Positions 1-64,000 of a DNA stretch of 64,000 nucleotides are shown piece by piece. How positions within the stretch are numbered: the stretch's first letter is position 1; each line of letters opens with the position of its first letter. This DNA comes from Cyclospora cayetanensis. Lineage: Eukaryota; Apicomplexa; Conoidasida; Eucoccidiorida; Eimeriidae. The notes beneath the pieces are model-generated. The model was not told where the DNA came from, made no database searches, and worked only from the letters and a program-made list of their open reading frames with translations. The stretch lies in the NCBI RefSeq assembly GCF_002999335.1, contig NW_020312142.1:1-64000 (forward strand). Reading direction: 5' to 3'. The translations under genes were made by a program, and so were the position numbers.

Positions 1-433
1 GAGCTCTAGACCTTGAAGTCATCCACTAGACAGGCTCCTGGACGTAATACTTTGTGCCTCTTGTTTACGCCCCACGGAGGCTATGTCTCGCACTTCTAGC
101 CTAGGGGTAACGTTTATTTGTTTGAGCTTCTTTCTGTTTGGAAGTATTTGTCTGTGTCTTTATTTCTTTTATCAGAGCTTGCTAGTGTAGTGTTGTGCAC
201 TACACTTTCACTCGTCTCGCAAGAAGCCCTACCCTCCCGGTGAACGTCGCGTGTTCCGTCAGCGGCGTCAACTGCAAGCTTTCAAGGGCATTGTCCTTCG
301 TGTCTTGCAGGGATTATTGTGGGCTCCTGGGGCTTGCCCCTCCAGCTGCCATCCAGGTAAATTTATGCCTTGAGAGCGTGCTCGCCATTAAAATTTTTGG
401 TAGGTCCCTTAAGCGGCTGTAATGATTCAGCCA
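1..433 (-). repeat. Possible LTR sequence of the chromovirus (low confidence)
   Basis: This stretch lies just 3' of the chromodomain remnant in the element's minus-strand sense. It follows a purine-rich tract (438-447), where a 3' LTR would be expected. Read on the minus strand, a TG dinucleotide at 433-432 could be the LTR start, after four bases following the purine tract. Nothing in it codes. It has a T-rich part (about 112-180) and a hairpin (184-206). I looked for a matching 5' copy around 5.6-6.7 kb and saw none, so LTR identity is inferred only from position. The left end may lie outside the window. Confidence 0.25.
184..206. other. Perfect 9-bp inverted repeat (hairpin)
   Basis: The arms AGTGTAGTG (184-192) and CACTACACT (198-206) are exact reverse complements around a 5-nt spacer. 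The hairpin sits inside the possible LTR. No U-rich tail follows it directly, and no function is assigned. Confidence 0.6.
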
Positions 434-437
434 CTTG

Positions 438-447
438 CTCTCCTCCC
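438..447 (-). other. Candidate polypurine tract of the chromovirus
   Basis: On the minus strand this reads GGGAGGAGAG. It lies downstream of the chromodomain remnant, where LTR retrotransposons carry the plus-strand priming tract just before the 3' LTR. The position fits the element model. The tract is short, and such runs also occur by chance. Confidence 0.3.
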
Positions 448-544
448 ATGACCCTCACCTCTAGGAAACTGGCGTAGTGGGCTGTTGCCTGTTGGGGCCG
501 CTTGAGTTGGTTGGGCTGCCATGCGCTGGGAAAAGGCGGCAATT

Positions 545-700
545 TGTAAGGTTGAATCTGTTTTCAGGTGGTGTGGTCCTCTGGCTTGCCCCGTCATTTG
601 CTCAGATACCGAAGGGAGTCACCCTTACTCTTATTCGTCACAGTGTATTCGACTCCGTATGTGGCTGATGGCTGCCTTGTGGTGTCTCGAATGTAGAGCC
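545..700 (-). pseudogene. Chromodomain remnant at the C-terminus of integrase
   Basis: One minus-strand frame reads LYIRDTTRQPSATYGVEYTV, continues through GDSLRYLSK, then stop, RGKPEDHTT, stop. Chromodomains have the pattern Y-L-V-K-W-x-G-x-x-x-x-x-x-T-W-E-P. Both stops, TGA at 594-596 and 564-566 (plus-strand coordinates), sit exactly where the two conserved tryptophans belong. In living chromoviruses this domain guides integration to heterochromatin by binding modified histone H3. The domain identifies the element as a chromovirus rather than another Ty3/gypsy lineage. Apart from the two stops the frame is intact over about 50 codons, so this is one of the better preserved parts. Confidence 0.8.
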
Positions 701-834
701 GACCAACCGCTGGCTCTTGAAACGTCGTTAAAATGTCGCCTTATCAAGCTCTCATGCGTGTCAATGCAAGAAACATCGTGGTGCCTGCCTCAGGGAGGTA
801 CGGCACCGCTGCGGCAGGCGTGGCGACCTACTAG

Positions 835-1950
835 CATGTCAAACTTGGTCCACAGTAACGGGACCCAAGCTTAGAGTAGATGGACCCACCCGGGAGATTG
901 CGGGTACTAATCCACACTTCGCCACCGATAATAAACTTAACTTCCCTTAGCTCGAAAGCAGCTTAAAACTTTTGCCGTCATTACGCATGAAGTGTATGAC
1001 TTTAGGTCGGCTCAAACATTTGCCTGTAGAACCTGGTCGTTGGGCGTGAGTGTTGGCGTGACATTCTCAAGCATGTCGATTCGTGATGCCGTAGTATGGT
1101 ACCCAGTGGTCACCGTTGGTACTCTATGCGACCGCAGGAGCGAGAGGCACGATCTGACACTCGCTCCCATCGGAGTGAGGAATCAAACTCCGCAGCATCT
1201 GTCTATATACTCTGTTCACCGTCCCCTTGAAGGTGATGTGCGGATGCCACCACCTGCTTGACGTTCAGAGTCTAGCATAGACGCCTCCACGTGTCAAAGT
1301 GACATCGTGGGCCCCGATCAAAAAGGACTTTTGAAGCCCCACAAAATCAAAATGGGCGAGATGCGACAAATTGAACCGTATCCACTGCTGAAATAGCCTT
1401 GGTAGTCAAAATGAACTGTGCCGTCTTATAAATCAGTGTTCTAACCGAAAGTTGAAGTATTGTTGTTATCGCAGAAAATGATTTCGTAATCAAGTCTAGC
1501 TTAACGTGACTAAATCGTTTGACAGCAATGCGGGGTGGCTGATGTAAGCTTCTTGGCCTCTGAATAAGTACCTTGCAGCCTCGCCATAGCTCAACCCGTG
1601 GGCAATAAAGTAAGTTTGCATTGTGCCTTTCATTCAAGAAGAGAGATTCTTGATGAGGTGTAGCTTAACGTGAGTACATCGTTCGCAAGCAAGACGTTTG
1701 CAGGCGATGACGTGGTCATGGCTGCGGACAGCACATAGAACCTAGGTAGTGGAGAAACGCGAATGCTCCACATGTAGTGCGCAAATGCATGGAGAATGAG
1801 CGATGAGACGAAGTGCTTTCTGTGTCTCATTTGAAGTAAGAATGACTCCCTCCGCTGTTCCACCACTCGACCACTTCGGAAAGTTCGGTGAGGTCGGGCC
1901 GGTTGGATTAAGCAGCCCAAGCTTGAGCTCGTATCGGGTCATCATCAAAG
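835..1950 (-). pseudogene. Integrase remnant (core and GPY/F-type C-terminal module)
   Basis: The catalytic core is clearest in the minus-strand frame 1637-1347: KRFSHVKLDLITK, with the first catalytic Asp (GAC) at 1494-1496, then TAQFILTTKAISAVDTVQF. A second frame follows (about 1345-1290), GLQKSFLIGAHDV, matching the family block around the second catalytic Asp. The codon at that position is GCC (Ala) at 1310-1312. Near 1240-1180 come AHHLQGDGEQSI and RQMLRSLI in different frames, matching the family block that carries the catalytic Glu. At 965-835 one frame reads KFIIGGEVWISTRNLP and then SKLGSRYCGPS, the GPY/F-like tail. The zinc-binding N-terminus should lie at about 1950-1640, but I could not place an intact HHCC motif. 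Frameshifts and stops show it is inactive. Confidence 0.8.
1480..1700 (-). repeat. Imperfect internal duplication within integrase
   Basis: The segment encoding HVKLDLI (around 1480-1530) has a second diverged copy encoding HVKLHLI (around 1645-1700). The offset is 164 bp, so the two copies are in different frames. The shared core is TAGCTTAACGTGA on the plus strand, and similarity extends over roughly 45 bp. Functional integrases have one copy, so this is probably a duplication that arose during or after decay. Confidence 0.55.
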
Positions 1951-2289
1951 CACAACGAAGGTAAGCCCTTGCGGTTCAAGGACTGTCTTTCACTGGATTC
2001 AAGCGATTACATCCCTGCAGTTGAACACCCCGGTGGAGGAGGGCATATCGGGTTCTTGCTTTGATGCCACGATTTGTGACACTGGATCAGGGGACAATTG
2101 GGATGGGAGAGCTTTGAAGGGGACCGCTTGAGCCCCTTAGAAAGCTGGAACCCCCACAATAGCTTCCTGACAGCCCTGATTCCCGTGTTGCTGTCCTGGC
2201 ACATCAGCGGCTGCAGTAATGGCGGTCATTTCCCCGTAGGAAGTGATACAAGCAGTGGCGAGCGGGTGCAGGGCATCTCCACCACGGAC

Positions 2290-2930
2290 GAAGTGCGGAT
2301 GGCCGGTGAGACCGTCCACAGTCTAGTAGTGCGTGCCTTTCAGATAGTTGATAATGAGATTCTGGAATTTGTGTTGAAAATCGAGCCAATGCTCCATGTG
2401 ATTTCGTTGTGGATTAGAGGTGGTTGACTGGTGGAAGTTGGTCGCTGGTGATTTGTGTGGGAGAGGCCTTTGCACAGGGAAGTACTTATTCCCACGTATT
2501 CATGCACTGACTAACGTCTGAGACTCTTGGGTGGATATGGAGTCCTTCTGCAGTAAAATGTTCGTGATCTGGCTCAAAAAGCGCTCGTTCCTTGTCGCGT
2601 TCCAATACTGAGCCTCAGGCATAGCCTGATGCAGTGGCTCAAAGGTGATAAGGTCTGGTGGAGTCGGAAATTGAGTGCACCGTATATTTGACCAGCCGCT
2701 TCTTGAGTCGCGCCACAGCGGACGTATGCGGTGGGACCCAGGCAGTGTCATATGCTTCAAGCGGCCGTACCACGTCGGCAAACTCTGGAGCCATGGATAT
2801 GCACCGTGCTTGACAGTCCCGAAAGACTGCCGCACTTGCGTCTCGTGCAATGGTAGCCCTGGACGGATTGGAATTGCATGTTGTCTTCAGCTGAACCCTT
2901 AACTTCCGGCCCGCCGATGGTGTAGCCAAA
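2290..2930 (-). pseudogene. RT connection and RNase H remnant
   Basis: The minus-strand frame 2929-2639 reads APEFADVVRPL, then LKKRLVKYTV, then DSTRPYHL. This is the typical path from the Ty3/gypsy RT connection into the start of RNase H. Directly after PYHL the frame stops, and the expected TDAS block is reduced to ATAS, so an Asp codon appears to be missing. A shifted frame (2850-2500) continues with PEAQYWNATRNERFLS, the usual mid-RNase H block, and ISTQESQTLVS. The domain ends around 2300 with LIINYLKGTHY, a stop, and VDGLTGHPHF, corresponding to the family's terminal block that usually ends in ADALSR. At least two frameshifts are needed to read it through. Confidence 0.8.
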
Positions 2931-3410
2931 GTACTGGAACTCCTGCCTTGGCACCGTGTAAGTTCTGAATTCGTAGTACGGAGATGTTATTAGGAGGTGC
3001 TTAGCAATCGCCATAACAGCTGCGCGTGAGAGACTAGGTCCAGACTCTGTATACGAATGTCTTCAAAATGGGCAACTACTCCTTGGGAAAACACAGTTTG
3101 GAGGAAAGCATTGATTTTGGTCTTCGACAAGGGGAGTGCATCTTCAATACTGAACGACCTCACCTAAAGTTCAAAGAGACGCATTACTTAACAGGAAACA
3201 GTATGCTACCTGTCCTTTCCGTGCAAACCTTACCTGGAAAAGACCGGCTTCTACGTTCAGCGTCGGCAAATTTCGGGGGGGCGCCCAGCACTTCAAGGGT
3301 AGTGTGTAGCAATCGCACTGTGGAATCCAAATATATCAGCAGGGAGCTTTGTTGTCTCGCCTTAACATATATTTGGTGAACAACAGGCCGCTTGGGAGGC
3401 AGCTCCCTTG
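2930..3410 (-). pseudogene. Reverse transcriptase remnant with internal deletion
   Basis: The minus-strand frame 3459-3184 carries LPPKRPVVHQIYVKA (from about 3402), a hallmark of the start of Ty3/gypsy RT, and ends in SILFPVK. Very soon after, other frames give VRSFSIEDALPLSK, NAFLQTVFSQ and GVVAHFEDI. These match the late RT blocks around the active site. Only a few codons separate SILFPVK from the late blocks, where about 80 are usual. The middle of RT, including the block with the first catalytic Asp, therefore seems deleted. The YxDD box reads HFED at 3070-3059. FGYTIGG (about 2930) closes the domain. Confidence 0.8.
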
Positions 3411-3459
3411 CACGGAAACCGGGAAAAAGACGCCTTTTGGCTCGACAGGCTGTCAGCAC

Positions 3460-5090
3460 CTGCGACGGCAGTTTCTAAGCTTAAGCTAACTATACTCAAA
3501 AAACCCAATACTTGCATATTAACAGTGCACTAGGCCACACAGACGCTTTGTCGGCCTCGCCTACCGCCGGCAAGGTGAGAGGGGTTTACGAGTTGAGACT
3601 GTTGGACCGAGAGTACGCTGATGCTCGACAAACATAGAGAGCAAAAACCCCTGTAGGGCTTTAGAGAGCAGATCCGCCGTGTCTATTAAAGGAACAGGTA
3701 TCATGAGGAGAGAATCCAGTACTGCAATGCGGACTAGAGCTTGCAGTGCTGCAGGCCGGCTGCTGAGGTGCGGCTCGTGATAGGGAAGCGCGCTTCGGCT
3801 TCAGAAATGACTTGTAGCGCTCAGAATACCCGCCCTCGACATGAGGATAACCCGTTTGGCAAGGGCATCGTATGCATGGTATGCTGCAGTTTCTGAGTAA
3901 GCCCTGGAGGTGAGGTCACGTGCCTCCAGCGAACCCCTCTCGCAGCAGCACTGCTAGGTCACACCAGTGGCGGTTCATATCTCCACGCAGCGTATCCGAC
4001 AGGAAATATAATGATATCTGATGTCTGCTAAACCAGAATAGCCTAGCAATAAAGTCACACGGAAGAGGCCCTATCAGCTATTCGCCCTCAAATGATATGC
4101 CACACCACATAGATGGCCGCATAACAATAAGCTTTATTTGTGAGCTTTGCCTGCTAGCCGGGTTACAGCCACCCTCGTGACGTGGGAGGCCGACATCCAG
4201 GACCAGGCACTGCACCAGTGCCGGGCTAATCAGGCATCTGGATACTCCCTTGTATTACAGCGCTTCATGCTTGTGCTCCACTATGCCGGGAAACAACTAT
4301 GCTGTGCGCCCAGTGACACACAGTAGCTCACAAGCGTCAATGACGTTTCCAGGCCACCGTCTGCTCTTCCTCACCCTCGAATACTGTATAGCGATCCCCG
4401 TTAACACGATTGCCTGCCTTCGTCTCTGACGTACTTCCATCTATGCGTCGATCGCCCTTAGTCCTCTATGGCCAACCTTCGGCCCACCATACTCCAGTAA
4501 ACACAATTTCGTCAGACATACCAATAGCATTTCTGCTTTGGTCTCCCTGGTTCCTTCTCGGTCTATGTTCTGTGGATAGAGACGTTGCCTTCAGTCTGGC
4601 AAGACTAAGGCGGTGTTGGGTCCGGTGGCCACGGAACAGATTAGTCCATGCGCAGCATAGTTGCTCTAGTGATTGTGTCTCCCATTACTTCAGGACTCGA
4701 CAAATTGAAGGCTTTTTTTTGTCCGAGCTAAATGGTGCCCTGATGAGTGACTCTTCCCTTGATGGCCCGCGCTGAGCATTCGGCGCCATCGTAGTCCTTG
4801 CCTCTATGATTGCGGCACAACTCTCCTAAGATCCATTAAACGCAATTCCACAGCGACCAGTCTTTTCCAAACTGTCCTGTGTTATTGCGTAACAGAGGCC
4901 TCATCGGTCCGTTCTCGTTGATCCTCCTCGGTCGAGGCCTGCCTGCATCTTTCGCTACAAATTTCAACGTAGTGTCGTTGAGTACTCGCTCGTCTTTTTC
5001 GGGTCCCCCTGTTAACTCTGGCGTTGCGCATCTCCTATGTGATGACAATATCTGCGGCACCCTGCGCATAACTGGTCCCAAGGGTCTTTG
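3460..5090 (-). other. Unrecognised stretch where gag C-terminus and protease are expected
   Basis: This lies between the gag and RT remnants of the chromovirus. Zinc knuckle (CCHC) and aspartic protease (DTGA-like) motifs belong here, but I found neither in any minus-strand frame. The small open frames on both strands resemble no family I know. The sequence is either too decayed to read or partly replaced. Confidence 0.5.
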
Positions 5091-5640
5091 AGTTTATCAC
5101 GTAGCCGCAGCGTCCTTTCAAACAAGGAGCGCTTTGTGTCGGTCAAATTGTGTTTCGTCTGGCAGGCAGGCTAGGTATTCGCCGAAGACATCTTCGGACT
5201 GTGACACAATGCCCTAGTAAACAAGCTGTGAGCGCCCCACAAAGTATATATCATGATCTATTTTGTTTTGGGCCAGTTTAACCCTCACCTCTCGTCTATT
5301 CCTACGAAAGTGCCTCAAGAGGCGTTTTCATAGGAGAACTTTTCAATCCTCCATATTTGTCCCGGTATACCCAGGACTAGCCAATAGTGCAATGAAAGAC
5401 GCTTTAGGCGTTTTTAGCATCCCATTGAGTAAGTTTGGTTCTTCCCTCTAGAGGCTATGTCTCTACCATGTTCAAGAAATCCTGCATACCACTTCCGTCT
5501 TCGTGTTCGAGAGACTGACAAGGAAATGGACTCATTGGATTTGGTCTCATCTCAACAAGTTGCTTCTGTAGACCCGCTACCTCCACCTGAAAGGGCAAAA
5601 ACTCTCAATTGATCCTTTTTAAATCTTCCAATGAAATCAG
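5090..5640 (-). pseudogene. Retrotransposon gag remnant
   Basis: The 5' part reads LQKQLVEMR (short coiled-coil-like), then MQDFLNMVET (about 5625-5455). After a frameshift, one frame reads KRLLRHFRRNRREVRVKLA, then SQLVY, a stop, and SQSEDVFGEYLACLPDETQF (about 5345-5110). This fits the retrotransposon gag pattern: a Phe/Arg-rich helix, 'REVRVKLA', an 'F-x-x-L-V' segment, then 'S-E-x-D-x-x-x-x-Y-L-x-x-L-P'. TGA stops interrupt it, two of them at about 5345 and 5327. Position and strand agree with the downstream pol remnants. Gag is poorly conserved, so confidence is moderate. Confidence 0.6.
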
Positions 5641-8600
5641 ATTATAGTAGACGCCGGTTCTCCAGCGGTGTAAGCGTTAAGAAAGAAAATTTTGTTAGCT
5701 TCTTTAAACGGCTTGATATCGTCCCTCTACGTTTTTGTGAAGCCCGTGCTGACTCCTCCAGCGGCGCTCTATTGGACAGTACAAAAGTGCTGCCCCTTCC
5801 TGTGGCCGATGGGATCAAGAGTCTAAAGCGCCACAGGCAGAGGGTAAAGTAGAAAAATAAGATATGCGACACCGTGCGCTGTACAAACGTAGTCAAACTT
5901 GTGCAGTCCACGCCCATTAAGCTTCAAAGCATTGATTATAACAGGGTGATACGTAGTGTCCCGTTCTACTCACCACCTGCCAAACACGGCAACATGTCTT
6001 GAAGACGGCCTCGAAAATCGAAGGTAGCAGACATCTCTCTTCATGCGTCCGGTCACGACAGATAATCAAAGATTGAACTGCACTGCATTACCGCAGTAGC
6101 AGCGCTGAACCACTCGTCATGCACGTGAGACCTTGGTTCTAAAAACCAAAGCTTTGTGCTCTACAATACCAACCACCAGGTTTTTTCAAATATCCCCTCA
6201 GATCTAGGTAGAAGTACTTAAGGCCGGTACCCGCTTCGGCCGCTGACAAACTTGTCGCCTTTTACCAATCAATCCGTTGGATATGAGGAAAATTTTGCGA
6301 CGAAACTGGGAAGCGGACTCGAAGAGACTCAGTTGTGAACGCTGCCACAGCACACTCACTGAGCATTAAGAGGAATTTCTTAAGTGGTTACTTATCTTTG
6401 TTGCTGTGTTTTGGAAGCTGAAAGCATATACTCATTGCCCTAAAGCACTTCACGTTAATGTTTCACTAACAGGGCTGCAGTGCATGGCAAGAGCCACCAG
6501 GTTCGGCAAGGCGCTTGATTTCGTCATGCAACTTCTCCATCTGCTTGCGCTTCCCATCCCTGTATTTTTGACCACATTATACCTGCCTCTTCCGTTCTTA
6601 CTGATGTTGTTAGGTGCGTTTGCTGCTCATGATGCGCCCATTTCAATCAGGCATTTCTACATATATAGAAGCCTCTAGGAGGTGTTTTGTATGTACAATA
6701 AAGGCAATCGCTTGTTAATCTACACTTTTGGAACCCACAGAGGTGGCCAAGGACCACTGTTTGCAGTTTCAGATAGGCGCGGGGCTGACACATTGATCGG
6801 GAATCACTTGATTGTTCTGTAGGGTTCTGAAGCGGATTAGTCGTGCAGGTAAGCGCTGTATGATCTATTGCGGTACATCGAAACAAGGCCGGCAGCGTGT
6901 TTCTGGTATAAGAAAATGTTTAGGATACAGTAACGTAGGTATGAAAATCACAAATCTGCATCGAACCGCTAGGACTCAGAGAAAATGTGCCACACCAAGG
7001 CAACATGTGAACGCACTCACTGTGCCACAGCACTTTCAAATGTCGAGGTCGCGTATACACAAATATAAAGGAAGGGCTCCTCGACTCACCCTGAAATCGA
7101 CTGTTGCCAGTTCCCACTAACTTGAGGCAGCGAATGTACTTCCTGCTGCCCCTGTAACACTCCATCGTCCCCTCTTATAACCACACAGAAAACGTCCACT
7201 TTTACAGCAAGCAGCATGAGATTGTTTACAATACTGATAATTTCTCCTTATTACATCAGAGACGCAAAATTAGAGAGCGCAGCACGCGTGGTCCTAGCAA
7301 AAGCTTGTGTACTAAGTAAACAAATATGATGTGCACAAGAATGTACATGCTATTTTCACGCTTGCGTTGAGGTGTGCAAAGCACTACTGATAAGCAGACA
7401 TGCTGATGTACACACATCTACGCAAAGCGGGCTCTGCATTCAAGCACCACCTTCTTTACTAGTTCGCACATTTAGTCCGCAGATACTGGAAAACAAACAA
7501 GGTGATTCTGTGCATTTTTCATTCATTTTTCCACAAGCAAATAGATGTTTGCATCATTCTCAGAAAATATGATGCCTAAATAATCAAGCAGCTCAGTTAC
7601 AGATGCGGCCGCTATATACGCCATCAGCACGCAGCATCTGCGGTTTTTAGAAAGGCCACAAAGCCTTCAGCAAACGTATGCTTGGCCTTTCCCAATCATG
7701 CTTACCTTCGAATATACCAACGCTATGCATTATAACCGTAGGGTCTAACGCTCTTGGGTAATACTGCTACAAAGCCTTTTGCCTAGAAGCTGATTGCACA
7801 CTGATCGAAACCGTGCATAGTGAGATCCCTATTTGTAGCCTTTTTTGTCAGTTGGGGTGGCGCTGACGGTTTGGACAAGAAATAAGTTACGCTACTGGGT
7901 CACTCAAAGGCTTGCGTTGTTCAGCCATTTGTCAGCAAATTGCCACGCAAAACTATGTCCTCAACATGTGATTGATGCTGGAACACTGATGGACGCTCAC
8001 CAGCAACGCTAGGCGCACCTCCAATGTGCTGGAACATGAGAGTTGGTGCGAACAATCATATTCACTTGCTCCTGAGTATCATGAACGTGCAATTCGTCAA
8101 GCCCTCAAGACTCAATAAGACCTGGAAATCAACAAGGTAACTATATTCGTAGCACGGTGCCAATGGCGGACAAGTGCATTACATCAGTGAAGGAGCCAAT
8201 CAGGTGCGCTAAGCAATGTGCTTACACGTTAGAGCAAACGAAGTATATGGCCCTGTTGTGGCTTGACACAAAGATCCACAGCGTTGCGGTTCCACCGTGA
8301 GGAATGCAAAATAATTAGCTTTATTGCATTTTTTGAAGCGGTCTTCTCCCAATTAATACTGTAGTCGGTGTGTCGTAGATAGAATGTGCACAAAAGATAT
8401 ACTTATCTAAATTAAAGCGGCTCGCAGTCTGTATGCTTGAAAAGCCACACGGTTGCATGTGCTGATCCGGCTGATAAGAAAAATGAATAACAAGCCTCAT
8501 TTAAGTGTCTGTTTGCAGATGCATAGGCAAGCAAAGTCTTTCTCCTCCATTCTATGGGTAATGTGTCCTTTCAGTAGATGTAAAGTATTGAAGCTGAATA

Positions 8601-10120
8601 GGTGATGCTGTGTAAGCGGTACAGCAAGGACTGAAAAGTTCATTAGTTTACTGACGTACGGGCGAGCTACAAGCAAATACTTCATGGGTTAGTGCGTGTG
8701 GAATGCTTGTAGACGCTGTAAATCCCTTACAGGCCTTTGCAGATGCTCCACAAACAATCCGAAACCACGTGTCCGTACTGAGATTGAGACGATCCTCCTC
8801 AAAATAAGAATAAACCTGGGACTCGTCGGAGCCGCAAGACATATGCAGCAAAAGTACATTGCCTGTTGAAGTCGTAAGTAGGCGCACACTGGTGCGCGAG
8901 CTGGTTGTGGACTAACAGCTAAAGCCCTGCCCGTCGTAGAGCCAAGCGAATAATAGAGATACGTTTCCAACCGTCTACTTCTGATCTCTAGCTTTGAGTA
9001 CGAACAAGCGCTTAGCTAAAAGGTTTATGTTTTTCATAACTGTGTTGCTGGCGCCAAAATATGCACTGGAGAAAATTGTATTTCAAGAGAGAAGGTTTGC
9101 GAATTCACCAGGTAGAATAGTATGCTCACCAAAAGTAGAGGAGCCCTGTAAAATTCTAGTCTAATCTCGGAAGATATGCTCAACCCCGGTAGCGCGTGAA
9201 CCTTTGCTGAAGTAAGCAACAACGTGCAGGCCTTCTTATCTGAAACTGCTTCTACACGAATGATTGATTGCACCTATCACTGTCATAACTTCACCGTCAC
9301 AACATCACACATCATTACTGCTCTTGTTAACATCACTCTTCCGCTCTGATCAATGCTTGCTTCAGTCCTCTCAAGCTCACTTGGTCCAGCTGCCCCACTG
9401 GTGGACGAACTATAAAATACTTAGAAAATCGGTGTTTTTTGCAAACTTGTCATCATCAGAAAGTTACAGCACCGGCGGAATTTTTTCCTGCAATTCTTCT
9501 GCCGTCTTCTCCTACATTCACATTTCAAGATCTCGTTACCGCCCTACACTATAAAACACTTGTACGCACCTACATTGCAACGCGTTACTCATGCTTTGAA
9601 GCAAGGCCTCATTGCTGAAGGTTGTCAAAGCCCCACCGGTGTTGCGCATAAGTGTAAAAATGGAAGCCTCCCAGCTCAGTGCGGCTAATCATGGTATGCA
9701 TCTGGAGGCCCTGTATACATTTTGAGCATTCGTATGCGGGGAATATCTGCATTTGCGCGCAGTTGGTCGCTCATACTAAAATACTACAACACATGACACG
9801 GAATGGTGCAAAAACGTATCCCAGATATATGCATACAGTGTGAAGCAGTAGCTCACAAAACACAAAATTATTGGATTCGTATTCCGTTGCGTTCGGTTTT
9901 CGTAACAAGTCAAAGGATATTTGTTCGAAGTAAAACTTCATCTCGACGGTATAAATATACATTCCTGCTATGAACACGTGTGCTAGCTTCAATATGCCGA
10001 TCGCAGCCTCTTTGAGTCGTCGAAGAAAGGTATTCTAACTGGATACACTCTTTTCTGGCCATGCAATATGTAGACGCGCACACGCCTTGACTTTGAACCT
10101 TGGGCAGGGTCAAGTGTTTC
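5641..10120. other. Gene-free stretch, no feature recognised
   Basis: No open frame here exceeds about 100 codons, and none resembles a family I know. I saw no tandem repeat, no tRNA-like fold and no transposase or pol motif. The missing 5' LTR of the chromovirus could lie at about 5.7-6.6 kb, but no sequence matching 1-433 was found. A faint resemblance to the satellite occurs near 8070-8130 and is too weak to annotate. Confidence 0.6.
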
Positions 10121-10129
10121 AGGTGCGAT

Positions 10130-11880
10130 GCAGCCACACCAATACACATCGTTTTTAGGGTCCCAAAGTATGAAGTATGCAGACACCAAGCTTGTGAACT
10201 GGGAAACAACTGGGACTATCTTCAAACAACAACCAAAAAAACAAAGCTACGTCCGCAAGCACACCAGTCGTCTTCATGCCACATTCACGCATTCAACGCA
10301 AAGCCCAACCTCGAAAGAAAATCCAAAATACATCACAGATGTGGTGCACACGTCTGCACAAACGCATGCCTGTCAGCATCTAGAAGACCAGCACCACCAC
10401 TAGCAACTGTGACACATCTGCAACTTTATGATTTCTGCTGCACGCGGAAACCGATAAAGAACAGCAAATCCTACAGGAACTAGAGGACGCGCTCTTACAC
10501 CATTGAAAACATACTTGAAACCACAAACGCAGGCCGTAGTGGAGGCATACAACATCCGTTACACAATAATTGCTGCCGCCTACCCGTACCAAAACCGTGC
10601 GTTGCAAGCGCAGCCTCACTCTGTGGATCGCCCCAACGCAGCCGCGCATGAGCGACAGTGCGACATGACCACATATCCGCATCAAAGCTAACAGCGAAAT
10701 GTGAAAATTGCAGCGGGTCCATGGTGCTCGAATCTTCCGGCCAGGTTTGGCGCTAGAGTACATACTGATCTTCGGACGCGTGCATTGATCTTGCGTGTCA
10801 CATTGACGGTTCTTGGCGATACACTTTGCGGAGGGTCGACAATGCGGTCAGCATTTGACCTTATTCCAACCCAAGGCTGCTGGACACTAACAACGGAATC
10901 TCAAGTGGCGACAAATGCCTATGCATACAAGGTGTGTCCCATGCCCAATGGGCTGTTACCGACGGCTTTTCACGTAGGGTCCCTAACTGCATGACTTCGA
11001 ATAGACTTGTAGTTCAAACTATTCCCGGAAATTTCTAGCCATCCTGCACCACTGCGTAATAATGAATTTGTGTACTTTCGCTGCTTCTGAAGAGATGAGC
11101 ATGGGGCCTGCGTGAGCTATGAGGCTTCAGATTGCCCACCGAGAATGAAACCTGTCTAAAAGCCTCACTGGGTCAGAAGCAGCTAGTAGCAACAGCATTC
11201 GATAGCACCACCTTTATGTGTTACACAGGTGCGCGCATGACCCAAGCTTATGACCAGACGCAGTGCAAACAAAATATCATCAGGATCCTGCACAAGCGAC
11301 AGACTAGCCCACGGCAGGCCGTCCTGAAGTGCGCACAACAAGATCACGTTGAAGAAGGTGGGAAAATAACACACCAACACAGAGATGATTTGTGATACTG
11401 TATTTCTGCATAGAATTAGCAAAAGGATACCATGTTTCATGCTGCACATCTTCTCGCATCCCATTCCTTTGACGGTCGTCCGCTACATCATGCATCTAAA
11501 CATAACTAGGCCAAAAAATTGCTGGCAGGCTGAATACACGTAGAAAAGCCTCTGACAGCAGCCGCAGCTTCAGCACATTTTGGAGTTCCTTGAGTCCACT
11601 AAAGAAGAAGCACTTCTCTTACCCTCCAGCTAGAGCGAAAACATGGAACGACACCGCAAACATACAAGTGCAAGCAGATACTCATTTCATCGGTGCGGAG
11701 CCAGGCCAACTAAACGGCAAAAACGTATGCGTAGCCACCATAATGGCAACAAATGCTGCTCAGAACAGTCCCAAGAATGTAGCTGCACAGTCTGAGGACC
11801 TATGTCAATCCAAACACCTTATGCACCCTGCAAAGGCTTGACAGCCCCCAAACCAATTCAGCGTGGACGCGTAGGCACTA
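10130..11880 (+). repeat. Strongly decayed satellite monomers flanking the array
   Basis: Two segments align by eye to the satellite in the same orientation and order. About 10190-10235 (GGGAAACAACTGGGACT and onward) matches the GGAAACAACTGACCACT block. About 10540-10705 (TTGCTGCC, AAACCG, GCATGAGC, AACAGCGAAAT) matches the block running from TTGGCTGCTTATCCG to AACAGCGAAACATC. Their separation (about 310 bp) is close to that in good monomers (about 290 bp). The rest of the stretch cannot be aligned with confidence. No gene is apparent. This looks like old array edge that escaped homogenisation. Confidence 0.5.
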
Positions 11881-13019
11881 GACAATGTGAGCATGCTAGA
11901 ACCACTCGATTGCCATTGGAAATGGGCATCTAAACTTCATACGCTGAAAACAAATGAGTATTGCTCCAAAAATGAGCCAGGGAACAATATCCCAGATCTA
12001 ATAAAGCACCACTCCGCTTGGCTCCTTACTAGCATATCCACTGCAATGTATAGTACAAATCTTAGTTTTCTGAGCACATGCATCGCGACAAGACGACACA
12101 TGCACAGCTGTACTCAGCAGACCCGCACATTTCAGCGGCGATCATAGACACCGACGACTCAACAACGTCCTGCCGGAGTCGCCTAAACGCACGGACGCCT
12201 GCGAGACTAATCTGGAAAACCGGGATCACCAATCTAAGGCACCCGAGATGCCAAACAACACTTACGACACACTGCCGGCTTCTGCGGACCCACATCGACA
12301 CCGCACATGCCTTGCACAGCCCACGTGCTGAATATCGCCAACCCAGACCGGCATTAGCAAATAGGCACCACCAGAGCATATAAAGCACAATCTACAAAAG
12401 AGAAACACCAAACAACTACAGATACACAAAGGTGCTCAGCTTCTCCAGAACAAGGATGCCACTCGGTCCTTCAATTGTTGCTTTCAGCTTCTGCCACTCA
12501 AACAAGTGGTTCTGAATACCCGCGCGAAACACATTTCCAGTGCAGTATTCAGCCTACTCCTCTTCCTGTGGCTGCACATAACAACAGTGATAGCCATCCC
12601 ACTGCAGCACACAAGCTAGCTGCTGGCCTCAGCCTACATGCATTAGCCACAACAAAAACCACATCCTACACCCCACACCTTTGCATGCAAAGAGCGTACG
12701 TCCTGAGTCATGCAGGGTGCAGATGTTCACCAGCCTCCATATCAATTCCGCATCAAAGCGACAGCAAATGCTAGCCGATTTGCTCGTACTAGAACTCCCT
12801 TAGTCTTATGGGCCAACGAGGAAGTAGAGTTAACTTACTGAAACAACTGACCATTTAGCCAAGCACATGCCATAAAACAAGCCTCCACATCTTCGAAGCA
12901 TCAATTCCGCTAAACCCGTTACTCACATAAACAGTTTTATTGCTGCTATTAATATTGATGCTTTGAGCACATGCAGTAGCACCCGATGACACCAACGCAG
13001 ATTAAAGCACAGGAAACGT

Positions 13020-14150
13020 ACAGCCACTGGCGTTCAGACGACCTGCCAACTCAGCATCCTCCTGCCAAACTGGCCTAAACACACGGACGCCTGCGAGCCT
13101 CCGCCAACACTCCGCAACACATGTTTAGGGAACCAGTGGTACCAAGCAACACCTACGACACATTGGCTGCTTATCCGCCCCCACACCCAAACCGCACTTG
13201 CCTTGCACAACCCACTAGCTGCACACCGCCAACGCAGACCGGCATTACCAAATGCGTGCCATCCGGGCATATTCACCACAATCTACAACAGCGAAGCATC
13301 AAAGAGCTCCAGTCACATAAAGATGCTTAGGCTCTCCTGAACAAGGATGCCGCTCGGTCATCCAATTCTCGCTTTTAACTTCTGCCACTGGAACGAGTGG
13401 TTCTAAGCACCCATGAGAAACACATTTCGAGTGCAGTGCGCAGCCTGCTCCTACCCCTGCGGCTGCACATAACAACAGTGCTAGCCATCCCACTGCAGCA
13501 CACAAGCTAGCTGCTGGCCTCAGCCTACATGCATTAGCCACAACAAAAACCACATACTACACCCCACACCGTTTCATGCAGAGAGCGCACTGCCTGAGTC
13601 ATGCAGGGTGCAGATGTTCACCAGCCTCCACATCAATTCCGCATCAAAGCGACAGCAAGTGCTAGCCGATGTGCTCGTGCTAGAACCAACCTAGTCTCAC
13701 GGCCGAGCTCGCATAGGCACTGCACGCGCTGGAAACAACTGACCACTTCTCCAAACACATGCCATAAAACAAGCCTCCACATCTTATAAAGCATCGGTTC
13801 CGCTAAACCCGTTACTCACATAAACGGTTTTAGTGCTGTTATTGATATTGATGCTTTGAGCACATGCAATAGCACCCGATGACACCAACGCACATTCAAG
13901 CCCAAAAAACGTACAGCCACTGGCGTTCAGACGACCTGCCAACTCAGCATCCTCCTGCCAAACTGGCCTAAACACACGGACGCCTGCGAGCCTCCGCCAA
14001 CACTCCGTAACACATGCCTAGGGAACCAGTGGTACCAAGCAACACCTACGACACATTGGCTGCTTATCCGCCCCCACACCCAAACCGCACTTGCCTTGCA
14101 CAACCCACTAGCTGCACACCCCAACCCAGAACGGCATTAACAAATGCGCG
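13020..14150 (+). repeat. Adjacent near-identical monomer segments
   Basis: The segment from CATCCTCCTGCCAAACTGGC to the CACAACCCACTAGCTGCAC block occurs at about 13049-13220 and again at about 13943-14116 with only a few differences. The offset is about 894 bp. Both share variants rare elsewhere, such as TGGCCTAAACACACGG and GAGCCTCCGCC. This indicates recent local copying near the otherwise diverged left edge. Confidence 0.7.
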
Positions 14151-14465
14151 CCATTAGCTCAAAGGCTCCACGCAGTGCAACAGCGAAACATCAAAGAACG
14201 TGAAAGAACTACAGCCACTCGAAGGTGCTTAGGCCCTCCTGAACATGCATGCCGCTCGGTCCTCCCATTGTTGCCTTCAGATTCGGCCACTGCAACAGAT
14301 AATATATGAGCATCCAAGTGAAACACGCTTTGAGTGCAGCCCGCAGCCTTCTCCCCGTGCGGTTGCACATAACAACAGTGCTAGCCATCACACTGCAGCA
14401 CACACGGTAGGTGCTGGCCTTAGCCTACACGCATTAGCTACAGCAAACACCACATACTACACTCC

Positions 14466-14560
14466 ACATCTGGTGACGCGAAGAGCCTATGTCCCGAAAG
14501 ATATAATACACCCGACATCTGTGGACGCAAAGAGCTACGTCCCCAGTCATGCAGCGTGCA
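14466..14560 (+). repeat. Internal duplication of about 48 bp in one monomer
   Basis: The spacing between landmarks 14413 and 15354 is 941, about 48 above the mode. The extra length lies where CACATCTGGTGACGCGAAGA is followed by a second, diverged version, GACATCTGTGGACGCAAAGA, before the AGTCATGCAG block resumes. The two versions differ at several sites, so the duplication is not recent. Confidence 0.6.
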
Positions 14561-15750
14561 TATGTTAACCAGCCTCCACGTTAATTCCGCATCAAAGGCA
14601 CAGCAAGTGATAGCCGATGTGCTCGTGCTAGAACTGCTCTAGTCTTATGGCCGTGCTCGCATAGGCATTTCATACGTTAAAAACAACTGAGTACTTCTCC
14701 ATCCACATGCCATGGAACAAGTCTCCACATCTTATAATCCATCAGTTCCGCATAGCCCCATCCTCACATAAGCGGTTCTATTGCTGCTATAGACATTGTT
14801 GCTTTGAGCACATGCAATACGACACGACGACACCAACGCACATTCAAGCCCAAAAAACGTACTGCCACTGGCCTCTATAAGACCTGCCAACTCGTCATCC
14901 TCCTGCCACACTCGCCTAAACACACGGACGCCTGCGAGTCTCCACTAACACTCCGCACCATATCTCTGAAGTACCAGTGGTACCAAGCACTACCTACAAC
15001 AGATTGGCTGCTTAACAACACACACACCCAAACCGCACCGGGCGTGCCCAACATACTAGCTGGACATCGCCAACGCAGACCGGCATTAGCAAATACGCAC
15101 CATCAGCGCAAATGCTGCATTCACGACAGCAGCGAAACATTAATGAAGTCCAGGCACTCAAAAATGCTAAGGCTCTCCTGAACAAGGATGCTGCTTGGTC
15201 CTTCAATTATCGCTTTCAGATTCGGCCAATACAATAGCTCATATATGAGCATCCAAGTGAAATACACCCCTAGTGCAGTGCGCAGCCTTTCCTCTGCGTG
15301 CCAATGCACATAACAACAGTGCTAGCCATCCCACTGCAGCACACAAGCTAGCTGCTGGCCTCAGCCTACATGCATTAGCTACAGCAAAAACCACATCCTA
15401 CACCCAACACCAATGCATGCAAAGAGCGCACTGCCTGAGTCATGCAGCGTGTAACTGTTCACCAGCCTCCATATCAATTCCGCATCAAAGCGACAGCAAG
15501 TCTTAGCAGATGTGATCGTGCTAGAAGCACCCTAGTATTGTGGCCATGCTCGCGTTGGGATTGCATACGCTGAAACAACTGATCACTTCTCCAAACACAT
15601 GCCATGAAACAAGCCTTCGAATCTTATAAAGCACCAATTCCGCTAAACACACTATTCACATAAGCGGGTGCTATTGCTGCTATTGATATTGTTGCTTTGA
15701 GCGCATGCAATACGACACGACAACACCAACGCAGACTCAAGCACAGGAAC

Positions 15751-15770
15751 CGTACTGCCGGAGTCGCCAA
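15751..15770 (+). other. Site of a 41-bp deletion between CTGCC repeats
   Basis: Normal monomers have CTGCC three times between CGTACTGCC and CATCCTCCTGCC. Here CGTACTGCC runs directly into GGAGTCGCC, so the 41 bp between the first and last CTGCC are gone. This accounts for the shortest landmark spacing in the array (855 between 15354 and 16209). Confidence 0.75.
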
Positions 15771-18700
15771 AATACACGGACGCCTGCAAGTCTCCACCAA
15801 CACTTCGCACCACATGTCTAGGGAACCAGTAGTACCAAGCAACACCTACGACACATTGGCTGCTTATCTGCCCCCAGACACTCATTCCGCACTTGCCTTG
15901 CACAACCCACTTGCTTGACATCGCCAACGCACACCGGCATTAGCAAATGCACACCATCAGCACAAATCGTGCATTCACGACAACAGCGAAGCATCAAAGA
16001 TCTACAGCCACTCGAAGGTGCTTAGGCCCTCCTGAACATGCATGCCGCTCGATCATCCAATTCTCGAATTCAGATTCGGCCAACGCAACAGATAATATAT
16101 GAGCATCCAAGTAAAACACACTTTGAGCGCAGTGCGCTGCCTGTTCCTCCGCGTGCCAATGCACGTAACAACAGTGCTAGCCATCCCACTGCAGCACACA
16201 AGCTAGCTGCTGGCCTCAGCCTACATGCATTAGCTACAGCAAAAACCACATACTACACCCCACACCGTTTCATGCAGAGAGCGCACTGCCTGAGTCATGC
16301 AGGGTGCAACTGTTCACCAGCCTGCATATCAATCCCGCATCAAAGCGACAGCAAGTGCTAGCCGATGTGCTCGTGCTAGAACTCCCCTAGTCCTATGCCT
16401 ATGCGAGCATAGGCATTCCATGTATTGAACGGAACTGACCACTTTTACAAACACATGCCATGGAACCAGCGTCTACGCCGTAAAAGGGACCAATTTCGCA
16501 TAGCTCATACTCACATAAGTGGTTCTATTGCTGCTATTCATATTGTTGCTTTGAGCAACATGCAATACGACACGACAACACCAACGTACATTCAAGCACA
16601 GGAACCTTACTGCCACTGGCGTTCGACGACCTGCCAACTCAGCATCCTCCTGGGACACTCGCCTGAATAAACGCAAGTACGCCTGCGAGTCTCCACCAAC
16701 ACTCCGCACCACAGGTCTAGCCGACCAGTAGTACCAAACAACACCTACGACACGTTGGCTGCTTATCTGCCCACACACACAAACCGCACCTGGCCGGTAC
16801 AACCCACCAGCTGGACATCGCCAACGCACACCGGCATTAGCAAATGCGCACCATCAGCGCAAACGCTGCATTCAGCACGACAACGAAACATCAAAGATCG
16901 ACAGACATTCGAAGGTGCTTAGGCTCTTCTGAACAAGTATGCCGCTCGGCCATCCGATTCTCGCTTTTAACTTCTGCCACTGCAACAGATAATATATGAG
17001 CATCCAAGTGAAATACACTTTGGGTGCAGTGCGCAGCCTGCTCCTCACCGTGCGGCTGCACATAACAACAGTGCTAGCCATCCCACTGCAACACACAAGC
17101 TAGGTGCTGGCCTCAGCCTACATGCATTAGCTACAGCAAAATCCACATACTACATCCCACACCGTTGCATGCAAAGGGCGCACTTTCAGAGTCATGCAGC
17201 GTGCAACTTTTCACCAGCCTCCATATCAATTCCGCATCAAAGCGACAGCAAGTGCTAGCCGATGTGCTCGTGCTAGAACCACCCTAGTCTTATGGCCAAG
17301 TTTGCATAGGCATTCCATACGCTAGAAACAACTCATCACTTCTCCATCCACATGGGATGAAAAAGCCTCTACATTTTACAAAGCACCAATTCCGCTACAC
17401 CGCTTACTCATATAAGCGGTTCTATTGCTGCTATTGACATTGTTGCTTTGAGCACATGCAATACGACACGACGACACCAATGCAGATTAAAGCACAGGAA
17501 ACGTACTGCCACTGGCGTTCAGACGACCTGACAACTCAGCATCCTCCTGCCAAAGTCGCCTAAACGCACGGACGCCTGTGAGTCTCCACTAACACTCCGC
17601 ACCACATGTCTCGGGAACCAGTAGTACCAGGCAACACCGATGACACATTAGCTGCATATCAGCACCCATATCCAAACCGCACTTGCCTTGCACAACCCAC
17701 TAGCTGGACATCGCCAACGCAGACCGGCATTAGCAAATACGCACCATCAGCTCAAAGGCTCCACGCAGTGCAACAGCGAAACATCAAAGAACTCCAGACA
17801 CTCGAAGATGCTTAGGCTATCCTGAACAAGGATGCTGCTCGGTCCTCCAATTATCGCTTTCAGATTCGGCCAACGCAATACACAATATATGAGGATGCAA
17901 ATGAAACACACTTTGAGTGCAGTGCGCAGCCTGCTCCTTTTCCAGCAACTGCAATCAATGACAGTGCTAGCCATCCCACTGCAGCACACAAGCTAGGTGC
18001 TGGCCTCAGCCTACATGCATTAGCTACAGCAAAAAACACATACTACACCGCACACCAATGCATGCAAAGAGCGCACTGCCTGAGTCATGCAGCGTGTAAC
18101 TGTTCACCAGCCTGCATATCAATTCCGCATCAAAGCGACAGCAAGTCTTAGCAGATGTGATCGTGCTAGAAGCACCCTAGTATTGTGGCCATGTTCGCGT
18201 TGGGATTGCATACGCTGAAACAACTGATCACTTCTCCAAACACATGCCATGAAGCATGTGTCTACATTATGAGAAGCGCCAACTCGGCCAACCCCGGATA
18301 CTCACATAAGCGGGTGCTATTGCTGCTATTAATAGATGCCTTGATCACATGCAATACCACACGACGACACCAACGCAGATTAAAGCACACGAAACGTACT
18401 GCCACTGGCGTTCAGACGACCTGCCAACTCAGCATCCTCTTGCCGAACTCGCCTAAAGGCACGGACTCCTGCGAGTCTCCACCAACACTCCGCAGGTCTA
18501 GGGGACCAGTAGTACCAAGCACCACCTACAACAGATTGGCTGCTTAACAACACACACACCCAAAACCGCATTTGCCTTGCACAACCCACTAGCTGCACAT
18601 CGCCAACGCACACCGGCATTAGCAAATGCGTACCATCAGCGCAAACGCTGCATTCAGGACAACAACGAAACATCAAAAACTACAGACACTCAAAGATGCT

Positions 18701-21381
18701 TAGGCCCTCCTGAACATGCATGCCGCTCGGTCCTCCAATTCTCGCTTCCAGATTCGGCAAAAACGCAACAGATAATATATGAGCATCCAAGTGAAACACA
18801 CTTTGAGTGCAGTGCGCAGCCTACTCCTCCCCGTGCGGCTGCACATAACAACAGTGCTAGCCATCCCACTGCAGCACACAAGCTAGGTGCTGGCCTCAGC
18901 CTACATGCATTAGCTACAGCAAAAACCACATACTACGCACCACACCAATGCATGCAAGGAGCGCACTTCCTGAGTCATGCAGCGTGCGAATGTTCACCAG
19001 CCTTCATATCAATCCCGCATCAAAGCGGCAGCAAGTGCTAGCCGATGTGCTCGTGCTAGAACCACTCTAGTCTTATGGCCAACCTCGCATAGGCATTCCA
19101 TACGGTGGACACGACTGACCACTTTTCCAAACACATGCCATAAAACAAGTCTCTACTTCGTATAAACGCAACATTGCCTTTTCCGCATACTCACATAAGC
19201 GGTTCTATTGCTGCTATTGACATTGTTGCTTTGAGTACATGCAATACGACACGACACTAACGTACATTCAAGCACAGGAACCGCACTGCCACTGGCGTTC
19301 AGACGACCTGCGAACGCAGCATCCTCCTGCCAAACTCGCCTAAATAAACGCACGGACGCCTGCGAGTCTCCACCAACACTCGGCACCACTTGCCTCAAGG
19401 CCAGCAGTACCAAACAACACCTACGACAGGTTAGCTGCTTATCCGCACCCACACCCAAACCGCACTTGCCTTGCACAACCCACTGCCTAAAAATTATCAA
19501 TGCAGACCGGCATTACCAAATGCCCACCATCAGCGCAAATCCTGCATTCGCGACAACAGCGAAACATCAAAGATCTACAGACACTCAAAGGTGCTTACGC
19601 TCTCCTGAACATGCATAGCGCTCGGTCCTCCAATTCTCGTTTTCAGCTTCTGAAAATACCCTAGCGACCACGTGAAACACACTTTGAGTGCAGTGCGCAG
19701 CCTACTCCTCCGCCTGCCAATGCACATAACAACAGTGCTAGCCATCCCACTGCAGCACACAAGCTAGGTGCTGGCCTCAGCCTACATGCATTAGCACAGC
19801 AAAATGCACATACTACACGCCACACCTTTGCACGCAAAGAGCGCACTGCCTGAGTCATGCAGGGTGCGACTGTTCACAAGACTCCATGTCAATTCCGCAT
19901 CGAACCGACGGCAAGTGCGAGCCGATGTGCTCGTGCTAGAACCACTCTAGTCTTGTAGTCAATATCGCATAGGCATTCCACATATTGAACGGAACTGACC
20001 ACTTTCACAAATACATGCCATAGAACCTTCATATCGTATAAAGCATCAATTCCGCAAACCAGAATACTCACATAAGCGGTTCTACTTCTGCTATTGATAT
20101 TGTTGCTTTGAGCACATGCAATACGACACGACGACACCAACGCAGATTAAAGCATAGGAAACGTACTGCCACTGGCGTACAGACGACCTGCCAACTCAGC
20201 ATCCTCCTGCCGGAGTCGCCTAAATAAACGCCCGGACTCCTGCAAGTCTCCACCAACACTCCGCACCACATGTCTAGGGGACGAGTGGTACTAAACAACA
20301 CCTACGACGCATTGGCTGCTTATCCGCCCCCACACCCAAACCGCACTTGCCTTGGACAACCCACTGCCTAAAAATTACCAATGCAGACTGGCATTAGCAC
20401 GGGCGCACCATCAATGCACATGGGCCACAATCTACAACAACGAAACATCAAAGAACTACAGACACTCGAGGATGCTTAGGCTCTCCTGAACAAGGATGCT
20501 GCTCGGTCCTCCGATTCTCGTTTCCAGCTTCTGATAATATCCTAGCCTTCAAGTGAAAAACACGTTGAGTGCACTCCGTAGCCTACTCCTCCGCGTGCCA
20601 ATGCACACAACAACAGTGCTAGCCATCCCACTGCAACACACAAGCTAGGTGCTGGCCTCAGCCTACATGCATTAGCTACAGCAAAATCCACATACTACAT
20701 CCTACACCAATGCACGCAAAGAGCGCACCGCCTGAGTCACGCAGCGTGCAAATGTTCACCATCCTGCGTATCAATCCCGCATCAAAGCGACAGCAAGTGC
20801 TAGCAGATGTGATCGTGCTAGAACCCCTCTAGTCTCATGGCCATGCTCGCATAGGCATACCATTCGCTGAAACAAGTGACCACTTTCACAAACACATGCC
20901 AGAAAACCTTCATATCGTATAAAGCACCAACTCCGCTACACCGCTTACTCATATAAGCGGTTCTATTGCTGCTATTGACATTGTTGCTTTGAGCACATGC
21001 AATACGACACGACGATACCAACGCAGATTAAAGCACAGGAAACGTACTGCCACTGGCGTTCAGACGACCTGACAACTCAGCATCCTCCTGCCAAAGTCGC
21101 CTAAACGCACGGACGCCTGCGAGTCCCCACCAACACTCCAAACCACATGTCTCGGGAACCAGTAGTACCAAGCACCGCCTACGATACATTGGCTGCTTAA
21201 CAGCACCAATATCCAAACCGCACTTGCCTTGCACAACCCACTTTCTGCACATCGCCAACGCAGACCGACATTAGCAGATGCGCAGCATCAGCGCGAAAGC
21301 TGCATTCAGCACAACAGCGAAACATCAAACAACATGAAACAACGGCATCCACTCAAAGGTGCATAGGCTCTCCTGAACATG

Positions 21382-22620
21382 CATGATGCTCGGTCGTCCA
21401 ATCCTCGCTTTCAGATTCGGCCAACGCAATAGCTCATAACGGAGCATCCAAGTGAAACACACCCCTAGTGCAGTGCGCAGCCTGCTCCTACCCCTGCCGC
21501 CTTACATAACAACAGCGCTAGCCATCCCACTGCAACACACAAGCTAGGTGCTGGCCTCAGCCTACATGCATTTGCTACAACAAAACCACACACTACACCC
21601 CACACCGTTGCATGCAAGCAGCCTACTTCCTGAGTCATGCAGGGTGCAAATGTTCACCAGCCTCCATATCGATTCCGCATCAAGGCGACAGCAAGCGCCA
21701 GCCGATGTGCTCGTGCTAGAACAACTCTAGTCTTATGGCCAACCTCGCATAGGCATATCATAAGCCAGAAACAACTGACCACTTTTCCAAAAGCATGCCA
21801 TGGAACACGGCTCTACATTATATGGAGCACTAATTCGGCATAAACTCATACTCACATAAGCGGTTCTATTGCTGCTATTGGCATAGTTGCTTTGAGCACA
21901 TGCAATACGACACGACGACACCAGCACAGATCAAAGCACAGGAAACGTACTGCCACTGGCGTTCAGACGACCTGCCAACTCAGCATCCTCCTGTCAAACT
22001 CGCCTCATCGCAGACAAACCTGCGAGTCTCCACCAACACTCCGCACCACTTGCCTAAAGGACCAGTGGTACTAAACAACACTTACAACAGGTTGGCTGCA
22101 TATCCGCACACACGAACAAACTGCACGTAGCTTGCACAACCCACTTTCTGCACATCGCCAACGCACACCAGCATTAGCAAGTGTCCACCATCAGCGCAAA
22201 GGCTGCATTCAGTACAACAGCGAAACATCAAAGAACTCCAGCCACTCAAAGATGCATAGGCTCTCCTAAACAAGGATGCCACTCGGTCGTCCAATCCTCG
22301 CTTTCAGATTCGGCCAACGCAATAGCTCATAACGGAGCATCCAAGTGAAACACACCCCTAGTGCAGTGCGCAGCCTGCTCCTACCCCTGCCGCCTTACAT
22401 AACAACAGCGCTAGCCATTCCACTGCAGCACGCAAGCTAGCTGCTGGCCTCAGCCTACATGCATTAGCTACAACAAAACCACACACTACACCCCACACCG
22501 TTGCATGCAAGCAGCCTACTTCCTGAGTCATGCAGGGTGCAAATGTTCACCAGCCTCCATATCGATTCTGCATCAAGGCGACAGCAAGTGCTAGCCGATA
22601 TGCTCGTGCTAGAACCACTC
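21382..22620 (+). repeat. Recently amplified monomer block (adjacent pair)
   Basis: The block from about 21382 to 21730 and its neighbour at about 22276-22620, offset about 893, are nearly identical. Shared private variants include AGCTCATAACGGAGCATCC, ACACCCCTAGTGCAGTG, TGCCGCCTTACATAACAACA and GCATGCAAGCAGCCTACTTC. Most of the same variants recur at about 24130-24415, two monomers further on. Confidence 0.8.
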
Positions 22621-25600
22621 TAGTCTTATGGGCCAGCGAGCGAAGAGATATTATGAGCTGAAACCAATTGACCACTTTTCCAAAAACATGGCATGGAACA
22701 AGCCTCCGCCTCTTATGATGCATCAATTTGGAATAGCTCGCTACTAATATATGCCGTAATATTGCTGTTATTCGCAATGTTGCTTTGAGCACATGCAACA
22801 GCACCCGACGACACCAACGCAGATTAAAGCACAGGAAACGTACTGCCACTGGCGTTCAGACGACCTGCCAACTCCGCATCCTGCTGCCAAACTCGCCTCA
22901 ATAAACGCATGGACCCCTACGAGTCTCCACCAACACTCCGCACCACTTGCCTAAAGCATCAGTAGTACCAAACAACATCGACGGCACGTTGGCTGCTTAT
23001 CCGCCCTCACACTCAAACCGCGCGTGGCTTGTGCAACCCACTTCCTGCGCATCGCCAACGCACACCGGCATTAGCAAATGCACACCATCAGCGCAACGCT
23101 GCATTCAGGACAACAGCAAAACATCACAAAACTCCAGCCACTCGAAGGTGCTTAGGCTCTTCTGAACAAGGATGCCGCCCGGTCATCCAATTCTCGCGTT
23201 CAGATTCGGCCAACGCAATACACAATATATGAGCGGCCAATTGAAACACACTTTGAGTGCAGTGCGCAGCCTGCTCCTCCCCGCGAGGCTGCACATAACA
23301 AGAGTGCTAGCCATCCCACTGCAACACACAAGCTAGGTGCTGGCCTCAGCCTACATGCATTAGCTACAGCAAAAACCACATACTACGCACCACACCAATG
23401 CATGCAAGGAGCGCACTGCCTGAGTCATGCAGCGTACAAATGTTCACCAGCCTCCATATCAATTCCGCATCAAAGCGACAGCAAGTGCTAGCCGATGTGC
23501 TCCTGATAGCACCACTCTAGTCTTATGGCCAAGCTCGCATAGGCATTCCATACGATTGAAACAACTTACCACTTATCCAAACACATGCCATGAAGCACGC
23601 CTGCACATATTAACAACACTCGTTCGGCATAGTCCCATACTAACATAAGCGGGTCTATTGCTGCTATTAATATTGTTGCTTTGAGCACATGCAATACGAC
23701 ACGACGACACCAGCACAGATTAAAGCACTGGATTCGTACTGCCACTGGTGTCCAGACGACCTGCCAACTCAGCATCCTCCTGCCAAAGTCGCCGAAACGC
23801 ACGGACTCCTGCGAGTCTCCACCAACACTCCGCACCACTTACCTAAAGGACCAGTGGTACTAAACAACACTTACAACAGGTTGGCTGCATATCCGCACAC
23901 ACGAACAAACTGCACGTAGCTTGCACAACCCACTGTCTAAAAATCACCAACGCACACCGGTGTTAGCGAATGCGCGCCATTAGCTCAAAGGCTCCACGCA
24001 GTGCAACAGCGAAACATCAAAGAACTCCAGAAACTCGAAGATGCTTAGGCCCTCCTGAACATGCATGCCGCTCCGTCCTCCAATTTTCGCTATCAGATTC
24101 GGCCAATGCAATAGATAATATATGAGCATCCAAGTGAAACACACCCCTAGTGCAGTGCGCAGCCTGCTCCTACCCCTGCCGCCTTACATAACAAGAGTGC
24201 TAACCATCCCACTGCAGCACACAAGCTAGGTGCTGGCCTCAGCCTACATGCATTAGCTACAACAAAACCACACACTACACCCCACACCGTTGCATGCAAG
24301 CAGCCTACTTCCTGAGTCATGCAGGGTGCAAATGTTCACCAGCCTTCATATCGATTCCGCATCAAGGCGACAGCAAGTGCTAGCCGATGTGCTCGTGCTA
24401 GGACAACTCTAGTCTTATGGCCAAGCTCGCAAGGAGACTTAACACGCTGGAAACAACTGACCACTTCTCCAAACACATGCCACAGAATAAGCGTGCACAT
24501 ATTAACAACACAAGTCCAGCATAGTCCCATACACACATAAGCGGTTCTATTGCTGCTATTCATATTGTTGGCCTGTGCACATGCAATAGGACACGACGAC
24601 GCAAGCGAAGATTTAAGCACAGGAAACGTACTGCCACTGGCGTTCAGAAAACTGCCAACTCAACATCCTCCTGTCAAAGTCGCCTAAACGCACGGAAGCC
24701 TCCGAGTCCCCACCAACACTCCGCACCACATGTCTCGGGAACCAGTGGTATCAAACAACACCTACGACACATTGGCTGCTTAACAACACACACACCCAAA
24801 CCGCAGTTGGCCTGCGCAACCCACTAGCTGAGCATCGCCAACGCAGACCAGCATTAGCAAATGCGCACCATCAGCGCAAATCGTGCACTCAGTACAACAG
24901 CGAAACATCAAACAACATGAAACAACGGCATCCACTCAAAGGTGCTTAGGCTCTCCCGAACATGCATGCCGCTGCGTCCTCCAATTCTCACTTTCAGATT
25001 CGGGAAACACAATAGCTCATAACGGAGCATCCAAGTGGAGCACACTTTCAGTGCAGTGCGCAGCCTGCTCCTTCCCGTGCCCATGCACATAATAACAGTG
25101 ATAGCCACCCCACTGCAACACACAAGCTAGGTGCTGGCCTCAGCCTACATGCATTAGCTACAGCAAACTGCACATACTACACAGACCACCTTTGCATGCA
25201 AAGAGCGCACTGCCTGAGTCATGCAGCGTGCAAATGTTCACCAGCCTTCATATCAATTCCGCATCGAACCGACGGCAAGTGCGAGCCGATGTGCTCGTGC
25301 TAGAACCACACTAGTCTTATGGCCAAGCTCGCATAGGCATACCATACGTTGAAAACAGCTGACCACTTCTCCAGACACATGCCACATAACAAGGCTGCAC
25401 ATATTAACAACAGACACCTGGCATAGCTCCATACTCGGTGCTATTGCTGCTATTGATATTTTTGCTTTGAGCACATGCAATACGACGCAACGACACCAAC
25501 GCAGATTCAACCACAGCCACCGTACTGCCACTGGCGTCCAGACGACCTGCCAACTCAGCATCCTCCTGCCGGAGTCCCCTAAACGCACGGACGTCTGCGA

Positions 25601-28600
25601 GCCTCTACCAACACTCCGCACCACATGTCTAAAGGACGAGCAGTACCAAACAACACCTACGACACATTGGCTGCTTATCCGCCACCAAACGCAAACCGCA
25701 ACTGGCGTGCACAACCCACTTTCTGCACATCGCCAACACAGACCGGCATTAGCAAATGCGCACCATCACCGCAAATCCTGCACTCAGTACAACAGCAAAA
25801 CATCAAAGATCTACGGACACTTGAAGGCGCTTAGGCTCTCCTGAACATGCATGCCGCTCGGTCATCCAATCCTCGCTTTCAGCTTCTAAGAATATCCTAG
25901 CATCCAAGTGAAACACACTTTGAGTGCAGTGCGCAGCCTGCTCCTCCCCCTGCAGCCTTACGTAACAAGACTGCTAGCCATCCCACTGCAACACACAAGC
26001 TAGGTGCTGGCCTAAGCCTACATGCATTAGCTACAGCAAAAATCACATACAACACCCCACACCTTTTCATGCAAGGAGCGCACTGCCTGAGTCATGCAGC
26101 GTGCAAATGTTCATCAGCGTTCATACCAATTCCGCACCGAAGTGACGGCAAGTGTTAGCAGATGTGCTCGTGCTAGAACCACCCTACTCATATGGCCAAG
26201 CTCGCATAGGCATTCCATACGGTGGACCCGACTGACCACTTCTCTATCCACATGCCACGGAACAAGCATCCATATCTTATAAAGCACCAATTCGCGTTAG
26301 ACCCAGACTGATATAAGCGGGTCTATTGCTGCTATTGATATTGTTGCTTTGAGCACATGCAATACGACACGAGAACACCAATGCAGATTAAAGCACACGA
26401 AACGTACTGCCACTGGCGTCCAGACGACCTGCCAACTCAGCATCCTCCTGCCACTGTCTCCTAAACGCACGGACGCCTTCGAGTCTCCACCAACACTCCG
26501 CACCACATGTCTAGGGAACCAGTAGTACCAAACGACATACACGATGCATTGGCTGCTTTTCCGCCCCCACACCCAAACCGCACTTGCCTTGCTCAACCCA
26601 CTGCCTAAAAATCACCAACACAGACCGGCATTAGCAGATGTGCACCATCAGCGCAAACGCTGCATTCAGGACAACATCGAAACATCAACGAAAGTGAAGG
26701 AACGATAGCCATTCCAACGAGCATAGCCTCTCCTGAACAAGGATGCCGCTCGGTCCTCCAATTCTCACTTTCAGCTCCGGAAACACCAAGCGATGATGCA
26801 AAACAATCCAAATGAAATACACTCTAAGTGCAGTGCGCAGCCTACTCTTCAACGTGTAGTTGCACATTACATCAGTGCTAGCCATTCCACTGCAACACAC
26901 AAGCAAGGCGCTGGACTCAGCCTACATGCATTAGCTACAGCAAAAACCACATCCTACACCCCACACCTTTGCATGCAAGGAGCGCACTGCCTGAGTCATG
27001 CAGCACGCAAATGTTCACCAGCCTGCATATCGATCCCGCATCGAAGTGACAGCAAGTGTTAGCAGATGTGCTCGTGCTAGAACCAGTCTAGACGTATGCC
27101 CAACCTCGCATTGGAATTCAGTACGCTGGAAACAACTGACCACTTCTCTATCCACATGCCATGAAACAAGCCCCCACATTAAATGAGGAGAAACTCGGCT
27201 TTTTCACATACTTACATAAGCGGATCTATTCGTGTTATTGATATTGTTGCTCTGAGCACATACAATACGACACGACAACACCAACGCAGATTTAAGTACA
27301 GGAACCGTACTATCACTGCCGTCCAGAGAAACTGCCACCTCAGCATCCTCCTGCCACAGTCGCCTAAACAAACGCACGGAACCCTGCGATTCTCCACCAA
27401 CACTCCAAACCACATGTCTAGGGGATCAGTGGTACCAAACAACCACCTAAAACGCATTGGCTGCTATTCCGCACCCAGACCCAAACCTCGCTTGCCTTGC
27501 ACAACCCACTGCCTGCACATCGCCAACGCAGAACGGCATTAGCAAATGCGCACCATCAGCGCAAATCCTGCATTCAGTACAACAGCGAAACATCAAAGAA
27601 CTACAGCCACTCGAATGTGCTTAGGCTCTCCTGAACAAGGATGCCACATCGTCCTCCAATTGTCGTTTTCAGCTTCTGGTAACACCCGAGCATCCAGATG
27701 AAATACACTTTGAGTGCAGTGCGCAGCCTACGGCTCCCCCTGCGGCTGCATATAACAACAGTGCTATCCATCCTACTGCAGTACACAAGCTAGGTGCTGG
27801 CCTGACCCTACATGCATTAGCTACAGCAAAAACCACATACTACACCCTACACCAATGCATGCAAAGAACGCACTGCCTGAGTCATTCAGCGTGCGATTCT
27901 TCGCCAGCATCCATATCAATTCCGCATCAAAGCGGCAGCACGTGCTAGCCGATGTGCTTGTGCTAGAACCACTCTAGTCTTATGGCCAAGCTCGCATAGG
28001 CATTCTGTACGCTAGAAACAAATGACCACTTCTCCAAACACATGACATGGAACAAGCCTATACATTGTAAAAAGCACCAACTCGGGATAGCCCCGTAGTC
28101 GCATAAACGATTATATTGCTGCTATTGATATTGTTGGTGTGAGCACATGCAATACGACACGACGACACAAGCGAAGATTTAAGAACAGGAACCGTACTGC
28201 CACTGGTGTTCAGACGACCTGCCAACTCAGCATCCTCCAGTCAAGGTCGCCTAAATACACGCACGAACCCCTGCGATATTCCACTAACACTCCGAGCCAC
28301 ATGTCTAGGGAACCAGTAGTACCAAACGACACCTACGATGCATTGGCTCTTTATCCGCGCCCACACCCATTCCGCCTTTCCCTTGCACAACCCACTTTCT
28401 GCGCATCTCCAAAGCAAAACGGCATTAGCAAATACGCACCATCAGCGCAAACGCTGCATTCAGTACAACAGCGAAGCGTCAAAGAATTCCATCCATTCAA
28501 GAGGTGCTTAGGCTCTCCTGAACATGCATGCAGCTCGATCATCCAATTCTCGCTTTCAGATTCGGCCAACGCAATAGATAATATATGAGCATCCAAGTGA

Positions 28601-29459
28601 AACACACTTTGAGTGCAGTGCGCAGCCTGCTCCTCACCGTGCGGCTGCGCATAACAACAGTGCTAGCCATTCAACTGCAACACACAAGCTAGGTGCTGGC
28701 CTCAGCCTACATGCATTAGCTACAGCAAAAACCACAAACTACACCCCACACCGTTTCATGCAAGGAGCGCACTGCCTGAGTCATGCAGCGTTCGAATGTT
28801 CACCAGCATCCATATCAATTTCGCATCGAAGCGACAGCAAGGGCTAGCCGATGTGCTCGTGCCCGAACCAGTCTAGTCTTATGGCCAACCTCGCATAGGC
28901 ACTTCATACGCTGGCAACAACTGACCACTTTTCCAAACGCATGCCATAAAACAAGTCTCCACTTCGTATAAACACAAACGCGGCCTTTCCATATACTCAC
29001 GTGAGCAGTTCTATTGCTGCTATTCATATTGTTGCTTTGAGCACATGCAATACGACACAACGACACTAACGTACATTCAAGCACAGGAACCGCACTGCCA
29101 CTGGCGTTCAGACGACCTGACAACTCAGCATCCTCCCTCCGGAGTCGCCTAAACTCACGGACGCCTGCGTCACCACAAACACTCCACAACACATCCCTAG
29201 GGAACCCGTGGTACCAAACAACACCTACGACACATTGGCTGCTTATTCGCCCACACACCCATTCCGCCTTTCCCTTGCACAACCCACTTTCTGCACATCG
29301 CCAACGCAGAACGGCATTAGCAAATGCGTACCATCAGCACAAACGCTGCATTCAGTACAACAGCGAAACATCAAAGAACTCCAGCCACTCGAAGATGCTT
29401 AGGCCCTCCTCAACATGCATGCCGCTCGGTCCTCCATTCGGCCACCAAAACAGATAAAA

Positions 29460-31510
29460 ATGAGCATCCAAGTGAAATACGCCCCCAGCGCAGTGCGCAG
29501 CCTACTCCTCCCCCTGCCGCCTTACATAACAACAGTGCTAGACATTCCACTGCAGCACACAAGCTAGGTGCTGGCCTCAGCCTACGTCAATTAGCTGCAG
29601 AAAAAAGCACAGACTACACAGACCACCTTTGCATGCAAGGAGCGCACTGCCTGAGTCATGCAGCGTGCAAATGTTCACCAGCCTCCATATCGATCCCGCA
29701 TCAAGCCGACAGCAAGTCCTAGCAGATGTGCTCGTGCTAGAACAACACTAGTCTTATGGCCAAGCTCGCATAGGCATTCCATACGCTGGGAACAACTGAC
29801 CACTTCCCCAAAACATATGCCATGGAACGAGCCTCTGCATTGTGTAAAGCACAAACTCGGGATAACCGATTCGCACATACTGGAACACCGTGTTGCTATT
29901 GACATTGTTGCCTTGAGCACATGCAATACGACATGAACACAGTGCAGATTCAAGCACAGGAACCGTACTGCCACTGGCGTTCAGACGACCTGCCAACTCA
30001 GCATCCTCCTGCCAAACTCGCCTAAACAGACGCACGGAACCCTGCGATTCTCCACTACCACTCCGAACCACATGTCTAGAGGACCAGTAGTACCAAATAA
30101 CACCTTCGACACATTGACTGCGTATCCGCCCACACACCCAAACCGCACTCGGCCTGCGCAACCCACTTCCTTGATCTCGCCAACACACACCGGCATTAGC
30201 AAATGCGCACCATCAGCGCAAATCCTGCACTCAGTACAACAGCGAAACACTAAATAACTACAGCCATTCGAAGGTGCTTAGGCTCTCCTGAACAAGGATG
30301 CTGCTCGGTCCTCCAATTCTCGCTTTCAGATTCGGCCAATGCAATAGCTCATATATGAGCATCCAAGCCAAGCACACTTTGAGTGCAGTGCGCAGCCTAC
30401 TCCTCCCTCTGCGGCCACACATAACAACAGTGCTAGCCATTCAACTGCAACACACAAGCTAGGTGCTGGCCTCAGCCTGCATACATTAGCTACAGCAAAA
30501 TTCACATACCACACCCCACACCGTTGCATGCAAAGGGCGCACTTTCTGGGTCATGCAGCGTGCGACTGTTCACCAGCCTCCATATTCATTCCGCATCGTA
30601 GCGACAGCAAGTGCTAGCCGATGTGCTCGTGCTAGAACCCCCGTAGTCTTATGGCCAAGCTCGCATAGGCATTCCATACTTTGAAAGAACCTGATCATTT
30701 GTCCATCGCATGCCATGCAACGGGCCTCCATATCGTGTAGAGCATCGAACTCGCTAAACCCCATACTTCCATACGCCATTTCAGTATTGCTATTGATATT
30801 GTTGCTTTGAGCACATGCAGTACGACAGGACGACACCAGCACAGATTACAGCACAGGAACCGTACTGCCACTGGTGTCTAGACGACCTGTCATCTCAGCA
30901 TCCTCCTGCCAGAGTCCCGTAAACGCATGGACGCCTGCAAGTCTCCAACAACACTCCGCACCACTTGCCTAAAGGACCAGTGGTACCAAACAACACCTAC
31001 GACGCATTGGCTGCTTAGACGCCGACACACCCATTCCGCTCTTGCCTTGCACAACCCACCAACTGCACATCACCAATGCGGACCGGCACTACCGAGAGTG
31101 CACCATCAGCGCAAATCCTGCATTCAGTACAACAGCAAAACATCAAACAACTCCACCCACTCGAAGATGCTTAGGCTCTTCTGAACATGGATTGCGCTCG
31201 GTCCTCCAATTCTCGCTTTAAACCTCTGATAATATATGAGCATCCAAGTGAAATACACCCCTAGCGCAGTGCGCAGCCTATTCCTCCCCCTGCCGCCTTA
31301 CATAACAACAGTGCTAGCCATTCCACTGCAGCACACAAGCTAGGTGCTGGCCTCAGCCTACGTCAATTAGCTGCAGAAAAAAGCACAGACTACACAGACC
31401 ACCTTTGCATGCAAGGAGCGCACTGCCTGAGTCATGCAGCGTGCAAATGTTCACCAGCCTCCATATCGATCCCGCATCAAGCCGACAGCAAGTCCTAGCC
31501 GATGTGCTCG
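29460..31510 (+). repeat. Matching monomer segments two units apart
   Basis: The segments at about 29460-29730 and 31240-31500 share the private variants CAGCCTACGTCAATTAGCTG, CAGAAAAAAGCACAGACTAC, ATATCGATCCCGCATCAAGC and GACAGCAAGTCCTAGC. The intervening monomer (landmark 30465) lacks them. The offset is about 1777 bp, two monomers. Confidence 0.75.
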
Positions 31511-32690
31511 TGTTAAAAACACTTCAGTCTTATGGGCCAACGAGCAGGGAGACTTAGTAAGCTGTAAACAACTGACGAGCTCTCCACTCACCTGCGATGA
31601 AACAAGCCTAACATCTTAAAAAGCACGAATTTGGCATAGTCCCATACTCACGTAAGCGGTTCTATTGCTGCTATTGATATTGTTGCTTTGAGCACATGCA
31701 ATACGACACGACGATACCAATGAGAATTTAAGCACAGGAACCGTACTGCCACTGGCGTTCAGACGACCTGCCAACTCAGCATCCTCCTGCCAAACTTGCC
31801 TAAACGCACACACGCCTGCGAGTCTCCACCAACACTCGGCCCCACATGTCTATAGCAGCAGTGGTACCAAACAACAACTATGACACGTTGGCTGCTTATC
31901 CGCACACACAAACAAACCGCACTTGCTTTGCACAACCCACTAGCTGGACATCACCAACGCAGAACGACATTCGCAAATTCGCACCATCAGCGCAAATCCT
32001 GCACTCAGTACAAACGAAAAGCTAAGATAACTACAGCCACTCGAAGATGCTTAGGCTCTCCTGAACATGCATAGCGCTCGGTCCTCCAATCCTCGCTTTC
32101 AGATTCGGCCAATGCAATAGCTCATAACGGAGCATCCAAGTGAAACACACTTTGAGTGCAGTGCGCAGCCTGCTCCTACCCCTGCGGCTGCACATAACAA
32201 CAGTGCTAGCCATCCCACTGCAACACACAAGCTATGCGCTGGCCTCAGCCTACATGCATTAGCTACAGCAAAAACCACATACTACACCTCACACCAGTGC
32301 ATACAAGGAGCGCACTGCCTGAGTCATGCAGCGTGCAAATGTTCACCAGCGTTCATATCAATTCCGCATCGAAGCGACGGCAAGTGCTAGGCGATGTGCT
32401 CGTGCTAGAACCACCCTACTCATATGGCCAAGCTCGTATAGGCATTTCATACGTTGAAACAAGTGCTCACTTCTCCAATCACATGCCATGGAACAAGTCT
32501 CTACATCAACTGGAGCACTAATTCGGCAAGCCCCCATACTCAGATAAGCGATTCCACTTGTGCTATTGACATTCTTGCTTTGAGCAACATGCAATAGGAC
32601 ACGACAACACCAATGAGAATTTAAGCAGAGGAAACGTACTGCAACAGGCGCTCAGAGGACCTGCGAACTCGGCATCCTCCTGACGGAGTC

Positions 32691-34175
32691 GCCGTAGCTC
32701 GGACGCCTGAGAGTCTCCACCAACACTCCGAACCACATGTCTAGGGGACCAGTTGTACCAAAGAATACCTACGACGCAGTGGCTGCTTATCCAACCACAC
32801 ATGCATTCGGCACTTGCCTTGCACAACCCACTGCCTAAAATTCGCCAACGCACACCGGTATTAGCAAATGCGCACCATCAGCGCTAACCCTGCATTCAGG
32901 ACAACAGCAGTACATCAAAGAAGTCCAGCCATTCGAAGGTGCTTAGGCTCTCCTGAACATGCATGCCGCTCGGTCCTCCAATTCTCGCTTTCAGATTCGG
33001 CAAACGCAACAGATAATATATGAGCATCCAAGTGAAACACACATTGAGTGCAGTGTGCAGCCTACTCCTACCCCTGACGGCTTACATGACAACAGTGCTA
33101 GCCATTCAACTGGAGCACACAAGCTAGGTGCTGGCCTGACCCTACATGCATTAGCTACAGCAAAAACCACATACTACACCCCACACCGTTGCATGCAAGG
33201 AGCGCACTGCCTGAGTCATGCAGCGTGCAAATGTTCACCAGCCTCCATATCGATTCCGCATCGAAGCGACAGCAAGTGCTAGCCGATGTGCTCGTGCCCG
33301 AACCACCCTAGTCTCATGGCCAATCTCGCATTGGCATTCCATACGGTGGACACGACTGACCACTTCTCCATCCGCATGCCATGAAACAAGTCTCTACATC
33401 GTGTAGAGAACGAATTCGGCATAGTCCCATGTTCACATAAGCGGTTCTATTGCTGCTATTGATATTGTCACTTAGAGCACATGCAATACGACACGACGAT
33501 ACCAATGAGAATTTAAGCGCAGGAAACGTACTGCCACTGGCGTCCAGACAAACTGCCACCTCAGCATCCTCCTGGCGGAGTCGCCGTAACGCTCGGACGC
33601 CTGCGAATCTCCACTAACCCTCCGAACCACATGTCTAGGGGACCAGTTGTACCAAACAACACCTGCGACGCAGTGGCTGCTTATCCAACCACACATGCAT
33701 TCGGCACTTGCCTTGCACAACCCACTGCCTAAAATTCGCCAACGCACACCGGTATTAGCAAATGCACACCATCAGCACAAACGCTGCATTCAGGACAACA
33801 GCAGTACATCAAAGAAGTCCAGCCATTCGAAGGTGCTTAGGCTCTCCTGAACATGCATGCAGCTCGGTCCTCCAATTCTCGCTTTCAGATTCGGAAAACG
33901 CAACAGATAATATATGAGCATCCAAGTGAAACACACATTGAGTGCAGTGTGCAGCCTACTCCTACCCCTGCCGGCTTACATGACAACAGTGCTAGCCATT
34001 CAACTGGAGCACACAAGCTCGGTACTGGCCTGACCCTACATGCATTAGCCACAGCAAAAGCCACATACTACACCCCACACCTTCATATGCAAGGAGCGCA
34101 CTGCCTGAGTCATGCAGCGTGCAAATGTTCACCAGCCTCCATATCAATTTCGCATCGAAGCGACAGCAAATGCTA
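32691..34175 (+). repeat. Adjacent near-identical monomers
   Basis: About 32691-33280 and 33585-34175 are nearly identical at an offset of about 894 bp. They share GGACCAGTTGTACCAAA, CGACGCAGTGGCTGCTTATC, AACCACACATGCATTCGGC, CCTAAAATTCGCC, ACAGCAGTACATCAAAG and GCTTACATGACAACAGTGC. These are among the most similar neighbours in the array and suggest a recent unequal exchange. Confidence 0.8.
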
Positions 34176-36391
34176 GCCGATATTCTCGTGCTGGAACCAC
34201 TCTAGAAGTATGCGCAATCTCGCATTGGCATTCCATGCGCTGGAAACAACTGACCACTTCTCCATCCGCATGCCATGCAACATTCCTGTACATCTTATAC
34301 ACGACAAATTTGCCTTGTTGTAATACACATGTAAGCGGTTCTATTGCTGCTATTGATATCGTTGCTTTGAGCAACATGCAATACGACACAACAACACCAA
34401 GTGGTTTTCAGCAAGAGGAACCGTACTGCCAGTGACGTTCAGACGACCTGCCAACTCAGCATCCTCCTCCCGGAGTCGCCTAAACGCACGAACGTCTGCG
34501 AATCTCCACTAACACTCCAAAACACATATTTAAGGGACCGTTGATACCAAACACCACCTACGACGCATTGCTGCTTATCTGCATCAACAGATCAATCGCA
34601 CTTGCCTTGCACAACGCACTTCCTGCACATCGCCATGGAACACCGGCATTAGCAAATGCGCACCATCAGCGCAAACGCTACACTCAGTACAACAGCAAAA
34701 CATCAAAGAACTACAGCCACTCAAAGATGCTTAGGCTCTCCTGAACATGCATGCCGCTCGGTCATCCAATTCTCGCTTTCAGATTCGGCAAACGCAACAG
34801 ATAATATATGAGCATCCAAGTGAAACACACTTTGAGTGCAGTGCGCAGCCTACTCATTCCCGTGCAGCTGCACATAACAACAGTGCTAGCCATTCCACTG
34901 CAGCACACAAGCTAGGTGCTGGCCTCAGCCTACATGCATTAGCTACAGCAAAACCTACAAACTACACCCCACACCTTTGCATGCAAGGAGCGCACTTCCT
35001 GAGTCATGCAGCGTGCAAATGTTCACCAACCTCCACATCAACTGCGCATCAAAGCGACAGCAAGTGTTAGTAGATGTCCTCGTGCTAGAACCAATCTAGA
35101 CGTATGCCCAGTCCCGCATTAGGATTGCACCGTTGAAAACAACTGACCACTTCTCCAAACACATGCCATGGAACAAGCCTCAACATCTTTTAAAGCACGA
35201 ATTTTGCATAGCCCTATATTCACATAAGCGGTTCTATTGCTGCTATTAATATTGTCGCCGTGAGCACATGCAACACGACACCACGACACCAATGCAGATG
35301 AAAGCACAGGAACCGTACTGCCACTGGCGTCCAGACGACCTGCCAACTCAGTATCCTCCTGCCAAAGTCGCCTAAACGCATGGACGCCTGCGAGTCTCCA
35401 CCAACATCCCGCAGCACATGTCTAGGGGACCAGTACTACCAAGCAACACCTACGACGCATTAGCCGCTATTCCGCCCACACAAAAAAACAGCAACTGGCT
35501 GTCACAACCCACTTTCTGCACATCGCCAACACAGACCGGCATTAGCAAATGCGCACCATCAGCGCAGAAGCTGTATTCAGTACAACAGCAAAACATAAAA
35601 GAACTCCAGAAAGTCGAAGGTGCTTAGGCTCTCCTGAACATGCATAGCGCTCGGTCATCCAATTCTCGCTTTCAGATTCGGCCAACGCAAGAGATGATAT
35701 CGGACCATCCAGGTGAAATGCAATTTGAGTGCAGTGCGCAGCCTGCTCCTCCTCCTGCCGCCTTACATTACAACAGTGCTAGCCATTCCACTGCAGCACA
35801 CAAGCTAGGCGCTGGCCTGACCCTACATGCATTAGCTACAGCAAAAACCACATACTACACCCTACACCTTTGCATGCAAGGAGCGCACTGCCTGAGTCAT
35901 ACAACGTGCAAATGTTCATCAGCGTTCATATCGATTCCGCATCGAAGTGACGGCAAGTGCTAGCAGATGTGCTCGTGCTAGAACCACCCTACTCCTATGG
36001 CCAAGCTCGCATAGGCATTTCATACGTTGAAAACAACTGACCACTTTTCCAAACACATGCCATGAAACACGCCTCCACATCCTATAATGCACGAATGCGG
36101 CATAGTCCCATATTCACATAACGCGGTCTATTGCTACTATCGATATTGTTGCTTTGAGCACATGCAATACTACACGACGACCCCAGCGCAGATTAAAGCA
36201 CAGGAAGCCTACTGCCAATGGCGTCCAGACGACCTGCCAACTCAGCATCCTCCTGCCAAAGTCGCCTAAACCCACGGATGCCTGCGAGCCTCCAACAACA
36301 CTGCGAACCACATGTCTAGGTGACAAGTGGTACCAAACAACACCTGCGACCCGCTGCTGCTTATCCGCCCACACACCTAAACCGCTATTGC

Positions 36392-36601
36392 CTTGCACAG
36401 CACACTTTCTGCACATTGCCAACACAGAGCGGCATTAGCAAAGCCGCACCATCAGCGCAAACCCTACATTGAGCACAACAGCAAAACATAAAAAAACTTG
36501 CACAGCACACTTTCTGCACATTGCCAACACAGAGCGGCATTAGCAAAGCCGCACCATCAGCGCAAACCCTACATTGAGCACAACAGCAAAACATAAAAAA
36601 A
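36392..36601 (+). repeat. Perfect 105-bp tandem duplication inside one monomer
   Basis: The segment starting CTTGCACAGCACACTTTCTG at about 36392 and running through GCAAAACATAAAAAAA is repeated exactly at an offset of 105 bp. The second copy ends at about 36601. I saw no difference between the copies. This makes the landmark spacing 998 between 35811 and 36809 (893 + 105). Exact identity implies that the duplication is much younger than the differences between monomers. Confidence 0.9.
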
Positions 36602-37057
36602 CTAAAGCCGCTCGAAAGTGCTTAGGCTCTCCTGAACATGCATGCCGCTCCATCCTCCAATTCTTGCTTTCAGATTCGGCCAACGCAATAGCTCATATAT
36701 GAGCATCCAAGTGAAATACACCCCTAGTGCAGTGTGCAGCCTACTTCACCGCGTGCCAATGCACATACGAACAGTGCTAGACATCCCACTGCAGCACACA
36801 AGCTAGGTGCTGGCCTCAGCCTACATGCATTAGCTTCAGCAAAAACCACATACTACACCGCACACCTTTGCATGCAAGGAGCGCACTTCCTGAGTCATGC
36901 AGCGTGCAAATGTTCACCAGCCTCCATATCAATTCCGCATCAAAGCGACAGCAAGTCTTAGCAGATGTGATCGTGCTAGAAGCACCCTAGTATTGTGGCC
37001 ATGCGCGCGTTGGGATTGCATACGCTGAAACAACTGATCACTTGTCCAAACACATGC

Positions 37058-39452
37058 CATGAAACAAGTCTCAACATCTTTTAAAGCATGAAGTCGGCAT
37101 AGTCCCATATTCACATAGGCAATCATCTTGCTCCTATTGATATTGTTACTTTGAGTACATGCAATACGACACCACAACACCAACGCAGATTCAACCACAG
37201 CCACCGTACTAACACTGGCGTCCAGACGACCTGCCAACTCAGCATCCTCCTGTAAGTGTCCCCTAAACGCACACACGCCTGCGAGTCTCCACCAACACTC
37301 TGCACCACATGTCTAAAGGACCAGTGGTACCAAACAACACCTACGACGCATTGGCTGCTTAGCCGACCCCACACCCAAACCGCAACTGGCATGCACAACC
37401 CACTAGCTGGATATCTCCAACGCACACCAGCATTAGCAAGTGCGCACCATCAGCGCAAATCCTGCATTCAGTACAACGGCGAAACATCAAAGACCTACAG
37501 CCACTTGAAGGTGCTTAGACTCTCCTGAACATGCATGCCGCTCGGTCATCCAATTCTCGCTTTCAGATTCGGCAAACGAAATAGATCATATATGAGCATC
37601 CAAGTGAAACACACTTTGAGTGCAGCACGCAGCCTACTCCTCCCCCTGCGGCTGCACATGACAACAGTGCTAGCCATTCCACTGCAACACACAAGCTAGG
37701 TGCTGGCCTGACCCTACATGCATTAGCTACAAAAGAAATCACATACTACACCCCACACCTTTGCATGCAAGGAGCGCACTGCCTGAGTCGTGCAGGGTGC
37801 AAATGTTCACCAGCCTCCATATCGATTCCGCATCAAAGCTACAGCAAGTGTTAGCAGATATGCTCGTGCCAGCACCACTCTAGTCTTATGGTCCAAATAG
37901 CTATGAGAGTTATTAAGCTGACAACAACTGACCACTTCTTCAAACACATAGCAGAGACAGAACGCCTACATGATCAGACACATCAAAGGGACCAATTTCA
38001 CATAGCTCATACACACAAGCGGTTCTATTGCTGCTATTGACATTGTTGCTTTGAGTACATCCAATACGACACGTCGACACCAGCGCAGATTTAAGCACAG
38101 GAACCGTACTGCCACTGGAGCCCAGAAAAAATGCCAACTCAGCATCCTACTGCCACAGTCGCCGAAACGCACGGATGCCTGCGCGTCCCTACCAACACTC
38201 CAAAACACATGTCCAAAGGCCTAGTGGTACCAAACAGCACCTACGACGCATTGACTGCTCATCAGCACCACATCCAAACCGCACTTGCCTTGCACAACCC
38301 ACTTCCTGCAAATCACCAACGCAGCCCGGCAATAGCAAGTGCGCACCATCAGCGCAAATCCTGCATTCAGTACAACGGCGAAACATCAAAGAACTAAAGC
38401 CGCTCGAAGGTGCTTAGACTCTCCTGAACATGCATGCCGCTCCATCCTCCAATTCTCGCTTTCAGATTTGGCCAACGCAATAGATCATATATGAGCATCC
38501 AAGTGAAACACACTTTGAGTGCAGTGCGCAGCCTACTCATTCCCGTGCGGCTGCACATAACAACAGTGCTAGCCATTCCACTGCAGCACACAAGCTAAGT
38601 GCTGGCCTCAGCCTACATGCATTAGCTACAGCAAAAACCACATACTACACCCCACACCTTTGCATGCAAGGAGCGCACTGCCTGAGTCGTGCAGGGTGCA
38701 AATGTTCACCAGCCTCCATATCGATTCCGCATCAAAGCGACAGCAAGTGTTAGTAGATGTGCTCGTGCTAGAACCACTCTAGAATTATGGCTAAGCCTGC
38801 ATAGGAGACTTAGCACGCTGGAAACAACTGACCACTTCTCTAAACACATGCCATGAAACAAGCCTCAACATCTTTTAAAGCATGAAGTCGGCATAGTCCC
38901 ATATTCACAAAGCCGGTTCTATTGCTGCTATTGACATTGTTGCTTTGCGCACATGCAATACGACACCACAACACCAACGCAGATTCAACCACAGCCACCG
39001 TACTAACACTGGCGTCCAGACGACCTGCCAACTCAGCATCCTCCTGTAAGTGTCCCCTAAACGCACACACGCCTGCGAGTCTCCACCAACACTCTGCACC
39101 ACATGTCTAAAGGACCAGTGGTACCAAACAACACCGACGACGCATTGGCTGCTTAGCCGACCCCACACCCAAACAGCACTTGCCTTGCACAACCCACTAG
39201 CTGGATATCTCCAACACAGAGCGGCATTAGCAAGTGCGCACCATCAGCGCAAATCCTGCATTCAGTACAACGGCGAAACATCAAAGACCTACAGCCACTT
39301 GAAGGTGCTTAGCCCCTCCTGAACGAAGATGCCGCTCAGTGCTCCAATTCTCGCTTTCAACATCGGCCAACGAAATAGATCATATATGAGCATCCAAGTG
39401 AAACACACTTTGAGTGCAGCACGCAGCCTACTCCTCCCCCTGCGGCTGCACA
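37058..39452 (+). repeat. Near-identical segments two monomers apart
   Basis: About 37058-37660 and 38850-39452 share long private stretches: CTCAACATCTTTTAAAGCAT, ATGAAGTCGGCATAGTCCCA, CCACAGCCACCGTACTAACA, CCTCCTGTAAGTGTCCCCT, AGCTGGATATCTCCAAC, AACGAAATAGATCATATATG and TGCAGCACGCAGCC. The offset is about 1793 bp. The monomer between them (landmark 38601) lacks several of these variants. Confidence 0.8.
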
Positions 39453-39864
39453 TAACAACAGTGCTAGCCATGCCAATGCAGCACACAAGCTAGGAGCTGG
39501 CCTCAGCCTACATGCATTAGCTACAGCAAAAACCACATACTACACCCTACACCTTTGCATGCAAGGAGCGCACTTGCTGAGTCATGGAGCGTGCATGTGG
39601 TCACCAGCCTCCGTGCCAATTCCGCATCAAAGCGGCAGCAAGTGCTAGCCGATGTGCTCGTGCTAGAACCACCCAAGTCCTATGGCCAACCTCGCATAGG
39701 CATTCCATACGCTGAAAAAACTGACTACTTCTTCGAATACATGGCATGGAACAAGCCCCCACATCTTATACAGCACCAATGCGGCATATCCCCACGCTAA
39801 CATCAGCAGTTCTATTGCTGGTATTGACGTTGTTGCTTTGAGCACATGCAATACGACACGACGA

Positions 39865-41680
39865 CATCATGTGAGCTTTAGCGAGAGAAACCGTACTGCC
39901 ACTGGCGCTCAGAGGAGCTGCCAACTCAGCGTCCTCCTGCCAAACTGGCCTAAACGCACGGACGTCTGCGAGTCTCCACCAACACTCCGAACCACTTGCC
40001 TAAAGGACCACTAGTACCAAACAACATCTGCGACGAATTGCCTGCTTATCCGCCCACACACCCAAACCGCACTTGCCTTGCACAACCCACTTCCTTCACA
40101 TCGCCAACGCAGAGCGGCATTAGCAAAGCCGCACCATCAGCGCAACCCTGCATTCACTACAACATCGAAACATAAAACAACTAATGCCGCTCGAAAGTGC
40201 TTAGGCTCTCCTGAACAAGGATGCCGCCCAGTCCTCCAATTCTCGCTTTCAGATTCAGCCCACGCAACACATAAATTATGAGCATCCAGGTGAAGCACAC
40301 CTCCAGTGCAGTGCGCAGCCTACTCCTGCACGTGCGGCTGCACATAACAACAGTGCTAGCCATACCACTGCAGCACACAAGCTAGGTGCTGGCCTGACCC
40401 TACATGCATTAGCTACAGCAAAACCCACATACCACACCCTACACCTTTGCATACAAGGAGCGCACTTCCTGAGTCATGCAGCGTGCAACTGTTAACCAGC
40501 CTCCATATCAATTCGGCATCAAAGCGACGGCAATTGCTAACCGATGTGCTCGTGCTAGAACCACTCTAGCCCTATGGCCATGCTCGCGTTGGGATTGCAT
40601 ACGCTAGAAACAACTGACTACTTCTCCAAAAGACGTGCCATGGAACAAGCCTCCACATTTTATAAAGACAAACTCGGCTTTACCCCATACTCACATAAGT
40701 GGTTCTATTGCTGCTATTGATATTGCTGCTTTGAGCACATGCAATACGACACGACGACACCACGTGGACATTAGCGAGAGGAACCGTCCTGCCACTGGCG
40801 CTCAGAGGAGCTGCCAACTCAGTGTCCTCCTGCCAAACTGGCCTAAACCCACGGATGCTTGCGAGTCTCCACCAATACTCCGAACCACTTGCCTAAAGGA
40901 CGACTGGTACAAAATAACAACTGAGAGGAATTGCCTGCCTTTCCGCCCACACACCCAAACCGCACTTGCCTTGCACAACCCACTTCCTTCACATCGCCAA
41001 AGCAGAGAGGCATTAGCAAAGCCACACCATGAGAGCAACCCTACATTCAGTACAACAGCGAAACATCGAAGGACTCGAGCCATTTGAAGGTGCTGAGGCT
41101 CTGCTGAACAAGGATGCCGCTCAGGCCTCCAATTCTCGCTTTCAGATTCGGCCAACGCAATATCTCATGACGGAGCATCCAAGTGAAATACACCCCTAGT
41201 GCAGTGCGCAGCCTACTCCTCCGCCTGCCAATGCACAAAACGACAGTGTTAGACATCCCACTGCAACACACAAGCTAAGTGCTGGCCTCAGCCTACATGC
41301 ATCAGCTACAGCAAAAACCACATACTACACCCCACACCTTTGCATGCAAATTGCGCACTGCCTGAGTCATGCAGCGTGCAAACGTTCACCAGCCTGCATA
41401 TCAATTCCGCATCAAGGCGACAGCAAGTGCTAGCCGATGTGCTCGTGCTAGAACCACTCTAGTCTTATGGCCATGCTCGCATAGGCACTCCATACGCTAG
41501 AAACAACTGACACTTCTCCTAATACATGCCATGGAGCATGCCTTTACATTTTGTAAAGACAAACTCGGCTTTACCTCATACTCACATAAGTGGTTCTATT
41601 GCTGCTACTGACATTGTTGCTTTGAGCACATGCAATACGACACGACGACACCATGTGGACTTTAGCAAGAGGAACCGTAC
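39865..41680 (+). repeat. Block-swap subfamily: three consecutive monomers
   Basis: Immediately after GACACGACGACA, most monomers have CCAACGCAGATTAAAGCACA. Here three successive copies instead have CATGTGAGCTTTAGCGAGAG (about 39868), CACGTGGACATTAGCGAGAG (about 40763) and CATGTGGACTTTAGCAAGAG (about 41653). The same alternative block occurs alone at about 34398 and 44310. Flanking sequence is ordinary satellite, so only about 25 bp differ. This is a diagnostic subfamily. Confidence 0.75.
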
Positions 41681-43189
41681 TGCCACTGGCGTTCAGACGA
41701 CCTGCCAATCCAGCATCCTCCTGCCACTGTCCCCTAAACGCACACACGCCTGCGAGTCTCCACCAACACTCCGAACCACATGTCTAGCGAACCACTGGTA
41801 CCAACCAACACCTACGACGCATTGGCTCCTTATTCGGATCCCCACACAAATCGCACTTGGCTTGCACAACCCACTAGCTGCATATCGCCAACGCAGACCG
41901 GCATTAGCAAATGCGCACCACCAGCGCAAATCCTGCACTCAGTACAAAAACAAAACATCAAAGAACTACAGCCACTCCAAGGTGCTTAGACTCTCCTGAA
42001 CAAGGATGCCGCTCGGTCCTCCAATTCTTGCTTTCAGATTCGCCACTGCAACAGCTCATAACGGAGCATCCAAGTGAAACACACCCCTAGTCCAGTTGGC
42101 AGCCTGCTCCTCCCCATGCGGCTGCAGACAACAATAGTGCTAGCCATCCCACCGCAGCACACAAGCTAGGTGCTGGTCTGAGCCTTCATGTATTAGCTAC
42201 AGCAAAAACCACACACTACAGGCCAAAACCTTTGCATGCAAGGAGCGCACTGCCTGAGTCATGCAACGTAAATATGTTCACCAGCCTCCATGACAATTCC
42301 CTATCGAAGCGACAGCAAGTGTTAGCAGATGTCCTCGTGCTAAAACCACTCTAGTCTTATGGCCAACCTCGCATAGGCACTCCATACGCTAGAAACAACT
42401 GACCACTTCTCCGAACACATGCCATGGAACAATCCGCCACATCTGACAGAGCACCAATGAACATAACCCCCATGCTCACACAAGCGATTCTATTGCCGCC
42501 AGTGATATTGTTGCATTGAGCACATGCAATACAGCGCGACGATACTAGCACAAATTTAAGCACACGAGCCGTACTGCCACAGGCGTTCAGACGACCTGCC
42601 CACTCAGCATCTTCGTGAGAGACCTGCCTAAGCGCACGGACGTCTGCGAGTCTCTACCAACATTCCGGACCACATGTCTAGGGGACCAGTAGTACTAAAC
42701 AACACCTACGACCCATTGCTGCCTATCTGCCCCCACACCCAAACCGCTCTTGCCTTGCACAACCCACTAACTGCACATCTCCAACACAGACGGGCATGAG
42801 CAAAGGCGCACCGTCAGCGCAAACCCTGCATTCAGGACAACAGCGAAACATAAAAGAACTGCAGACACTCGAAGGTGCTATGGCTCTGCTGAACAAGAAT
42901 GCCGCCCAGTCCTTCAATTCTCGCTTTCAGATTCGGTCAACGCAACAGTTAATATATGAGCATCCAAGTGAAGCACACTTTCAGTGCAGTGCGCAGCCTG
43001 CTCCCCTCCCTGCGGCCGAGCATTACAACAGTGCTAGCCATCCCACTGCAGCACACAAGCTAGGTGCTGGCCTGACCCTACATGCATTAGCTAAAGCAAA
43101 AACCACATACTACACCCCACACCTTTGCACGAAAGCAGATCACTGCCCGAGTCATGCAGGGTGCAAATGTTCACCAGCCTCCTTATCGA

Positions 43190-43225
43190 TTCCGCTTCAA
43201 ACAGACAGCACGTGGTAGAACCACT
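43190..43225 (+). other. Site of a deletion of about 21 bp between GTGCTAG repeats
   Basis: Normal monomers read AAGTGCTAGCCGATGTGCTC and then GTGCTAGAACC. This copy reads GACAGCACGTGGTAGAACC, so the sequence from the first GTGCTAG up to the second is lost. This matches the short landmark spacing of 873 between 43066 and 43939. Confidence 0.7.
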
Positions 43226-46200
43226 CGAGTCTTATGGCCATGCTCGCATAGGCATTCCATCCGCTGGAAATAACTGATCACTTCTCTGTGCACATGCCAT
43301 AGAACAAGCCTCCACATCTTTTAAAGACAAACTCGGCTTTCCACGTACTCACGTAAGCGATTCTATTTCTGCTATTGACGTTGTTGCTTTGAGCACATGC
43401 AGTACGACACGACCACACAACCGAAGATTAAAGCACAGGAACCGTACTGCCACCGGTGTCCAGACGACCTGCCAACTCAGCATCCTCCTGCCACTGTCCC
43501 CTAAATGCTAACAACCCTGTGAGCCTCTATTAACGCTCCGAAACACATGTCTAGCGAACCAGTGGTACCAAGCAACACCTACGACGCATTGGTTGCTTAG
43601 CCGCCCCCACACCCAAACCGCACTTGCCTTGCACAACCCACTAGCTGGAAATCGCCAACGCAGGCCTGTACTAGAAAATGGGCACCATTAGCGCAAATCC
43701 TGCATTCAGTACAACAGCAAACATCGAAGAACTCCAGCCATTCGAAGGTGCTGAGGCTCTCCTCAACAAGAATGCCGCCCAGGCCTCCAATTCTCGCTTT
43801 TAGATTCGGCCAATGCAATGGATAATATATGAGTATCCAGGTAAGACACAGCACTAGTGCAGTGCGCAGCCTACTCCTCCGCGTGCCAATGCACATAACA
43901 ACAGTGCTAGCCATCCCGCTGCAGCACACAAGCTAGGTGCTGGCCTGACCCTACATGCATTAGCTACAGCAAAAACCACATACTACACCCCACATTTCGC
44001 ATGCAAAGAACGCACTGCCTGAGTCATGCAGCGAGCAAAAGTTTGCCAGCCTGCATATCCATTCCGCATCAAAGCGACGGAAAGTACTAGCCGATATGGT
44101 CGTGCTAGAACCACTCTAGTCTTATGGCTAAGCTCGCATAGGCATTCCATACGCTGGAAACAACTGCTCACTTCTCCAAAACACATGCCATGGAACAAGC
44201 CTCCAAAACTCATAAAGCACTGATCCGGTATAGTCCCACGCTAATAAAAGCAGTTCTATCGCTGCTGTTGACATAGGTGCTTTGAGCACATGCAATACGA
44301 CAGTAGGACAACATGTGGGTTTTAGCAAGAGCAACCGTACTGCCACCGGCGTCCAGACGACCGGCCAACTCAGCATCCTCCTGCCACTGTCGCCGAAGCG
44401 CACGCACACCTGCGAGTATCCACTAACGCTCCGAATACATGTCTAGGAGACCAGTAGTACCAAACAACACCTACGACACATTGCCTGTTTATCCACACCC
44501 ACACGTATTCCGCACTTGCCTTGCACAACCCACTTCCTGCACATGGCCAACGCAGACCGGTACTAGCAAAGCCGCACCATCAGCGCAAATCCTGCATTCA
44601 GCACAACAATAAAACATCAAAAAAACTCCAGACACTCGAAGGTGCTTAGGCTCTCTTGAACATGCATGCTGCTCGGTCCTCCAATTCTCGCTTTCAGATT
44701 CGGCCAACGAAATAGATCATATATGAGCATCCAAGTGAAACACAACCCTAGTAGAGTGCGCAGCCTACTACTCCCCCTGCGGCTGCACATAACAACAGTA
44801 CTAGCCATTCCACTGCAACACACAAGCTAGGTGCTGGCCTGACCCTACATGCATTAGCTATAGCAAAAACCACATACTACACCCCACACCTTTGCATGCA
44901 AGGAGCGCACTGCCTGAGTCATGCAACGTGCAAATGTTCACCAGCATTCATATCGATTCCGCATCAAAGCGACAGCAAGTGTTAGCAGATGTGCTCCTGA
45001 TAGAGCCCCCGTAGTCTTATGGCCATGCTCTCATAGGCATTCCATACGCTGGCAACAACTGACCACTTCTCCAAAACACATGCCAGGGAACATGGCTTTG
45101 CATGTTATAAACCACAAATTCGTATAGGCGCCGTACTCACACAAGCGATTCGCTTATCGCTATCGATATTATTGCTTTGAGCACATGCAATACGACACGA
45201 CGACACCAATGAGAATTTAAGCACAGGAACCGTACTGCCACTGGCGTTCAGACGACCGGCCAACTCAGCATCCTCCTGCCACTGTCCCCTAAACGCACAC
45301 ACGCCTGCGAGTCTCGACCAACAGTCCACAGCACATGTCTAAAGGACCAGTGGTACCAAACAACACCTACGACGCATTGGCTGCTTAGCGGCCCACACAC
45401 CCACACCGCAACTGGCATGCACAACCTACTAGCTGGTCATCGCCAACGCAGAGCGGCATTAGCAAGTGCGCACCATCAACGCAAATCCTGCAATCAGGAC
45501 AACAGCGAAAGCTCAAAGAACAGCAGACACTCGAAGGTGCATAGGCTCTCCTGAACAAGGATGCCGCTCAGTCCTTCAATTCTCGCTTTCAGATTCGGCC
45601 AACGAAATAGATCATATATGAGCATTCAAGTAAAACACACTTCCAGTGCAGTGCGCAGCCTGCTCCTCCCCCTGCAGCTGAACATGACAACAGTGCTAGA
45701 CATCCCACTGCAACACACAAGCTAGGTGCCGGCCTCAGCCTACATGCATTTGCTACAGCAAAAAGCACATACTACACCCCACACCTTTGCATGCAAGGAG
45801 CGCACTGCCTGAGTCAGGCAGGGTGCAAAAATGTTCACCAGCCTCCATATCGATTCCCCATCAAAGTAACGGCAAGTGTTAGCAGATGCGCTTGTGCTAG
45901 AACCACCGTAGTGTTCTGACAATGCTCGCATAGGCATTCCATCCGCTGGAAATAACTGACCGCTTCTCCATCCACATGCCATGGAACAAGCATCAACATG
46001 TTATAGAGCACCAATTCGGCTTGACCTCATACTAACATAAGCGATTCTATTGGTCCTATTGATATTGTTGCTTTGAGCACATGCAATACGACACGACGAC
46101 ACCAACGCAGGTTTAAGCACAGCAACCGTAGTGCCACTGGCGTCCAGAGCACCTGCCAACTCAGCATCGTCCTGCCAAAGTCGCCTAAACGCACGGACGC

Positions 46201-49200
46201 CTGCGAGTCTCCACCAACACTCTGCAGCCCATGTCTAGGGAACCAGGAGCACCAAACAACACCTACGACGCAATAGTTGCTTATCCGCCCACACAAATAA
46301 ACCGCACTCGCCTTGCACGACCCACTTTCTGCACATCGCCAACGCAGAGCGGCATTAGCAAATGCGCACCATCAAAGCAAATCCTGCACTCAGTACAACA
46401 GCGAAAGATCAAAGAACTCCAGCCACTCGAAGGTGCTTAGGCTCTCCTGAGCATGCATGTTGCTCGGTCCTCCAATTCTCGCTTTCAGATTCGGCCAACC
46501 AATAGATAATATATCAGCATCCAGGTGAGACACAACGCTAGTGCAGTGCGCAGCCTGCTCCTCCTCCTGCCGCCTTACATAACAACAGTGCTAGCCATAC
46601 CACTGCAGCACACAAGCTAGGTGCTGGCCTCAGACTACATGCATTTGCTACAGCAAAAACCACATACTACACAGAACGCCTTTGCATGCAAAGAGCGCAC
46701 CTCCTGAGTCATGCAGCATGCAAATGTTAACTAGCCTCCATATCGATTCCCCATCAAGGCTACGGCAACTGCTAGCCGATGTGCGCGTGCTAGAACGACT
46801 CTGGTCTCATGGCCATGCTCGCACTGGCACTCGATGCGCTGGCAACAACTGACACTTCTCCATCCACATGCCATGGAACATCCTGTCCAATCTACAAAGC
46901 ACAAATTCATGTTAGCGTCTTATTCGCGTAATGCATTCTCTTGCCGCAATTGATATTGTTGCTTTGAGCACATGCAATACGACACGACGACACCAACGCA
47001 GATTAAAGCACAGGAACCGCACTGCCACTGGCGTCCAGACGACCTGCCAACTCAGGATCCTCCTGCCGGAATCCCTGAACGCACTGATGCCTGCGAGTCT
47101 CTACCAACACTCCGAACTACATATATAAAGGACCAGTAGTACCAAACAACACCTACGACACATTGGCTGCTTATCCCCCCACACATCCGCACCGCAACTG
47201 GCTTGCACAACCCACTTCCTAGAGATTTCCAACACAGAACGGCATGAGCAAATGCGCACCATCAGCGCAAACGCTGCATTCAGTACAACAGCGAAACATC
47301 AAAGAACTTCAGAAACTCGAAGGTGCATAGGCGCTCCTGAACATGCATGCCGCTCGGTCATCAAATTCTCGCTTTCAGATTCGGCCAACGCAATAGATCA
47401 TATATGAGCATCCAGGTGAAACACACTTTGAGTGCAGTGCGCAGCCTGCTCCTCCCCCTGCAGCCACACATAACAACAGTGTTAGACATCCCACTGCAAC
47501 ACACAAGCTAGATGCTGGCCTCAGCCTACATGCATTAGCTAAAGCAAAAACTACACACTACACAGAACACCTTTGCATGCAAAGAGCGCACTTGCTGAGT
47601 CATGCAGCGTGCAAATGTTCACCAGCCTCCACATCGATTCCGCATCAAAGCTACATCAAGCGCTAGCCGATGTGCTCGTGCTATGACCACACTAGTCTTC
47701 TGGCAATTGTCGCATAGGCACTCCATACGCTGCTAACAATTGACCACTTGTCCATACACATGCCATGGAATAAGCCGCTACATCTGAAGAAGCATCGATT
47801 CGGTTGTACCCCATAGTAACATACGTGGCTCTATTGCTTCCTCTGATATTGTTGCTTTGAGCACATGCAATAGGACACGACGAGATCAATGCAGATTGAA
47901 GAACAGGAACAGTACTGCTGCTGGCGTTCAGACAAATTGCCAAATCATCGTTGTCGGGCCAGCGCCACCCAAATGCACGACGCCTGCGAGTCTCCACCAA
48001 CACTCCGCACCACATGTCTAAGGGACCAGTGACACCATGCGACACCTACGACACATTGGCTGCTTATCACCACCCACACCCAAACCGCACCTGGCTTGCA
48101 CAACCCACTTCCTGCATATCGCCAAGCGGACCGGCATGAGCAAATGCGCACCATCAACGTAAACGCGGCATTCAGTACAACAGCGAAACATCAAAGAAAT
48201 ACAGCCACTCAAAGATGGATACGCTCTCCTGATCAAGGATGCTGCTCAGTCCTCCAATTCTCGCTTTCAGATTCGGCCAACGCAACAGATAATATATGAG
48301 CATCCACGCGAAACACACTTCCAATACAGTGCGCAGCCTGCTCCTCCCCGTAAGCCTGCACATAACAACAGTGCTAGTCATACGACTGCAGCACACAAGC
48401 TAGGTGCTGGCCTCAGCCTATATGCATTAGCTACAGCAAAATCCACATACTACACCCCACACCTTTGTATGCAAGGAGCGCACTGCCTGAGTCATGCAGG
48501 GTGCAAATGTCCACTAGCCTCCATATCAATTCTACAACAAAGCGACAGCAAGTGCTAGTCGATGTGCTCGTGCTAGAACCACTCTAGTCTTATGGCCATG
48601 CTCGCATAGGCATTCCATACGCTAGAAACAGCTGACCACTTCTCTAAAACACCTGCTATGGAACAGGCATACACATTTTTAAAGCATCAATTCAGCATGG
48701 CCCTACACTCACATAACCCATTCTTTTGCTGCTACTGATATTGGTGCTTTGAGCACATGCAATACTACACGACAAAACTAAAGCAGACTAAAGCACAGCA
48801 ACCGTACTGCCACTGGGGTCCAGACGACCTGCGAACGCAGCATCCTCCTGCCACTGTCCCCTAAACGCACACACGCCTGCGAGTCTCCACCAACACTCCG
48901 AACCACATGTCTAGTGGACCAATAGTACCAAACAACATCTACGACACATTGGCTGCATATCCGCCCACAGACCCATTCCGCACTTGCCTTGCACAACCCA
49001 CTAGCTGGAAATTGCCAACGCAGAGCGGCATTCGCAAATGCGCACCATCAGCGCAAATCCTGCATTCAGTGCAACAACGAAACATGAAGCAACTACAGCC
49101 ACTCAAAGGTGCATAGGCTCTCCTGAACAAGGATGCCGCTCGGTCCTCCAATTCTCGCTTTCAGATTCGGCCAACGCAATAGATCAGATATGAGCATCCA

Positions 49201-52200
49201 GCTGAAAGACACCCCTAGTGCAATGCTCAGCCTCCTTCTCCCCTTGCGGCCATACATAACAACAGTGCTAGCCGTCCCACTGCAGCACACAAGCTAGGTG
49301 CTGGCCTCAGCCTACATGCATTAGCTACAGCAAAAGCACATACTACACAGAACACCTTTGCATGCAAGGAGCGCACTGCCTGATTCATTCAGCATGCAAG
49401 GGTTTGCCAGCTTTTCATATCAATTTTTTATCAAAGCGACACCATGTGCTAGCCGATGTGCTCGTGCTAGAACCACTCTAGTCTTCTGGCCAAGCTTGCA
49501 TAGGCATTCCATACGCTAGAAACAACTGATCACTTCTCCATACGCATGCCATGGAACAAGCCTCCACATTTTACAATGCGCCGATTCGTAATAGCCCCAT
49601 ATTCACATAAGGGATTATATTGCTGGGATTGATATTGTTGCTTTGAATACATGCAATACGACACGACGAAACCAACACAGATTAAAGCACAGCAACCGTA
49701 CTGCCACCGGTGTCCCGACGACCTGCCAACTCAGGATCCTCCTGCCACTGTCCCCTAAATAAACGCACGGACGCCTGCGAGTCTCCAGCAACATTCCCGA
49801 CCACATGTCTAGGGGACCAGTAGTACCAAACAACATCTACGACACATTGGCTGCTTATTCGCCCACACAAACAAATCACACGTGGTTTGCACAACGCACT
49901 TCCTGCACACCGCCATGCAGACCGGCATGAGCAAATGCGCACCATCAGCGCAAATCCTGCATTCAGTACAACAGCGAAACATAAAAAAGCTAAAGCCACT
50001 CGAAGGTGCACAGGCTCTTCTGAACAAGGATGCCGCCAAGTCCTCCGATTCTCGCTTTCAGATTCGGCCAACGCAATAGGTAATATATCAGTATCCAAGT
50101 GAAACACACTTTGACTGCGGTATGCAGCCTACTTCTCCCCCTGCGGCCACACATAACAACAGTGCTAGCCATCCCACTGCAACACACAAGCTAAGTGCTG
50201 GCCTCAGCCTACATGCATTAGCTACAGGAAAAGCACATACTACACCCCACACCTTTGCATGCAAGGAGCGCACTGCCTGAGTCATGCAGGGTGCAAATGT
50301 TCACCAGCCTTCATATCAGCTCCTCATCAAGGCGACGGAAAGTGCTAGCAGATGTGCTCGTGCTAGAACCACTCTAGTCTTATGGCCATGCTCGCATAGG
50401 CATTCCATATGCTAGAAACAACTGACCACCTCTCCAAAACACATGCCATGGAACAAGCCTCCACATCTTGTAGAGCACCAACTCGACATAGCCCCATACT
50501 CACATAGCCGGTTATATTGCTGCTATTGATATTGTTGCTTTGTTCACATGCAATACAACACGACTGCACCAACCCAGATTCAAGCACAGGAGCCGTACTG
50601 CCACTGGCGTCCAGAGTACCTGCCAACTCAGCATCTTCCTGCCGGAGTCCCCTAAACGCACGGACGCCGGCGAGTCTCTATCAACACTTTGCAGCACGTG
50701 CCTTAAAAATAGTAGTACCAAACAACACCTACGAAACATTGGCTGCTTATAAGCACCCACACACCGAAACCGGTATTGCCTTGCACAACCCACTTCCTGA
50801 AAATGACCAACGCTGACCGGTATTAGCAAATGCGTACCATCAGCGCAAACCGTGCATTCAGTACAACAGGAAAAGCGAAGAGAACTACAGCCACGCGAAA
50901 GTGCTTAGGCTCTCCTGAACACGGATGCCGCTCAGTCCTCCAATTCTCGCTTTTAACTTCGGCCACTGCAATACATAATATATGAGCACGCAAGTTAAAT
51001 ACACTTCGAATGCAGTGCGCAGCCTGCTCCTCCGCGTGCCAATGCATATAACAACAGTGCTAGCCATCCTACTGCAGCACACAAGCTAGGTGCTGGCCTC
51101 AGCCTACATGCACTAGCTACAGCAAAATGCACATACTACACAGAATACCTTTGTATGCAAAGCGCGCACTTCCTAAGTCATGCAACATAAATGTGTTCAC
51201 CAGCCTCGATATCGATTCCGCATCAAGGCGACGGCAAGTGCTAGCAGATGTGCTGGTGCTAGAACCACTCTAGTCTCATGGCCAAGTCGCATAGGCATTC
51301 CATATGCTAGGAACAACTGATCACTTCTCCAGACACATGCCATGGAACAAACCAGCACATCGTATAAAGCACCAATTGGGCATAGCCCCATACACACATA
51401 GCGGATTGTACTGCTGCTATTGACATTGTTGCTTTGTTCACATGCAATACGACACGACGACACCAGCGCAGACTAAAGCAGAGGAACCGTACTGCCACTG
51501 GCGTCCAGAGCACCTGCCAACTCAGCATCCTCCTGCGACTGTCCCCTAAACGCACGGACGCCTGCGAGTCTCCACCAACACTCTGCACCACATGTCTAGG
51601 GGACCAGTAGTACCAAACGACACCTACGACACATTGGCTGCTTATAAGCACCCACACACATTCGGCACTTGCCTAGCACAACCCACTAGCTAGATATTCC
51701 CAAAACAGAACTCATATTAGCAAAAACACGCCATAAGCGCAAATCCTGCATTCAGGACAACAACGAAACACGAAAGAAATCCAGCCACTCGAAGGCGCAT
51801 AGGCTCTCCTGAACAAGAATGCCGCTCGGTCCTCCAATTCACGCTTTCAGATTCGGCAAACACAATAGATAATATATGAGCATCCAAGTAAAACACTTTA
51901 AGTGCAGTGGGCAGCCTCCTCCTCCCCCTTAGGCCACACATAACAACAGTGCTAGCCATCCCACTGCAGCACACAAGCTAGGCGCTGGCCTCAGCCTACA
52001 TGCATTAGCTACAGCAAAACCACATACTACACCCAACACCTTTGCGTGCAAGGAGCGCACTGCCTGAGTCATGCAGGATGCAAATCTTCACCAGCCTCCA
52101 TATCAATTCTACACCAAAGCGACAGCAAGTGCTAGCAGATGTGCTCGTGCTAGAACCACTCTAGTCTCATGGCCATGCTCACATAGGCATTCCATGCGCC

Positions 52201-52327
52201 AAAAACAGCTGATCACTTCTCTGTCCACATGCCATGGAACAAGCCTCAACATCTTTTAAAGCATGAAGTCGGCATAGTCCCATACTCACATAGCCGGTTC
52301 TATTGCTGCTATTGATATTGTTGCTTT

Positions 52328-53220
52328 GAGCACATGCAATGCTACACGACGACACCAACGCGCATTAAAGCACAGCAACCCTACTGCCACTGGGGTCCAG
52401 ACGACCTGCCAACTCAGCATCCTCCTCCCACTGTCCCCTAAACGCACGGACGCCTGCGAGTCTCTACCAACACTCTGCACCCCATGTCTAGGGGAGCGGT
52501 TGTACCAAACAACACCTACGACACATTGGCTGCTTATTCCCCCCCACACCCATTCCGCACTTGCCTTGGACAACCCACTTCCTTCACATCACCAAACCAG
52601 ACTGGCATTAGCAAATACGCACCATCAGCGCAAAGGCTGCATTCAGGACAACAGCGAAGCATGAAAGAATTACAGCCGCTTGAAGGTGCTTAGGCTCTTC
52701 TGAACATGCATGCCGCTCGGTCCTCCAATTGTCGCTTTCAGATTCGGCCAACGCAGTAGATAAGACCTGCGCATATACGTGAAACACACGTTCAGTGCAG
52801 TGCTCAGCCAACTTCTCCACCTGCGGTTGCACATAACAGCAGTGCTAGCCATACGACTGCAGCACACAAGCTAGGTGCTGGCCTAAGCCTACATGCATTA
52901 GCTACAACAAAAACACATACAACACAGAACATCTTTGCATGCAAAGACCGCACTGCCTGAGTCATGCAGCGTGCAAATGTCCACCAGCCTCTATATCAAC
53001 TCCGCATCAAGGCGACAGCAAGTGCTAGCAGATGTGCTCGTGCTAGCACCACTCTAGTCTCATGGCAATGCTCGCATAGGCATTCCATACGCTGGAAACA
53101 ACTGACCACTTCTCTATCCACATGCCATGGAACAAGGCTCCACATCTTATAGAGCACCAATTGGGCATAGCCCCATACTTAAATAAGCGGTTCGATTGCT
53201 GCTATTGATATTGTTGCTTT
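52328..53220 (+). repeat. Representative 893-bp monomer
   Basis: This copy is delimited from GAGCACATGCAATG to the base before the next GAGAACATGC and is exactly 893 bp. Landmarks in order: the block following GAGCACATG; CATCCTCC; CCCCTAAACGCACGG; ACACCTACGACACATTGGC; CTTGGACAACCCACT; AGCGCAAAGGCTGCATTC; CTTAGGCTCTTCTGAACATG; GCTCGGTCCTCCAATT; GCACACAAGCTAGGTGCTGG; TACATGCATTAGCTACA; TTTGCATGCAAA; CTGCCTGAGTCATGCAGC; GTGCTAGCAGATGTGCTCG; CTCGCATAGGCATTCCATAC; a variable stretch after CATGCCATGGAACA; and TTGCTGCTATTGATATTG. Across the array the segments around GAGCACATGCAATAC, GCACACAAGCTAGGTGCTGG and CTGAGTCATGCAG are the most constant. The stretch between CATGCCATGG and TTGCTGCTATTG is the most variable. 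Confidence 0.9.
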
Positions 53221-56200
53221 GAGAACATGCGATACTACACGATGACACCAACGCAGATTAAAGCACAGCAACCGCACTGCCACTGGCGTTCAGACAAACT
53301 GCCAACTCAGCATCCTCCTGCCACTGTCCCCTAAACGCACGAACGCCTGCGAGTCTCCACCAACACTCTTAACCACATGCCTGAAGAAACCCTAGCACCA
53401 AACAACACTTGCAACACATTGGCTGCTAATAAGCACCCACACGTATTCCGCACTTGCCTTGCACGACCCACTTTCTGCACATCGCCAACGCAGACCGCCA
53501 TTAACAAATCTGCACCATCAGCGCAAACCCTACATTCAGTACAACAGCGAAACATAAAAAAGCCAAAGCCACTCGAAGGCGCTTAGGCTCTCCTGAACAT
53601 GCATGCCACTCGGTCCTCCAATTCTCGCTTTTAACTTCGGCCAACGCAACAGAAAATATAGGAGCATCCAAGTGAAACACACTTTGAGTGCAGTGCGCAG
53701 CCTGCTCCTACCCCTCAGGCCACTCGTAACAACAGTGCTAGCCATCCCACTGCAGCAAACAAGCTAGGCGCTGGCCTCAGCCTACATGCATTAGCTACAA
53801 CAAAAACCACATACTACATCCCACACCTTTGCATGCAAGGGGCGCACTTCCTGAGTCATTCAGCGTGCAAATGTTTGCCAGCTTCCATATCAATTCCGCA
53901 TCAAAGCGACGGCAAATGCTAGCATACGTGCTGGTGCTAGAACCACCCTAGGCTTGTGGCCGTGCTCGCATAGGCATTCAATACCCTATGAGCAATAAAC
54001 GACTTCTCCATCCACATGCCATGGAACCAGCCTCCACGTCTTACAACGCACCAATTCGGCTATACGCCATACTCACATGAGCGGTTCTATTGCTGCTATT
54101 GATATTGTTGCTTTGAGCACATCCAATACGACACGACGACACCAACGCAGATTAATGCACAGCAACCGTACTGCCACTGGCGTCCAGATAAACTGCCAAC
54201 ACAGCATCTTCCTGCCAAAGTCCCATAAACGCACGGACGCTTGCGAGTCTCTACCAACATTCCTGAGCACATGACTAAAGATCCCCTGGTACCAAACAAC
54301 ACCTGCGACACATTACCTGCTAATAAGCACCCACACGTATTCCGCACTTGCCTTGCACGACCCACTTTCTGCACATCGGCAACGCAGACCGGCATTAGCT
54401 AATGCACATTATCAGTGTAAATGCTGCATTCAGTACAACGACGAAACGTGAAAGAACTCGGCCAACTTGAAGGCGCTCAGAGACTCCTGAAGAAGCATGC
54501 CGCTCGGTCCTCCAATTCTCGCTTTCAACATCGGCCAACGCAATAGATCAAATATCAGCATCCAAGTGAAACAAGCTTCCAGCGCAGTGCGCAGCCTACT
54601 ACTCCTCCTGCGGCCACACATAACAACAGTGCTAGCCATCCTACTGCAGCACACAAGCTAGGTGCTGGCCTCAGCCTACATGCATTAGCAACAGCAAAAA
54701 CCACATACTACACAGAACACCTTTGCATGCAAAGACCGCACTGCCTGAGTCATGCAGGGTGCAAATGTTTGGCAGCTTCCATATCAATTCCCCATCGAAC
54801 CGAAAGCAAGCGCTAGCAGATGTGCTCGTGCTAGAACCACTCTTATCTCATGGGCGTGCTCGCATAGGCATTCCATATCCTAGAAACAACTGACCACTTC
54901 TCCAAACACATGCCATGAAACCAGGCTCCACATCTTATAATGCACCAACGCGGTTCTACCCGATACTCACATAGGCGGTTCTATTGCTGCTATTGACACT
55001 GTTCCTTTGAGAACATTCAATACGACACGACAACACCAACGCAGATTAAAGCACAGCAACCGTACTGTCACAGGCGTCCAGATAAACTGGCAACTCAGCA
55101 TCATCCTGCGGGAGTACCCTAGACGCACGGACGTCTGCGAGTCTTCACCAACACTCTAAACCACATGTCTAGGGGACCAGTGGTACCAAAAAACACCTGC
55201 AACACATTGGCTGCTTATCCGCCTCCAAACCCATTCCGCACTTGCCTTGCACAACCCACTTCCTGCACATCGCCAACGCAGACCGGCATTAGCATATGTG
55301 CACCATCAGCGAAAAGGCTGCATTCACTAAAACAGCAAAGCATCTAAGGACTACAGCCACTTGAAGGTGCCTAGGCTCTCCTGAACAAGGATGCCGCTCG
55401 GTCCCCCAATTCTCGCTTTTAGATTCGGCCAATTCAACAGATAATATATAAGCATCCAAGTGAAACACACTTCCAGTGCAGTGCTCAGCCTGCCCATCCA
55501 CCTGCGGCTGCACATTACAACAGTGCTAGCCATACCACTGCAGCACACAAGCTAGGTGCTGGCCTCAGCCTACATGCATTAGCTACAACAAAAGCACATA
55601 CTACGCCCCACACCTTTGCATGAAAAGAGCGCACTTCCTGAGTCATGCAGCGTTCAAATGTTCACCAGCCTCTATATCAATTCCGCATCAAAGCGACAGC
55701 AAGTGCTAGCAGATGTGCTGGTGCTAGAACCAATCTAGTCTCATGGCCATGCTCGCATACGCATTCCATATGCTGGGAACAACTGACCTTTTCTCCAAAC
55801 GCATGACATTCAATAAGCCTCCACATCTTATAGAGCACCAATTCGGCTATACGCCATACTCACATAGGCGGTTCTATTGCTGCTATTGATATTGTTGCTT
55901 TGAGAACACGCAATACTACACGACGACACCAACGCACATTGAAGCACAGGAACCGTACTGCCACTGGCGCTCAGACGACCTGCCAACTCAGCATCCTCCC
56001 GCCAAAGTCCCCTAAACGCACGGACGTCTGCGAGTCTCCACCAACACTGCTAACCACATGCCTAGGGGACCAGTAGTACCAAACGACACCTACGACACAT
56101 TGGCTGCTTAAAAGCACCCACAACCATTCCGCAGTTCCCTTGAACAACCCACTAGCTGGAAATTGCCAGCACACACAGGCATTAGCATGTGTCCACCATT

Positions 56201-59200
56201 AGCGCAAAGGCTGCATTCAGTATAACAGCGAAACATGAAAGAATTCTAGCCACTTGAAGGTGCCTAGTCTGTTCTGAACATGGATGCTACTCGGGCCTCC
56301 AATACTCGCTTTCAGATTCGCCAAACACAATAGATAATACATGAGCATCCAAGTGAAACACACTTCCAGTGCAGTGCTCAGCCTGCTCCTACCCCTGCGG
56401 CTGCACATAACAACAGTGCTAGCCATTCCACTGCAGCACACAAGCTAGGTGCTGGCCTCAGCCTACATGCATTAGCAACAGCAAAAACCACACACTACAC
56501 CCCACACCTCTGCATACAAACAGCGCACTGCCTGAGTCATGCAGGGTACAAATGTTTGCAGGCCTCCATATCAATTCCCCATCAAGGCGACAGCAAGTGC
56601 TAGCAGATGTAGTCGTGCTAGAACCACTCTAGTCTTATGGCCATGCTCGCATAGGCATTCCATACGCTAGAAACAACTGACCACTTCTCCACTTAATTAA
56701 CAAGGCACAAGCCTCCACGTCTTATGCTGCATCAATTCGGCTATACGTCATACTCACATAGGCGGTTCTATTGCTGGTGTTGATATTGTTGCTTTGAGAA
56801 CATGCAATACTACACGACGACACCAACGTAGATTAAAGCACAGCAACCGTACTGCCACTGGGGTCCAGATGACCTGCCAACCCAGCATCCTCCTCCCACT
56901 GTCTCCTAAACGCACGGACGCCTGCCAGTCTCCACCAACATCCCTAACCACATGACTAAAGATCCCCTGGTACCAAACAACACCTACGACACATTGGCTG
57001 CTTATCCGCCTCCACACCCATTCCGCACTTGCCTTGCACAACCCACTTCCTGCACATCAAAAACGCACACCGGCATTAGCAAATGATTACCATCAGCGCA
57101 AAGGCTGCATTCAGTACAACAGTGATACATCAAAGAACAACAGCCACCTGAAGGTGCATAGGCGCTCCTGAACATGCATGCCGCTCGGTCCTCCAATTCT
57201 CGCTTTCAGATTCGGCAAACGCAATGGATAATATATGACCATCCAAGTAAAACACACTTTGAGTGCAGTGCGCAGCCTACTACTCCCCCTTAGGCTACAC
57301 ATAACAACAGTGCTAGCCATTCCACTGCAGTACACAAGCTAGGTGCTGGCCTCAGCCTACATGCATTAGCTACAACAAAAACCACATACTACCCAGAACA
57401 CCCTTGCACGCAAAGAGCGCACTGCCTGAGTCATGCAGGGTGCAAATGTATGCAGGCCTCCATATCAATTCCTCATAAAGGCGACAGCAAGTGCTAGCAG
57501 ACGTCCTCGTGCTAGAACCACTCTAGTCTCATGGCCATGCTCGCATAGGCATTCCAGCCGCAAGAAGCAACTGACCACTTCTCTAAAACCTATGTCATGG
57601 AACAAGCCTTCACATCGTATAAAGCACTAATTCCGCTGAAACCTCCACTCACATAAGTGGTTCTATTGCTGCTATTGATATTGTTGCTTTGAGAACATGC
57701 AATACTACACGACGCCACCAACGCAGATTAAAGCACAGCAAACGTACTGCCACTGGCGTCCAGAGCACCTGCCAACTCAGCATCCTCCTGCCGGAGGCCT
57801 TAAGCGCTTCAACGTCTGCGAGTCTCCACCAACACTGCTAACCACATGTCTAGGGGACCACTGGTACCAAACGACACCTACGACATATTGGCTGCTTCTA
57901 GGCACCCACACCGAAACCGCTATTGCCTTGCACAACCCACTGCCTGAAAATCGCCAACGCAGACGGCTAGTACCAAGGGTGCGCTATCGGCGCAAAGGTC
58001 GCATTCAGTACAACAGCGAAATCTTAAAGAATCACTGCATCTCCAAGGTGCTTACGCGCTCCTGAGCATGCATGCCTCTGGTCCTCCAATTCTCGCTTTC
58101 ACATTCGGCAAACGCATTATACAATATATGAGCATCCAAGTGAAACACACTCCCAGTGGAGTGCTCAGCCTGCTCCTACCCTTGCGGCTACACATAACAA
58201 CAGTGCTAGCCATCCCACTGCAGCACACAAGCTAGGTGCTGGCCTCAGCCTACATGCATTAGCTACAACAAAAACCACAAACTACACAGAACACCTTTGC
58301 ATGCAAAGAGCGCACTTCCTGAGTCATGCAGCGTGCAAACATTCACCAGCCTCCATACCAATTTCGCATCAAGGTGACAGCAAGTGCTAGCAGATGTGCT
58401 GGTGCTAGAACCAATCTAGTCTTATGGCCATGCTCGCATAGGCATTCCATACGCTGGAAACAACTGACCACTTCTCTATCCACACGCCATGGAACAAACC
58501 GGCAAGTCTTACAAAGCACCACCTCGGCTTTACGTCATACTCACATAGCCGGTTCTATTGCTGCTATTGACATTGTTGCTTTGAGCACATGCAATACGAC
58601 ACGACGACACCAACGCAGATTAAAGCACAGCAACCGTACTGCCACTGGCGGCCAGATAAACTGGCAACTGAGCATCTTCCTACCGGAGTCCCCTAAACTC
58701 TCGGACCTCTGCGAGTCTCCACCAACACTCCTAACCACATATCTAGGAGACCAGTTGTACCAAACGACACCTACGACACATTGGCTGCTTATAAGCACAC
58801 ACACACACAAACCGCACTTGCCTTGCACAACCCACTAGCTGGTCATCGCAAACGCAGACGGCATTTGCTAACGCGCACCATCAGCGCAAATCCTGCATTC
58901 AGTACAACAGAGAAAGCTCAAACAATTCCAGCCACTCGAAGGTGCTTATGCCCTCCTCAGCATGCATGCCGCTCGGTCCTCCAATTCTCGCTTTTAGATT
59001 CGGCAAACGCAATAGAAAAAAAATATGGACATCCAAGTGAAACACACTTCCAGTGCAGTGCGTAGCCTACTACTCCCCCTGCGGCTGCACATAACAACAG
59101 TGCTAGCCATCCCACTGCAGTACACAAGCTAGGTGCTGGCCTCAGCCTACATGCATTAGCTACAGCAAAATCCACATACTACAGCCCACACCTTTGCATG

Positions 59201-61290
59201 CAAGGAGCGCACTGCCTGAGTCGTGCAACGTGCAAATGTTTGCAGGCGTCCATATCAATTCCGCATCAAGGCGACAGCAAGCGCTAGCAGATGTGCTCGT
59301 GCTAGAACCACTCTAGTCTCTATGGCGAAGCTCCCATAGGCATTCCATACGCTGGAAACAACTGACCACCTCTCCAAACGCGTTGCATGGAGCAAGCCTT
59401 TACATATTATAAAGCACCGATTCAGCTTTACCTCATACTCACATAAACTATAGTATTGGTGCTGTTGATATTGTTGCTTTGAGAACATGCAATACGACAC
59501 GACGACACCAACGCAGATTAAAGCACAGGAACCGTACTGCCACTGGCGTCCAGAGCACATGCCAACTCAGCATCGTCCTGCCGGTGTCCCCTAAACGCAC
59601 GGACGCCTGCGAGTCTCCACCACCCCTCCAACCCACATGTCTAAAGAACCCGTTTGTACCAAACAACACCTGCAACACATTAGCTGTTTATCCGTCCCCA
59701 CACCCATTCCGTGCTTGGCTTGCACAACCCACTGCCTGTAAATCGCCAACGCAGACCGGCATTAGCAAACGCGCACCATCAGTGCAAATGTTGCATGCTG
59801 TAAAACAGCGAAACATGAAAAGAATTACAGCCATTCGAAAATGCTTAGGCCCTCCTGAACATGCATGCCGCTCGGTCCTCCAATTCATGCTTTCAGATTC
59901 GGCAAACGCAATACACAATATATGAGCACCCAAGTAAAATATATTTCGCGTGCGGTGCGCAGCCTGCTCCTACACCTTCGGCTGCATATAACAACAATGC
60001 TAGCCATCCCACTGAAGCACACAAGCTAGGTGCTGGCCTCAGCCTACATGCATTAGCTACAGCAAAAGCACATACTACACAGAACACCTTGGAATGCAAA
60101 GAGCGCACTTCCTGAGTCATTCAGCGTGCAAATGTTTGCCAGCCTCCATATCAATTTCCCATCAAGGCGCGAGCAAGTGCTTGCAGATGTGCTCGTGCTA
60201 GAACCACCCTAGTCTTATGGCCATGCTTGCACATGCATTCCATATGCTGGAAACAACTGACCACTTCTCCATCCACATGCTATAGAACAATCCTCCACGT
60301 CTTACAAAGCATCAGTTCGGCTTTATGTCATACTCACATAGGCGGTTCTATTGCTGCTATTGATATTGTTGCTTTGAGCACATGCAATACTACACGACGC
60401 CACCAACGCAGATTAATGCACAGCAACCGTACTGCCACTGGCGTCCAGACAAACTGCCACCTCAGCATCGTCCTGCCGGACTCCCCTAAACGCTCCAACG
60501 TCTGCGAGTCTCCACCAACGCTCCTAACCACATGTCTAGAGATCCCCTGGTACCAAACAACACCTACGACGCATTGGCTGCTTGTCCGTCCCCACACCCA
60601 TTCCGTACTTGCCTGGCACAACCCACTGCCTGAAAATCGCCAACGCAGACCGGCATTAGCAAATGATTACCATCAGCGCAAATGTTGCATTCAGTACTGC
60701 AGCGAAACATGAAAGAACTAGATCCACTCGAAGTTGAATAGGCTCTCCTCAACATGCATGCCGCTCGGTCCTCCAATTCTCGCTTTCAGATTCGGCAAAC
60801 GCAATAGAACATATATGAGCATCCAAGTGAAACACACTTCCAGTGCAGTGCTCAGCCTGCTCCTACCCCTGCAGCTGCACATAACAACAGTGCTAGCCAT
60901 CCCACTGCAGTACACAAGCTAGGTGCTGGCCTCAGCCTACATGCATTAGCTACAGCAAAAACCACATACTACCCAGAACACCTTTGCATGCAAACAGCGC
61001 ACTGCCTGAGTCATGCAGCGTGCAAATGTTCACCATCCTCCATATCGATTTCGCATCAAGGTGACAGCAAGTGCTAGCAGATGTGCTTGTGCTAGAACCA
61101 CTCTAGTCTTATGGCCATGCTCGCATAAGCATTCCATATGCTGGAGACCACTGACGACTTCTCCAAATACATGCCATAGAACAGTCCTCCACGTCTTACA
61201 AAGCACCATTTCGGCTTTACGTCACACTCATATAGCCGGTCCTATTGCTGCTATTGATATTGTTGCTTTGAGAACATGCAATACTACACG
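53200..61290 (+). repeat. GAGAACA-variant subfamily near the right side of the window
   Basis: The nearly invariant GAGCACATGC reads GAGAACA at about 53221, 55010, 55910, 56797, 57692, 59480 and 61270, with the standard form between some of them. I saw this C-to-A variant nowhere to the left of 53 kb. It marks a subfamily still being mixed with the standard form. Confidence 0.75.
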
Positions 61291-64000
61291 ACGACACCAA
61301 CGCAGATTAAAGCACAGAAACCGTACTGCCACTGGCGTCCAGACGACCTGCCACCTCAGCATACTCCTCCCACTGTCCCCTAAACGCACGGACGCCTGTG
61401 AGTCTCCACCAACACTCCTAACCACATGACTAAAGAACCAGTGCTACCAAGTAACACCTACAACACATTGGCTGCTTATCTGCCTGCACACCCATTCCGC
61501 ACTTGCCTTGGACAACCCACTTCCTTCACATCAACAAACCAGACCGGCATTAGCAAACACGCACCATCAGCGCAAAGGCTGCATTCAGTATAACAGCGAA
61601 ACATCAAAGAACAAACGGCATGCAAAGATGCTTCACATCAAGTAAACAAGGATGGCGTTCACTCCTTCAGTTGTCGATTTCAGATTCGGCAGTGCAATAG
61701 CTCTCAAAAAGCGTCCAAGTAAAACGCACTTTCAGTGCAATGCGCAGCCTGCTCCTACCCCTCAGGCCGCACATAACAACAGTGCTCCCATCCCACTGCA
61801 GCAAACAAGCTAGGTGCTGGCCTAAGCCTACATGCATTAGCTACAACAAAATGCACATACTACACCCCACACCTTTGCGTGCAAAGAGCGCACTGCCTGA
61901 GTCATGCAGCGTGCGAATGTTTGCAAGCCTCCATATCAATTCTGCATCAAGGCAACGGCAAGTGCTAGCCGATGTGCTGGTGCTAGAACCACTCTAGTCC
62001 TATGGGCATGCTCGCATAGGCATTCCATGCGCTGGAAACAACTGACCTTTCCTCCATCCACATGCCATGGAGCATGCCTTTGCATGTTATAGAGCACCAA
62101 TTCGTCTTTACGTTATACTCACATAAACGGCTCTATTGCTGCTATTGATATTGTTGTTTTGAGCACATGCAATACGACACGACGACACCAACGCAGATTA
62201 AAGCACAGCAACCGTACTGCCACTGGCGTCCAGACGACCTGCCAACTCAGCATCGTCCTGCCGGAGTCCCCAAACGCTCGGACGCCTGCGAGTGTCCACC
62301 AACACTGCTAGCCACATGTCAAAAGGACCGGTGGTACCAAATAATACCTACGACGCAGTGGCTCCTTATCCGTCCCCACACCCATTCCGCACTTGCCTTG
62401 CACAACCCACTAGCTGCACATCGCCAACGCAGACCGTCGTTGTCAAATGTGCACCATTAGCGCAAACGCTCCATTCAGTACAACAGCGAAACATCGAAGA
62501 ATGCCAGCCACTCGAATATGCATAGGCGATTCTGAACATGCACGCCGCTCGGTCCTCCAATTCTCGCTTTCAACATAGCCCAACGCAATAGACAATATAT
62601 GAGCATCCAAGTGAAACACACTTCTAGTGCAGTGCGCAGCCTACTACTCCCCCTGCGGCTGCACATAACAACAGTGCTAGCCATGCCAATGCAGCACACA
62701 AGCTAGGTGCTGGCCTCAGCCTACATGCATTAGCTACAGCAAAATACACATACTACACCCCACAGCTCTGCGTGCAAAGAGCGCACTTCCTGACTCATGT
62801 AACGGGTAAAGGTTCGCTAGCCACCATATCAATTCTGCATCAAAGCGGCAGCAAGTGCTAGCATATGTGCCCGTGCTAGCACCACTCTAGTCTCTATGGC
62901 GAAGCTCGCATAGGCATTCTATGCGCTGGAAACAACTGATGACTTCTCCGTCCACATGCCATGGAACAAGCCGCCACATCGTATAAAGCACCAATTCCGC
63001 TGAAACCTCCACTCACATAAGTGGTTCTAGTGCTGTTATTGATATTGTTGCTTTGAGCACATGCGTTACTACACGACAACACCAACGCAGATTGAAGCAC
63101 AGGAACCGTACTGCCACTGGCATCCAGACAAACTGCCAACATAGCATCCCCGTGCCGCCCTAAACGGTCGGATGCCTGCAAGTCTCCACCAACACTCCTC
63201 ACAACATGTCTAGAGATCCCCTGGTACCAAACAACACCTACGACACATTGGCTGCATATCCGCCTGCACACCCAAACCGCACTTGCCCTGCACAACCCAC
63301 TAGCTGAAAATCGCCAACGCAGACCGGCATTGGCAGATAAGAACCATCAGCGCAAACGCACCATTCACTACAACAGCGGAACATCAAAGAACTGCAGACA
63401 CTCGAAGATGCTCAGACTCTCCTGAACATCCATGCCGCTCGGTCCTCCAATTCTCGCTTTCACATTCGGCAAACGCAATAGATAAGATCTGCGGATATAC
63501 GTGAAACACACGTTCAGTGTAGTGGGCAGCCTGCTCCTCCACCTTCGGCTACACATTGCAACAGTGCTACCCATCCCACTGCAGCACACAAGCTAGGTGC
63601 TGGCCTCAGCCTACATGCATTAGCTACAACAAAATGCACAGCCTACACCCCACACCTTTGCGTGCAAAGAGCGCACTGCCTGAGTCATGCAGCGTGCAAA
63701 TGTTCACCAGCCTCCCTATCAATTTCGCATCAAGGCGACAGCAAGTGCTAGCAGATGCGCTCGTGCTAGGACCACTCTAGTCTTATGGACATGCTTCCAT
63801 GGGCATTCCATACGCTCGAAACAACTAACCATTTCTCCATCCACATGCCATGGAACAAGCCTTTACATGTTATAGAGCACCAGTTCGGCTTTACGTCATA
63901 CTCACATTAGTGATTCTATTGCTGCTATTGACATTGATGCTTTGAGCACATACAATACTACACGACGACACCAACGCAGATTAAAGCACAGGAACCGTAC

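What the first reader, a model, noticed from the sequence alone, without database searches (positions are those of the whole stretch)
11881..64000. A 52-kb uninterrupted satellite with an unusually long monomer (about 893 bp)
The 58 landmark copies run in one orientation with modal spacing 893 and no inserted mobile element. Most abundant satellites have much shorter monomers (roughly 100-400 bp). The unit matches no rDNA, histone, snRNA or other repeated gene that I recognise, so this may be an undescribed satellite and a candidate centromeric, subtelomeric or heterochromatic block.
Basis: partly seen in the sequence, partly recalled or inferred. Interest (0 to 1): 0.75.

Follow-up and report, generated by a model that had tools for sequence, protein, structure and literature searches.

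The report
Cyclospora chromosome-end satellite, 893-bp repeat
The window holds a long run of an 893-letter non-coding repeat that sits near chromosome ends in the human intestinal parasite Cyclospora cayetanensis; it looks like a newly seen example of a known kind of chromosome-end DNA, useful as a map feature and perhaps as a many-copy marker.

Summary
In detail: a single-orientation array of an 893-bp unit fills window 12157-64000 and runs to the end of its 71,179-bp contig. The 43.2-Mb genome is Cyclospora cayetanensis (an ARP4 exon is 100% identical to two C. cayetanensis records). The array is subtelomeric. Contig C211 links a TTTAGGG telomere, 20.5 kb of non-coding sequence and the same satellite; C19 does so in mirror image, with array edges 58.7 kb apart (interior not fully read). 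The window's first 12.2 kb is collinear with C211 (86.5%), placing it about 8.5 kb from a telomere. A landmark of the unit occurs 598 times; copies were seen on 11 contigs. Units average 81% identity in this array, show no known coding or RNA family, and group almost perfectly by contig, which points to exchange within each end and decay at the edges. The array strand is strongly C/A-rich. The closest analogue is Toxoplasma sat350/TgTARE1 (subtelomeric, highly variable units); sequence kinship was not shown. I found no description of Cyclospora telomeres or satellites in the papers searched. Heterochromatin function is inferred. Centromere, gene array and assembly artefact are disfavoured but not all excluded.

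The parts
1..10500 (+). Distal (telomere-side) subtelomeric flank, nearly unskewed; collinear with C211 from base 8530, so window base 1 lies about 8.5 kb from a telomere by homology
   Evidence: BLAST 86.5% over 12,277 columns, window 1-12200 with C211:8530-20756; GC skew -0.02; 3 ORFs of 121-127 aa, none with a Pfam match
10515..10777 (+). Decayed satellite fragment (monomer positions about 65-331)
   Evidence: E 1.2e-9, E 6.8e-11; matching fragment in C211 at 19068-19387
11116..11146 (+). 31-base landmark of the array's distal boundary, found on 13 contigs
   Evidence: up to 3 mismatches, reversed-pattern control 0
11819..12140 (+). Decayed boundary fragment (monomer positions about 551-877); same piece at C211:20376-20684 and C19:115853-116173
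12157..64000 (+). 893-bp satellite array, single orientation, telomere side to its left; continues to contig base 71179
13944..14889 (+). Irregular unit: two partial monomers (2-545 and 502-893)
36392..36603 (+). Exact 105-bp tandem duplication inside one unit
   Evidence: 2.0 copies, 100% match

Best explanation
This is a telomere-associated satellite of Cyclospora cayetanensis. Several chromosome ends carry a module of fixed geometry: TTTAGGG telomere, about 20.5 kb of non-coding sequence, a long head-to-tail array of the 893-bp satellite (edges 58.7 kb apart on C19), then a skewed proximal flank with broken satellite copies. Shown: linkage to telomeres on two contigs, polarity, shared boundary, high copy number, no recognised gene, and grouping of monomers by contig. 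Inferred: the array is copied and trimmed by unequal exchange and short-tract conversion mostly within its own end, while edges that drop out of exchange decay. Also inferred: as in Toxoplasma it is packaged as silent chromatin and serves as a gene-free buffer between the telomere and the genes.
For: Telomere in cis: C211 begins with CCCTAAA repeats (perfect tract 110-214) and its array starts at 20720. C19 has telomere repeats from 136393 to its end at 136518 and array edges at 57149 and 115824, in mirror image. The window's flank is collinear with C211. Landmarks near the telomere and at the array boundary are 18.31-18.42 kb apart on 4 of 4 contigs that carry both (arithmetic; telomere repeats themselves were seen on C19, C211 and C234). 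A 26-base landmark of the unit occurs 598 times, reversed control 0. An exact 35-mer lies at 48 places on 10 contigs; the 7 contigs with two or more places each have one orientation. On a tree of 86 monomers from three contigs the contig label changes 3 times (minimum 2) against a mean of 20.9 and minimum of 17 in 300 shuffles. Neighbouring units have 28 of 6,875 identical runs of 60 bases or more, 0.13 expected under even divergence (uneven conservation would raise that expectation). The edge unit is the most diverged of 64 (0.811 to consensus), and a young cluster at 65.8-71.2 kb reaches 0.92-0.94.
Against: No chromatin, RNA or read-depth data were available, so silencing and true copy number are untested. 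Only C211 and C19 link telomere and array, and the middle of the C19 array (62,001-107,500) was not read, only landmark places in it. The 13 contigs with the boundary landmark need not be 13 different ends; some could be variants of one end. Not every end has the module: C38 has another sequence next to its telomere in the 1.5 kb read. An Argonaute (Piwi) search found nothing, so the small-RNA route proposed for Toxoplasma satellites may not apply. Conservation along the unit is uneven beyond chance (0 of 5,000 permutations), which simple neutral turnover does not predict.
Confidence: 0.85

Rival explanations
1. It is a centromeric satellite.
For: Long arrays can mark centromeres; the Toxoplasma 529-bp satellite is called centromeric in PMC9498087 (passage).
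Against: Telomeres lie about 20.5 kb away on C211 and C19. The distal boundary landmark occurs on 13 contigs, and the four that also carry the telomere-adjacent landmark keep a constant spacing. Eimeria tenella centromeres are described as single regions averaging 35 kb at acrocentric and sub-metacentric positions (PMC8515493, passages). One published primer sequence of the 529-bp satellite has no match in the window.
Confidence: 0.04
2. It is a multicopy gene array (protein or structured RNA).
For: 19 ORFs of 120 aa or more lie in the array part of the window, 14 of them on the + strand. Stops are fewer than composition predicts in all six frames (3.2-3.3 against 3.95 per 100 codons on +, 4.1-4.3 against 4.99 on -).
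Against: The deficit is similar in all frames and so not frame-specific; the longest stretch of the unit with stops in under 10% of 64 units is 77 codons (not tested against shuffles). No Pfam match over cut-off in 10 ORFs given (best E 0.024). No Rfam or tRNA match.
Confidence: 0.04
3. The array is an assembly artefact (false expansion or collapse).
For: Arrays run to contig ends on C107, C211 and C349; one pair of units in C211 is 99% identical; read depth could not be examined.
Against: Units in C107 differ by 19% on average and no pair exceeds 94.1% identity, so this array is not one unit copied by the assembler; the same boundary piece recurs on three contigs with diverged sequence.
Confidence: 0.05
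4. Neutral satellite at chromosome ends with no cellular role (compatible with the subtelomeric identity; it denies function).
For: No recognised gene; edges decay; the core of the one perfect 14-bp palindrome (TGCATGCA) is intact in only 42 of 64 units, rank 109 of 887 8-mers, and is altered in C19 units read.
Against: Constant geometry and polarity at several ends; blocks such as CTACATGC intact in 58 of 64 units against a median of 29 of 64.
Confidence: 0.4

Closest known systems
Toxoplasma gondii sat350/Sat680 family (TgTARE1) in TgTAS-like subtelomeres
   Same: Coccidian; tandem; at or near chromosome ends with TTTAGGG telomeres; a shared orientation toward the telomere with an exception; a conserved module (about 70% similar) near the ends of 9 of 14 chromosomes; gene-poor surroundings; highly variable units (PMC4008256 abstract and sections 6 and 9; PMC9498087 abstract, passages and Discussion)
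   Different: Unit about 350/680 bp against 893 bp; TgTARE1 is the telomere-side block of a roughly 30-kb region, while this array starts about 20.5 kb from the telomere; two sat350 primer sequences printed in PMC2877743 have no match in the window
[quoted passage not shown] gondii (Genome Decomposition Analysis)
   Same: Gene-poor chromosome ends; the T. gondii ones have high GC skew and complex repeats (PMC9131526 section 8)
   Different: That paper found no particular repeat family enriched there; here one satellite dominates
Plasmodium falciparum rep20/TARE subtelomeric repeats (recalled, not tested)
   Same: Long repeat arrays between telomere and genes (recalled)
   Different: rep20 unit is about 21 bp and neighbours antigen gene families (recalled); no gene family was seen in the stretches read here

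Membership tests
Subtelomeric (telomere-associated) satellite | Tandem repeat without recognised gene | tested here: met
Subtelomeric (telomere-associated) satellite | Physically linked to telomere repeats | tested here: met
   C211 and C19 in cis; window by flank homology
Subtelomeric (telomere-associated) satellite | Present at several chromosome ends, polar | tested here: met
   13 boundary places on 13 contigs; one orientation on 7 of 7 contigs with two or more places; opposite contig ends mirror each other (C19, C211)
Subtelomeric (telomere-associated) satellite | Heterochromatic | not testable with these tools
   needs ChIP-seq
T. gondii sat350/TgTARE1 family | Unit of about 350 or 680 bp | tested here: not met
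   period 893; one unit examined holds only an 18-nt direct repeat pair and a 14-nt inverted pair
T. gondii sat350/TgTARE1 family | Sequence similarity to sat350 | tested here: inconclusive
   two published primer sequences absent with up to 3 mismatches; the full sat350 sequence was not at hand
T. gondii sat350/TgTARE1 family | Highly variable monomers | tested here: met
   mean pairwise identity 81% over 64 units
Centromeric satellite | CenH3 occupancy | not testable with these tools
   position argues against it
Multicopy RNA or protein gene array | Conserved frame or known RNA or protein family | tested here: not met
   (10 of 22 ORFs given to Pfam)

The most novel reading that the evidence does not exclude
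The satellite is a functional, sequence-read part of the Cyclospora chromosome end: a strand-asymmetric platform of some 66 units at fixed distance from the telomere, bound through its best-conserved blocks by a chromatin protein and silenced without Argonaute, with each chromosome end keeping its own satellite dialect because exchange between ends is rare inside the array.
Probability: 0.15. Interest if true: 0.65.

Novelty: new member of a known kind. Interest (0 to 1): 0.4.

Why it matters
It gives a sequence map of chromosome ends in Cyclospora cayetanensis, which I did not find in print, and suggests that the coccidian pattern (telomere, non-coding spacer, variable satellite) extends to this genus with a different satellite. 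Arithmetic (598 x 893 bp) gives about 0.53 Mb, 1.2% of the assembly, as a lower bound. A nuclear target in hundreds of copies could help to detect this foodborne parasite, where tests now use multicopy rDNA (PMC8779055, passages). The main limits are about 19% divergence between units and unknown variation between isolates.

Tried and rejected
Species identification first failed: actin was too conserved, and a surface-antigen exon gave 25 matches at 36-46% identity, 23 of them named and all of those Eimeria. An ARP4 exon settled it. A first idea that the genome was an Eimeria was dropped for that reason. It also fitted poorly: of the 9 contigs listed with four telomere repeats in a row, 7 have them within 400 bases of a known contig end and the other two (C141, C189) have lengths I did not see, whereas E. 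falciformis has such heptamers dispersed (PMC4287421, passages). Only about half of the 204 matches were listed.

An idea that each unit carries a selected ApiAP2-type palindrome (motif recalled) was not supported: TGCATGCA is enriched in the array (0.76 per kb against 0 and 0.05 in two flanks) but ranks only 109 of 887 8-mers for intactness and is changed in C19 units read. An idea that ongoing mutation maintains the skew was not supported: differences away from C outnumber those to C (1,995 against 1,192). These are cells, not events, counted from a majority consensus in which C is the commonest base, so this is weak. The small-RNA silencing idea lost support when no Piwi domain was found; the search is exon by exon and the only control that rang was an archaeon, so a split gene could be missed.

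A search for starts of telomere tracts gave only 4 places and was not used to count ends. A 48-base flank landmark was found on only 4 contigs and missed C19, so single landmarks undercount ends. A whole-unit DNA search of the genome scored only one of 65 candidates and missed the window's own contig, so it was not used for counts. Papers also looked at in passages without use for the main argument: PMC10739835 and PMC9141347.

Full report
What is there. TRF with long periods gives one array at 12157-64000, period 893, 58.0 copies. A monomer profile finds 62 matches in the window, all + strand, 56 of them full, covering about 51,717 of 51,843 bases; one shuffled array gives none. The array runs on to the end of the contig, C107, at 71,179 and holds 64 full units there.

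Which organism. The window lies in a 43.2-Mb assembly of 392 contigs. An ARP4 exon from contig C71 is 100% identical over 99% of 300 residues to two Cyclospora cayetanensis proteins; the best named match from another genus is Eimeria mitis at 74%. The genome paper of C. cayetanensis gives 44.03 Mb (PMC4851813, passages), which fits.

Where it sits. Contig C211 begins with CCCTAAA repeats (perfect tract 110-214) and carries the same satellite from 20720 to its end. Contig C19 ends with TTTAGGG repeats from 136393 to 136518 and has array edges at 57149 and 115824 on the opposite strand, so the polarity to the telomere is the same. I read C19 at 48001-62000 and 107501-117000 and saw only landmark places between. 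The window's first 12.2 kb is collinear with C211:8530-20756 at 86.5%. A decayed piece with the same monomer coordinates (about 551-876) sits just outside the array on all three contigs. A 31-base boundary landmark occurs at 13 places on 13 contigs, and a 30-base landmark next to the telomere at 6 places. On the four contigs with both (C19, C211, C234, C240) the two are 18.31-18.42 kb apart; C9 and C349 carry only the second. The 13 contigs need not be 13 different ends.

How much. A 26-base landmark of the unit occurs 598 times in the assembly with up to 3 mismatches, none for the reversed control (about 100 places listed, on 6 contigs). It finds 63 sites in C107, where there are 64 full units plus partial ones, and 10 in C211, but only 2 in the stretch with five full units at the proximal edge of C19, so 598 is a lower bound. 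A rarer exact 35-mer lies at 48 places on 10 contigs, all listed, and the 7 contigs with two or more places each have one orientation. Together the two lists name 11 contigs.

How it evolves. Units of C107 average 81% pairwise identity, declining slowly with distance (0.8345 at one unit, 0.806 at 24). Between contigs the averages are lower: C107-C211 0.787, C107-C19 0.767 and 0.779 for the two C19 stretches. On a tree of 86 units the contig labels change 3 times, against 17 or more in 300 shuffles. Exchange is therefore mostly within an end. Neighbouring units have long identical runs (28 of 6,875 are 60 bases or longer, 0.13 expected under even divergence). The outermost unit is the most diverged and a young cluster lies near the contig end. 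This is what unequal crossing-over and conversion give, with decay where exchange stops.

Strand asymmetry. The array has GC skew -0.258 and AT skew +0.176 on the strand running away from the telomere. The distal flanks are near zero (C107 -0.02, C211 -0.047), while the proximal flanks read on C19 and C349 keep about -0.18 and +0.1. The two proximal flanks are collinear at 69% over 4.6 kb. C19 shows an old repeat about 4.65 kb apart, to both copies of which C349 aligns, and both carry broken satellite pieces (reversed controls 0). Recognised pieces cover only 1,208 of 9,110 and 723 of 6,520 bases there, against 528 of 12,140 and 551 of 20,450 in the distal flanks. I infer that the proximal flank is partly old satellite and that its skew is inherited. 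Differences away from C outnumber those to C, which fits erosion but is weak, since C is the commonest base.

Not a recognised gene. No tRNA or Rfam family is found, and no Pfam match over cut-off in 10 of the 22 ORFs of 120 aa or more (one sub-threshold match at E 0.024). Stops occur in all six frames; they are somewhat rarer than composition predicts in every frame. The longest stretch of the unit with stops in under 10% of 64 units is 77 codons, not tested against shuffles.

What it works like. The closest described case is the Toxoplasma sat350/TgTARE1 family: at chromosome ends, mostly oriented, gene-poor, with highly variable units and silent-chromatin marks (PMC4008256 abstract and sections 6 and 9; PMC9498087 abstract, passages and Discussion; PMC2877743 passages). 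The unit length differs, and two published sat350 primer sequences are absent, so I do not file it in that family. Silent packaging here is inferred by analogy. One link is weak: no Piwi domain was found, so the satellite-RNA route suggested for Toxoplasma may not exist.

Novelty. A search for papers holding both 'Cyclospora cayetanensis' and 'telomer' gave 10, none about Cyclospora chromosome ends by title and start of abstract. Of the papers listed (8 of 8; 25 of 3,227; 20 of 14,694), none is about it by title. The genome paper's main text has no occurrence of 'telomer' or 'satellite'. A survey of transposable elements covered C. cayetanensis with de novo repeat models (PMC9141347, passages); I did not see whether this satellite was among them. 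I could not search Dfam, RepBase or subscription papers. It is a new member of a known kind.

Noticed in passing
C349:193467-194123 (L055): A copy of telomere-adjacent sequence lies inside contig C349, about 25 kb on the centromere side of that contig's satellite array, in the same polarity; homology to C211 stops about 470 bp short of where the telomere tract would be, and no TTTAGGG is present in the 1.6 kb read. It looks like an older, buried chromosome end.
   Followed up: partly
C19:48001-57100 and C349:212001-218520 (L052, L048, L053): Proximal flanks of the array are collinear between two contigs (69% over 4.6 kb); C19 shows a very old repeat about 4.65 kb apart, and both carry broken satellite pieces.
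   Followed up: partly
C107:12158-71179 (window and L009) against window:1-12157: The array differs from its flank in substitution pattern: transition/transversion 0.79-1.16 in several comparisons against 1.54 in the flank, and adjacent differences 1.51 times expectation against 1.16. Unexplained; mosaic exchange between old units is one possibility.
   Followed up: partly
C38 start (L046, 1.5 kb): This telomere-bearing contig has a different sequence next to its telomere from C9, C19 and C211, so not all chromosome ends share the module.
   Followed up: no
whole assembly G000: No Piwi/Argonaute domain was found in this C. cayetanensis assembly, whereas Toxoplasma has an Argonaute (PMC2877743, passages).
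   Followed up: no
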